Shown piece by piece: positions 1 to 64,000 of a stretch of DNA of 64,000 nucleotides (positions are counted from its first letter, which is position 1; the number at the start of each line of letters is the position of its first letter). The notes beneath the pieces were generated by a model, which was not told the DNA's origin, searched no databases, and worked only from the letters and a program-made list of their open reading frames with translations. The translations under genes and the position numbers were made by a program. The DNA lies in contig JAPTJF010000252.1 in assembly GCA_029339195.1 (NCBI GenBank), positions 1-64,000 of the forward strand, written 5' to 3'. The stretch comes from Micractinium sp. NFX-FRZ. Lineage: Eukaryota; Chlorophyta; Trebouxiophyceae; Chlorellales; Chlorellaceae.

Positions 1-355
1 GGCTTGCGCCCTCGTTTTCCTCCCGGGCATTTGCCGAATCACGCATACCGCGTATACTTCTTCTTCTTCTTCTTCTCAGTGCCCCCATTCGCCTCGGTTG
101 GGTCGAGGCATTACGAACCCATCTTGCCGACAGAGCCTGCGGGCGGCAGTTCGACAGCCAGCGCCTCGAGGCACTCTGACCGCCTTGTTTCGGGCCTGGG
201 CGTGCGTGGCAGATTCTCTAGTAGCCCACAATTGGTCGGAATTAACCGCAGCGCGCGGCGGCGGCATCCCCCGTGGTGGCCGGCGGCGTCGCCAGCGCGC
301 GGGGAGGCGGTGGCAGGCGGGCGATCAGGGCCCTGCCCGCTGAGCCCCTCCCACT
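1..355 (+). promoter_or_regulatory. Upstream region and 5' UTR of the coiled-coil gene
   Basis: No gene is supported here. The stretch leads into the ATG at 356. It contains a CTT microsatellite at about 58-76. No clear TATA box was seen. Confidence 0.4.
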
Positions 356-3300
356 ATGGCGGCTACCAGCACTGAAGCCCTGATCAACAGGATGCGGGCG
401 CAGCTTGCGGCGGACGTCGTTGAGGCCTCGCCGCGCGGCGGGCGGGCCCCGGGCGGCGCCAGCAACGGCACCGCCAAGGTGACCTTTGCTCCGTCACTGG
501 CAGGCTTTGCTCCCTCGGTCCCTGGCGAGCACCACTCATCGCTGCTCGCCACCCCTGCCAGCCGGAGCGCCGGAGGCCGGCTGACGCACCAGCCCAGCCC
601 ATCGGTGCTGGGCAAGTACGAGCGGCGGCTGGAGGGGGAGGCTGGCATGCGCCGCACAGTCGACGGCAGCAGCAGCCGCCGCACGCTCAACGGCGAACGC
701 AGTCGCCACACCCTCGACGGCGGCAGCAGCACCAGCCGGCTGGAGGGCGGCAGCAGCACCAACAGACTGGATGGCGGCAGCAGCACTACCAAGCTAACAG
801 GGGCGGCAGCTTACAAGTTCACGCCCCGTGACCCCTCCCCCTACCGGCCACAGCACTCCCAGCAGCCAGTGCCACAGCCAGCACCCCGTGCATCCGACAC
901 GGCGGCGGCAGTGGCAGCGGCGGCAGCAGCTGGCCGCAGCAGCTTCCTGGCAGCTGGTGGCAACGGCGCCACCACCCGTGCCTTGCTGGGCGTGGACGGC
1001 AGCAGCAGCGTCGGCACCAGCAGCGCCTCGCCCAGCCCAGTCAAGAGGCCCCATGGCACAGTGTTGGAGCCGCAGTCAGCAGCGGCGGCAGCAAGGCCCA
1101 GGGCGCCATCAGCGGCGTCGATAGCCATAGCAGATCTGCTGGCCGCGCACCGCCCCTCCCTGACTAGCGGAGGGGCTGCTGCAGTGGCAGCGCCGGGTCA
1201 ACGTGGCAGCATCAGCGGCATGCCCGGCGGCGGTCAGGCGGCGAGCTATCACCGTGGCAGCGTCGCCGGTGTGCCCAGCAGCAGTCAGGCGGCAAGCTCG
1301 CATCGCAGCAGCATGATTGAGGAGCAGCTCCGCCAGATGCAGCTCAACATAGAGCGCACCGCCGCCCAAAACAGCCGCGCTGTGGCCAACAGCGGCGCGG
1401 CAGCGGCGGCACTTGAGCGCACCACGTCGTGGGCTGCCAGCAGGCAGCAGCCGCAGGAGGCGGCATCGCCACAGCACCGGTGGCAGCAGCAGCCAGAGCA
1501 GAATGACTTCCTCATCTCCGCTGCCTTCCCTGGCGGCAGGGGCAGCGTGGCAGGAGCCACGGGCGGCACGGCATCAGCAGCAGGTAGCAAGGCTGGCAGC
1601 TTTAGGGCGCCTCACCCCCCAGCAGCATCAGCAGCGGCAGCAGAGGAGGATGAGGGGCCCGTCAGCTTGCGGCTGCAGCCCATGTTTGACGCCATGCAGG
1701 CCCAGGACAGCAGGCGGCCGAGCCAGGCAGACAGAGGAACCGGCAGCAGCAGGAGCAGTGTGCTTGCTGCAACGTACCCACAGTCCGCCCAGCTTGGCGC
1801 CCCATCCGAAAGCCAGCTGCGGAGCAAAGTTGGCGAGCTGGAAGCTCAGGTGCGAGTGGTCCCTGCTTACATCATGGTGGATTCAGCTCACCCTGCAGGA
1901 CACACGAGTGAATGCATGCAGGCGGCAGCTGAATACTGCCGGTGCCTTTTTGGATGCTGGCTCTGTCACCTGCCTGCATGCCCGCAGCTGCCTGCATGTT
2001 TGCAGCTCACATCCCTGCACTGTGGCACCCCCGCATGCTGTGCAGCTGCGGTTGGAGCGCATGCGCTCCCAGGATGTGTCTTCGGTCAGCTCAGACCTGC
2101 GGCAGCTCTGCGCTGAGCTTCAGCAGCAGGTGCAGCAACAGGCAGGGGCGCTGGAGGTTGCACAGCAGCAGGTGGCCGAGGCGGAGCGGCGAGCGAGCGA
2201 GGCAGCTGATCAGGTAGGCAGAGCGGTCAGCGGGCATGAGCAGCTGATGGGTTGTCATGACATGCTTTGCACAGTCCTCGTGAACCGCAGCATGCCGCAG
2301 CTCACCATAGCACGTACTGCCCTTCTGCAGGCCGCAATGCTGCGTGGCGAGGTGCAGCGGCGGCAGTCGGTGCACAGTGATGGTGTGGAGAGCGTCACCC
2401 GGCTGCAGGTGGGGGCTGGCTGACTTAATCCTGCTGATGTGCAGCCAGCCGTGGCTCAGGCAGTGCAACTTGAGGGCGTGCTGCACATGTACGCCCCTGC
2501 TTGAGTCAGCTGTGTTGCCCCTCTCACCTGTGTGTTTGCAGGCGGTCAGCCAGGTGCAGCGGCAGGAGAACGAGGAGTTGCGGCAGCGGTTGCACCAGCT
2601 TGGAGAGGCGTGGGAGCAGGTACCTGCATGCGCCTGTACTGGCTGCGTTTCTGCATTCAACCTTGCTCGCTTATCCTAGTACACCGCATGGCATGGGGCA
2701 TGACAGCCACTGTGCAAGGCAGATTAACAGCACGTGTTCACCGTTCCACATTTTCACAGGAGAATGCTCATGTAGCACGCCTCCAACAGCAGCTGCAAGA
2801 CGTGCAGGCCAGCTCTGGCATTGGCGAGCAGGAGGTGGCGGAGCGCGTGCGCCAGGCGGAGGTTGAGTGGGAGCAGCGGCTGCGTGCGGCGGAGGAGCAG
2901 GCGCGGCAGCAGCAGCAGAAGCTGTCCTCTGACTGCCAGCTGGCACTCATAGAAAAGCTGGCGCACGAGCAGGCCGCACAGCAGGCAGCAGCCAAGGTGG
3001 AGGCAGCTGAAAAGCGGTGTGAGGCTGCGGAGGCACGCTGGCGCCAGCTGGCGGCGGAGCTGGACAGCTCAGCAGGGCAGGGGCAGCAGCTGGCGGCTGC
3101 CCGCCGGCAGTCAGAGGCGGCCAGTGATGCGGTGCGGCAGCTGCGGATGCAGCTGCTGGAGCAGAAGCAGCGGTGCGAGGAGCTGGAGGCGGCGCTGCAG
3201 GAGGAGCGGGATCGCAGCAGCAGCCAGGCCTCCCGTGCTGAGACTGCTGAGGTGGCGCAGCAGGGCCTGGGGACCCACGTCAAGGCAGCGCACGCGCGTC

Positions 3301-6120
3301 TGCAGCAGCTGCAGGTGCGTGCTGCTGCTACGGTGCCGGCCGGTTGGCAGGAGCAAGCCAGAGAGCGCTGCTGTTCAGCTGTGGCTGCGCCATTGGGCAG
3401 GAGCATCGCGCTGCTCCTTGTTTTGTCCACAAGTTTTCTCACTGCTTACACATGCTTGTGGGCCTGCCGGTACTGGCTCTGCAGGAGCAAGTCGTGGCAG
3501 CCAGGCAGGACGCGGAGCAGCTGCAGGCGCAGAACGAAGAGCTGCGGCAGGCGCAGCTGGCCAGCAACAGCGCATTCGAGGTGAGGGGTGTGCAAGGGAG
3601 CTGAGCACAGGATCAACCACGTATGTTGCCTGCCTGCTTGAAAATGTGATGGACATGCATGGAGACGGCCATTTGAGCGGGTTGCTCACCAGGCGTGCTT
3701 ACCACTACTTTCCATGCGTGCGCGTGATGCCCTGCGCCACGTGTGAACGTGCTGCCTGCCTGCGCATGCAGCGCCAGGTGGGCGGCGCGGAGGGGTGCAA
3801 CGAAGCGTGCTGACCAGGCATGCAGCCGCCAGGCATGCTCACCTCTGCTTGCTCTGTGTGCGTGTGTGTGCGCGTGCATGTGGTGTGCCCCCTGCAGCGC
3901 CAGGTGGGCGGCCTGGAGGGTGAGCTGGCAGAGGCCCAGGCAGAGCGCGACGCCCTGCGCCAGCAGGTGGCCAAGGCCACAGCCGAGCTGGATGCCCAGC
4001 TGGCAGCCGCGGGGCAGCACCGGCAGCAGATTGCGGCGCTGCAGCAGGCCGAGCGCGACCTGCGGGCAGCGCTGCAGAGCCAGGAGTCGGCGGCTGTGCA
4101 GCAGAGCCGGCAGGTGCGCCGGTGGGGCGGTGCTGGGCATGCTGCTGGGCATGCTGCTGGGCAGGCTAGGGGGCGCCTGCGCCTTTTCTTGCGCCCGTGC
4201 GTGCAGACAGCCACCCATCGCATCCACTGTCCTGCCTCCTCTCCACCCCATCCCTACTAATTTGCAACTCTGTCCTCTCTCTTGCCCGCAGGCTGTCACG
4301 CTGCAGTCCAAGTGTGAGGCGCTGGAGGCACGGGTTGCGCAGGTGGAGGGCGAGCTGGTGGCGTCCAAGCAGCGGGCAGCCGCGGCTGAGGACCGCCTCG
4401 CCAAGTCCGGCAGGTGCGCTCGAGCTTGTGCATGGACGATCTATTTTTCGGCCGCCGGTGTGCGCCTCCTGTGTCTCATATGCTCAATTGTGCTTTTCCC
4501 GGTCATGGCAGGCAGCCCGCCTTCTGTGCGAAGGCAGGCGTGTGGTGCTGCCTGTGCACTCCTGTGGGTGCTTGCCAAGCTAACGTGTTTGGCGCCGTCC
4601 CTGGCACCTCCTCGTCTGCCTGCAGGGCTGGCGGGCCAGCAATACAGGAGGTGGTAGGCGGGCTGCGCTCGGAGCTGCAAGAGAAGGACCTGCAGCTCAT
4701 GCAGGCAAGTTCTTCTTCTGCTGCATGGGATGTGCCCTGCCGAGCGCTAGTATCTGTGCTGCTGCCAGGGATGTGCCCTGCTAAGCGGTGTGGGCAGGGT
4801 GTGCGCAACTTGCTCACCAACAGCCGCTGTGGCGGGGCCTGGTCTGTGTGCGTGTGATCACTCTCCCAGCTTGGCATGCCAGCTGCCCCCCAGCATGTTA
4901 TGCACGTTTGCGTGCTGTGGGCGGCTTTCATGCTGCCATGTGGGTGCGGAGGACGACGGCCTGGTCGGCTGCACTACACCCACTGCTACCCATGCTGATG
5001 TTTTCATGTCCCTGCTTTGCATGCTGCCACGTGGGTGCAGATGCACGAGGACCTGACCCGTGAGCGCGGCAAGGCGCAGGACCTGCAGAAGCAAGTGCTG
5101 GACCAGGTCAGTCCTGCGTGTTGCCTTGCCGCAGGGCCCTTCGATGGGGGGGGGCAGTCCTGGGCGCATCTGTGCTGTTTGGGCATGCCTTGGTCAGGTC
5201 CACTCTCTGCCTGCCCCCTGATCTGGTTGGTGCCCCCTGAATCGTCCCTCTGCCCGCCCCCTGTGCAGGCCATGGAGCTGGATGAGGCGCAGCACGAGGC
5301 TTCCGACGTGTTTGCCCTGCGCCAGCAGCTGGCCAACGCGCAGCAGGCAGAGGCGCACCTGCGCAAGCAGCTGGCCCAGCTGCGGCAGCAGCAGCAGCAG
5401 GCGGCGACCGCCGGCTCTTGGACCCCTGGCGGCGCAGAGGGCGGCGGGCATGACAGCTCCCCGCGCAGCAGCAGCAGCGGGGGGCGCAGCGGCGGCGGCG
5501 GCGGCAGCCCCACTGCATCGCCGCAGCGGGCAGTGCAGATGTCGTCGGGCACAGCGGCTACGCTGCAGCGCCGCTTGGAGGCCACGACCAAGGAGGTGGC
5601 GCTGCTGAAGCAGGAGGTGCGATGCTGGCTGGCCAGATGGGATGGGCGTATGAGCGCCCGTCTACCCTGGTCTGGGATGCCTGGCCGCTTGCTGCTGTGC
5701 CGCTGCCTCTTGCCCTCTGCGCGCACATTGCCCCTGGTGTGCCGCCCGCTGCCATGCTGCCGCCGCTTGCTGTTGCCGACTCTGCTTGGCACCGCCCGTG
5801 ATGTGCTGTGCTGTGCTGTGCTGCTTTTGCCATGCAAACGGTCCAGCTGAGGGAGGACAAGGACAAGCTGCTGGCATGTCACTTCGCAGCCCCCTGCTAT
5901 GCTGCCCCTCGCCATGCTGTGCTGGCTGTTGCTGACCTGGCGGCACGCTGACCTGGCTGTGCAGATGGCTCAGCTGAGGGAGGACAAGGACAAGCTGCGG
6001 GATGAGCTGGAGACTCGGGACTCGGAGGTGCAGCTGCTGCAGGGACAGCTGGTGGTGCTGCGCAACCAGGTGGCCGACGAGCACAACTGGCTCAGCCCGC
6101 TGCCCGACCCCTACCGCTGA
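356..6120 (+). CDS. Large coiled-coil protein with low-complexity N-terminus
   Basis: Twelve exons join in frame to give about 1151 aa: 356-1849, 2046-2213, 2331-2408, 2542-2619, 2760-3314, 3485-3580, 3898-4113, 4292-4413, 4626-4704, 5041-5106, 5269-5616, 5965-6120. Residues 1-490 are Ala/Ser/Gly/Gln-rich and contain a 9-residue repeat (LDGGSSTSR, LEGGSSTNR, LDGGSSTTK). The rest is Gln/Glu/Ala-rich heptad sequence typical of long coiled coils (for example LRMQLLEQKQRCEELEAAL). There is no membrane segment or enzyme motif. Nearly every intron is phase 0 and follows a CAG codon. The intron after 4704 uses a GC donor (GCAAGT). A structural or cytoskeletal role is only inferred from the architecture. 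I do not recognise a specific family. Confidence 0.85.
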
Positions 6121-6763
6121 GCAGCACCACCCGGCTCATAGCTGCAAACCTGCAACCCGGCCCTGATTACTGCGCACAGATGGCACAGTCTGTGGACCGG
6201 CCCCTTTCCCTCATCAGCAGCACAGGGATCATAGATCCAAGCCCCAGCAGTGGGCGCAGTGGGGTGTGCTGGGCAGTGTATCAGTATCTCATGCTTGCAG
6301 GCCAGGCATGCCTTATGTTTCCTCTCTCTCCCGTGTCCCTCTCGACCACCCCAACACCTCAATTCCACGACTCCAAGAAAGCACCTTCCTGAGACACCCA
6401 GTTGACCACGCGGCCATTGCCATTGACTTGACAAGTTTACATTGTTTGTAAAGTACATGCTTTTATTGTGTTCAACATGCGGGTGGCAGGGCTGGCAAGA
6501 GGCGAACGCAACTGTTGAGCTAGAGATAATACTGGAGGGTTGGAGCTGGGGGGCATGTCGTATGTATGGGGACAAGCAGATGGAGAGTCAGGTGCAAGTG
6601 CAGATCACATGGGGCGTGAGGAAGATCCCAGAGGGTGTAAAGTACTGTGTGTGCAAAGCTACAAAACTGGGATGGCACCGGTGCCAAGAAGCCGCTTGCT
6701 ATGGAGCACTGGGTCGCAAACCCTCGGACTCTGTGGCAAACTGCTGCCCGCCAGCTGAGCCGG
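6121..6763. other. Convergent 3' intergenic region
   Basis: This holds the 3' ends of the coiled-coil gene (+) and the transporter gene (-). No coding exon is supported. The only notable element is the TTTACA/TGTAAA palindrome at 6436-6452. Confidence 0.6.
6436..6452. terminator. Palindromic bidirectional polyadenylation signal
   Basis: TTTACA, a 5-nt spacer, then TGTAAA form an inverted repeat. TGTAA is the usual green-algal polyadenylation signal, so the element presents one copy to each convergent gene. It lies about 327 nt past the + stop and about 323 nt past the - stop. Confidence 0.6.
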
Positions 6764-9700
6764 TCAAAACTCCGAGGTGGCGTCACTGCCAAACAGCCGC
6801 TCCCCGCGTGCAAACGCCAGGAAGACGAGGCTGCCGGCCACGCACTGCAGCGCCGAGGCAGCAAAGGCTTGGTACCAGCCAGCCACATGGTCTGCGCCGC
6901 CGGCCCACTGCAGCAGGTAGCCGGTCACCGCCACGCCCACCACGCCTGCCAGCGTGCCCGCAGTGTTGCTGATGCCCCTGCAGGGCGTCAGGCGGGCGGG
7001 GGGGCGGGGCCGGTAGCCCGCGGCTTTCTGTGCTGCCACAGGCACCACCTGCACAGCCTGCGTCCACAGCAAAGCAGCGCATTCTCCCTGCATACTTGCT
7101 TGGCCACATGCTAGCCAGCGCGCACGGCCCTGCAAGCTTCTGGCCCATGCCTGCCTCACATGACCACGCGCTCCCTGAGCAGCACCTGCCCAATTACACA
7201 ATACAAACAGGCACATTTCTGCACTCCGACACACCCACTCACATGACCACCCCAGCAAACTTGGGTGCGATGTCCATGTGGTTCACACTGAACCCGCCCC
7301 GTGAGAAGCCGGCACAGCCCAGCGCCAGGGCAGTGAAGAACACGCCGGTGCCCACAGAGCGCGCGCCTGCAGCAGCGGAGCGGTCGCGAACACAGTGGTG
7401 TGTGTGGCACAGCACGCCGCACGCTGGGAGAGGGCGGCCGAGGGGGGCCTGCCGCGCCTACAGCTGTTGACCACAGCGCGTCTCGTGCAGCACCCAGTCA
7501 ACGCCCCCAATGCCCCAGCATGCTTGACACGCACGCACCAGGCATCAACATGAGGGCCACCGCCGCGGTCCAGAAGCCCGCCGTGTTGACCAGCTTGCGG
7601 CCTGCCGCCACGCTGCGCCGCCGCACATTGATCACCCAATCCCCCGTCCAGCCGCCAGCGTTTGAGGCGGCAAACATGACGAGGTAGGGCAGCGTCTTGA
7701 CGGGGCCCAGGCTGCCCAGGCTGGCGTGCAGCACCTGGGGCGCAAGGAGGCAGGGAGTGGGGCAGGGCAGCAGTGGGGGCACGCCATCGGGACGTCGGGC
7801 GAACGCCGAATTGGCGCGTTGTGCGTGGTCCAACAGTCTGTGCGTGTCGCCAATGCGCACCCAGCGAGCGCATAGCGCGGACGCCCGCAGCCACCCAGCA
7901 AGCTGCATGCAGACACGTGCAGGCAACAAGCACGCAAGCAGGCAGGAAATCAGTGTTCCAATGCACAAGAGCAGTGCCCAGCAGCAGGCAGACCCGTCTG
8001 TCACACTTCCCCACGCCCCCACGTCTCTCCCTAAAACTTCCACCCACCTTGTCGAAATAGGTGGGCAGCCAGTTCATGACGACATAAAAAGCGTAGTGGA
8101 AGGTGAAGTTGTTGATGACGATGGCCCACACTGCAGCAAGCACATGGGAGCAAACCGCATGACAGAAGGGCGGGACACAGCGTTGCTTGCAGGTGTGGCC
8201 AACACAGCACGGCAGAAGGCAGGGCGTGGACGGTGCTCTCCGGCGTGCGCGTGCCCAGGCTGCAGGCACTGGCACATGTACCCGCCCAGCAGGGCGCACC
8301 GGCAGGCTCTCAGTCGCAAGTTGTATTGCGGAACAGAACAATGACACAAACCCACCTGCCGGGTGCATCAGCATGCTGCGCCACGGCGTGGCCACAGGCC
8401 GCCCTTTCTTTGCGTGTCCCTTGCCCCCATCCTCAGCGCTGCCCCCGCCGCCGCCCCCGCCGTTGCCGCCGTCGTGCACCGGCATGGCCGCCGCCGCCGC
8501 CTGACGGCGCACGCTGCGCAGCGTCAGGCGCCACAGCGCCAGCCACGCCAGCCCCAGGCCTCCCACCAGCCGCAGCAGGAAGGCAGGCCCAAAGGCATCG
8601 GCCATTGAGGGCAGCACCAGCATGGCGGCTGCCGAACCCAGGTACATGCCACTGGTGGTGAGGCTGACGGCGCGTGCGCGCTCGGTGGGCGGGATCCAGG
8701 CTGCCAGCACGGTGTGCACGGCAGGGATGAGGAAGCCCTGCGGGCGAAGCAAGGAGGAAGGCCAACAATGGGGTTCGAATGCGCGAGGTACGGTCACAGG
8801 AAGGCATGACGAAGGCCTGCAAACACAGGTGGGCAGTGCTGCGTGCGCACACTGGTTGCGCGCGCGCTGCCAGCACAGCACGCCACACCTTGGCGCACAA
8901 CACAGAGTATGCACGTGTTCAGGCAGCTGCAGCACGCCAGCTGGCAGGCTTGTGGGCGTGGGGCGGAAGACAACATGGGATGCGCACAGCACCGCCGCCT
9001 CACAGCTGGGCGGCAGCTACTGATGGCTGCGCCACGCTGTGCGGTGCTGTGCTGTGCTGTGCTGTGCTGTGCTGTGATGGGAGGTGAGAGGTGAGGCACA
9101 CACACAAGCTGCCGGAGCTCCCACCTGCGCTAGCCCGACGCAGATACGGGCGGCCGCCACGGCGCGCGTGTTGCTTGCCGTGCCCGGCGTGGCCAGGCAG
9201 GCCAGGGACCACAGCGCAAACGACATGCTCAGCATGCGCTCCCCGCCCCAGCGCTGCGCCGCCCAGCCTCCGGGGATCTGCAGCACAGCGCGGGCGTGCA
9301 CGCGCATGGGGTCATCCACCTGGTTGCGGATGATGCACACAGTGGCACAGTGCGCGAGGTGGGAGGCAGGCGCTGTAAGGCGCCACCTCTGGCTGTGTAA
9401 GGTGCACCCTGCAGCCCCTCAGACCGTTACGTGTTGGTTGTTGGGTGCACCCTGCAGCACCCCCCACCCCAGCGCAGCAGCCAGATGAAGAGAGGCAGAC
9501 ACAGCTCAATGCAGAGCGAGTGCATGTAAGAGGTATCACAGCCCAAAAGAAGAGAGCAGGCAGCACTGTGAGACGGGCAGCTGGGGAGAGCCTGTGCAGT
9601 TGGAGACTGGCCCTCACCCACACCTACATGTGTGTGTGCTCGCACCTGTGACACGGCATAGCCCCAGAAGAAGGCGGAGAGCACCGTGCCCTTGACACCC

Positions 9701-10442
9701 TCGTCCACATCAGCCTGCAGCAGGTGGCAGGCATCTGTCATTCTGTGCTAACGGAAGCAGCAGAGAGCACTGCGCCCTGGACTCCCTCGGTTGAAATGTG
9801 CTCGACCGTGCGGGCTTGGGCCGTGTCGGCAGCAGGCAGGCACGCAGGCGCCTTCCGCTTCTTGGCAGCCGCAGCGGCCTGCCACTGGATGGGAATCACC
9901 CACGTTTTATGTCCTAATCTGCATCAAACACGTGACAGGGTATGTCCCAGCCAAGCCATCAACCCATGCTTTGCCACCTGCTGGGTGCTGCACACAGACG
10001 TCAGTGCTGCCCTGCCGCCAAGGCACCCACCTCTTTCGCCATGGCCGTGAATGCGATTGAGAAGCCCACACGCTCCACATACATGCAGAGGGTGGCCAGG
10101 AAGCAGGCCAAGACCACCTGGAAGCGCGGCTCCAGCGACAGGCGCCTGCAGCGCAAGCATGGCAGCAGAAACCAAGGCGGCGAGCGACGGGTGGGCGGGG
10201 CGGAGGTGGCGGCGGCGGTGGAGGTGGCATCGGCTGCATCGCTGCGCTACAAGCTTGCGGCATTGCAACCGCTTCAGTGCTGTCCAATAAATAGTTCGCC
10301 ATGAAGCTCACCGGTGCAGCGGCTTGGTGCTGCCATCACCACGCTGCCCTGGTCTGGTGTCGAGCGCCCCGAATGGCTGCGCACCCGCCGATGAAAACTG
10401 CCACGCAGGAGGGGGCGGGCTGGGCGCCCCGCGGTGCGCCAT
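6764..10442 (-). CDS. PHT4/SLC17-type anion (phosphate) transporter
   Basis: Nine exons, read on the minus strand, give about 488 aa: 10312-10442, 10031-10145, 9646-9714, 9125-9277, 8356-8737, 8048-8130, 7539-7734, 7243-7366, 6764-6977. All phases agree. It is a major facilitator with about 12 hydrophobic spans. Family-typical blocks are CMYVERVGFSIAFTAMAKE, KGTVLSAFFWGYAVSQ, TSGMYLGSAAAML, YVVMNWLPTYFDKV, IAPKFAGVVMGISNTAGTLA. Plant PHT4 proteins carry phosphate or other organic or inorganic anions across plastid or Golgi membranes; the substrate here is unknown. The start at 10442 was chosen because its exon is open and its phase-2 end matches the next exon. The N-terminus (about 44 aa) is Pro-rich and could be a targeting sequence. 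A Gly/Ala-rich cytoplasmic loop sits in the long middle exon. TGTAA follows at 6441-6437. Confidence 0.9.
9044..9075. repeat. (CTGTG)n pentanucleotide repeat
   Basis: Tandem GCTGT units in a transporter intron. Related runs occur at 5804-5822, 57646-57684 and 57796-57822, also intronic. Confidence 0.85.
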
Positions 10443-10909
10443 GGGCTGCGTTCTTATTGGACTGCTCAACTTTTTAAAGGCGCGCTGCTTTCAGCGATAC
10501 ATTCAGTTGAAATAAGCCGCTTACAGGCCGTTCGAGGGCTCAGATGTTAGTGCAAGCAAGGAGCTGCTCGAGCAGTTGGGCTTTGCCGCCGCCGCCTTGC
10601 TGGCGACACGGCAGGCCACATTGGCTGCGTCTGTGCAAGTTGTAGGACACACGAGGAACGGGGCAACATGGAAGGTAAGATGGTTGTAAAATGAAAACTG
10701 GAAGGTGGGGAAAGAATGTGTCCAGTTCAGGGAGATGCAAGAGCACAGTTCGGAAGCACAGACGGCTGCACGAGAGATGCGGCCCGCAGGAGAGAGGGGA
10801 GTAGGCAGTTCCGAGTGCAGTGGGAAAACGTGGGACAGGATCAGCGGATCAGTGGTTGGTTGGGTGCAACACAGAGTGAGTACATGCACTTGCCCTTTGC
10901 AGTGATGAT
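10443..10909. other. Intergenic region
   Basis: This lies between the transporter start and the stop of the next minus-strand gene. I see no coding exon. A TGTAA (minus) at 10521-10525 is a candidate polyadenylation signal for the Cys-rich gene. Confidence 0.5.
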
Positions 10910-12635
10910 TTAGTTATACTCCATGTAAGAGAAGGCTTGGTTGATGCAGAGGCGGGAGAAGGTTGTGGCAAATTGGGCTGCGGCACCTGGGCGCACGGCA
11001 GCGCCACGCACCACGGTGCATGCCTCCTGCACTTGCACCGTCCCATTGGAACTTGTAAAGCTGTAGCGCTGAGACAGGCCGATGTAGCTCTGCAGCGGCG
11101 AGTGGAGGCGGGGGGAGGGGGTGCAGGTTCAGGCCCATGTCAGGGTCCCTGCCAATGTCAGCCTGGGCGGGTGTGAAAAAGCAAGGGTGGCCCTTTGGTG
11201 CATGCGCTCATCCCACCCACAGCCAAGCCTGTGCGCACCTCACTTCCAAAGTCAGCCCGGCACGTGCTGAACGGCGAAGGAGAGAAGCCGGCGGTGCAGT
11301 TGGCGCCGGCGGCGGCCCATGTGGTTGCGGTAGGCGTGCGGGGCACGCAGGCGCAGAGGAACTTGGAGATAGCGCTGGGTGTAAAGGTGGCGTTGCCTGG
11401 GGGTGCGTCAAAAGCGGGAGGCTTGGGGAACAGGCAGAGCGTGGAGTTGGGCGGCTGGTTGCCTGCGGGTGGGCGGATGGATGCAGGGGAGGAGGCGAGG
11501 CAGACGCGTAGAGTGGGCGCTGTGACATGCTTCGGATGCGTGGGCAGCTCAGCAAACGGCCCCTTGGGCCGGAAATGCGTAACCCGGTGCCAAGCATCTA
11601 GTGAGCAGCACGTGGGCGGGCTTACTGCACACCGTCGGCCCTGCACAGCTCGGCCCTCCACAGCTTCACCACCCATACCCCACGCCAGGCACAAGCCCAG
11701 TACAACTGCGTGCCTCCCCCCCACACAGCCAGCCCAGCCCCAGCTCACCTACGCCCGCCCCAAAGTCCGCTCCCGCCATGCAGGCAGCAAACCCAGTGGC
11801 CGTGGTCACGGGAGCCAGCCCCGCTGCTGTGCACACCGCTGGGCACGACTTGCGGCTGACAGTGAACCACAGCTCGCGGGCCGCCCCCGCCGCCAGCCAG
11901 GCATTCACGCCGGAGAACGCAAAGGCGTTGGGGATGCACAGATTCTCGTATGTCTGAGCAAAGAGAACCTTGCCCCTGGCAGCCAGGCCGTAGCCGCACA
12001 CCGTGGCTGGCTTGCTGCCACTGGGGCCGCGCAAATCTAGGGGCTGCCCAAACACCGCCTGCAGCGCAGCGCAGCGCACAGGACGGCGAGCGGGGCAGCG
12101 AAGCGGGAGTCCTGTCAGCAGCTGTTGTGAGGTGCTGGGGGCAAGCAGCATACACATTTCGCCTGCCCCCCGCCAGCCAGCGGCTCTGGTGGCAGCAAGG
12201 GCGTGTGCAGCCAGGCCAGCAGACGTGCGCATGCTGCCTTCTTGCGCCTCTGCCTGCCATGCCTTCCCGCCCACCTCCCCTGCATGGCAGCAGCGGGCAC
12301 ACCCCAGCCCAGCCCAGCCCAGCCCAGCCCACCTGGCCCCCCACGGCCACGCGGCACGTCCTGAACTGGCTCATGGAGTGCCCGCCCGGGCACGTCAGGT
12401 TGCCTGCGCGCCAGGCGCCGGCCGCCACGTTGGCGGCCCTCCGAGGCAGGCAGCCGCACCAATAGTTCCTTGCCAGGCTTATCACTTTCTTGGAAGGGAA
12501 GTCGATTGTTTGACAGACGGCTGACCGTGGCGTCGCCTGCACTACTTGCGTGCCAATGGCTGCAGTGCATGCGATGAAAACAACGAGGGAAGAAGAAGAA
12601 CCTAGGTTAGGTGCTGCCGAGGTGGGAAGCTGCAT
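10910..12635 (-). CDS. Secreted cysteine-rich repeat protein
   Basis: Four exons (12333-12635, 11749-12058, 11239-11597, 10910-11089) join in frame to about 383 aa. The N-terminus has a hydrophobic stretch, LVVFIACTAAIGTQVVQA, that looks like a signal peptide. The mature part has repeated modules with paired cysteines. Two segments align: GKVLFAQTYENLCIPNAFAF and AAAQFATTFSRLCINQAFSY. Another pair is RELWFTVSRKSCPAVCTAAG and an equivalent in the neighbouring small gene. No catalytic motif is visible. The likely place is extracellular or cell wall. The family is not recognised. The start at 12635 is favoured because the signal peptide begins there. An alternative is that this and the upstream gene at 12815-13299 are exons of one longer gene. 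Confidence 0.7.
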
Positions 12636-12814
12636 GGTTGCAGCTGCAGGGTTGCAGGGAAGGCCAGGCAGGCACAACACAGGCGGGCTAGCAGAACGGG
12701 CTGGTGCGTGTGCATTGCAGGGCACCAACAGTGGGTTTTAGGGGTGGGCCCGGAACTGCGCCGCCGCTCCTGTTCCCATGCCTGCTCCCTGGAACGATAC
12801 CCAGCGCGGCTGCC

Positions 12815-13299
12815 TCACAGCAGGCGTCCTCCAAAGCTCCCTCCCACACCGCCCACTGCAGGAGCGCATGCAGCCCACGCTGCTGGCGGGCACGGCAACT
12901 GGTGTGCGTGCAGGCAGCGTGGCTTACCCGTGTCTCCTGTGCTGCACAGCGCCGGCCCGAGGCGCCCCGCCGTTGCGGGCTCAAGCCCCACCTGCCGGCA
13001 GGTCGCCCAGCAGTCGCTACCCCTGACCCGGACAAACAGCTCCCGTGGTTTCTCAAAGTCAATCTCGTACCTGCAGCAACATGCAAGCAACCCAGGCTGG
13101 GGATCAGCAAGGCGCATGACAGGGCCAAGCGGCGAGGTGAGACCCAGGCAGCGGCTGCCGCAGGGAGCTGGGGAGGCGGGGGTGCGTACCGTAGCTGCCG
13201 CCGCCAGTTGTCCGGGCTGTGGGCGCAGCATAGCTTGCAGCTCAGAAGGACCAGCATTGTGACCGCTCGCCACACATCGTCTGCCTTGAGCGGCGGCAT
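12815..13299 (-). CDS. Small secreted protein with one copy of the Cys-rich module
   Basis: Exons 13190-13299, 12928-13070 and 12815-12855 join in frame to about 97 aa. A hydrophobic leader (VTMLVLLSCKLCCA) suggests secretion. Residues about 46-85 (RELFVRVRGSDCWATCRQ, then GLEPATAGRLGPALC) match the RELWFTVSRKSCPAVCTAAG module of the downstream gene. The last 72-nt intron and the short Gly-rich tail are the least certain part. The protein may be a truncated paralogue, or the 5' end of the downstream gene. Confidence 0.5.
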
Positions 13300-14628
13300 C
13301 GTGCAGGCGGGGTCGGGCGGTGCCTCTCTGCTAGCGGCAGAGGCGCTTGGCAGGGCTTGTGTCTGCCTCGACCGCCTCTTCCACTGTAATTGGAGCGCGC
13401 AGATCTTACTCTCACTACAGCAGCAGCTGTGAGGCTGCAGGCGCTGGGCCGGAGCGGCGGCGGGCTACGACAAGACCAGGAGGGAGGGCTGGTGCCGCTT
13501 CGGATGAATGTGTTCGTTCTACGGGCGTTCAAAAGCTGCGAATCAGTTCAATCGCCGTCACTTTTTCCCGCTAGGCCGGGTGTACTGCTGTACTTGCAGT
13601 CGCGGCGACGGCACCGGCGCAAGCGGCTGCATCAGGCCGGGCAGTTGGCCCCTTTGGCACGCACCTTGCGGCGTCTCTCTACTCCAAATTCCAACAACAT
13701 ACGACGTCACAGACCAGGCATTGCTCGTCCATCAGCACTTGCCCCTGCGACCTGCCTCCCACACTGCGCCGCCGTCTGTGGGTGCCACGGACTGCTGCTG
13801 TGCCCCGAAGGCAGGCCAGCTGCTTGCAAGTGCTGATTGAAGTATGGAGCATACACATCAGGCGATATGTAGTTCGAAGTTATGAGAGCCCGGGCGGAGG
13901 GTGCATGGAGCTGGCACGAGCAGCGGGCCGGCCGGTGAGTATCCATGCACGCTAAGCCTGCCGAAAGGCGGTGGTGCCATCTCGTGCAGCTGTTTGCAAT
14001 ACCTGGCCAAATCACGATGAAATGTGCCTCTATGCGACAACCCCCTGCCCTGCACAACCACACAAGCACCCACGCCACTGCAGGGCTGGCAGCAGGCGCC
14101 GCCAACTCCCCCCCAGAAAGCAGCGCTGGGAGGGTGGCAGCGGCTTACATTCGCTCTTGCTGCATCTCCATGGATGCACCCAAATCCTGGCTCCGTGCGG
14201 CATTACTGACTGCGGGTCTCCTGGACGGGTCTCACTCACTCATTTGACACGGGGTGCTGTGCTGGCGGCGGCAGTGGATGGGTGAGGTCACATTACCTCG
14301 CCTTACCTCACCGCCGCTGTCAACCGCCGCTTCCTCCACCTGGACTGTTGCAGGCCGGCCTGAGCCCTCCAAAGCCTGCATTACATGCAACGTGCATCGT
14401 GAGGTGTTTATTCAGGCTCCCAGACCCCGTCAAGGGGTCGAAATCTGCCCCCACCCTGGGGTGGAGTCACCTGCCAGATGGGATCTCGTGAGTCAGCCCG
14501 TGCTCAGCTGGATGCCGCCTCGGCCAAATTGCTACCCCCTTGCATAAAACCCCCGCACCGGCCGTTTCCGACACTCTTTCGCTTCCTCCAACTGGCCACC
14601 CCTCCGCCTCGCATATCACATCGCAACG
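13300..14628. other. Long divergent intergenic region
   Basis: About 1.3 kb between a minus-strand and a plus-strand start. Several open frames exist in this GC-rich DNA, but none has recognisable protein features or paired splice signals. It presumably carries promoters for both flanking genes. Confidence 0.45.
14543..14549 (+). promoter_or_regulatory. TATA-like box of the GPR1/FUN34/YaaH gene
   Basis: CATAAAA sits about 80 nt upstream of the ATG at 14629, in a good position for a short 5' UTR. The assignment rests on position and sequence only. Confidence 0.35.
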
Positions 14629-16486
14629 ATGACGGACTCCGTGGCTCTTCTGGCCCAGCGGCTGCAGATGCTGCAGGAAGAGGGTCTCAAGGTCGTGCCC
14701 GCCACCGCCAACCCTGGTGCGCCGCCGCCGGCTGCACAATGGCACCGGGCGGTGCCGCTGCCGTCATGCTGCGCAGATGGGGTGTGGCTGCCGCGGCTTG
14801 ACGCCTGGCCGGACTCCTTCTGAAGTATTTAAATGATTATATCTGGGCATTTAGCGCAATATGTACCTATGTCTGTGGAGGCTATGTTGCCATGCCGCGA
14901 GCAGCCACCTGCTCCTTGCTGACTGCTGCCGCTCTTTGCCCCTCCCTGCACTCGCCCCCCCCTGCAGCCCCCCTGGGCCTGTTCGGCTTTGCGCTGACCA
15001 CGGCGCTGCTGCAGGGCTCCAAGACGCAGCTGGCGGAGGGCAAGGGCACGGCCCAGCTGGCCATCGCATTTGGCTTCTTCTTTGGCGGCCTGGCCCAGTT
15101 CTGCGCCGGCCTGCTGGAGTACCAGCGCAAGAACACATTCGGCACTGTTGCCTTCTGCTGGTGAGTGTGTGACGCACGTTTTTGGGCTGGAGTTTGGTGC
15201 GTGTGGCGGGCCGTGAGGGATGGAGGTTGCTTGCCAGCGGGCATGACAGGTGCTGCCCAAGTTGCCCAGCCACTGCCCAGCCAAACTGAGGCCCCGTTCT
15301 CGCACCGACAGAGCATTGACTCTGCCCCTCCCCCTCCCCCTCCCCCCATTACCTCCCTGCTGTGCAGCTACGGCGCCTTCTGGATGTCCCTCTCCATCTT
15401 CACCACCCTGTCTGCCGCTGGCGTGTATGGCCCGACCCCCGAGAAGGGCGACCAGCTCATGCTCACCCTGTGGGGCATCCTGGTGAGGGCCAGCGGCTGG
15501 GTAGGAGGTGATTCAAGCAGGAGCGGCTCAGCTGCTTCTGCAGCGGTGCAGTGCACTGGGTGGCAGTTAAAGCATCGGCCCAACGACGTGATCCCGTGAT
15601 CTCTGCGCCATGTGTACTGCCAACGGCATGGGCATGTTTCAGTGTTTCAGCCACCCTCTTGCTGCCTGCCCACGAGACGTTGCGCTCCGCCTCCCTCCCA
15701 CCCACCCTGTACAGACCTTCCTGCTCTGGCTGTGCACCTTCCACACCAACGTCGTCACCTGCTGGCTCTTCTTCTCCCTGTCCATCCTCTTCTGGCTGCT
15801 CGTGAGCGGGGCTGCTGGCAGTTTGCATGCGCGTGTGTGTGCTGGCAACAGCTGCCTTGCAGCAGAGCCAGCCGCTGTGCATTGCGCACGGGCGGCTGCG
15901 CATCAGCTGCGGATCAGACTGGAGGGTGCCTGCGCCGGCCGTGCTGAGCCTGGGCACCATCAGCCTCGCTCTCACTGCGTCGCGCCCGCCTCTTGACGTT
16001 CCTCCTTTTCCCTCGCGTGCAGGCCGCCGGCGTGGGCACCAGCGACGCCCGCGTGACGATCACCAAGGTGGCTGGCTACTGGGGCTTCATGGTGGCTGCC
16101 ACTGCCTTCTACGACGGCACCGCTGCCCTCATGAAGGTGGGTGGGCGGGCAGGCAGCTGGGTGTTGAAACAGGCGGTGCTCACATGCCGCCACGTAATTA
16201 ACACGGGTCGTCAGCCCAACGGTGCCCCCTCGTGCCTCAGCCCTGCTCCTCTTGGTGCCGCCGCACTCTGCTGCCCCCACATCGCTGAGCTCCCACCTCG
16301 CCCCCGCCGCACTCCGCTGCCCCCACATCCCTCACCTGCCCCTTCTTCCCTGCCCCCGCTGCCCCTCCCCGCCGCCCCCTGCAGGACGTGTACGGCAAGC
16401 AGATCTTGCCCGTGTGGCCCCTGAAGCCCGTGAACAAGGTGTCCCTGGGAGACTTTGGCACCAAGCGCTTTGTGGAGACGGCGTGA
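14629..16486 (+). CDS. GPR1/FUN34/YaaH family acetate-type transporter
   Basis: Six exons (14629-14716, 14968-15160, 15368-15482, 15715-15801, 16023-16136, 16385-16486) join in frame to 232 aa. The family signature NPAPLGL is at residues 28-34. Six hydrophobic spans follow, including FALTTALLQGS, IAFGFFFGGLAQFCAGLLEY, YGAFWMSLSIFTTL, LLWLCTFHTNVVTCWLFFSL and AGYWGFMVAATAFYDGTAAL. Members of this family carry acetate, succinate or ammonium across membranes; in green algae they are linked to acetate use. The C-terminus (LGDFGTKRFVETA) is cytosolic in the usual topology. The ATG starts the only frame compatible with the phase-1 first intron. Two TGTAA motifs lie at 16704-16713. Confidence 0.93.
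16256..16345 (+). repeat. Intronic tandem repeat, about 55-nt unit
   Basis: Two diverged copies of a pyrimidine-rich unit (CGCCGCACTCTGCTGCCCCC and CGCCGCACTCCGCTGCCCCC) lie just before the last exon of the GPR1-family gene. Confidence 0.7.
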
Positions 16487-17074
16487 GCTGGCCGGCCCAA
16501 TCTTGACACAAATGCAAATGCACGAAACCAACCCATTCATCGCACGTCCTTACCCCCTGACGTTGCCACCTTGCTAACCCTACTGTTTTGAAATTTTGCA
16601 AGTTTTCCTACCCCTTGACACCCTCTGCCCCCTTCTGCTCTGCCCTCCCGGATCTGCTCTGCCGCTGTTGCTCTACCTCTGAGAGTATGCCCCACACCAA
16701 GCCTGTAATGTAAGCCAACACACGTACATCAAGTCACTCTTGGCGTCCCTGCTAGGCTGGGTGCTGCCTGTGCCCTCCTGCGGGGTATGACTGGGCACCA
16801 CAGCAGGCGAGTAGTGCCTGCACACCTGTCAGCGCCTCGTCGGCACCCAGTTTCTTGCAAGGATGCGTTTTATTAGAGAGGTAAATTACAACCACGGCTC
16901 CCGCTGGCAACTCCAGGCAGCCGGCAGGGCATGCGTGCACAGGTGCCGTGGTGTGGCGGGCGGGTGCCGCGCGCCCCACGGGCGCTCAGCTCCGCTGCTC
17001 CCCAGCGCAGCCCAGCCGCTCCTCGCCAATCGGATCGTCAGACCACCAGACCACCAAACCTCCAGACCAACATA
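16487..17074. other. Convergent 3' intergenic region
   Basis: No coding exon is supported. TGTAA signals for the upstream + gene lie at 16704-16713. A minus-strand TGTAA at 16886-16890 fits the LysM gene. Confidence 0.5.
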
Positions 17075-17878
17075 TCAATCGTCGGAGGAGGAAGAGGAGC
17101 TGCCGCTGCCCTTGGGGACCTGCGGGGGCAGCCAGGGGGGGGCAGGACGCACGCTGGGCTGCAGGGACAAAGGTGCCATGGATGCGCACTGGGAGGTGCC
17201 CTCCTGCCTCCCGCCCTGCAGGCTGCACTGCGGCCGCTGCTGGCCTGCTGCCGGCGGGATGCAGGCAGGGGGGGTCCGCCTGGGCATGTCAGAGCAGCCT
17301 CAGTTCTTTTGAAGAAACCAGCACGCTGCCCGCCCAGGGGCCGCCAAGCACACCGCACAAGCAACTGTGGCACACATACACCGCCCGCCCCACCTTCAAC
17401 GCCATGCCCGGTGCGACCTGCTCGGCGCTGCTGATCGTCTTCCTGTTGCGCTTCAGAAGCGCCTCCGGGGTGGTGCCGTACTGCTGGGCAATGGAGGCCA
17501 GGGAGTCCCCCGCCACCACGGTGTGCTTCTTGCCGCCGCTGCAGGGAGGATGGGAAATGGAGGGGAAGGGGCGGGGGGGAAGGGGACACAGGCGGGGCGG
17601 TTGGTGGCGGGACGGCGGGGACCATCAAGAGGGACCTTTGAGCGGAGATGCAGGGTGGCCGGGAAAGCGTGCTGATTCACTGAGTGAGGCATGTAGAGCG
17701 AGGTAGCAGGAGGGAAAGGGAGCAATCTCCGGAAGCCGGCGGCCAATTGCCTTCAAAGCAAATGCTGTGCCTCGCATCATCGCAAAGCCCGTGCCGCACT
17801 GCACCGATCGACGATGCGCAACAGGGAGCGAAGTTTGCGCCCACCATGTACCGCCCCGAAACCAAACACTCACAACAT
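17075..17878 (-). CDS. Small LysM-domain protein
   Basis: The core exon 17394-17538 encodes one LysM domain (KKHTVVAGDSLASIAQQYGT, then LLKRNRKT and VAPGMALK). LysM domains bind N-acetylglucosamine glycans such as peptidoglycan or chitin. The last exon, 17075-17158, adds a Pro-rich linker and a Ser-Asp tail (GSGSSSSSSDD). Phase requires two leading bases before the core exon. The ATG at 17878 gives exactly ATGTT followed by GTGAGT, a 5-nt first exon, and a 77-aa product. This micro-exon is the weak point. The ATG at 17921 is out of phase with that donor. No signal peptide or membrane span is seen, so a cytosolic or plastid place is possible. Confidence 0.7.
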
Positions 17879-18378
17879 GATCGCCGCAGCGGCTTGCAAA
17901 GGTGCTGGCAAGTGTGGCCAACTTGCGGATTCAGTGGTCCTTTGGCAGGTAAAGGCTGGCAACGAAACTAACCCGCTCTAAAGAGTTGGGTTAGATACAT
18001 GGGGGCAATCTGTCGCTGAGCTGGCATTTCTGGCAGTGCTTCTGGCAGTGTTTCCGGCTGACCACCACCCTTTATACATTTATGAGCCTGACGTTATCCA
18101 TTCTGCACCACAATCCACGCCCAACACGACAAGCAAGGTGGCGAGCGGGGACAAGGGCAGGCGCATCAGGACTGCATTGTACTGCTAGTGCTCACTTGTG
18201 AGCGCCAGTGCGCAGGCGCGGACCGTGCCGGCCGGCAAGAGCACCGACAGATGCATGTGCGAACCATTCCCCTTCCTTGCATTGCTTATTTTGCATTGCT
18301 TATTAAAAATAATAAAGGAATACAACGAGTGAAATGAAAGATGCCTCGGTGCGGGCTGCACGGTTTAAGCACGGTCGC
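17879..18378. other. Intergenic region
   Basis: This lies between the LysM start and the stop of the first PC-esterase gene. It is AT-richer than its surroundings near 18060-18090 and 18290-18330. No coding exon is supported. Confidence 0.4.
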
Positions 18379-21300
18379 TCAACTTGGCAGCACCGCCCCG
18401 CCCAGCGCGCTGTCTCGCAGCACGCCGTTGAGCAGGTAGAGCCAGAGGTGGTAGGCAGAGGGGCTGCACCAGTGCGTGCACTCATCAGGCTTGTGCGTGT
18501 CCCACAGCGGAACGCTTGCGTTCCACGTCTTCAGGTGCGCGTCAGCCAGGCGCGGTATGAGGTGGGCAATCGCCACGTTGCGCTTGCCGCCTGCCAGCAC
18601 CGTGGGGTCGCCCTTGGCCCAGGCCGCCAGCGGGTTGCACCGAAACGGCTTCTCCCCGCCGTGGTAGGAGCCGTCGAACGCCGTGAAGTGCTGCGGCAGG
18701 GCGAGGAGGGGCAGGGTGAGGGCATGCTGTGAGGTGGGTCACACACACAGAGCTCGAGGCAAAGAGGTGAGCTCAGGCTGGGTGCTCCGACGTGCCTCAA
18801 CCCCCTCCTTCACACCGCCCCAGGCCTCTCGAGGGCAGGCACCTGGGCATTCTCTGCTGGCGGCTGTAATCCCTGCACATGGCTGCCGGTAGCAGCCGGT
18901 GCACCCTCCGCTGCGGCTGCGGTGGCTACATGTGGCCCCCTGGCGGCGGCTGGTGCACACGTCTGCTCGTTGCTCGCCCCTCATCGGCACGTACCCCTCA
19001 TGCAAGAGGGCAGGCAACCGCCTGCTTGCAGGCGTCACTGCACCACAACACCCCAGCTGGCCCCCGCAGCCGCTAGCTGGCCGGCGCAGCCCCCACCTGC
19101 ACTGGTGTGTCCATCCACACGAGGGATGGCAGCCCTGCTCGGTTTTGCTGCCGCCAGGCCGCAAAAGCGGTGAGCTCGGTGACCAGCTGGCTGGCATTGA
19201 GCGGCTTGCCGTCCACTCCGGGCGTGCCGTAGTGCAGCCTGCGCACAGGGCAGGGCAAGCCTCAGGTTATAGGCAGGGGGCCAAGTGGCGGCCATGTGGT
19301 TCAAGTGCAGGGCTGGCAGGCATCAGTGGATGGATGCACGGAGTTTGGGCGGCGCTCCTAGCCAGCGGCTATGCGCACGTGTGCCGCCACGCACACATCT
19401 GCAGACATGCACACACTCTCAAGCTCACACACAATGTCACACGCATGCCATGCAGCCATGCCTGTCAGGCCAGACACTCTGGTGTGCTACAGCCCCACGA
19501 GGCGCCTCTTACAGCACCCCCCTTGCCCACCGACACCTCTGGCCCACCTCACCCTGTGTTAAAAATCATGATGTCATTGGCAAAGTTGGGCACAAGCTTG
19601 GGCAGCTTGGGCAGCACCTGCGCACATGATGCCGGGCGGGCGAGCGGCGGCAGCTTGGGGCGGGGGCAGGCATGCGGGACGCAGCGGGGGAGCGGGGGCG
19701 CGCCACACGGCAGCAGCCTCGCCGCCGGGCCGCAACTGTCCTGGCTGGGGCGGGCCTCGCCGGAACGGGCACCAGGGCTTGCAGGCAGGGCTTTGCGTGT
19801 CGCAGCAACCCACACATGCGTCCTGTCAGCAGGCTTGGTGGCAGGCTTGGCAGCTCGCCCACCAACCCATGCTACGGCCACCAGGCAGCACACTGGTGCC
19901 GACTCTGGACAGTGCACCCACGAGTCAAATCAAAGCAGGCATGGGCTCACCACTTTCGACAGCTTGTCTGCCGAGTCCACCCGCACAGCGCACACCCGCG
20001 TCCCAAGTGCCAGCTCCAAACACAAAGGCGGCACCTTGACCGGCCACGTCACTGTGATCAGCTTCTGGTTCTCCGCCCAGGGGATGGGCGCCCTGCACAG
20101 CACGGCACGGCACAGCAAGCCACGGTCAGCACGGCACAGTCTGCACGGAGTGACGAGCCGTGATGCTACTTTTCACCGTGGGGGTGGGCGGCTGGCGCAG
20201 CGCAGCACGGCGCAGCCCAGTGTGGCATGGCACAACCCGAGGAGCCCCTCATGCGTCCCCACCCCACTCACTTGCGGTGCAACGAGGGCGCAAAGTTGCG
20301 CAGGAAGCACTCTGCTGCATAGTAGTAGTGCCACGTCTGCGAGTCCCCCATGAACCACAGCGTGCGCCCGCGGATGCGCTGGAACAGCTCGCACGGGGTG
20401 AAGGCCTGCAGGCGTATCAAAGAGGACGTAGCATGTAAAACAGGAGACAAGGACATAGGTACGGCACCCTGCGCTGTGCATCCCGCCCAGCGTTCTGCAT
20501 CAGCTCCTGCCCCCTTCTCAAAGCGCCACTCCTACACCCATCTATCCACACTGCGAGCAACCCAATCTTAGGTTCATACCCACCCTGAAGTCAAAGCCGC
20601 TCTGCATCAGCAGCTCTGCCGACTTCTCGGAGCGCCGCTGCCCTGGGTAGAAGGTGTCGCACCGCCGGTCCTCGAAAATGCACACGCCTGACAGCCAGGG
20701 GGCAGTGGGCAAGGGGGCAGGCGATAGGGGGGATCCATCAGGGCAGCGAAGAGGGGCAGCCGGCGCCGCACCCACTGCGGCACGCTACACCATGCAGCGC
20801 GGCCCGCTGCCGAGCGTACGCAGGAGCGGCACCCAACTAGCCAACCCTTCCCTTCACCCACCACTCCACCCGCCACCCACCCACCCACCCATGGCAGCAG
20901 CACAGCACGGCCCCCTCCGTAAAATCCATCCACCCCACTGCAGCAGCATATGCGCTTAGCACAGTACACTGCAACCGGCACCCGCAACACCCGCTGCGGG
21001 GCAGCAGCCCGCCCGCCCGCCCACCCACCCACCGCAGCAGAGCAGGGGCTTCTCGTCTTTGGGGCAGTGGGGGCAGGAGGCCTGCCTGGTGGGCATGCTG
21101 GCGGTGTCGAACAGGAATGGCATGCTGCTGTTACCGTCCCAGCCAGGCGGGCGCTCCACCCTGCCTGCAGGCGGGAGGGCGCGTGCGGTTGCAAGGGGCT
21201 CAATCATCCAGCACAAGAGAGCTCGCGCAGCGCCGAGAGCGGCGCCCCGATTCGCGCTGCACACGGTCGCCTGCGCTTGGCGCTACGCCATGCCGGCACA

Positions 21301-22373
21301 GCCAGCGGCACCAACCACGGCGGCACTGAGCGGAAGTGTCACGGGCGCTGCGACGGCAGCGCACGGGCAGCAGCACATGGCCACGCAGCGCAGCGGAAGC
21401 GGGACGGTTGTCAAGGGAAGCGGGCATCCACGGTCTCCCAGCCGCGGCACACTCTGTGCGCCATGTGTGCAACGCTTGGCAGAAGAAGAACGGGCACAGC
21501 TCACCGTCGGGGTGCAGCAGGCAGCGGGACTGGGGGTCTTGGAATATAAGCTCCTCTGGAGCCGCCGCCCACTCTGCAAGATTGTCAGTCACACCGGCGG
21601 CGCCGGCTGACTGCTGCCCCTGGGGCGCTGCCGTCAGGCCGGTGCCGCTGCTGCCTGAGCTGGGCTTGCCGCCGCCTGCAGGCTTGCCTCCCCCAGTGCT
21701 GCCAGTAGCGGTGGCCTTCTCGCTGCCAGCCTGGCCCTGTGTTGCAGCGCTGGCTGTGGCGCTGTCAGCCCCGCCCGCCGCTTGTGCCGCTGTCCACTCT
21801 GAGAGGTTCGTGGTGACATTGCCCACCGGCTGCTGCTGCTGTTGCTGCTGCTGCTGTGCCTCCTGCTGCTTCCCAGCTTCCGCCTCCCCATCTTCGTGGT
21901 GCTCATCAGGCTGCAACTGCTGCTCCTGCTGCTGCTCAGCCTGCTCCTGCTGCTGCTGCAAGCCCTCCTCTGCATCATCCGCTCCTGCTGCTGCCTCTGC
22001 TTGAGTCTGCAACTGCTCAGCGGTGCCTGCACGGTGCGCACGAGGAGAGGCACACCCCAACCTGTGGTTAGACACTCAACACCCACAACCGAAAGTCGGT
22101 TGCGCTGGCGGCGGCGGCGGGGGCGGCGGCTGCAGCAGCGGCTCGCCAGCACTATCTCGGCACCCGACCCCCTCTACCAAAGCGCTCCCTACCTGTGTCT
22201 GCAGAGGCCTGTTGCTGGCTCCGCAGCAGCACCTGTAGCGAGGTGGGCGCCCCGGACTGGCAGGACGTCTGGCCGCTTAGCAGCTGCCAAGCAAGTAGAA
22301 GGACGAGGAGCTGCACGCCTAGGAAAATCGCCGGGCCGGGGCGCAGTCCCCTTGTCCATCGCCCTTCGGCCAT
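18379..22373 (-). CDS. PC-esterase/TBL-like membrane protein, copy 1
   Basis: Nine exons (22193-22373, 21505-22026, 21033-21164, 20584-20687, 20272-20405, 19951-20092, 19553-19617, 19097-19238, 18379-18690) join in frame to 577 aa. The N-terminus has one membrane anchor (about residues 13-32, FLGVQLLVLLLAWQLL). A Gln/Glu/Ala-rich stem follows to about 235, then a Cys-containing region and the catalytic domain. The GDS motif is in LWFMGDSQTW (about 333-335). The C-terminal block reads DECTHWC, so the usual plant D-C-x-H-W-C appears as E-C-x-H. In plants this family (PF13839, TBL/PMR5) contains Golgi polysaccharide O-acetyltransferases and esterases; the substrate here is unknown. It is transcribed divergently from the methyltransferase gene, with 249 bp between start codons. 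Two close paralogues lie at 47204-50551 and 50969-55011. Confidence 0.88.
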
Positions 22374-22622
22374 TCCCAAACAAGCTCAATTCAGTGCATC
22401 TGAACCACGATGTACATGATTCAGTTAACTTCATGACTTTAGCCCCTTCCCGCACCACGTTTTCCACAACTCGACACGTGGCCACGCGTGGCCCGTGTTG
22501 CTCGCAATTCTAGATCCCCTGTCCAGCAGCGCTTGCAGGCCCTCTCAAACAGGCGATTATGCCGTAGTATACAATTCTTGGGACATACCAGGCCCCTCCT
22601 TGCACTCCCCCTGGGCGCCCAG
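22374..22622. promoter_or_regulatory. Short divergent promoter, PC-esterase 1 / methyltransferase 1
   Basis: 249 bp separate the two start codons. Both promoters and both 5' UTRs must fit here, so shared regulation is plausible. No consensus TATA box is obvious. Confidence 0.5.
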
Positions 22623-22993
22623 ATGTCCGGCCCAAGAGCAAAACGGGTCTCATTGCGCCCCCTTGTACTTCTTCTGGCAGCCACTGCGGCCGTGTACACG
22701 GCAGGACGCCAGCAGGGACGCCTGCAATCGGCGACCACTGTCGACGCCCCGGCCGCTGGCGGCAGTGGTGGCGGCGGCGGGAGGCGAGTGGCAGCAGAGA
22801 CCTCTGCCCGGCATCAAGCTGTGCTATCTACCAGCACTGCGGATGAGGCTGATCATGCCAGTGACAGCACAGGTAGCGGAAGCAGCTCAGTCAGTTCAGC
22901 CGGTGCTGGAGCTTTCGGCTCCGGCGCTGCAGGCAGCGTGGCCAGCGCTGCCGACTGCAGCCAGGTAGCTGCATCCACTGCCACACAGCAGGC

Positions 22994-23025
<32 letters not shown>

Positions 23026-24987
23026 TCGAATTCAGCTTCGACCCCACAGAACACCCGCGTGGAGCTGACGCAGCGCTGGACACGCCGGCGCCGAAGCGGC
23101 GCCAGGGGTTCCAGCCCGCCGTGAACGACAACCAAGCCAAGTACGATGCGCAGTGGACGGGCAACGGTTCTTACACCAAGAACAGCTGCTGGGGGTGCCG
23201 CTTCGTGGGCGACCTGGTCACAAAGCTGGATTTCCACACCGTGCTGGACGCGGGCACAGGTGAGGGGTTGGGGTGGGGCGTGGGGTTGCCAGTTTGAGAA
23301 GGCAGCCGTTTGCATTGCATGCATGGATGTAGGCAGCTGTGCGAGCGGCGTGCAGTAGTGCCATGCAGCGCCTCTGCCTTAGCAGACATGGCGCGCGCAC
23401 CGGGGCAGACGGCGCAGCGCCGCATGGCACAGCGTTGCTGCTACTGCTGGCGTGTGTACATCTGACGGCCGCGGCCCCCCATCCCCCACCCTGTTGCGTG
23501 TCGGGCAGGCAACGGCGGCAGCGTGCGTGCGATGCGGCTGCGCGGCAAGGCGGCGTGGGGAGTCGAGCTGTCGCAGGCGGTGCTGGAGAGGGATGCGCCC
23601 GACCTGCTGGCGGCGGGCCATGTGGAGCAGGGCTCCCTGACCAACCTGCCGTATGAAGGCAAGAGCGGGCTCGGGCCCGCTGCCAGCATGCATGCCGTGC
23701 CTAGTGTTCGCACGACCCTGGTTTGGGCAGCCCCCGGACGCAGCCTGGGAATGTGTGCCTGCCGAATACTGCTTTGTGTCCCCCACCCACGGCCACTGCG
23801 CCGCCTTGCCCTGGCACCTGACCTTCCTGCCCCTGCCCTGCTTTTCTGCAGACGGCCAGTTCGACCTGGTGTTCTCCGCCGACGTGCTGGAGCACATCCG
23901 GCCAGAGGAGGCGGATGCGGTGGTGTCGGAGCTGGTGCGCGTGGCCCGCCGCCACATCGTGATGAGCATCAGCCTCAAGTCGTACCAGAACGCGGGGCTG
24001 CACACGCTGCTGCGCCCCCGCGAGTGGTGGGAGGCCAAGTTCATGCAGCACGGGGCGCGGCCCAACCGGGCGGTGGTGTGGGCGCTGCAGCAGAAGGAGA
24101 CGCGGTAAGTTGTCACCCAGTCTAGTAGGGGTTGGCCGGGGAGGGGCCCGATCCCAGTTGCGCCTTGATTGAGGACGCCACCTGCGCAGTTGGCCGGTGC
24201 CCAGGGTGCCCTGGGGCAGCATGCACAGCGTGAGTGGTGGTCCCGTTCGTGCAAGTCTTGACCAGCAACCCCGCCGTGAGGGTGCTGGCCATGTGCTGCC
24301 CCGCCCGCCCTGGCTGGTCACACCACTGCACGCCCCCCGTATGGAGCAGGCTGCAACAGACTGGCGTGCTGCCCTGTCCGCCCTCTGCACCCTGCCCTCT
24401 GCACCCTGCAGACCCACCACAGAAGCTGCAAATCAGAGGGGGACCCGACAGACTGCGGAATCTGCTGCGTGCTTCTTTTGCTCAGTCAAAGTGTGCAACC
24501 ACTTGCTGCAGGTTCCTGCGGACCGAGTACAGCAACTGCAAGATGGAGGGGGACCGCACGGACGGGGGCCTCTACGAAGTGTGCAACGTGCAGATGGTGA
24601 GGACCCGTGGCGTGGGGGTGTCTGGGGGGACTTAGCGTGGGGGTGTCCCATTGACCGAAATGCACATGTCCCTGTGACCAAAGTGCATGCCGCCGAGTCA
24701 AAGCTGTGCGTTGCCGAGGTGGTATTGCAAGGAGGACTCCAGAGTTGAAGTGTCCTACAGCTTCCTGTGCGTGCGTCGGAGTTGCGTCACTGCTTGCTGG
24801 GCACGTGCTGCCCACTTGGTCCTGCGCCTGATGCACGGTGCTAAGCTACACCCCTGCCGGCGTGGCCCCCATCCCCCTGCAGCCGTGGCTGGTGGGGCGG
24901 CCGGGCCAGGAGCTGCGGCGCTACCGCTGCATCACGCCAGCAAATGCGGAGCTGGAGCCTTGGATGTTTGCCTTCACAGTGGACTGA
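22623..24987 (+). CDS. Membrane-anchored SAM methyltransferase, copy 1
   Basis: Five exons (22623-23259, 23509-23658, 23852-24104, 24512-24596, 24883-24987) join in frame to 409 aa. Residues about 10-28 (SLRPLVLLLAATAAVYTAG) form an N-terminal anchor. A low-complexity stem with a (CAG)10 polyGln run (22995-23024) follows to about 140. Class I methyltransferase motifs are VLDAGTGNGG (motif I, about 207-216), GVELSQAVLE, and FDLVFSADVLEHIRPEEA. The intron after 23658 uses a GC donor (GCAAGA). Topology suggests a Golgi-lumenal enzyme; the methyl acceptor is unknown, and a glycan is inferred from neighbours. The paralogue at 30665-33196 has nearly the same third exon (252 of 253 nt). Confidence 0.88.
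22995..23024 (+). repeat. (CAG)10 microsatellite coding polyGln
   Basis: Ten uninterrupted CAG codons lie in the stem of methyltransferase 1. The paralogue lacks the run, so it expanded after duplication. Confidence 0.9.
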
Positions 24988-25611
24988 GCGTGCGTGGCGC
25001 CTGATGCAATGCTAATTGTATGATATGGCCGGGGCCTTCGTGGGCACAGCCTCAGGTGTGTGCATCCACGAGGGCTGTGCTGCCTCCCCCTGTTTGTGAC
25101 GAGACGTGATAAAATGTGGTGAAATGAGCTGTGATTGCAATAGCATTTTATGCACCTCTCACCAAAGCATGAATGCCCCATTGCTGGCTGAGGTGATGAG
25201 GTTTGTAGCTGCACGATGGAGAGCCGGAAACCCTAAATCCCGACCCTAAACCCTACCGAGGCTGGCTGCGCCCCTTTGGGATGAAGCAGCTGCGCACCTG
25301 CGGTGCGGCAACCGCCGCCAGGCGGTGCCAACCGCCTGCTGAGCACGGGTTCATCTAACCCCGAGACAAGTTAACATGACAGCACAGAGAGCAAGACTCC
25401 AGAAATCAGTTATATGTAAGAAGTTTAAGAGAGCTGCTGTGCTTATAATATGCAGATGGAGCCTGTTCCATCTGCAAACACTGGCTGGCAGGTTGACGAC
25501 GCCAGGGCGTCCCGCCGCCGCCAGCAGGGCAGCTTGATGTCGCTTGATGCGCACACCGCGCAACCCTCGCTTCGCGCACCGCTCTTTGGCGCCATGTACG
25601 TATCGTGAGCG
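24988..25611. other. Intergenic region with telomere-like repeat
   Basis: This separates two plus-strand genes. No exon is supported. It contains telomeric-type sequence at 25228-25257. Confidence 0.5.
25228..25257. repeat. Interstitial telomeric repeat (CCCTAAA type), degenerate
   Basis: AAACCCTAAAT, a short interruption, then CCCTAAACCCTA. This is the complement of the plant-type TTTAGGG telomere repeat, inside an intergenic region. Confidence 0.75.
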
Positions 25612-28600
25612 ATGCAGAAGCGCGTCCTTGGTTCCCCGCCTAAAGTCGGGTTGTCGCGGGTGGTGGCGGCCGCTTGGGGGCTGCTAGCCTGCGCGCTAGT
25701 AGCGGAGTTCAGTGGCGGTTGGGGCGCGCCGAAATGCGCGCCACCGCCGGCGCCAGCGGCCGCGGCAGCTGGCGGTGCTGCGGGAGCTGCCGCCACCCTT
25801 GCCGCCACTAACGGCAGCAGTAGCGTCAGCAGCATTGCTGGACCCACCTGGCAGGAGGTCGATTTGCTCATACAGCAGCCCGCGGGGCGGCATGGGCGGC
25901 AGGTCAAAGCAGTGGACGGCGTGCCAGCTGACCTCGACCGGTTGCTGATCCACATGACGAACCAGAATGCCGAGCTTCATGGCGTGCCAGGCGGCATTGG
26001 GCCCGCCCTCTTCCGCTGGTTTGCCTTTGCCCACACGTGAGCGGCTGGGCGGGCTGCTGTGTTGCTGTGGGCTGCCATTTTGTCGATGCATGTGCCCGTC
26101 TTCTTCACCGTCGGCTGCCAGTTTGGGAGCGGAGGGGGTGGGGGCCGACCCGCCTATGCCCGCACCTGAGCGACCGGGTCTGGGTGTGGCGGAGCACGTT
26201 GGGTGCTGGGGCGCCGCGTCGCGCCTGCATTGCACAGCACGTGGGTGCTGGCGCGGAAGCTGCCACCGCCTGCCTGCACTGACACTGCTTAGCTACCGCT
26301 GGGCGGCTAGGCGGGGGGGCATGGGGGCAAAGCTGCAGCAGGGAGCGCGCCGCCTGCATGCCAGCCCTTCAATGCCTTCCTTTGACGCAATGCACAGCCG
26401 CTCTGGTGCTGCTTTTGCCTGCGCCTCTGCTTCCCTTGCCCTCGCGGGCCCACCGCGTCCACACCCCTTTGATCCCTCCTTCCCCGTCCCCGCCTCCAAT
26501 GCCCACTCATTCTCCCCTCCTCCCGCCTGGCCCGCCCCAACCGCCCTCTCTTGCAGCTTCAACAAGAGCGCCGGGCAGAGCAGCGCGGGCCTGCAGTCCC
26601 CCGTCCCCGCCTGCCACTTTTATGTGGACCACAGGTGAGGCAGCTGCTGATGCGCATCATCACTAGAACACTTCGTGCCCGCCAACAAGCACGGGCACCC
26701 ATCACACTCCAAAAACCCGTATCAGTGCAACCTCCAATACGGACACAAGCGAGTCTCTTACACTCTGCGCGCGCGCAGCTGCTGCACCAAGCCCGGTGCT
26801 CAAGGGTGCTGCAGTGCGACCACGCTATGTTGTGTGTACTCGTCTCTTTGCAGGGCACTCTGCATCCTGTATGTGTGCACCACCAAAACCAGATGTACTG
26901 CTTCTCACTGTTCTGATTTTCATTCATTCAACTGCTGTATCCTGCGCAGGTACCGCATCCTGTATGTGCGCAACACCAAGACCGCGGGCACCAGCATCTC
27001 CCACACCCTGGGCATGAAGGAGAACCCGCTGGCCTGCAAGTGAGAGCAGCGCGGGCCTCCTTTTCAGTGTTGCTTAAAGCGCCGACTTTGCTATTGGGGC
27101 CTGGGCGGGGGTGCTGGGCATGAAGGAGAACCTGTTGGCCTGCGAGTGAAAGCACGCCCCTCCTTTTTGGTGTTGCTCTCACTTTGCAAACGGGGGCCTG
27201 GGCGGGGGTGCTGGGCATGAAGGAAAACCCGCTGGCGTGCACGTGAGAGCACGCGCCTCCTCCTGTTGCGTGTTGCCCCCCATGTTGCGGCGGGGGGCCT
27301 GGGCACTGCCCGCGCCAGACGTGGAGAGGCTGCTTGGCACTGTCCTGAGACGCCTACTTGCTCATCACTCGACCCTTGCGCAGGACCGACCCCAGCTGGT
27401 GCTACGCCAAGTGCAAGGGGCGCAAGGTGTGCATGGAGTACTTGTGGGACCCGCAGCAGCTGAAGAAGGCGTTTGCAGAGTACACAGGTACAGGGGGGGA
27501 GGGGGAGGGCGCAGGGTGGTGGGCAGAAGGGGTGCTGCAGGGACCAGTGGGGCCGGCAGCAGCTGAGGAGGGCGTTTGCAGAGCGCACAGGTAACAGAAG
27601 GGGAGAGGGAGGGTAGATCAGGCGGTGAGAAGTGTGGGAAGTGTGGAGGGGCCATGGCGCAAGTGTCCTTCAGAGGTCTACAGGGCGGTGGGTGTGTGGA
27701 TGGGTAGATGGGTGGGCGGGTGGATGCGTGCGTGCGTGGGTGGGTGGGCGGGTGGGCGGGCGGTGGCGAGGTGAATGGCAAATGGGAGGTGTTATGGCGA
27801 GGCCCTGCCCTGCCCTGCCCCAGCCCACCCCGCAAGCTTAAGCGCAGCCTCTGACCACATGTACTGTTGTACTGTGCTTGTTGTGTGCTTGACTGTGTGC
27901 TTTCGCTCACATGCAAACAGGCGCTGTGTTGGCGGCGTGAACTCGCCTGCCCCGCCCGCCCGCCCGCCTCACCCCGTCGTCACGCGCCCCCCCTGCCGTA
28001 CCATCAATGCAGTCTTCACCTTTGTGCGCAACCCGTGGTCACGCGCCATCAGCAGCTGGCTGCACATACACAAGCTGGGCCTGCGGCAGCAGTGCCACGA
28101 CCCCTTTCCCAAGTTTGCGCAGCTGCCCTCCGCCTACGGGGCCAAGTGCCTGGCGCAGTGAGTCTGCTTGGGTGGGGTTGCACGCACTGTGATCTTTGTT
28201 TGCGTGGGTGGAGGTGCACGCACTGTGAACTGTGGTGGCATGAGTGTCCGGCGGGAGCATCCCCACCCCGGCGGTGTTCACAGTTCGCAGCTGGCCTGCG
28301 CCTCAGGGGCCAAGTGCCTGGCACAGTGAGTCCGGGGGAGGGGGTGCTTGTTGGGAAGGGTGCAAGCATACTTCAGGAAGGCCGTAGGGGAGGCCACCAT
28401 GCGGAAAAGGAACCTCAAAACACGGCATCTGGCATGCCAGTGTTGCTGCAGGGTGCAGGCGGCAGCCCATGCTGCGTATCACACCCCCAGCGCCCCTCTC
28501 CCGCCCGAACACACCCTCCTGCTTTCGCCCCGCGCCACCCAAACTTGCATGCGGTTACCTGCACCTGCCTGACCACCGCCACCGCCCTCTGCTGCAGCTG

Positions 28601-30321
28601 GGGATTCCAAATCGGCTGGATCCTTGAGCACACGGGCCACGCTTCCTGCTCCCCACCCACGCTTCCCTGCGCCCTCCCATGCCCCGTTACGTGCCCCCCT
28701 GCAGCCAGGGCACGTGCTGCCAGAAGCGGGCTTGGCCGAATTCCTCAACTCCGCTTCATCCCTGCCCCTCCCCCAACCGTGTATCCCCCCTGCAGCCAGG
28801 GCGCGTGCTGCAAGAAGCGTTTTGGCTGGGTGCTGGAGCACATTGAGCCGCAGAGCCGGTGCCTGTTCAGCGCCGAGGGGCAGCCGGTGGTGGACTTCAT
28901 CGGCAGGGTGGAGCACCTTGATGAGGACGTGCAGGCAAGGACTGCTTTCCCGCTGATTGTCGTGCTACTAGTTCCTTCGCTGTGGGCTGAGGGGCGGCCA
29001 GTGGTGGATTTCAAAGCGAGGGTGGAGCTTTGGGAAGAAGATGTAGTGTGTGTTTGTTTGTTCTTGTCGGGTGGCACGTGGGCTGATGCCCGTCCAACAC
29101 TCTTCCTGTGCGTGTCTCTGCAGACGTTGCTGGAGCTCATCAACAGCCGGCGGCCCATGGGCACGGAGGCGCTCGCCGTCCCATCCATGCCCCGCCTCAT
29201 GGTCGGGGCAGACCAGCTGGGCAGGTGCGGCCTGCCTGCTGTCTTGTTTCCCTGTTGCTTGTTTCTGAGCCTGTGGGCGGGTTCCGGGAGCGTCACGGTG
29301 GGCGCAGGGAGGCTGAGCAGGTGTGTTTGATCGTACTTCGTTTGTTTTTTGGTCTCAGAGACTACACACAGTTCTGGGGGCGCCAAATAGCTGTGCATGT
29401 GCGAAGGGTGCGAAGTCTTGATTACATTCGAGCGGAGCAGTCCCATCAACTCTTTACCTTGTCCAGAAAGTTACCTGCACCTCCACTTGCGCCACCACCT
29501 CTGCCTGCGCAGCAAGGATGACGTGCGCCGCCAGGCATACGCCCAGCAGTACTTGAACAGCACGGGTGCGTCCCCTGCCCAGCCGCCGGCCCGCGCGCTG
29601 CCCTTCCGGCACCCTGCCGTGCATGCCGTGAAGAAGGGGTGCAGCGGGTGCAGCCCACAGCGGCAGCCTCCCACAGCACCGCATGCCCCTGCCCGTGCCG
29701 CCTCTCGCCTGCTCGCCTCGCCGCGCCTCGCCTCGCGTCAGTCGTGCACCCCACTCTTCCCCACCCCCTTTCAGCCCGCCCGGTGCTTGCGGCAGCATTT
29801 CGATCACCAGCAACCTGTCTGCTGCAGCGTGTGCCTGGCTGCTGCGCTGCTTCCACACCCGTCGACTTCAGCCTGCCTGACATGTGCCTCCCTCACACCT
29901 GAGCACTTGTGCTTGCCGCTGCTGCCCCTTTCCGCAGCACTGGACGATGTGCTGCGCTACTTCCCCACTCAACGACTTCAACCCTGCTGCGTGCTGAACC
30001 CATGAGCATTTTGCTTGCCCCTATTGCCCAAACCCTTACCCATGAGCACTTTGCTTGCCCCTACTGCCCCTACTGCTTGCAGCGCTGGATGACGTGCGGC
30101 GCTACTTCCAGACCGACTTCAATCTGCTGGAGTTCCCCAGTGCCATACCCTGGGAGCAGGGCGGCACAAACAGCAGCAGCAGCAGCAGCCGCAGCAGCAG
30201 CCGCAGCAGCCGCGCCGGCGGCACCCATAGCAGCAGCAGCAGCGGCGGCGCTGGCGGCAGCCGCCCCCCAGCCCAACCGCTGATCACAGCTGACCCTCGC
30301 GACGCTGCCGGCGCGGGATGA
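25612..30321 (+). CDS. Membrane-anchored carbohydrate-type sulfotransferase (A)
   Basis: Nine exons (25612-26036, 26557-26634, 26950-27039, 27384-27487, 28013-28157, 28796-28934, 29124-29224, 29513-29565, 30083-30321) join in frame to 457 aa. Residues about 14-30 (SRVVAAAWGLLACALVAEF) form an N-terminal anchor. The PAPS 5'-phosphosulfate loop is RNTKTAGTSIS (about 175-185). The 3'-phosphate motif is FVRNPWSRAISSW (about 236-248). This fits Golgi sulfotransferases of the Sulfotransfer_2 type, which move sulfate from PAPS to sugar hydroxyls; the acceptor is unknown. The C-terminus is a Ser-rich tail. The intron after 28934 has a GC donor (GCAAGG). Four exons match the lengths in the paralogue at 39108-46660 exactly (104, 145, 139, 53 nt). 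Its introns are full of diverged copies of its own exon edges. Confidence 0.88.
27008..27305 (+). repeat. Triplicated exon-3 end with splice donor
   Basis: Three tandem units begin at 27008, 27114 and 27211 with CTGGGCATGAAGGA. The first is the true end of exon 3 of sulfotransferase A. Units are about 106 and 97 nt apart and diverge by substitutions and small indels. Confidence 0.85.
27698..27772 (+). repeat. GGGT/GGGC minisatellite
   Basis: Short G-rich repeats (GGGTGGGTGGGCGGGTGGGC and relatives) inside an intron of sulfotransferase A. The sequence could form G-quadruplexes; that is inference. Confidence 0.6.
29820..30130 (+). repeat. Triplicated terminal-exon acceptor region
   Basis: Three tandem units, each an acceptor plus the start of the last exon, begin near 29820, 29936 and 30081. 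The middle copy is still open and encodes ALDDVLRYFPTQ before a stop. Confidence 0.75.
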
Positions 30322-30664
30322 TGGCGTGCGCTGCTTACGGGGATGCCGATGGTGGTGCGGGGCCGCCAGCTCCTGCTGCCCCACCCATAAGGCAGCGTGC
30401 CAGTTCGGAAGGATCGCTGCCCACCTCGCCACCCGCCGCTACCGAGCTCCCTGCTGTGCCCTCGACACACCCACAGCATAAACTTTGGGGAGGGCAGCGG
30501 GCTGTGGTGCAGCCCGGTTCCTGTGCCCCCTCTCCGTGCCTCCTCTCCTGTATCACGCCCTGGCCCGCATTTGATTGCGCATCGCTTCACATGAATTGGT
30601 TTATTTGATACACATCACAATCGCTGCATGAGCAGCGGTCATCGCCACGCTGCCAGCCAACAGC
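30322..30664. other. Convergent 3' intergenic region
   Basis: 343 bp between the stops of sulfotransferase A (+) and methyltransferase 2 (-). No exon is supported. Confidence 0.5.
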
Positions 30665-33196
30665 TTAGCCGACGGTGAAGGCGAACATCCAAGGCTCCAG
30701 CTCGCCTGCAGGCGGGGGGCAGGCAGGGGCAGGAACAGACACGGGGCAGCAGGCAGGTTGAGGCTGGGCAGGGGTGCGGCAGTGCTTGCCTCATGCGCGC
30801 CCCTGGGCAGCCGGGCTGCGCGATGCGCGTGCATGCGGGTGTGTCCCAAGAAGAAGAACCAACAGCAGAAGAAGGGGCAGAGGACACAGGCAGAGGTGGG
30901 CCCCTGTGGCGGTGGGGGCCCCTTCCGCTGGCCCGCCCCCGAAGGAGTGGCCCGGCTGTGCACCCCGATCCGTCGGCACCCACCGTTGGCTGTCGTCATG
31001 CAGCGGTACCCGCGGACCTCCTGGCCGGGGCGGCCCACCAACCACGGCTGCAACAGGGGGGCGGCGGCAAGCAGAGTGGGACAGGGGTGTGCGTTGAGCG
31101 GCCAGACAGAGGGTGGGGCGGGGGCAGCAGGAGGGCATGCAGGAGAGGCTGTGGGAGCGGGTTCAGCTCCAGAGCTGGCCTTTCCGCACTGGCACCTGCG
31201 CAGGCAGGCGGTACGCAGTACATGCCGCCTAAAACATGCCCAGCCCCCAGCACTCCCCTGCCCCTTTGACCAGTGCCCACACTCCCGGCTCGACCCATTT
31301 GGAGATGCATGCTCTGTAGGGGCTGCCGCATGCCTGGCCAGGGCGGGCACAGGCATCCCCAATGCCCTCCCTGGTCCTTTGCCGGGCGCACTCTTCACGG
31401 CAGCCCAACCTGCCAACATCCTCGTTCCAACATCCTCGGCCCACCCCCCTTAAGCTCCCGCACACAGCTCACCATCTGGACGACGCACACTTCGTAGAGC
31501 CCCCCCTCAGACTCGGAGCCATCCATCACACACTCAGTGTAGTCGCCCGCCTCACGAGAGAACCTGCAAAGGGAGGGCGGCGGGAGAGAGGCACACAACA
31601 CAGTTGGCACCACTCGCCCCGTGCCATGAGAACAGGACAAGGGAGGGGTGTGACGGGGCTAGAGCAGTCAAACAGTGGCGCAGCCTCCCGGTTGGCATCT
31701 CTGGGGGAGGCACACAGGGGAGGGGGGATTGAGCTGCTCTTGTGTGAGCTGACCTGCCCTTCACAACCCCGCCTGCCCCCCCGCCCAGCGCTCACCGCGT
31801 CTCCTTCTGCTGCAGCGCCCACACCACCGCCCGGTTGGGCCGCGCCCCGTGCTGCATGAACTTGGCCTCCCACCACTCGCGGGGGCGCAGCAGCGTGTGC
31901 AGCCCCGCGTTCTGGTACGACTTGAGGCTGATGCTCATCACGATGTGGCGGCGGGCCACGCGCACCAGCTCCGACACCACCGCATCCGCCTCCTCCGGCC
32001 GGATGTGCTCCAGCACGTCGGCGGAGAACACCAGGTCGAACTGGCCGTCTGCAGGCATGGCAGAGCGCAAGGCAGGGGCAGGAAGGTCAGGTGCAGGGGC
32101 AGAGAACACCAGGTCGAACTGGCCCTGCATGAGATGCGGGTATTTTGTGCTTTGTGGGTGCACAGCGTGCACAGCGTGGCTGCAGGTACGCGCTACGGAA
32201 GCAAGGCAGGGCGCTCCGCCTGCCAAAGCAGCCATGACAATCGCGCCAGGCAGCGCTGGCGTGAGCGCGGGAGCATGCCGCAGGGGCGTGTGCAGCACGT
32301 GTGGCAGCTAGCCTTGCTGGCTGGGCGCACCTGCGTAGGGCAGGTTGGTCAAGGAGCCCTGCTCCACATAGCCGGCCGCCAGCAGGTCGGGCGCATCTCT
32401 CTCCAGCACCGCCTGCGACAGCTCAATCCCAAAGGCGGCCTTGCCGCGTAGCCGAAAGTCGCGCACACTGCCGCCGTTGCCTGCAGGTGGCGGGGCGGGC
32501 TGTGGTGAGGTGCCGGCGAGCTGCTTCTGGCGCAGGTGCTGGCAAGGCGCAGCGTGCTGGCAGGGCGCCGAGCAGCTGCAGAGGTCGGCCGCCGTGCACT
32601 GCCAAACCAGCCCGCCCTGCCCGTATAGCCCCTCCACACCGCATGGCCGCCACCCCACCACCCCACCTGTGCCGGCGTCCAAGCTTGGCTGCACTGCTGT
32701 GCTTGCTGTGCTTGCTGCCAGCCTGGGAACCCCCACACCCCACCGCAATGCCCTCACCTGTGCCTGCATCCAGCACCGTATGGAAGTCCAGCTTTGTGGC
32801 CAGGTCGCCCACAAAGCGGCACCCCCAGCAGCTGTTCTTGGCGTAGGAACCGTTGCCCGTCCACTGCGCATCGTACTTGGCTTGGTTGTCATTCACGACG
32901 GGCTGGAACCCCTGGCGCCGCTTCGGCGGCGGCGTATCCTTGGCCGCTTCCTCGCCGCTGGGGCTGCTGGTGGGGTCGTAGTCGAAGTCGAGCTGGCTCG
33001 AGGCGAGGTTGCACCCACCGCCAGCGGCAGCGGCAGAGGAGCGGACTGCGGCGGCAGAAGCGGCGGCGGTACTGGTGCCGCTCGAGGCCGCGCCAGAACG
33101 CCGTCCGAGGGCATAGATCACGGCAGCCGCCACGCTCGCGCCCAGTAGGGTGCGCAGGGACAGCTGCGGGCGTGAGACGCCCAAACGCGCAGACAT
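30665..33196 (-). CDS. Membrane-anchored SAM methyltransferase, copy 2
   Basis: Six exons (32758-33196, 32331-32480, 31796-32048, 31473-31563, 30984-31047, 30665-30705) join in frame to 345 aa. Residues about 14-32 (LRTLLGASVAAAVIYALG) form an anchor. The stem is shorter than in copy 1 and lacks polyGln. Motifs are the same: VLDAGTGNGG, IELSQAVLE, FDLVFSADVLEHIRPEEA. The third exon encodes the same 84 residues as copy 1, while exons 1 and 4 are clearly diverged. One intron (30706-30983) interrupts the last block (TTAN/GELEPW), where copy 1 has none. A short diverged copy of the start of exon 3 lies in the preceding intron near 32100-32130. The gene is inverted relative to copy 1. Confidence 0.88.
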
Positions 33197-34032
33197 CGTG
33201 AGCTCACCAGCAGAGCCCCAAGAGCCTGCTGCTATCCCCAGACAGAGACCCGCTCCACTTGAGCGCGGGACAGTCAAGAGGAGCAAAAAGTTCGGGTAGC
33301 TGCGAGCGTGGAAGTATTTGGCACCCCCCCACGCGCAACCACCAAATAACTATTGGAGCACCCAAAAGTGCAGAACAGCAGCTTCCTGCTTCTTTGCGCT
33401 GTCCGAAGGTGCTAAAACAAACTGGCATGTATCAGGTCCGGATGCGAGGGTCCCTGAACCAGGTGACCTGGCGGCAGTGTGGCGACGGCGGCGGCTCCCA
33501 AATTGGTGTCACCAAGCTGACAAAATGGGTCAGTGGCAGTGTACGGTAGCCATTGACAGGCCCCTGTATGTTCCGGAGCTTTTATTATGAGCCCCGGCCT
33601 TTCTTCCAGAGTTTACCATCCGCTTGCACAAGATTCGGGCGGCGCCACCCCACCGCCTGTGCACTGCGGCACGTCGTAACTCAGCACTCTTCAAGCCTGC
33701 TCTCCGAGCGCTGTTTATCCGGGTATAGGGTTGCACATCAATTACCTTTGTTCTATGTGTATACATTGAAGCGAAGTGGGCGCAGGCATCAGCACACGAA
33801 AGGCAGTCAACTGGGGAGGGTGGCAGGCACCTCCTGCCGCTCGTCAGAAGGGCGCACCGCTGCTGCTGCCCTCATGCCGGCATCATTCTGCTGCTGGCCC
33901 CCAGCAACGTGTCGCCGGCCCAACTGCTCCAGCAGCCGACATGACCAGCCGCCTGCACAGGTGTGCGCTGCCGAGTCTGCCGCCGCACGATGCCTCCACC
34001 CTTGCACGGGACGGTACTGCAGCCGCCGCCGG
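33197..34032. other. Intergenic region, promoter of methyltransferase 2
   Basis: About 0.8 kb with no supported exon, AT-richer near 33590-33780. It holds the methyltransferase 2 promoter and the 3' end of the next minus-strand gene. Confidence 0.5.
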
Positions 34033-37000
34033 CTACATGTACTGCCGCCGAATCTGCTTCTGCAGCTCCCTCAGGCGCTCGATGACCTGCGGGGCACCCG
34101 CCGAGGAAGACGGTGGGGTGAGGTGATGCCAGGCCAGTGAGGGTAACAGCGGAGACACACACCAACCAGAGTGCGGGCCGTGATGGGAATGCCAGGGCGA
34201 TGCCGGCGGCAGTGGCGTTGTCCCCTCCGCCTTCCAGAAAGGCACCAAGGCACCTTCTTTCCCATTCACCATCAAAAAGTAATACAGTAGTAGTATCAAA
34301 CCCCCTGTCAGGGTCGCCCCTCTTACTGGGTTCAAGAGCCCCGCCGCCTCCCCCGCCTGCCCTGCTCACCCTACCTCACCCCTTCCCCAGCCCTTTTTGC
34401 CCATCCTTCCCGGGACGTAACAGGGAAACAGCACACGCACCTCTGGGTTCATCAGGCCCGCCGCCTCCCCCGCCATCGTCCCCTTGGCCCGGCTGCCGTC
34501 GTACAGCGCCAACACATTCTCCACCGTGTTCAGCAGCTCCGGCGGGGTGGTGCACAGATAGTCCACGCTGCCTGCCTCCAGCTCAGGGCCTGCCAAAGGA
34601 CGGAGGGAGCGAGGGAAGAAGGAAAGACAGAGACAGGAACGCACATCAGTGCAGGGTTGTGCAGCGGCGTCGTACAGCGGCACAACGTTGTCGTCCGTGT
34701 GCAGCAGCAGTCGGCTGGTAGTGCGCAGGTAATCACCCCACCCACCCAGCCAGCCACCCACCGGGCTCAAAGGCCTGCGCCAGCAGCTCTGCCCGCTCCC
34801 GCTCTCCCTCCACCGTCAGCAGGTACTTGAGGATGCGCACCTGCAGCGGGGGAGGGGTCAGGGCAGAGGTTACCACTATTTATTCAGCAGTGTGTCCACC
34901 CAAAACGGGTACTTGAGGATGCGCACCTGCCTGCAGCGGGGAGGAAGCAGGCGAGGCACAAGATGATGTTACCTGCTTTCGAGCAGTGTCGGAATACATG
35001 AAACATGTGCTTACTGCATGCGGACCCCAAAATGATAAATGAGTAAATGATTATAATGATAAATGGCCGGGCCGAGTCTCAACCTGCCCCCGCCTCGCAG
35101 GCGCCCATGCAACCATCCGACTGTCCATCGCATGATGCACCCACACGCCCCTCCATAGTTGCCCTGCTGGGCACAGTTGCCAAGCAACATGCCTGATCGC
35201 TCCATGGCACCACCGCTGCACCCACCCACCCGCCCCACCCACCTCCTTGGGCGCCTGCTGGGCAAAGCTCTCCTTGGCCTTGAAGTAGAGGTGGGCCATG
35301 ACGTCCTTGACCTGCAGGCATGCAAGGTACGTGGGCAAGGCACGTGTGAGACACACAGGTGGGCCATGACGTCCTTCACCTGGGCACAGACAGGCAACGG
35401 CGTGGACAAGGCACTTCGTAAAAACGGGGAGTGCACAAGAGGTGTGTTGTGCAAACAGAGGGCCCTGCCGGTCATCCAGCATCAACCCTCTCTCCTCACG
35501 ATGCTTGCATGGCATGATGCTTCTTGCTCGTACACAGCACAATGCTACACTGCCACACGTGCACATACACCTGCTCACGCCCACGCCCCACGCACAAGCA
35601 CACACGCACACGCACCGAACTCTCCTGCCCTGCCTGGCACCCGCCTCCCCTTCCCCGCCGCCCGCCGCCCTGTAAACTCACACACACGTGCCCTTCACCC
35701 CACCTCTTCCTTCGTGATGTCCGTCTCCTTTGTGCCCGCATATGCCTTGGCCATCATGAGCAGCAGGGCCGGGTCCAGCCGCCCGGAAGCTGCCAGCTCA
35801 TCAATCTTCTTGTCCGCCTCCTCCAGGCTGTCCACCTGCAGTGAATGGAGCAACGAGAGAAGAACACAGTTGTATACAGTGTTGAGTGGGGCAGCTCTCG
35901 GAGCTGCCGTCTCAGCAGTGTTCTTGTCCGCGTCCTCCAGGCTGCCCATCTGTGGGGGTTACTACACTTGATATGGCAGGGCAGGGTCGTCGGATGGACT
36001 GTTACCTCTGTCGCCAGGCTGCCCTGCGCTCGCTACCACAGCTGCCGCCTCCGCCCCCCTCACGTGCCGCCTCCCCACCCACCAGTCTTGCCGCCTACAC
36101 CAGCGCAGCCCACCTCCACCAGTCCCGCCCCCTGCACCAGCTCAGCCCACCATGCACAACTGTGCTCCCGTGGCGCAGCAGCGCAGCCCCCCATCCGGCC
36201 GCATGCACCAGCACAGCCCACCCACACACCAGCCTTTGCTCCCCTGGCGCAGCAGCACCCACCCCGCCCCACACCACCACCTCTACCTGTCCCGCCCCCC
36301 TGCACAAGGGCAGACCACCCAAACAACTCCTGCCCTGCCCTGGTGCAGCAGCGCAGCCCCACCCCGCCCCGGCCCGCACCTCCAACAGGCTGCCAAAGCT
36401 CTCGGCCGCCGCCTCCATGGCCTGGTCGTCCCGCACCACCCGGTCAAACGCCTCGACGAGCGCCGCCAGCTGCGCACCCAGCGCCACCAAAGCCTCCTGC
36501 TCCTGCTCCACGTCGTGCGCCGCCCTGCATGGGGGGGACAAGGCAGGGTAAGGTGCCGACGTGAAGCAATGACAGAGTGCAGCCAGCAGCCAGCGCCATG
36601 AAAGCCTCGTGATCCTGCTTTGCATCGTGCGCTGCCCTACCATTGGGGCGAGGGGGAGGGGAGGTGGCAGGGCACCAGCCAAGTAGCAAGCCGTAAGGTA
36701 TGCCCACAAGCGCTGCAACAGCATCCTGCTCCAGCGCCAGCTGCCCCCGACCATACCTCTACACAACCAGCTCACCGTATTTTGAGGTCCAGGTATTTGA
36801 AAAACTCCTGGCCCATGGAGTTGCGGCGCAGGCTCACCATGCCCTCCCAGTCGCGGCTGGGCGCAGCCCTGCAGGTGGCGTGGGCGCATGGCACAGGGTG
36901 AACGGAGGTGGGGCACACTGCGGCGGCGGGTTAGCGGTCAGAAGTGTGGCTGCCCTGCCAGTGCACGGCTGGAGGGCTGGCCATGCGGGTAAGGGGCGGG

Positions 37001-38309
37001 GCGGGGGGGAAGAGGGTGGCACCACTCGAGGTGCAGGATGGCAACCAGAAGCCTGGACCTGTTCGACAAGCTGCTGGTGCAAGTGCAGCGCTTCACGCCA
37101 CCCTCAACCGCCACACGACTGCTCGCCCACCCGCCCCGACCTCCCCATCTGAACCTGTTTCGACAAGCTGCTGGTATAACAGCACCTCTTCACAACACCC
37201 ACAACCGCCACCCAGCTGCATGCCCTGCCCCCCCCACCTGAACTTGTCAATCAGCTGCTGGTATAGCGACAGTTCCTCGTGCACCGTGGCCAGCCGCCGC
37301 CCCAGCTTGCGCAGCGCCAGCCCCGCCTCTGTGTCCGTCTCAACTGCAGCGCGCTCCTCTATTCTGCGGGCGCGCCAACGGGTCTTGAAAATAGGGGGAT
37401 TGAATGCCTTGTTGGCACAGCACGCCACAGAGGGAAAGCGTGGCACACAGAGTGCACACTCGGGTGCTGGCCCGAAGCTGTGAGTCGTGCACTGCCGCCG
37501 GTGGGACGCATTGGGGCGCGGGCGGTGCCGCTGCACTGCTTGCTGCCATGCCCCCATGCCCACAAGCTAGAGCACCACGCGCTCCCCCCTGCACACTGCG
37601 CCGTGCAGCTACTCCTGCCTCCGCCCCCCACCTGTCAAGCATTACCTGCCACCAACACGCACACACCAGAAGCTTCCAGAGGGGCGCTCCCCCTGCCCAA
37701 CAGGGTGGACCCACCCCACCCCACCACTCCACCCGCCTCACCTATCCAATACGCCCTGCGCCAGCATCGTCCATTGCCGGCTGTAAGCAATCAGCTTCCT
37801 CCACTCTGCCGGTTTCTTTGCCAAGAACACCTCGATCAGCTTATCTGACACCTCACGATTGCTGGCAACCGCCTCCTGCTTCAGTGTGGCGGGTGCTGGC
37901 GACGCGGGTGCTGCGCCGCGCCGCTGCCGCGTGGACGGCGCGTCGGCGGACGGCTCATCCGCCGGGCCGCTGCTGCCCAGCCGACCGTCGTCGGTAGGGA
38001 TGGCTGCGCAGGCTGCACGTCGTCATGGCAAGCACACGAGTGGGGACAGCAGGTGGGGACGGGTGAGGACTAAGCGTGGGCAACTTGGTGCCAACATGCC
38101 TGGAAGTCGCAACTTGGAAGTTGACACAATGCAGTCTCGTGTGGTGCAGGCAGCAGCTGCATACCTGGCAGCCTCGCTGGCCGTGGACGGGTGGGGGCAG
38201 CGTGGCAGAGGCCGCGTGGCGGCGGCACTGCTGCTGCCGCCCGAGCTGCCGCCGCTGCCGCCACTGCCCGCTGGCCTGTCGCCACGGCGCGCGCACACTG
38301 CATGCTCAT
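34033..38309 (-). CDS. Plastid protein similar to Arabidopsis At4g37920
   Basis: Ten exons (38165-38309, 37742-38003, 37238-37363, 36776-36868, 36380-36524, 35704-35835, 35243-35311, 34762-34840, 34441-34589, 34033-34086) join in frame to 417 aa. The N-terminus (MSMQCARAVATGQRAVAA, then Ala/Arg/Pro-rich, few acids) looks like a chloroplast transit peptide. The mature part is alpha-helical. Blocks such as VKDVMAHLYFKAKESF, VDYLCTTPPELLN and NPEVIERLRELQKQIRRQY resemble, from memory, the uncharacterised plant protein At4g37920. Its function is unknown. A TATA-like AT stretch lies almost at the chosen ATG, so an upstream start or extra exon is possible. Most introns contain diverged copies of the adjacent exon. 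It does not fit the glycan theme of its neighbours. Confidence 0.8.
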
Positions 38310-39107
38310 ATAAATTTCGCGTCTGTGTTGTCGTTGCCGGTCACTGGTGCTGCCCGCTGGCGGAGTGGCGGAGCGGAACGTCGGGCGGAGTGCCACTGCC
38401 TCTGTAGACGTCTGTAGCTTCCGTACAGTCACCAACCGACAGAAGTGCAACAATAACAATGCATTGCAGCACCGATCGCCGGGTGAGAGGCGCCTGCGGT
38501 GGCTGCTGAGCGCTGGGCAGCAGGGGTCGGCGGTGCACCGCCACAGACGCTGGCCAACCGAAACACACACCGAGGACCTGCCGGCATCGACATCTGACGC
38601 GGTCCATTGAGCCTCGAGGAGGGCCTGAGCAAACACATGTCCACATGCAACGGCCCGGCGGCTACCTACAGCGTCTTGCAAGCGTAAGAAGCGCCTTGAG
38701 CCTCGTCAGGTCCTGCTCAGAAGGAATTCATATGTGGTATCAAGGCTAATTGTTGGAAATGCAACGCACTCAGCCAGCGGCGCACTGTGCCTGCACAGCC
38801 TTACAAGAGGGGTGCATCACGCGGGGCCTGATACAGTACAGAGTAGGGCAGGCTGGCGGAAGGGCATGTGAGGAAAGTGCACAAGAATCGGCAGTACACT
38901 AATGAATACTGTAAAAACGTATGCGGCATGAGTCGATATTCGTTGGGAGGCAGGAGCAGAGGACAGGAGGGAGTGTAGGAGCATGGTAGAGCAAAGCAGG
39001 GCAGGCGGGGAGGCGGCGGAGCAGACCAGGTACACAGCAAACGCAGCATGAAATGTGGACAATAAGATGATATGATGAGGGGGAGGGGCGGCCACGCCAG
39101 GCCCACA
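38310..39107. other. Intergenic region
   Basis: No exon is supported. A minus-strand TGTAA at 38811-38815 is a candidate polyadenylation signal for the fusion gene, 293 nt after its stop. Confidence 0.5.
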
Positions 39108-42100
39108 TTATTGCGCGGCATCAGGTTGTGTATGCGCGCTGCCAGCCGCCTCGCTTGGCAGCGCTAGTAGGTTGGCCATCAGCTGAATGGCCACCGAGTT
39201 GACAGCAGCGTTGGCGTGGAGGCCGTCGGCTGAGCACCACGGCAGGCAGTCTGCAGGGAGGGTTTGGAAAGAGGGGAGGGGAGGGAAGCAGCAGAAGACG
39301 GGTGGATCAAGGAGGCCGCAGGACGGCAGGCACAGCAGGACCTAACCAGCGCCCAAACCACTCCGCCCCCTCCTGCCCCCAATGCCCCCCATTCCCTGGC
39401 TGGCCCCGCTGCCCAGGCCCTGGCCCGCCCCTTGCTCTTGCCACTCGGGCCTAACAGCTTCCCCGTGGGGCCTCCGCGCCCAGTGCCTCCAAAGGTAAAG
39501 CGCCCAGCCCATCGCTCCCCCCCCCAAACGAGCGCGTGCGTCCGAATGAGAGAACCCAACCTTGTGCCCCCAAAACGAACCCATGCTTCCCAACGAGAAA
39601 GAGCCCACGGCTGGGCCCCACTCAAGCCGCGCCCCACCCCGCCCGCCCGCCCGCCCTACCCTTGCTGATGTCTTGCAGGTCGAGCAGCACCGCTGGCCCC
39701 CTGGGGTGCAGCATCCTGGAGGCGCGCAGCGCCTTGTTGTAGTACGGAACGATGCCGATGGGGGCGTGCCATGCGCTGCTCCAGGAGCGGCCGCGCACGC
39801 GGTCGGGAATGGTGACCAGCAGCCACAGCACGCTGCGCCCGGCCTGCAACCAAAAGAGGCAGAGTGGCACGAGGGTGTTGTTCCATTGGCAAGAGTGATG
39901 CGGGTTTAGGGTTTAGGGTTTAGGTGGGGATGACAGTGGGTTGCAATGAGCGTGAGCCGGGAGCTGCTCCGGGAGAGGCCTCCCCCCATGCGGCCGGGCA
40001 TGGCCGGCAGCGGTGAGCAGAGCAGAGCCAAGGCACACGCCTTCCGGCCGGCACACAGCTCCCTCAAAAGGCCGTCGACCGAGCTAATCCACTCTAGGCT
40101 CTGCCGCTCAGCATGCGGGCTGTTGCATCCACCGCCTCAGACCAACCGCCTCAGACCACCGCCGCCCCCAGCTTGACCAAGGCAGCCAACCCCACCAAAA
40201 CTAGATGCGTACACAACCCCTGCAAGCCGCTCGTGCATGCCGTGTGTGCGCCCAGCCATCCGCCTACAGTGCTCACATCCCATCCGCACGCAACCCTGCA
40301 CCCCTTACCCAAACCTGCCTCTCGTGCCAAATCCAATCCGCGTGCGCTACGTCGTAACTAAGCGCACGGCTCAGCTTCTTGCGGTACCACCCTGCGTCAT
40401 GCCCTCCCACCTTGCGGGCCTTGGCGTCCGCCTCACTCCCCTCCAGTGCTCCTCTGAACCGCACGCAGCCCTGACCCCCTGCCCAAAACCCCGCCTCTCA
40501 CACCCAAGTGCACTACGTTTTTGGTACGCAGGCTTCTTGCATACCACCCTGCGTCCTGCCTAAGCCTCGCCTGCAACCTGCCAAAAGCCTCGCCTCCCCT
40601 TCCCACCTTGCGCGCCTTGGCGTCCGCCTCCCCCACCGCCGCCTCCAGCCCCCGCAAGTGCTCCTCCAGCTGCACCAGGCTCAGCTTCTCGACATAATAC
40701 CAGCTGGCGCTCGATATCACAACAACCTCCGGCGTGGTGGTGGGCTTCCTGCAAGCAAGGGGCGGGAGCGGGGAGCGGGGCGGGTAGGGGGGGCCAGGTG
40801 AGCCTCCTCGCGAGAAGGGTGGGCTTGATCACACCGCGCAGGGCGGCCACACCAAAGCACAGCAACCCGGCCTGCATGCCGGCAGGATGGGGTGGGTGGG
40901 TGGGTGAGGGTGGGTGAGGGTGGGTGTGTCTTCACGTGGGTAGCATGGCACAGTGCACACTAGTAGTGCACACTGGCTCAAAACGGTGTACTGTTACAAC
41001 GTAGTTACAGACGCCCTGCTCACAAGCTCCGGATGTCTTGCGTGATCTTGGGCAGCGTGGTGACCCATCGGAAGTCAAGGTGCAGGTCGGCGGCCCTGGA
41101 GGTCGCCGGCGCGCCGGTGCGCGACCGCCCGTGCCAGCTGGCGTTGTGGTAGAACTTGGGGAACGTTTCCACATCCTTGTCAAAGGTGCCTGCGCAGGCG
41201 GGACGAGGGGGGAAAAGTGCCTTTGACCAAAGGCGCCAGCTGGCGTTGTGGTAGGAGTTGGGGGACGCCTCCACCTCCTTGTCAAACGTGCCTGCGCAGT
41301 TAGGAAAGCACAGACCGGTGAGCCCAGACAAGCACGAAAGCAAGCAACAGGCAGGGCGAGAGAGGAGGCAGCGAGCACCAGGTGGTCTGGAGGCACCCCC
41401 CCCCCCGCCCGATGCTTGCGCCTGCCCCCATCTGTCAAGCTTGCATGCATGCACCCCAGCAGGCGCAGAGTGTGGGGCCACATGTTGGGCCACATGTTGG
41501 GGCACATGTCAGGGCACATGTCGGGGCACAGTGCTGTCTCTCTACCACATGCAACACTACCCTGCAAGTCCCTGCACCGGCTGCCGCCTCCTCACCCTCC
41601 AGCGAGCGCTGCAGCCAGGTGTAGAAGATGCGGCCATGCGAGTCCCCCAGAATCCACACCCTCTTCCTCGCCAGCGCGGCTCGCAGCTGCGGCGCGGTGT
41701 AGTGCCGCGCCGCGCAGACGGGGCGCTCCCACAGCCACTGGTGGCCCAGCCTGGCGGTGCAGGAGGCCATGAGGGGCGTGGCGGGGTCGCACCTGCGCAG
41801 GGGGCCGGGGAGGCAGCGGGCGGGGCGGCAAGATCGGCGGACACTGGCGGGGAGGGAGGTTTGAGGGGCCAGAGGGGCCGTGCATGCATGCAGGCAGGCG
41901 TGCAGGCAGGCAGGCAGGCATTCACTGAAATGGCACCAGCAATGCCACCAGCAAGTGGGCACATTTATCAATACATACCTAAAAGGACCTATACATATAT
42001 ACGCCAATACAAGCTATAAACCAGCCCCCCCGCTCACCTCTCCACGGTCAGCTCCTGCCAGTGGCCCCAGGTCAGCGCCTCGGCCGCCCCGCCACGCGTG

Positions 42101-45100
42101 CACTCAACATGAGCAGCCAGTTTCGAGTCCCTGCGGCACATGCACACTTGATTCTCATCGGTGCTGTTGCATGGCGAAATCCATGCAGCACTTTGTTTCC
42201 ATGTGCGCACACACACACACACAGGGGAGTCTAGAAGATGTGACAGGTGTTGACAGATGCTGAACAGCACGCATGCATGCAACAAACAGTCTGCCCGCAC
42301 CCGGCTCCCCCGCTGCCCGCACCTGCACCCAGCAGTGTGCTGCATCCCGCACCCACACCCGACATCCTGCTGCTGCCTGCACCCACGTCGAGCAGCCTGG
42401 CTGCCCGCAATCACACCACACTCACCATGAGGGGAACTTGAGCTGCTCAAAGTCCTCGGCAAAGTAGGTGCGCACGTCACAGAGGGCTGCACGGGGGAAT
42501 GCAAGGAACGAGGGGGAAGCAGGTGCAGGTGTGCACGTCACAGGGGGCTGCGCCGGGGAGGGTTCAGAAACGGGGGCAGCAGGTGCGGGGCGCTTCGTGG
42601 AGGGCTGCAACGGGGATGCAAGGAAAGAAGAAGAAGCAGGTACGCGACACGTCACAGGGGGCTGCATGGGAGGGTTGAGCGGCAGGCGCCCAAAAGCCGG
42701 GGCCGAAGGGATTCGGGCGTGAACGCCAGGCAGGGCTTGCTTTGGCACAAGCAGCGGCCCCCAACAGGATGTGTGCCCAGTGACAGGCCACAGCACAGAG
42801 TGGGAGTGGAGCGGGCACGGCGGCACGGCAGGCCTGGCAGCACCGGTGGGACGCTGGGAGCACAGAGCCTCCCTTGCCCAGCTGCGCTGCTGCTTGGCGT
42901 GGCATGCGTCACGCTACGCTGCGTGGCGTGCATGCTGCGCTCCGCTTGCAGATCTCCACCTCGCTCCCCCTGCTGCTCCCCACTGCCCTCCCACTGCCCT
43001 CCCACCTCTCATCTCCCCCTCCCTCCCCTGCCACTTGCGATGAGGTGTTCAGGATGTGCCCTTGGCAGCCACCAAACCCTCCCCACCCCACCCAATCCAC
43101 TTCGTCACCCGCCACCCCCTGTATAAGTAAAGTACCTGAGCTGTTCAAATAGTGCTCCGCATAGTACCGCCGCCTCTCGCTCTCGGAGCTGCAGCCAAGA
43201 GAGGAAAGCAGTGCGCAGTTTGGAGGGCAGCGTGCAGTTCCGATTGTGCTGGGCATGGTTCGCCGCTTCCCAGCCGCATCTCAGGCTGCAGCCCGGGCCG
43301 GCAGGACAAAACATTGCCACAGATGCAGGCCCCAAACACACATGCACCCAGGCGACACAGCCGATGCCATATGCAGGTGTGGGGCTGCACCTGCCATCGC
43401 CCATGTTGAGCTTGGGGATGGAGCTGATGTTCAGCGGCGCCCCCCCGCTGCGCCTCTCGTTCAGCAACTCTAAAAGGTCCTGCAGCAGCAGAGCACAGCC
43501 CGGCGCCCCCATTCTGCTTGCACTTTTCACACTGCCAGCACCAGCACCACACTGAGCTTGCTTGGAAGTCGTCCTCTAGCTGCTCCGCACTCCCCAGCCC
43601 TGCCAGCCTCTTCTGCTTGCATGAGGAAACGTGTTTTGCAAGCAGCAGCAGCACACCCAGACTCGCCTGGAAATCCTCCAGGTGCCCCGCCCTCCCCAGC
43701 CCTGCCGGTCCCTTCCGCTTGCACTTGTCATGCAGCCAGCACCATGCACTGCTAGCGCACTTTGGAAGCGGCAGCACACCCAGCTGCTTGCCTGGAAGTC
43801 ATCCTCCAGGTGCTCCGCCCTCCCCAGGAAGTCGACTGCCGGCTGGCCGTCGGGCGTGAAGAAGCAGGAGGGGGCCTGCGGCTCCAGGTGCTCCAGCACA
43901 AACCCAAACCGCTCCTTGCAGCACTGGAACCTGCGGGTGGGAACGTGCACGCACACAAAACGAAGGCTCTATGCTCCATTGGATTGCGGAGGGCCAGGGA
44001 GCGCCACATGCTCGGGGACACAAACCAAACAACCCCCGCCTGGCACCCCACTGCCCCCTCGGCCGCCGCCCCCCGGCGCACCTGTCGTAGCACAGCTGCC
44101 CCTGCTTGCTGGGCGCCTGGGCAAACTTGTCAAAGGACTCCTGGCATTCGGGCTTGATCGCCCGCTTGTGGTTGAAGTGGAAGCTGGAGATGGCGCGGCT
44201 GTAGGGGTTGCGCGCAAACCCAAACACTGCGACAGTGACAAAGAGCCGGGCGAAGAGGCATGGGGCGTCTGTTGGTTGCAGCAAGCGGGTGCAGTCGACC
44301 GTACGGCCCCAATGCTGACAAGGTGAGCGTTGGGAAGGGAGAGCACGTGAGGCGCGGTGGTTGAAGCGGCAGCTGGCTATTGCGCAGCATCAAAGAGTTG
44401 TGCGCAAGTCGAACGCAAGCTCAGGGCAGCAGCAACAGACGTGTGGCATGGGCGCGGCCTCTTAATGTGTGTTGATCTTAATGTGTGTTGATCGATGCAT
44501 CAGGGGACTGCTCACGAGCTCAGCAGAAAGGGGCAACTCCATCCTACACACGCACACGCACACATGCGCCAGCAGGCAAGCAACATGCACACGACCTGTA
44601 CCATCAGCACTGCTTGCTGTGTTGCGAAATGCATGCAGCACCGTGCCTCCATGCACCCACGACACGCCCCGCACCCGTGTAGTTCATCCAGTACGATCTT
44701 GCCGAGTCCGGGCTGGTCATGTACTTCAGGCAAAACGGCTTGCCCACGCACATCTCCTCACACTTCGCTGGCTCCCACCTGCAAGGGGGGGCGGGGGGCA
44801 GGCAGGCAGGGGGGGCGGGCAGTGTGAGGCACGGGCGGTCGGTTCAGGGGTACCGTCCACGGTCACCTCCAACACTCCCCGAATCCTCCTGATGCTCGGT
44901 CGTTGTGCACACACGGCTGCCGACGGCGGGGCAGGCAGGCAGGGGGCAGGGGCGAGGCGGGCGCCGAGGCAGGGAGGCGCGCAGAGTGGCCGCCACCGCA
45001 GGTCGGCGCAACTACGTGCACTGCCCCGGCAACGCAGGCGCCGCATGCAAGCAGGCTGCGAACGGCGCCTCGGCCTGCACGCCCTGCAGGCTCACAGCCC

Positions 45101-46342
45101 CTCCAGCATGCCGTGCTCACCCTGCCACCCGTGGAACTTCCGCTGGTCCCACTGGCAGGATCCAGGTCTGGCAGCACCTGCCCGCCCCCTCCCTTGCACA
45201 TGAAGGAGCGGGTCTGCCAGCGACACCTGCCCGCCCGCCTCCTGCCTCACTTGCACATGATGGGGTGGTAGGCGAGGCCCAGCATGTTTGAAATACTGGT
45301 GCCCCCCATCTTGGTGCCCCTCACAAAGATGACCTTGTGCTTGTGGTCCACCAGGTAGTGGCAGCTGGGGATGGGGGAGCGCAGGGCGGGGCTGCCAGTG
45401 GGGCTGCCGCGCCACCTGCACGTGGCAGATAATCAGCAAGCAAAACGTTTTATTTTTGCAGTTAGCCAAACCAGGAATGTGCAGGAAGGGTGTGGGCTGC
45501 CCGCAGGGCGGCCGCGCCAGCTGCATGTGGCAGATCAACAAGCAACATGTGAGGGAGGTGCAGTCAGTAAAAAACATTGATTGGGGCGGCCGCGATAGCT
45601 GCAAGTGGCAGATCAGCAACGTGTGTGTTGTTGCAGTCAGCCAAACAATGAATGAATGAGCAAGAAGGGTGGGGGCCGGCCCGTGGGGCGGCCGCGTCAG
45701 CTGCGCTGCAGGCGGGTGGGCGACAGCGAGCAAACCCACATCACACTCAGGGGCAGTGGTCTGCGAGCTGCGTCAGACAGATGCAGGCAGGTGGCGGCAC
45801 AGCAGGCAGCAGGGGCGGGCCGGCATGGGGCGAAGGAGTGGAGGTGGGGCATGTGACTGTTCCAGGCCTCCAAGCGGACGGGCTCCAAGCAGGGGGATGG
45901 GGCACCCCCCTGCCCCCCGCCGCACCCACAGCGGCAGCACATCTGCCGCATGCATGCACACAAACAAGCACGCACGCACGCGTGCGTGTGCATGGCGGCG
46001 CAGGCGGAGCGGCATGAGACGAGGCGGCACGAACGAGCAGCGCAGCGCAGCGCACCCGCGTGTCTTGTGCAGCCAGACTGTGACGTTGCTGGTCAACGCT
46101 GTGGGCAGCCCGGGTGGGTGGCCCGGCACCATGTTGACCATGTGCTTCAACGCTCCAGCATAGTTCCACGGCAGCCCTGCTTTGCGCAGCCGCCCGTGCA
46201 CCTGCGACGGCTGCGTGATGAGCGCGTCAATCTCCTGCCACGTCACCGGCCGCTTGGCCGCTGCAAGGGCCTCGGGCGCGTCCGGGAAGCGCCCCGGGCA
46301 GTAGCGCGCTGCACCGGGCGGCAGCCCCTGCGCCGCCGCCGC

Positions 46343-46375
<33 letters not shown>

Positions 46376-46660
46376 TGCTGCCGCTGCTGCCGCTGCTGCT
46401 GCTGCTGCTGCTCCTGCTGCCGCTGCTGCCGCTGCCGCCGGTGCCGCCGCCGCAGGCTGGGCTGCCGCTGCCATCTCTAGTTCCACTACAGCTTGCTTCG
46501 ACTGCTGCTGCTCCGTCCCATTCTCCAGTGGCGGCCTCCATCGTGTGAGAAACGAGGGAGAGGCTTGCAGGGCTGTGAAGCTAAAGGTGAAGAGCGCCGC
46601 GAGAACGACCACCACCGGGAGCTTGTTTCTGCTGCCCGCCATAGGAGATTGCGCAGTCAT
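39108..46660 (-). CDS. Sulfotransferase-SGNH hydrolase fusion protein (B)
   Basis: Fifteen exons give about 783 aa: 46056-46660, 45251-45415, 44675-44778, 44082-44226, 43792-43930, 43391-43479, 43136-43188, 42426-42486, 42038-42130, 41596-41792, 41024-41189, 40607-40748, about 40315-40377, 39660-39843, 39108-39250. The anchor is VVVVLAALFTFSFTALQA, followed by a stem with a long polyAla run (46330-46440). The sulfotransferase half has RGTKMGGTSIS and FARNPYSRAISSF. It is joined in frame, through FPSW/DSKLAAH, to an SGNH domain with WILGDSHGR (about 535) and C-terminal SADGLHAN (DxxH). SGNH and PC-esterase domains remove or transfer acyl groups on glycans. Exon 13 lies in a tandem duplication and its edges are uncertain. 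The alternative is two genes, but no start codon was seen for the second. The ATG at 46642 is an alternative start. Confidence 0.72.
39902..39924. repeat. Interstitial telomeric repeat (TTTAGGG)3 in an intron
   Basis: Three perfect GGGTTTA units lie 59 nt upstream (in gene orientation) of exon 14 of the fusion gene. Confidence 0.9.
40235..40620 (-). repeat. Tandem duplication of exon-12 end plus following intron
   Basis: Two diverged copies of about 190 nt each contain GCGGACGCCAAGGC (or close), a GTGGGA donor and a GACGCAGGGTGGTA segment. One copy holds the true end of exon 12; the other encodes the exon-13 region. Confidence 0.75.
41024..41296 (-). repeat. Duplicated exon 11 of the fusion gene
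   Basis: A second copy of the exon start (TFDKEVEASPNSYHNASW) at 41226-41296 precedes the used copy (TFDKDVETFPKFYHNASW) at about 41189. Both have GCGCAG acceptors. The upstream copy lacks a GT donor. Confidence 0.8.
41467..41530. repeat. Short minisatellite, about 12-nt unit
   Basis: Repeated GGGCCACATGTT / GGGGCACATGTC units in an intron of the fusion gene. Confidence 0.75.
43556..43835 (-). repeat. Three copies of the exon-5 end with GC donor
   Basis: Diverged copies at 43556-43610 and 43663-43715 match the true exon-5 end at 43787-43835 (LEDDFQ plus the GCAAGC donor). Confidence 0.75.
45399..45712 (-). repeat. Four tandem copies around the exon-2 acceptor
   Basis: Units starting near 45399, 45503, 45582 and 45684 share GCCGCGCCACCTGCACGTGG-like sequence with AGATCA after it. 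The first contains the acceptor of exon 2 of the fusion gene. Confidence 0.8.
46330..46440 (-). repeat. GCN-repeat tract coding polyalanine
   Basis: GCTGCTGCT-type repeats encode about 40 alanines broken by single Gly residues in the stem of the fusion protein. Confidence 0.85.
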
Positions 46661-47203
46661 GAAAGGCGGCACCAGGGCGCGCGGGAGCTTGGCGGGGCAG
46701 ATGCGCTGCGCTTCAAAGCTGCGCGCAATACCCGCGCTGGAGCATGCAATTATTTGAGTCACGCATGGTATGTGCTGCACACTGCAGCTCAATTGTTGCG
46801 CCGCTGAAGGGCACTCCATGTGCAGCTTCCAGCTCACCAGTAAGTGCCCCTGAAGGCGCCTAAGTGCTCATGTACGGCTTTCTTCGAGAGCTTTGGCCAG
46901 CGCCATGAATGCAGCTAGCTTTGCGCTGCACGGGTTGCCCGCGCATTGCACCCTGCCGCCGCCGCCGCAGCAGCTGCCGGCTATGCCTCTGCCGCCATCA
47001 CTCATTCAAGCTATGCCCATGCGCCAGCCGCAGTTCACTGGTTTGGCTTGGTCAATGGTAGATGGTATCAACACCCATGGAGATGCACAGGACCTCTGCG
47101 TGCTCTGCGGCTCGACTCAAATTACATGTTCGAACGAACAATGAAATGCAACACCACAGGATTCCGTGCATGGCAGCGGGCGGGCAGGCGGGCAGGCATC
47201 CCC
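46661..47203. other. Intergenic region
   Basis: This lies between the fusion-gene start and the stop of PC-esterase 2, both on the minus strand. No exon is supported. A minus-strand TGTAA at 47122-47126 suits PC-esterase 2. Confidence 0.5.
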
Positions 47204-50200
47204 TCATCGCGCCACCTCCACCCGAACAGCGCTCCCCAGCCGGCTGTCGCGCAGCACACCGTTGAGCAGGTACAGCCACGTATGGTAGGCCGACGGCTGG
47301 CAGTAGTGGCTGCACTCTCCCGGCAGGTGCATGTCCCACAGCGGCACTGTAGCATTGTATATGCGCAGGTGGGCATCCGCCAGGCGAGGGATGATGGGTG
47401 CCACCGCCATGTTGCGCCTTGTGCCCGCCGCCACTGCGCGGTCGCCGTCGTACCACGCCTTCAGCCACTGGCACTTGAAGGGGCGGTGCTGGAATCCAGG
47501 GAAGGTGCCCTCGTGGGTCGCAAAGTGCTGCAGAGGGGACAAGGTGGGGTGGGGGCTGAGGACCAGGGCAGGCGGACGATTGCGGGGCGGGTGCCCAGGC
47601 CAGGGCAAGGGAGGCCTCCCCTGGGGGGGCTGCGCTGCTGTGCATCACAGGCAGCGCGACTCGGGTGGTGCACACACACATACACACGCATGCAGCGTAT
47701 GCTCAGCGTGGCACACAGCTGGATCCTGCCTGCTGCCTCACCCCCCCGCTCACACCGCCCCCTACAGCGCCCAGCTTGCGCAGCAGCGTCCCACTTGCAC
47801 ACCAGACGGGCCACTTGCAGGCCCGCCCGCCTGCCACGCCTGCACCCCTGTGTCCCGCCCGCCCGCCCACTGGCAAGCAGGCAAGTAATCCACCAATCCA
47901 CAAGCTTGGGGTCAAACCAAGCTGCCCCATGACGCTGGCCCCCCACCCATGTCCACCCAACCCCAGGGCGCAGCCTCTGCCATCCTGGATCACCGCCCCA
48001 CCCTGCTGGTCACCATGCCTTCAACCGTGGCTCGAGCCTTGGCAGCAGCCATCAATGCAGCGACCAGCAACCAGAAATCACCCAAGCAAGACGCTGTCTG
48101 CTAAGCACGCAGCCAAGCTCAACCCGCTGCTACGCAGCAGCCAGCAATGCAGCGACCAGCAACCAGCAACCAACCCAGCAGGACGTTGTCCACCACTAAA
48201 ACACGCAGCCCAGCCCACCTGGGGCCCGGTGTCCACCCACACAAAGCGGGGCAGGCGTGCCTTGTACCGCTGCCGCCACGCTGCCAGCGCTGTTAGCTCT
48301 GCCACGTACCGCGGCCCAGGGGGCTTGGGCAGGTCATACTCGGGGTAGTGCAGCCTGCAAGGGATGGGCAAGCAAAGGACAACAAGTTGAAAAGGGAGGC
48401 CAGGCTCTGCCACGCAACCTGCGCCCAAGGGCGTCGGGAAGACCAGAACACCTGGGGCAGTGCAGCATGTGCGGGGGCCCTTTATTTCTAAGCAGCATTG
48501 CAGTACACACGCACCGTAGCTCAACAAAGGGTCACAGGGTTGGGGCACCACTTCTGCTGGGTGTCCCGCACCCTTGGGCGCAGGCAGCGCGGCATGGGCG
48601 GGCGGGCGGGCCGGCGCATGTGCACCATTGGTTGGCAGCAGCACATCAGCACACTCACCCTGTGTTAAACACCAAGATGTCGTTTGCAAAGTTGGGCACC
48701 AGCATGGCAAGGCGGGGCAGCACCTTGTTGTGTGCCACCCCGGCATGGTCCACTCGCACGGCGCACACGCGCGTGCCGTGGACCAGGTTGAGGCACATGG
48801 GGGCGCCCACCCATTCGACCATCTTCAGCTTCAGGTTTTCCACGGGAGCTACGGCTGGCCTGCACGGCGCAGCAGCGGAAGGGTTCTTTCGAAACTGCGT
48901 GCCATTGGCGTCAGCCAGCAGCAGCAGCGGCGGCAGCAGCAGCAGCAGCAAGCTGCAGCATAGCGCGGCGTCGGCGCGGCTCACGTGCGGCGCAGCGAGG
49001 GCGCAAACTCTCGCAGGAAGCACTCTGCCGCGTAGAACAGGTTCCACGTCTGCGAGTCCCCCATGAACCACAGCGTGCGCCCGCGGATGCGCTGGAACAG
49101 CTCGCACGGCGTGAAGGCCTGCGGGCACGGCACGTGGGCGGGCAGATAAGTGGCACAGGCGGTTCGTCCGGTCGGCGTGCCTGCCCGCCTGCTTCTGGAG
49201 ACCGGCAGTTTGTCCAGTCGGCATGCCTGCTTCTGGAGGCCGGCAACCGCATGTCTGCGTGCCATGCCCTGTGCACCCTGCCGGCAGCCCGGTCCGCCCC
49301 ACGTAAGAGACGCTCTGTCAGCCCCTGAAGTTTTGTGTTCTGCCCCTGCCCCTTGCCCGGCACTCATGTCCTGTTCAAGCAGCGGCTCAACCACATTCCC
49401 TCGGCAGTGTCCCCTTCCCTCCCCTTTTGGCATCTGCCTTGGCTGCCATCCAGGGCAGCCCCCACCCGCCCACCCGACGCTCACCAGCAAGCAGCACCCA
49501 CCTGCAGCTTGAAGCCGCGCCGCATGAGCCGCTGCGCCTCAGCCTCCGACTTGTTCTGCCCAGGGTATAGCGCCCTGCAAAGCTGCTTCTCAAACTGGCA
49601 CACCCCGCAGCAGTGCACCTCGTGCTTGCCGCTCTGGCAGTGCTTGCAGGCCGCCTCCCTGGGCGGCATGCTGTCCACGTCAAACAAGAAGGGCAGGGCA
49701 TCGGCCGACGGGTCGCCCGGAAGCTGCACGGAACCTGCGCAGCAGGAGGATGGAAGGTGTGGGGCGGGGCAGGCTGTCAATGGGCACACAGGAATGGGCA
49801 GGCCTTGAGCAGGCAGCTGTCGCCAGGTGGCTGCACCGGCCCCTGCACGGCAGGCGGGGGCGGGGGCAGGGCGGTGGCAGCTGCAGGGCGGGGGAGGCAG
49901 ACCGGGGAGGCGGATGGTGGGGCAGCACGGTGCCTCGGGGTGCGAGCACCGCGCACCAGGTGGCTGGGTGGGTGCTGCGGTCCTGCACTTGCTGTGCTGC
50001 ACAAGCTCAGCCACCCCAACCAGCACCCGCCGTACAAGCCACCGGGTTGAGATGCAACGACGCCCGCTCATGCCACGCAGCATGCAGTGCTGCCTTGCTG
50101 ACAGGGCCGCCTGCTAGGACTCACCGTCTGCTAGCACTGCGCAGCGCGAGTGTGGCGTGCGGAAGGCGCGTGGAGCGCTGCCAGCAGCGGCTGCCCACTC

Positions 50201-50551
50201 CTGCGCACTCCCACTTGCCGCTGGCTCGTGCTGCTTGCCTGTTGCTGGCTGCTGCTCTCTGCCTTCCGATGCTTCAATCCCACTTTGACTGAGGCCCCTG
50301 GCATCCGCTGCTGCACTGCCCGATGCATCCAGCTGCAGAGTTGCTCCTGCTTTCGCTGTGCTGCCAAAGCCGCTCCATCCTGCCGCCGCCGCCGCCGCTG
50401 CCGCCACGTCAGGGTGGCAGGTGAGCCCGTTCAGTTGGCGGCTTGCGGCCACAATCAGCACCGCGCCCAGTGGGAGCACCCAGAAGAGTGATTTGCTGGC
50501 CCGCTGCGGCGGCGACGGGGCGCCCTGGTACCCGCACTTGCGACATGCCAT
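47204..50551 (-). CDS. PC-esterase/TBL-like membrane protein, copy 2
   Basis: Six exons (50125-50551, 49502-49734, 48985-49118, 48659-48859, 48219-48354, 47204-47527) join in frame to 484 aa. An N-terminal anchor (LFWVLPLGAVLIVAA, about 22-36) follows a short Cys/Lys/Arg-rich cytosolic tail. The stem is Ala/Ser/Gln-rich. The catalytic domain has LWFMGDSQTW and the C-terminal GECSHYC block. Compared with copies 1 and 3 it lacks two introns: one in CCG/GVC and one before VLPRLAMLVP. Its GDS exon has the same length (134 nt) as in both other copies and nearly the same sequence as in copy 3. The likely setting is the Golgi lumen, acting on an acylated glycan; the substrate is unknown. Confidence 0.88.
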
Positions 50552-50968
50552 AGTGGTTGTAGCCTAGCGGCCGTACACTGTCGGCGGAGCGTGCATAGAC
50601 CACTGCGCCGTGCTTAAAAGGTGTTACTCGCAGGGGAGGCTGCAGCAGCAGCGGAGGGACACACAACCCGGGACTTCCAACAAACTCGCGGTGCTCAGTG
50701 GTTGTTGCCGGAGCGCATACGGCGGTAGATGCTCGATGGGCGTGACAAAGGGAAATGGTGCATGGAAGACGTCCAGCGTGCAGCAGCCATAGTGCCAAGC
50801 ATTGCACCGCTGGCGGCAGCATGCCGCAGCGGCAGCGGAGGTGGCTGGTGGTGAGAGGGCGCCTGGGCTGCCAGCCCCGAAGAGTGCCCAGCTGGCAAGC
50901 GAGGCGCAGTTGATGTAAAATGGAGTGGAAAATCAGATAATTGCAAGTCAGGAGGGGCGCAGGCCGTC
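50552..50968. other. Intergenic region
   Basis: Promoter of PC-esterase 2 and 3' end of PC-esterase 3, both minus strand. No exon is supported. Confidence 0.5.
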
Positions 50969-53900
50969 CTATCGCAGGCCAAGGGTGGCGCCTGGCGGTG
51001 CCTGCCCTGCCACACCCGCTTGCGACGGGCCAGCTGCTGCTACCTCGCCAGCTGCCCGCACGCCGGTTGGTGCAACAACGGGCGCCGGTCCAACTGGCGT
51101 GGGTGCCTCGGCTGCTGCCGCTGCCGCCGCCGCCGGCCGCTGTCTGTCCCCTCTTTCCTCTGCCGCGTCCTCCGCAGCGTGTACTGCCACATAGTTCCCC
51201 AGCCGCTCGTCCCGCAGCAGTCCATTGAGCAGGAAGAGCCAGTGCTGGTAGGCGGAGGGGTGGCAGAAGTGCGTGCATTCCCCTGCGGTAGCAGCGGTGG
51301 AGGGCAGGCACAATGTTGGAGTCCCTTGTTGGAGGGACGACCCCTGGCTGTCAGCAGTGCTTGCCCCACGCGCCCCGCACCGTCGTCACTGTGCCTCCTG
51401 CCTCCTGCCCGCCCCACCAAGCCAGGGAGGATCTACGCGGCACGCTGGCGGTACACACACGCAGGCGGGCCTCCACACACTCCGCTATCCTGCCGCCCCC
51501 GCTTTGCCTGCTGCCCCTCGCTTGGGTGGCAGCCTCACCCTGGCCAGCGCCCAACCCGCTGGCTGCACTGGTGTCGTACTGCACTGTACTACACACGCAC
51601 GCTTGCGCAGCTCCCAACCGCTGCGTGCAGGACGCAACTGCCACGGGCGCATCTCCTGAACACACCCACCGTGGCAATCAGTGCCTGGCCCGTCCGCCTT
51701 GCCCACCCAAGTCCCCACCACCCACCTGGCCAGTGGTGCTCCCACAGCGGCACGCTGGCGTTGTACACACGCAAGTACGCATCCGCCAGCTGCGGTACAA
51801 GTGGCGCCACCGGTGCGTTGAAGGGGCCGCCAGCTGTCACTGCAAAGTCGCCGTCATACCAGGCCCGGAGCGGGCGGCAGGTGAAGCGCTGCGTGCCGCC
51901 CGGCCAGGAGCCGTCGGAGGTGTTGAAGTGCTGCAACGGAGAGGGTTTGAAGGCATGAATGCTCATGAAGACGAAACAAGTGGTGTGCGGCACGCATGAC
52001 AGCGTATGGTATTGGCACAGCATGGCACATGAGGCGGTGGGGGGAGGCAGCATGCTGCCCTGGCACACACGCAGGGCCATCAAGTGACCATCGCTGCAGG
52101 CCAGGCTGCCTTACACCAAGCCTGCCGCGGCAGTTGCCATTATTGCGTCCAGGGGAAACACGGGCCAGGAGCAGCAACGGCTACCGCTTGCAGGGCCAGG
52201 CTGCCTCACACCAAGCCCGCATCAAGCCCACCTGTGCCGGGGTGTCCATCCACACCATTTGAGGCAGCTCGGCCGCATGCCGCCGCCGCCACTTGGCCAG
52301 GCCTACCAGCCCCTGCACCAGAAGGCTTTGGTTGGCCGGCACGCCGCCCTCTCCGGGCTTGTGGAAGTGCAGCCTGCAGCATAAGCAGAGGAGGGAGGCA
52401 GAAGACGCAGGCAGCCCCAGAGCGTGGGGTTGAGGACTCCAGCATTTGGGGCAGTAAGCGGCGAGGCAGCAATCGGGCGCGTTCGCCTAACGTGGGGAAG
52501 TGCAGCCGGCAACATTGTGTGCTTGGTTGGCCGGCCGGGCGGGGCTGCGCTGCTGTGGGCACCCAGAGCGCTTGCGTGGATCTCAGGGGCAGAGGATTCC
52601 CGCCCTGGCGAGCCCGCAAGCAGGGCATCCCCTCAGGGTTGTGTGCACATGCGCAGCGCCCCCAGGTAACCCCTCTGTTCCTTCCCTTCCCTTTTCCCCC
52701 GCTTTCTCTTCCCACTGACGCCCAAACCCTTCCCTCACCCAAAGTTGAGCACCACCAGGTCGCGCTTGAAGTTGGGTGCGCGCGCCAGCAGCTGGGGCAG
52801 CACCTGCACTAACCAGGCAGAGGTTTGACTTTGTGTGGAGAAGCCAGGAAGGGACCAGCTCAGGAAGGGACCAGCTAGGGAGCGACCAGCTGGTACAGAC
52901 CAGCACGTGCCCCACTGCGTGAGCACATGAGCAGAAGCCAGAGCCGTGGCTCGGCTTAGCAGGGCGGGCTCGGGAGTTGCTGATCCGTGCTGATGAGCAT
53001 TGCAAGGTTGGTGAGTGCCGAATCTGTGCCCAACCGTGTGCGCCATGCAACCGGGGCAACCCAGCACATGAACCTACTACGTAAACCCTAACCCTAACCC
53101 TAAACCCTACTTGACACGCCTCACCGTGTCTGCCATGCGCAGGGGGCGGTACAGGCGTATGCCGCACACGCGAGTCCCCAGCGCTAGATCCAAGCAGAGG
53201 GGCGGGATCTCGGGCGGCGGCCGGGTGACGAGCTTCAAGTTTTCGGCTTCCGGTGTCAGCGCAGGCCTGCGGGCGGCGGGCACCAGCCAGCACACAGGTT
53301 TGGGCGCCGGCTTGCAGCACAGGGAGGGACAGGTGCCTGCTCAGCCAGCCCATGCAGTGCACGTGTGGGCCTGGCAGGCTGCAGTGCCCAGGCACGAACG
53401 CCCCACGGCTGCCCTGCAGCAAGCCTCTGTGTCCCACCACCACATTAAAGGGCATGATGAGATGCTGCCGGCGCCACCCGTCATTGCCCTGAGGCCCGCA
53501 CGCACGTGCGGCGCAGCGAGGGCGCAAACTCTCGCAGGAAGCACTCTGCCGCGTAGAACAGGTTCCACGTCTGGGAATCCCCCATGAACCACAGCGTGCG
53601 CCCGCGGATGCGCTGGAACAGCTCGCACGGCGTGAAGTCCTGCAGGGGAGACACGGGGGGAATGGGACGGGGAGATGGATGGAAGCACCCTCCCTGCCGG
53701 CAGTGGGCACACGTGGTGCAGGGACACGGGGTGGGGGCGCTGGTCAAGGCATGCATGCTGTGGTCGTGCGCGACCTGGCCAGGCATGCTGACGCCCCTGC
53801 CACCCTCCTGTACTGCCCAGCCGTACCCCTCCCTTGCTTGCACTCCACCCTCTCCTCATCTTGTTGCTGGTTTGAAGGGAGCAGCGGCGAGGTGGGGGGT

Positions 53901-55011
53901 CTGTGTTGCACTCTGTTTGCGGGGATCAGACTGTAAATCCCCAATCCCCACAAAACAAAAGCAAAGCCTCACCTGCATCTGGGGATCCATCCCCAGCAGG
54001 AGCTTTGCTGCAGCCTGAGTCCGGTTTTGCCCTGGGAACAGGTCGTCGCAGCGGCGGGTAGTGAAGACGCACACGCCTGCAAAGTGCACGGGGGCCAGCA
54101 ACCACAGCAGGCAAGCCATGGCTCAGCAGCTTAGCAGGCGAGTTTGCACAGCTGGCGTGGTGCCCGAATCGTGCTGCAGCACAGCGGGCCCTGACCCATT
54201 CAGGCGTATATGGGGCATGCAGCCAAATGGCCAGCTGATGCAGCTTCGAGCAGCCCCTGTCGCACCGCAGCAGGTGGGCAGCTTGCGGCTCTCGTCTGGC
54301 GGGCAGTGGGAGCAGGCTTCCCGGCGGCCGGGCATTGTCGAGGTGTCGAACAGAAAGGGCAAGCTGGCAGAGGCCCGCGCGGGGGAGAGCAGGCGCACCG
54401 AGCCTGCAGGCAGCCCCCAGCACGGCGGGGTGAGGGCACTGGATCGGAGAGGGAGCAGGGCTTGCCGACTTGCATGACGGGTACAGGCTGTGCTCAGGCA
54501 GGCAGCAGCTGGCTGAAAGCGCATAGGCTGGCAGCCGGCTGAGGCTCACCATAGGGCATTAGGCAGGCACATCTGTAACTTGCACAAGGCACGCGACAAG
54601 GCGCAGAGTTGTGCACAGGCCTGGGGACAAGGCAGGCACATCTGATGGGCACCCAAGGTAAGCAAGGCAGGCAGTTGGCTCACCATTCGTGAGGACCTGG
54701 CAGCGTGAGTGTGGGGTCTGGAATGTCAGTCCTGCCTTTGGTATAATGAAAGGTCTGGGCGGAAGGGGAGGCGGAGGCCCCGTCGATGAGCTGCGCGGTG
54801 TCGGCCTAGCCCTCAAGCTTGGCGGCAGGCTGGGTGGAGGCGTCGGCAGCACCGGCGGCGCGGGACCAATAACACTGGCACTGCCCAGCGGGCGGTCCTT
54901 GCAGTCGCCCGCGTCGCCCAGAAGTTTCCAAAGTATGCCGAGCACCGCCAGCTGCAGCGCGACAAGCAGGGCCTGCCTTCGCAAGTCACGCCGCAGTTTG
55001 AGTGGCGCCAT
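50969..55011 (-). CDS. PC-esterase/TBL-like membrane protein, copy 3
   Basis: Nine exons (54684-55011, 54266-54403, 53973-54076, 53506-53639, 53125-53266, 52739-52803, 52232-52373, 51726-51930, 50969-51282) join in frame to 523 aa. The anchor is ALLVALQLAVLGILWKLL (about 13-30), then a Pro-rich stem. Catalytic blocks are LWFMGDSQTW and GECTHFC. Five exons have the same lengths as in copy 1 (104, 134, 142, 65, 142 nt). An intron at 51283-51725 splits WP/GECTHFC, where copies 1 and 2 are uninterrupted. A telomeric repeat lies 15 nt past the donor of the intron at 52804-53124. The C-terminus carries an extra Ala/Pro-rich tail of about 70 aa absent from the paralogues. Confidence 0.87.
53082..53110. 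repeat. Interstitial telomeric repeat in PC-esterase 3 intron
   Basis: TAAACCCTAACCCTAACCC followed by TAAACCCTAC. It mixes CCCTAAA and CCCTAA units and ends about 15 nt from the splice donor at 53124. Confidence 0.88.
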
Positions 55012-55397
55012 ACCGTGACTAGCGGGCCCACCAGGGGCCCAGATTGCGAGGCATGGCCCCCGAAGCAGTTGGAAGAACAGGGCGCAACTGCGGCACTGCG
55101 GGGTGGGCATTTGTTGGTGGCCGGCCATCACAGTGGCCTGTTGCCAGCGGGGGCTAGGGCCCATGCATGTGCCTGTGTTTCCTTTTGCATGCCGCAGCAC
55201 ATGAAGGCTGGTGGTGTGATAAGTGCACCAAGAATTGGAGTCTGTCTGCTTTTACAGTTGCTGGACATGTCAGGCGGCGCATGTGTGCCCAAAGCCTTTG
55301 GCCGCCCACGTGGCAGCCCAGAGCCGCTGGTCGGGAGGAGAATGAAATCGCAGCAGTGGCATGCAGCACGGACCAACAAAACCGCTTGCCACTGTCG
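55012..55397. other. Intergenic region
   Basis: PC-esterase 3 promoter and the 3' end of the oxygenase gene. A minus-strand TGTAA lies at 55252-55256. No exon is supported. Confidence 0.5.
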
Positions 55398-58300
55398 CTA
55401 CCCATGCTGTTGTGCCTGCCGCCGCTCTGCCGCAAGGTGCCGCTTCACTGCATCCACCCGAGCTGCGCTGCCAAAGCTCACGGGGGGCCCCCACTCTGGC
55501 CGCGCCAGGCACAGCACCTGGCCGGGCCGGCGCGGCAGCAGCACCAGCTTCCAAACGAGGGAGAAGCGGGGCCGGCCCTCGGCAGCGGCTGCACGCGCGC
55601 AGGCAGCAAGCAGGGGAGGTGGGTGGGCAGGCTTGTAAGGAGGCAGGCTGGCGGGGATGGCTGGAGTCGGGGCTCGAGCCAAATGGCAAGCAAACGGTGC
55701 ATCTGCTATGCTGAGGTCAATGTGGGTGTGTGGGCGTGTTGGTGCAAGCTGCAGGCAGGGGTGGGCCAAGGCCAGGCGGCACTTGCAGAGCAAGCAAGCG
55801 CGCATGCAGCACCCAGCACCGAGCATCCAGCACCCAGCTCACAGGAGGGTGGCGAGACGCGGTGCATGATGTCTTGATCAAACAGAACCGCACGGCCGGG
55901 GCGCGGCGCCACAAAGATGCCTGCGAGGCAGGGGCAGGGGCAGGGAGGAGAGCAGGACATTCATGCAGCTACAGCGACGCACAGACTGGGCTGCTGGCAG
56001 GGGCGGCGACAAATGCAGGCCACCTGTCTGCAGCTGTCGGAGGCACGCCTGGTTCAAATGTGGGGCCACCCATCCATGCACCCACCCACCTGTGTCCGTC
56101 TGGCCATCCAGGAGGAGCGTGTCGGCGCCCCACTCCCGCTGCCACTGGTCGTTCAGGTAGAGCAGCAGGGAGACGAGCAGGGGCTTGCCAGGCTCGCCGT
56201 TGAAGTAGTCGCCATAGGCAACTGCTGGGAGGGGATGTGAGGAAAGTAAAGGATACTTCCATCACAAGCACAGCCATTTTCGAGGGGTAATTATTTGTTG
56301 AGCCATAACTTGGGAGAAAGTGCTGTTCGGGTGAGCGGCAAACTTGGTTGGTGGTTTGCACAGTGCAGGCAGCGGAGGGAGCGGGGCCCTTGGGTAATAG
56401 GCGGCTGCATGGGTCTGGCAGGCAGGTAGGCGGGCAGGGCATCCACAGGCAGGCGAGGACATGCACAAGCATGTGGCGTGGGGAGGCAGGCAAGAAGGCG
56501 GGACATTCAAAGGCATCGAGGCAGTCAGTCCGGCAGGCAGGCGGACAGGAGGCAGGCAGGCCAGGTGGCGCACCGTTCCAGGGGCTGCCGTCTGGGAAGC
56601 TCGTGGGGTCGGCATCTACGTGGAACCTGCGCCCAGGAAGAAGTACGTATTACGTAACCAAATTACGAAGGCAGCGGAAGGCAGATCTGCCGAGAAGCTG
56701 CAGTGTTGCCGAGAAGCTGCCGCCAGATGAGCAAGGAGGGTGACACGCAGCACCAGCGACAGCAGCAAGACGTGTGCAGCAGCAGTGGCGACATCAGCAA
56801 CAGCGGTGCGGGCACACAACGGGGACAGCATGGTGAAGTTCCATATAGCAGCGGCATGAGCATCTGCCTGTTTCACAGCTGGCACAGCCCCAAGCAGGTG
56901 CATTTGTTGAGGCTGCTGCCCAGGCAGCACCTGAAGGTGTCCCCGGCAACGGCGGCATTGGCCACAAAGCAGGCGCAGTCCACGCCGGCCTCGCCGCTGC
57001 TGCCGCCGGCGCCGCCGCCCTCGCCGCCGCCGCCGTCATCCACACGGCTGCGCTTGGCTGGCGGGGGAGCCCACTGCGAGCTGGCGTCCCCCCGCCCCTG
57101 CTGCCCCTGCTGCTGGTTATGCTGGCCATGCTGCTGCTGTTGCTGCCCCTGCTGCTGGCCATGCTGCGCAGCCGGCGGCTGCTGGGTGCGCAGCGGAGCC
57201 GCCTCTCCCTCCCTCTGGGGGCTCTGCTCCTGCTGCCCCTGCTGCTGCTGCTGCTGGACACACTCCTGCCCTTGGGCGCCGTGCTGCTGCTGCAGCTGAA
57301 TCGCGTCCGAGGGCAGGTGGGCAATGTCGCACTCTGGGTACAGCTTGCACAGGCGGGCATGCACCTCCTGCATGCATGCAGGGGGGAGGCGGGGAAGAAG
57401 CAGCGGTTGCACGTGGAGGCAGCAGAGGTTGCACAGGGAAGCAGCCGAGGGTGCACAGCAGGCGTGCAGGCCCAGCACATGAGATGAAGACAATTGGGAA
57501 CTAGGGGGTGGGTGAGAGGGCATGAGAGGGGGCGCCAAGCCGGGCAAGAGCGGCATCGGCCAGGGGACACAGCATCCAGTCACAGTGTAGTGCGGCCCGA
57601 CAGCTGTCCCCCTCCGCATCACTCGTATCGCTGGGCCGCTTGGACACAGCACAGCACAGCACGGCACAGCACAGCACAGCACAGAAGTGAAGCAGCCAAA
57701 CAGCGCCCACGCAACGCCAGCTGCCATGCGCGAACACACCTGCATGGCATGCAGCCGCCCCTCTGCCAGCTCATGCAGCACGCTCGGTTTGAGGCACAGC
57801 ACAGCACAGCACAGCACAGCACCACGCACCTGCATGGCGGGCAGCCGCCCCTCTGCCAGCTCACGCAGCACGTGCTGCTTCACGCCCCACGTGGGTGCTG
57901 CCCCCGCCATGTCTGTCGTCCGCCGCTCCCACAGATCAGGCGGCAGCTCAAGCGGCGCATACCCCTCTTCACTGCCATCGCCGCTGTCGCCCGCTTGCTG
58001 CCGACACTGCTCGCTGCTACGGCCGTTGTGCAGGCCGTTGCCCGCGGGGGCAGCAAGGCCCGCTGCAGGAGTGCCGGTGCCGTTCTCGGCACAGGCAGCA
58101 GGAGTGCCGGTGCCGTGCAGCAGGAAGGCGAGCAGTTGCCGGCGGGTGGCATCGTCAATGAAGTCGTCAATCACAACTGCGGGCACGGTAGTACAAAGGC
58201 AATGCTTGATTGGCAACAGCAGCAGCACTTGACACGGGGCGAGTGCCTTGCAGGCTGGGGCCAAACTAAGCTGTTGGGGGCGGTGCATTGCCCCAGCCAC

Positions 58301-58562
58301 CCTGGCACTGCGCGTGTCGCGGACGCACCCATGCACCCCACGGACCTGCGTGCGAGTAAGAGATGCGGGCCCCCTCTTCAGATGCCTCGCTGGGCACGAT
58401 GCAGCCGTCCAGGCGGACATTGAGGGTGACGCTGGCACTGGCGGGGTCCCAGGGGCTCGCTCGTGTGGGCAGCAGGTGGAACGGCAGCGGGCGGGGCGGC
58501 AGCGGCGGCGGGGCTGCCGCTGCCCCAGGCGCGGGTCCGTCGCCTTCGTTGCCGACTTCCAT
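55398..58562 (-). CDS. 2-oxoglutarate/Fe(II)-dependent oxygenase
   Basis: Seven exons (58346-58562, 57830-58176, 56931-57367, 56574-56626, 56090-56221, 55843-55920, 55398-55588) join in frame to 484 aa. The double-stranded beta-helix iron site is FHVDADP (His 336, Asp 338) with the distal His in FDQDIMHRVSPPS (about 414). The 2OG-binding Arg is probably in RPRFSLVWKL. The middle strand is LLLYLNDQW, then GADTLLLDG. A Gln-rich insertion of about 80 residues (QQQGQQQQQHGQHNQQQGQQ) lies just before the iron site. The family is prolyl-4-hydroxylase-like; the substrate is unknown. No N-terminal anchor or signal peptide is visible, unlike its neighbours, so it may be cytosolic or nuclear. A TATA box lies 84-90 nt upstream. 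Confidence 0.87.
57646..57684. repeat. (CACAG)n pentanucleotide repeat
   Basis: CACAG units, one interrupted by CGG, in an oxygenase intron. A second run lies at 57796-57822. These are the reverse complement of the (CTGTG)n type. Confidence 0.85.
57735..57784 (-). repeat. Intronic copy of an oxygenase exon end
   Basis: This segment matches the true end of exon 2 at about 57825-57876 (CCGCCCCTCTGCCAGCTCA in both) and also copies the donor. Confidence 0.85.
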
Positions 58563-59479
58563 GACTGCTAGAGCCCCCGCCGCTTAGCGACCCTGGAAAA
58601 GGAAAGGCCGGCGCTCTCGCAAAACCCGGACAGCGAGACTCTCGCTTTTATACAGCAGACGAAAAACACAGCCGCTCATGAGCGCCGGCTAAGGGTGGCT
58701 CCAACGCGCCAAAATGGTCCATGCGTTGCGATGGGCGGTGGCCGGCCAGCAGGGCGGCGGGTGGCAGGGCGGCAGGAGCGGGGGTGCAGCAGCCACGCCA
58801 GGCGATACTGCATGGCTGCACGACAAGGGGATCATATCAACATTTCATGTATGTGTGGCCGGCAGCAGGAGCATTCAAAAATGTCACGTGCTTCGGGGGA
58901 GGTTCTATGCAGCCCAAAGTCCCTGCCAGACACCGCGGCGCTCCAAACAGCAAGGCGGTTGCGATTGGCGGGTGACAGCTGGGCTGCACTGCGACGCAAG
59001 TTTCTGCAAAACCATGGCCAGAACGCGCAGGAGTGCAGGAGGACTTCTTCTGGGCCTTGCTAAGCAGAGCAGTCCGGTGCCGCCATTGCGGGCGGTTTTG
59101 AAGTGCGCTCAGTACCACCCGGAGTGCCCCCGCCCCGATCCTGTGGCTTTGTGTCCTGCTGGCCCAGGGCGAAATGCGGCGTCATGTACTTGACAATAGA
59201 ATGGCTTCAGCGTGCAACATGGTGTTCAACTCATACAGTGGCGCCACCTAGGCATCTGCCAACCGATTCGGTTGTCGTACCGGCGTCACTGCTGGCACCA
59301 GCTGGACGGCAGGGACGCCCGAAGGGCTGCTCCTGCCGCGCAGCGGTGCACCCCCGAGGTCCCCTTGGGTGCAGTTTTGAGATCGCCGGTCACACTAGCA
59401 GCCGCTTCAGTCTGGACTCGGGAGTGAACACTCGCGAGAGCACTGCGTCGCTTGTCCGCGGCAGGTTGGAGCGGGAGCA
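58563..59479. promoter_or_regulatory. Divergent promoter, oxygenase / glycosyltransferase
   Basis: About 0.9 kb between the two start codons. No exon is supported, although several frames are open. The oxygenase TATA box is at 58646-58652. Confidence 0.5.
58646..58652 (-). promoter_or_regulatory. TATA box of the oxygenase gene
   Basis: TATAAAA on the minus strand, 84-90 nt upstream of the ATG at 58562. Confidence 0.6.
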
Positions 59480-62372
59480 ATGCCGACAAAGCAACCCTGT
59501 GGAAGAGGTGAGCAAGCGAGGCAGCGTATCCCGCCAACTTCGGTGTGCAACGTGCCGTGTTTTGTGGGAGGGCCTGCCTCCTGCCTGCATGTTAAAGCAA
59601 GCACAGCAGTGCTGCTGCTGCAGGCGGGGCACTGAACAATGCAGACCAAGGCTCGTGGGCCACCGCCGCTGGCAGGCTGCCCGGCCGCCGGCGCCGCGTC
59701 CCGCTGGCCGTGGCGCCGCTGGCGTGCCTACCTTTCATTCTGGTTTTTGCCCTCTGGCGTCGTGGCTTCACGGAAAAGCTGGCGCAGCAGCTGCGCAGCG
59801 CCGGCAGCGAGGCGTTTCCAAACGGCGGTGGCCCCCACGCACAGCATGACGTGCATGGCAGCACTGGTAGCGCGGAGTTGGGTGCTGGGTGCTACGATCA
59901 CCCTCCAACCCACAAGTACCCCAACGTAGCCTCTGCGGAGCTGCTGCCATTTCTCATACGGCGGCGGGCGCAACAGAAGCTGGAGCAGCGGTGGGGCGTG
60001 GCACCGCTGCTGTCGCCGCGGCCGCTGCCAGAGGGAAGCCAGATGCGCATCCCACGCATCCTGCACCACGGTGGGTCCCCGCCCCTCCTCCCCTCTCCCT
60101 CCCACCCCTCCTCCCCTCTCCCCGCCGCACCTGCCCTGCCCCGCACCTGCCCTGGTCTTGCATGTCCTGCCAACACCCTGAAGTCGCAGAGCTCCCAGCC
60201 TGGGATGCTTGAGCGCCGCCGGTGCCTGGTGCATCTGGCGTGCCCCCTCCCCTCCCTGAGCACATTTCGCAGCAAAGCAAGCATGCATGCCCGTGCCCAG
60301 CTGCCGGGCCGTGCACGCCTACCTGAGCAGCCGTGAGCTGTGCAAGCGCTTGCCCCCTGCAGTGTCCTTCCCCACTGTTGACGCCTTCCTGGCAAAAGCC
60401 GGCGCGGCCGGGAGCAGCACCCAGGCGGCGTGGGCGGAGGGCTGCCGCCGCATGGTGCGCGGGCGGGCGGGGCAGCGGGGCGCGGGGGTGCCTTGCTAGC
60501 ATCCCCCGCTTGCGTCCTCCGGCAGGAGATCACAAAGCCCTGGAAGCAGGCATGCACAGTTGCTCTATTCATGGTATGGCCATGCCAAGAGTACTCCAAG
60601 ACGCTCGCGTCAGGCACAAGCATCCCCCTCCTCGGCACACGCACAGCTGACGCGCCCTCTGACCGCCCTGCCCCACCCCCATCCCCCCTGTAACGCAGCA
60701 CCCCGACTGGCAGTACATGTTCTGGGACTGGGACTCTGCCGTGGAGTTGGTCAAGACGGTGAGCTCGGTTTGGTGGTGTGCAAGCTTCTGTGTGTTGTGT
60801 GGGTGGGAAGCAGACAGGGAGGGGCCTGTTGCGGGGGCAGTACCGGTGGGCTCTGCTGTTGGTCGGTGACCCTGGATTCTCTGTTGGGAGGCAGGCAGGG
60901 AGGGACGAGTTGCAGTGCAGTACAGTTGTACTTGCACCCACCCTCACAACCACTGCCCTCCCTCCCTCCCTTCCCTGCAGTACTACCCAGAGCACCTCAC
61001 CATGTTTGACAGCTTCGACCTCGTGATCAAGAAGGCGGACGCCATCCGCATCTTCATCATGCACTCCTTTGGGGGTGGGTGGCGCTGAGCTGGCGGGGCG
61101 CTGGCGCTGGGGGGCTGCCCCGGGCTGCGCTGCTCGGCATGCTGTGCTGTTTGCTGGGGACACACCGCAGCAAACCCGCATGCACACACTGAGCAACGGC
61201 ATCGCCGCCCAAGCAGTCGGCCTTTGCTCGGCCCCACTCTGCTGCAGCCTTCGCATGCCGCACCCCCAAACCCCGGGTTCGCCAGCGCCGTGCATGGGAC
61301 GGGGCGGCGCGGGCTCTGGAACCACCAACGTCCCTGTTCAACCTGGCTTTCACTCGACTGTGCCCGAACCCAACCAACCCCATGCAGGGGCACCCAGGGG
61401 CCATGCACACGTGGAGCTGCATTCTCTCCTTGCCCCTGCTGCTGGCCAAGGGTGCCGCTCGTGCTGGCGCTTGCCATCCCTCCCCCACCCCACAACATTT
61501 GCCTGCAGGTCTGTTGTTGGACCCAGGACGTCGAGTGCTTTGTGCCGCACCTCTCCTATACCCTGCTCTCCCCCCCATGCCCGCCCTCAGGCCTGTATTT
61601 GGACCAAGACGTCGAGTGTTTTGTGCCTGTGGACCGATGGCTCAGCGGCTACGACGTCGTGCTGCAGGTGGGCTGGCCAGCTGGCCAGACTGCATCTGGC
61701 GGGGGTGCCTGCCGTGTGTTGCACAGAGCATGCACGCGCTGGGGCCGCGCAGCATGGCGCTGCAGGTCGCCTGGCCAATCTGGCTGGGGTGCGTGCCGTG
61801 TGATGCACAGAGCATGCACGCGCTGGGGCCGCGCAGTACGGCGGTGCAGGCGGGCTGGCCAGTCCATCACCCTGATTGGTTATGGTGTGTGTGTGTGTGT
61901 GTGTTTGATGGTGCAGAACCCGGGGCCCACAAACGGCATCATGGCCAGCGTCCCCGGCCACCCCCTGTGGGCGGCCGTCCTGCAAGAGATGCGGCGGCGG
62001 TGGCGGGACGATCCACACATGGAAACTGTTGTGGAGGCCACGGGTGCGCAGGGCCTGGAACTCGTGCATCAACACATGTCTGCGGTGTTCACGGCCCATC
62101 TGCCGTCTCCCAGCCCGCCACCGTTCTCATTTACGCTGCGTGCTGTGCTGCCTGCAACGTTGCAGGGCCGGGCCTCATGTCTTCCGTGTTCAAGGATTTG
62201 GAGGGGGTGGCGGCGCGGCCAGGGCAGAAGGACGAGTGGGCGGGGGAGTTCGACATCTGGGGCACGAAAGCCAGGGTGCGGCGGGCGCATGTGTGCAGTA
62301 GGGGCGCTGTGCCGTGCAGGCGTGTGGTGGAGGGAAGGAGCTTGTGTATGGGCGTGCGATGTGTGTGTTGTG

Positions 62373-62425
<53 letters not shown>

Positions 62426-63262
62426 GGTGGTCGGGGCGTGTGCAGAGGGCATGTTTGGAGGGCGGGCCTGGTCTGCCTGCCTGAGGTTTGCAGGGAGCCG
62501 GATCAGGGCCGCAATGAGAGGTGGATCCAATGTGCGGTGATGGCACCCGGCGGGCATGCTGGGCACCATTCGGTGGGAAAGCATTCAGTACCCCCCTCGC
62601 CCCCCCGCCGCCTGCCACTCCTGCTCCCTGCTGGGCTCAAGCAACTCCCAGATGGTTGCCTGAGTCCACTGCTTTGCCCACCGGCGCCCCCGTGCCTGCA
62701 GGCTTACGAGTGGGGCTCCTTCTTCCACCCTTGTGAGCGGCAGGGAAAGTAGTCACCGGCAGGCACAGCCGGCAGCAGGCTGCAGTCCGGGGACAGGCCC
62801 TGTGCCGTGCAGGGCAGCAGCTGCTTGTTGTGCACGCATTGATTGCAGCACCATTGCACGGTGTGGCCGGCAGCAGGCGGTGGTTCGTGAATGCCGGGCA
62901 GCGCTGCAGGTTGCGCTGACCCGTGCTGCCATGCAACCGTGCTGTGCTGTGCTACGCTGTGCGGTGCTGTGCGGCTAGGTGCCCGACAGGGGGCCCACAC
63001 CTCTGCTGGTTTCCTGAACCCACGCCCCCGGGCGCTTTCTACTTCTTCTTCTTCTTGTTCTGCTGCTGCTGCTGCTGCTGCTGCAGGCGAGTGGGACGAC
63101 CGCTCCTGCCACAAGGAGATGTTGGTCAAGCGGGCGTTAGGAGACCTAAATTACAGCCAGCTGGCGGGGTACCACCGCTTTGCCGCCAGCTGGACGACGG
63201 GCAACGCCGCGGGCATCTTCTCGAAAAAGGGGCTCAAAGCCGCGCTGTGCTTCGGCCAGTAG
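59480..63262 (+). CDS. GT32-type Golgi glycosyltransferase (DxD)
   Basis: Eleven exons (59480-59507, 59624-60070, 60363-60454, 60526-60558, 60699-60758, 60981-61074, 61591-61667, 61917-62043, 62166-62275, 62702-62732, 63087-63262) join in frame to about 424 aa. A basic patch (RRRR) precedes the anchor VPLAVAPLACLPFILVFALW, giving type II topology. The GT32 opening is RIPRILHH; WQYMFWDWD follows, and the nucleotide-sugar DxD is in GGLYLDQDVECF (about 256-258). GT32 enzymes move a sugar from a nucleotide donor, typically in the Golgi; donor and acceptor are unknown here. The 28-nt first exon was chosen because its ATG frame and strong GTGAGC donor match the phase of exon 2. Exon 4 could instead end at 60573, adding five residues. 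Confidence 0.85.
61505..61550 (+). repeat. Intronic copy of the DxD exon
   Basis: A diverged copy (TTGGACCCAGGACGTCGAGT) of the exon starting at 61591 (TTGGACCAAGACGTCGAGT), with its own CTGCAG acceptor. In the copy the DQD codons are altered. Confidence 0.8.
61662..61860 (+). repeat. Tandem repeat seeded by an exon end and donor
   Basis: Units of about 99 and 83 nt. Each ends in CTGCAG or GTGCAG followed by G(T/C)-GCCTGGCC-like sequence, the same junction as the end of exon 61591-61667. Confidence 0.85.
62364..62420 (+). repeat. (GT)n microsatellite
   Basis: A long uninterrupted GT tract in an intron of the glycosyltransferase gene. Confidence 0.95.
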
Positions 63263-64000
63263 CCAGAGCCTGGCGTGGCACAGCGCAGCGTGCAGGGCAG
63301 CACAGCGCATGGCAGCGCAGCACAGCCCCGCCACAGCGTGCAGGGCAGCTCAGTGCGGCGCAGCCTGCTTTGTGCCATTAGACAGCTCGGCCTGTCTGCC
63401 AGTTGCACGGCCGCGTCTTCGAGCCACTAGAAGCCACGGTGGCATTGTGCCAGCAACCGGTGCCGACGGCCAGCGCCAGTGGACCAGCCTGCCTGTCGGC
63501 AGCCGCCGCTGCACTGCCGTGACCTCACCCCTTGACCCCGGTGCTGGTGAGCGCGTGCCCACGCACCTCTCACTCATCCTGAAAAGAAAACTATGTGAAG
63601 TGAAATCAGTTGAAACAAACGCAACCCATACCGCAGACCACGCACAGTGTTGCCTGCCTTGCCTGCCCTGCTGGTCCCCCGGCGGGAGCTTGTGTGGCAC
63701 CCAGCCTGGGGGGCTGCTGGACAACCCCAAGGATGTCGGCGTGAGTGTTGCATTTAATGGCGTGTTGCATTCCAGAGTAGCGTGGCGCTGCTGCTGTATG
63801 CACGGCCTTGAAGGGTGTTGGGATGCGGGGGCAGGAGGGGTGGTGGTTGGGCGACCCCAAGCATGTGCACGTGTCACAGCGCAGCACAGCACGGCAGCAC
63901 CAGCGACACCAGCAGCAAAGGCACCGCCAGCAAGCACAGGCGCAGTGCAGAGCCTGGACACGCAGGGTGGGGTATCAACCCCAACCGCCAGCATGGCCCG
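63263..64000. other. Right-end region, no supported gene
   Basis: This holds the 3' UTR of the glycosyltransferase and sequence beyond it. A minus-strand frame is open across most of it, but it shows no domain, anchor or splice pattern. The edge of a neighbouring gene cannot be excluded. Confidence 0.4.

Follow-up and report, generated by a model that had tools for sequence, protein, structure and literature searches.

Introns of a Chlorellaceae-like alga carry decayed local copies of their adjoining exon edges

Introns in this alga contain copies of the exon edges that flank them, and we confirmed that these copies are real and extend beyond the window, the 64,000-nt stretch of DNA in which they were first noticed. 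The dataset comprised 264 kb of a Chlorellaceae-like nuclear genome (0.4% of the genome), consisting of the window and 20 other 10-kb stretches, and its gene models are predictions from a gene finder that was trained on these same sequences and gave 309 introns in 63 genes with at least 240 coding nt. When the 60 exon nt bordering an intron on either side were compared with that intron on the same strand, a local copy of either edge (score at least 32) was detected in 56/309 introns, compared with 2/3090 dinucleotide-shuffled introns. The original prediction had held the pattern to be too regular for chance, and the intron-versus-exon self-alignment with shuffled controls that it proposed, run here on the 264 kb, bears this out. 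By edge, 26/309 introns carried a copy of the 5' edge and 36/309 of the 3' edge at this threshold; the corresponding rates were 0.05% and 0.03% in length-matched introns from other genes (n=6062 each), 0.11% for both edges in other introns within the same gene (n=1864 each), and 0/309 and 1/309 in the reverse complement.

Within the window, 24 of the 95 introns and nine of the 15 predicted genes carried a copy at a score of at least 32. The prediction had named at least ten genes, a number that is missed at this threshold and reached at a score of at least 28 (10 genes); 13 window genes were matched at a score of at least 24, but 85/3090 shuffles pass there too. Two genes listed as carriers had best scores in the chance range, the transporter gene (6764-9741, score 24) and a PC-esterase-like gene (51589-54119, score 26), while the quoted end positions (3767-3794 and 61694-61861) proved accurate. 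The copies detected in the window are as follows, with lags in nt:

3767-3794, plus strand: 3' exon edge copy of 3893-3920, intron 3581-3897, coiled-coil gene; lag 126; CAG kept
5833-5874, plus strand: 3' exon edge copy of 5960-6001, intron 5617-5964; lag 127; exon identity 0.97
20491-20530, minus strand: 5' exon edge copy, intron 20406-20583, LysM/PC-esterase-like gene; lag 107; identity 0.82; place derived
24405-24453, plus strand: 3' exon edge copy, intron 24105-24511, methyltransferase 1; lag 110; identity 0.79; place derived
26862-26890, plus strand: 3' exon edge copy of 26955-26983, sulfotransferase 1; lag 93
27008-27304, plus strand: array of a 5' exon edge, its donor and the intron head, as original plus two tandem copies; unit ~97-106 nt; full-unit, exon columns 0.91, intron columns 0.82
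27521-27613, plus strand: 5' exon edge copy with donor, of 27418-27509; lag 103
28286-28332, plus strand: 5' exon edge copy with GTGAGTC, of 28118-28164; lag 168
28694-28728, plus strand: 3' exon edge copy with CTGCAG, of 28785-28819; lag 91
28986-29028, plus strand: 5' exon edge copy of 28872-28914, intron 28935-29123; lag 114
29890-29989, plus strand: 3' exon edge copies, original up to 30129, intron 29566-30082; lag 145 (score 42), weaker at 255 (score 29)
32098-32124, minus strand: 3' exon edge copy of 32020-32046, methyltransferase 2; lag 78; identity 0.96
34326-34357, minus strand: 5' exon edge copy of 34443-34474, At4g37920-like gene; lag 117
34895-34930, minus strand: 3' exon edge copy of 34809-34844; lag 86
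35357-35379, minus strand: 3' exon edge copy of 35289-35311; lag 68; identity 0.96
35902-35952, minus strand: 3' exon edge copy of 35788-35838; lag 114
36586-36651, minus strand: 3' exon edge copy of 36474-36538; lag 112
37053-37265, minus strand: full-unit tandem duplication across an exon edge; lag 96
40402-40434, minus strand: 5' exon edge copy of 40598-40630; lag 196; identity 0.96
41235-41299, minus strand: 3' exon edge copy with GCGCAG, of 41133-41197; lag 102
42527-42547, minus strand: 3' exon edge copy, intron 42487-43135; lag 61 (score 32), weaker at 175 (score 26); place derived
43533-43827, minus strand: array of a 5' exon edge and two copies; lags 125 and 230; full-unit, exon columns 0.97, intron columns 0.80
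44357-44407, minus strand: 3' exon edge copy of 44168-44217; lag 190; identity 0.78; place derived
45494-45704, minus strand: 3' exon edge copies, sulfotransferase 2; lags 105 and 285
57734-57782, minus strand: 5' exon edge copy with GTGTGT, of 57824-57872, 2OG oxygenase; lag 90; identity 0.93; intron side dissimilar
61506-61546, plus strand: 3' exon edge copy of 61588-61627, glycosyltransferase gene; lag 82
61694-61861, plus strand: 84-nt tandem repeat, glycosyltransferase gene, intron after the preceding copy; two copies, 89% matches; by eye, a decayed donor-edge copy within each unit

A repeat census, in which detection was independent of gene models, kept 95 of 247 local direct repeats once 152 had been dropped as low-complexity, compared with 2 (of 11) when unrelated stretches were paired as a null. 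Of these repeats, 38/95 matched an intron to a junction-spanning segment and 15/95 an exon to an intron. Some census repeats classed as intergenic are probably exonic, lying in exons that gene prediction overlooked. The exons of two genes are backed by homologous proteins, and in the At4g37920-like gene 8/9 splice junctions are gap-free against algal homologues in alignments read by eye, the ninth falling in the unconserved N terminus. Copies cluster significantly by gene: eEF3 has the most copied introns (10/15), the other copy-rich genes are both sulfotransferase genes and the At4g37920-like gene, and no common property of these four could be named.

Copies were found at 5' and 3' edges, with arrays in some introns, at a preferred distance of 100-115 nt; successive copies are spaced by a median of 109 nt (IQR 97-124) when further copies in arrays are counted from a score of 24. 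Lengths show no preference for multiples of three (27/17/22). Median intron length is 259 nt with no copy, 355 nt with one edge copied and 587 nt with both, a median excess of ~95 and ~330 nt, respectively (p=5e-9), and copied introns have a median of 222 nt once the array span is subtracted. Twelve census pairs are full-unit repeats, and ten of these lie across an exon edge, each a tandem duplication over the exon-intron boundary that includes edge, splice site and intron. Because copied introns are longer and full-unit pairs span the edges, the data support the view that duplication across existing splice sites lengthens introns.

We think it probable that these patterns arise from recurrent short-range tandem duplication across exon edges, in which the retired edge is spliced out and decays. 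The genome would repeatedly gain tandem duplications whose preferred unit is roughly 75-135 nt, and one that crosses an edge would copy the exon end, splice site and adjoining intron jointly. The exon-proximal splice site would stay in use, leaving splice-site choice presumably unaffected, and the extra edge would leave with the intron, and would therefore be unseen by selection on the protein. The retired edge would then decay neutrally, the intron gaining ~100 nt per event, and repeated events at one edge would produce arrays. Edges may be conspicuous because the exon copy, held by selection, stays a recognisable template, while intron-intron copies diverge faster. The underlying DNA process may be break repair or fill-in at staggered breaks.

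The prediction had proposed that duplication creates or lengthens introns; the lengthening is supported as described above, and duplication does not visibly create introns here. Creation from an AG/GT exon segment would place the copy one intron length away, which makes the ratio of lag to intron length informative, and 0/69 listed copies exceeded a ratio of 0.72. Comparisons for whole-intron creation gave 0/295 matches between exon tail and intron tail at a score of at least 24, and between intron head and exon head 1/295 at a score of at least 24 and none at 28 or above. Introner elements are dispersed related sequences, and they and the copies in this alga alike reflect recurrent intron change across a genome; unlike introners, the intron parts of 8 edges had no genome-wide match outside their own introns in a search that skipped very common words. 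Within the 264 kb, 70/309 introns had matches elsewhere, which on reading were nearly all short or low-complexity except for paralogue pairs. With no related intron sequences at unrelated loci, we rejected an introner or transposon origin, and the common dispersed repeat that the prediction had named as its refuting alternative was likewise not found in the 264 kb or, for the 8 edges, genome-wide. Intron gain by staggered-break repair (Daphnia type) would bracket the intron with short direct repeats; for repeats of about 12 nt or more, similarity between the two intron ends showed no excess. Copies crossing an exon-exon junction occurred in 3/309 introns vs 2/1545 controls (Fisher p 0.035); by eye, two of the three alignments joined a 3' edge copy to several bases matched by chance and one was gapped and ambiguous, so insertion of spliced cDNA was rejected as a general cause.

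The copies decay much like neutral sequence. The splice dinucleotide is retained in 35/42 copies, 35/48 gaps are of 1 nt, and mismatches at codon positions 1/2/3 number 84/104/128. At codon positions 1+2, the per-site change from AT to GC (0.103) is twofold that from GC to AT (0.052). Identity along the copy is near flat, much like simulated decay, and we rejected constraint at the exon-edge end of copies on this basis. In the ten full-unit edge pairs, mean identity was 0.887 in exon and 0.816 in intron (Wilcoxon p 0.02), a divergence ratio of ~1.6 that is expected if selection largely holds the exon side. The best of these pairs reached identities of 0.93 (46-nt unit) and 0.89, and no very young pair was seen among the ten. 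The tail of the methyltransferase intron 32049-32330 is common to its paralogue; in other paralogue pairs, blastn alignments covered the exons and at most 20 nt of intron, little more.

Tandem duplication alone does not explain why most copies lack the adjoining intron. In 43 other exon/intron pairs, mean exon identity was 0.889, like that of the full-unit pairs, and similarity entered the intron by a median of 5 columns, with no more than 11 columns in 37/43, so the adjoining intron is not copied in every pair; the median extension was 4 columns over 54 pairs that include exon/exon and exon/intergenic ones. Such uniformly short extension led us to reject filler insertion with random target-site duplication. 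The prediction had also described many stages of decay, which fits the copied exon part (identity 0.76-1.00) and fails as one simple clock, since similarity on the intron side follows exon-side identity only weakly (Spearman 0.24, p 0.048). In simulations of neutral tandem duplication (5' edges only, indel sizes assumed), 87-94% of pairs with exon identity of at least 0.93 retained significant intron-side similarity vs 11/24 observed, and 39-44% exceeded an intron-side z of 10 vs 1/66 observed; with a raised intron rate, the simulated dependence on exon identity was still not as shallow as that observed.

One alternative, which we regard as possible though rather unlikely, is exon-limited copying or refreshing, in which intron positions ~105 nt apart repeatedly receive the exon edge as far as its splice site, through gene conversion of old decayed copies by the exon or through copying of an RNA or cDNA. 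In the conversion version, old tandem units would give the register and the exon part would be kept young while the intron part diverges. This would account for the two classes of pairs with equal exon identity and much or hardly any intron similarity, for the weak correlation, for the misfit of plain-decay simulations, and for two eEF3 arrays in which farther copies are more exon-like (0.95 and 0.97) than nearer ones (0.89), but in other arrays the nearer copy resembles the exon more. The frequency of junction-crossing copies also favors it, but their alignments are weak; the copied splice dinucleotides are unexpected from a spliced-RNA template, and DNA conversion should homogenise intron parts as well. 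It is doubtful, in our view, that splicing sets the boundary of the copied DNA, with exon edges copied or re-copied into the intron on a ~105-nt register; if true, it would mean exon-to-intron information transfer in a large share of this alga's introns. We find it similarly doubtful that ordinary tandem duplications simply diverge much faster in slippage-prone intron heads and tails, which are often G-rich or pyrimidine-rich. G-runs, pyrimidine runs and microsatellites are frequent in intron flanks, and a 3-4-fold intron rate yields a detectable share of 0.31-0.40 vs 0.36 observed (5'-edge simulation), but under such models the share should drop steeply with exon identity, from 0.54-0.74 to 0.07-0.09 (observed 0.46, 0.38, 0.24), and z>10 should occur in 12-18% of pairs, and the full-unit pairs show a 1.6-fold ratio only.

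Selection on the copies as alternative exons or as decoy or regulatory splice sites is improbable. Many copies do resemble complete splice sites, and differences in the youngest group are mostly synonymous (17/28), but splice dinucleotides are lost about as fast as other parts of the copy, gaps mostly shift the frame, and older copies have weak codon-position bias and a composition drifting to intron GC; judged from coordinates and exon lengths, paralogous sulfotransferase introns also mostly differ in their copies. We consider an artefact of gene prediction or of assembly, through false duplication at divergent haplotypes, highly improbable. A spacing close to a read length, and similar exons flanked by differing introns, might fit false haplotype joins, but the copies hold 1-nt gaps and nonsynonymous changes (8/16 in the youngest group without intron similarity) and are therefore unlike alleles, the census is independent of gene models, and the exons of two genes have homologous-protein support.

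Recurrent tandem duplication has partial counterparts elsewhere. The report on the potato RdRp gene describes a local tandem duplication over an intron-exon boundary that holds a putative branch site, pyrimidine tract, 3' splice site and exon start (PMC4974935); the duplicated boundary is shared, but in potato it made one new intron, by phylogeny, and in the alga the edge copy lies inside an existing intron, in 56-59/309 introns, at 5' and 3' edges alike and with arrays among them. In Rogers-type intron gain, an AGGT exon segment is duplicated in tandem, e.g. in ATP2A1 (PMC3443670, PMC4974935), which likewise leaves duplicated splice-site-bearing exon sequence inside the intron, but there the intron is one duplication unit, seen in 0/295 algal introns at a score of at least 28. 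End joining at breaks with overhangs (~50 nt) gives homology-independent small tandem duplications in mouse and human cells (PMC8355091); those are likewise short and tandem, the algal unit is ~105 nt, and the process is a candidate here. In the part of the literature covered, we found no report of such pervasive exon-edge copies and nothing specific for algae.

Intron growth is usually inferred from comparison between species, and in this alga it can be read copy by copy inside one genome, in roughly every fifth or sixth intron. Both the ~105-nt unit and the bounding of copies by splice sites call for a specific DNA process, and the genome could allow direct tests of the way tandem duplication builds introns and of whether new ones arise by it.

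Predictions of a self-training gene finder, applied to the window (65% GC, on a contig from a 66 Mb assembly of 838 contigs) and 20 other 10-kb stretches, yielded 309 introns in 63 genes of at least 240 coding nt. The predicted splice consensus was CAG|GTGAG at donors and TGCAG|G at acceptors, with GC donors in about 7% of introns. Encoded proteins put this DNA close to the Chlorellaceae: the nearest named relatives of the At4g37920-like protein belong to Micractinium sp. CCAP 211/92 (82% identity) and Chlorella ohadii (74%). In the gene for that protein, homologues aligned without gaps at eight of nine splice junctions, judged by eye. Among seven window proteins scanned, Pfam supported a glycosyltransferase, a 2OG oxygenase, two sulfotransferases, a methyltransferase, LysM and an MFS transporter, while a PC-esterase domain fell slightly under the cutoff; the model at 39622-46474 probably runs two genes together.

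Same-strand copies of a flanking exon edge (score ≥32) were found in 56 of the 309 introns versus 2 of 3090 dinucleotide-shuffled ones, and they also exceeded every other control, namely other genes' introns, the same gene's other introns and the reverse complement. The original prediction that introns carry such copies beyond chance is thus borne out, and not in the window alone: rates of 24/95 there and 32/214 elsewhere make edge copies a trait of this genome. When edges were extended to as much as 90 nt, the threshold was reached by 66 of them, in 59 introns, and copied introns, present in 26 of 59 intron-bearing genes, were clustered by gene (permutation p 0.0005). The richest gene of the sample, 10 of whose 15 predicted introns carry copies, encodes eEF3 within the stretch 10001-20000 of contig C340 (closest named relatives C. 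ohadii and C. sorokiniana at 79% identity, behind a metagenome protein at 91%); its model stops early, since full-length relatives have about 1120 residues. Contig C411 probably holds another eEF3-like gene.

Local direct repeats numbered 95 in a census, versus 2 in the null, at lags peaking at 95-115 nt (26 repeats) with a minor second bump at 195-235 nt (9). By location, 38 were intron/junction, 19 intron/intron, 15 exon/intron, 11 intergenic, 5 exon/intergenic, 3 exon/exon and 4 other. Nine intron-internal repeats lay in introns without edge copies, so the duplication process is seemingly not confined to edges, and the edge preference may largely be an effect of visibility. Additional copies accompanied 21 of the 66 edges at score ≥24, some of which may be chance (85/3090 shuffled introns), and 15 of those 21 at ≥32; one eEF3 intron has two extra copies of each edge.

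Several paralogues and shared segments were also observed. Two methyltransferases (22843-24987 and 30665-33196) share an almost identical 253-nt exon, and the greater divergence of their other exons, with most intron sequence hard to align, suggests recent exon-level gene conversion. A 134-nt exon of PC-esterase-like genes is 87-94% identical among 20262-20412, 48982-49138 and 53496-53659, matches contigs C21, C184 and C41 at 86-90%, and is more similar than those genes' other exons. For a sulfotransferase intron (26635-26949), between exons of 78 and 90 nt, no equivalent is predicted in the paralogous model 39622-46474, which has one predicted 165-nt exon there, so the intron may have been gained or lost since duplication. 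An intron stretch at about 53860-53970 matches contigs C262, C702, C144 and C4 over 49-70 nt at 80-88%.

The copies' decay fits that of neutral non-coding sequence. Across 73 alignments (score ≥30), mismatches numbered 84, 104 and 128 at the three codon positions, each of about 875, and 35 of 48 gaps were single-base. Of the 42 copies extending to 2 nt or less from the edge, 35 retained the splice dinucleotide, and identity along the copy was near flat, matching simulation. At codon positions 1 and 2, AT-to-GC changes were twice as frequent per site as GC-to-AT, a shift towards intron composition; the youngest group showed a mild synonymous excess (17 of 28 differences).

Duplication had been proposed both to lengthen and to create introns, and only lengthening is supported. 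Median length rose from 259 nt without copies (n=250) to 354.5 with one copied edge (n=52) and 587 with both (n=7; p=5e-9), and copied introns minus the array had a median of 222. The signature of an intron made by a single duplication appeared in none of 295 introns at score ≥28, the best being one intron head reaching 24.

Ten full-unit pairs spanning an edge, with identities of 0.887 in the exon part and 0.816 in the intron part, show a divergence ratio about that expected if selection holds one side. The 43 other exon/intron pairs (54 minus exon/exon and exon/intergenic pairs) equal these in exon identity, with the intron part almost absent: at most 11 intron columns in 37, 19-26 in four, and 100 and 153 in two. 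Simulations of neutral tandem duplication, run for 5' edges under assumed indel sizes, did not reproduce this pattern, whether or not introns were given a higher rate. Possible sources are exon-limited copying, conversion from the exon and very uneven mutation. The farther copy is more exon-like than the nearer in two eEF3 arrays, and the nearer in several others. A common dispersed repeat, the source that could have undone the original prediction, was not found: in a genome search that skips very common words, the intron parts of eight edges matched their own introns only and so do not resemble inserted elements. We somewhat favor short tandem duplication across exon edges, with edge-limited pairs a gap in that account. 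Related events are a single, phylogenetically shown duplication across an intron-exon boundary in potato (PMC4974935) and an intron-gain model by AGGT segment duplication (PMC3443670); set against these, the frequency, spacing, arrays and edge-limited class of the alga's copies appear to be novel.
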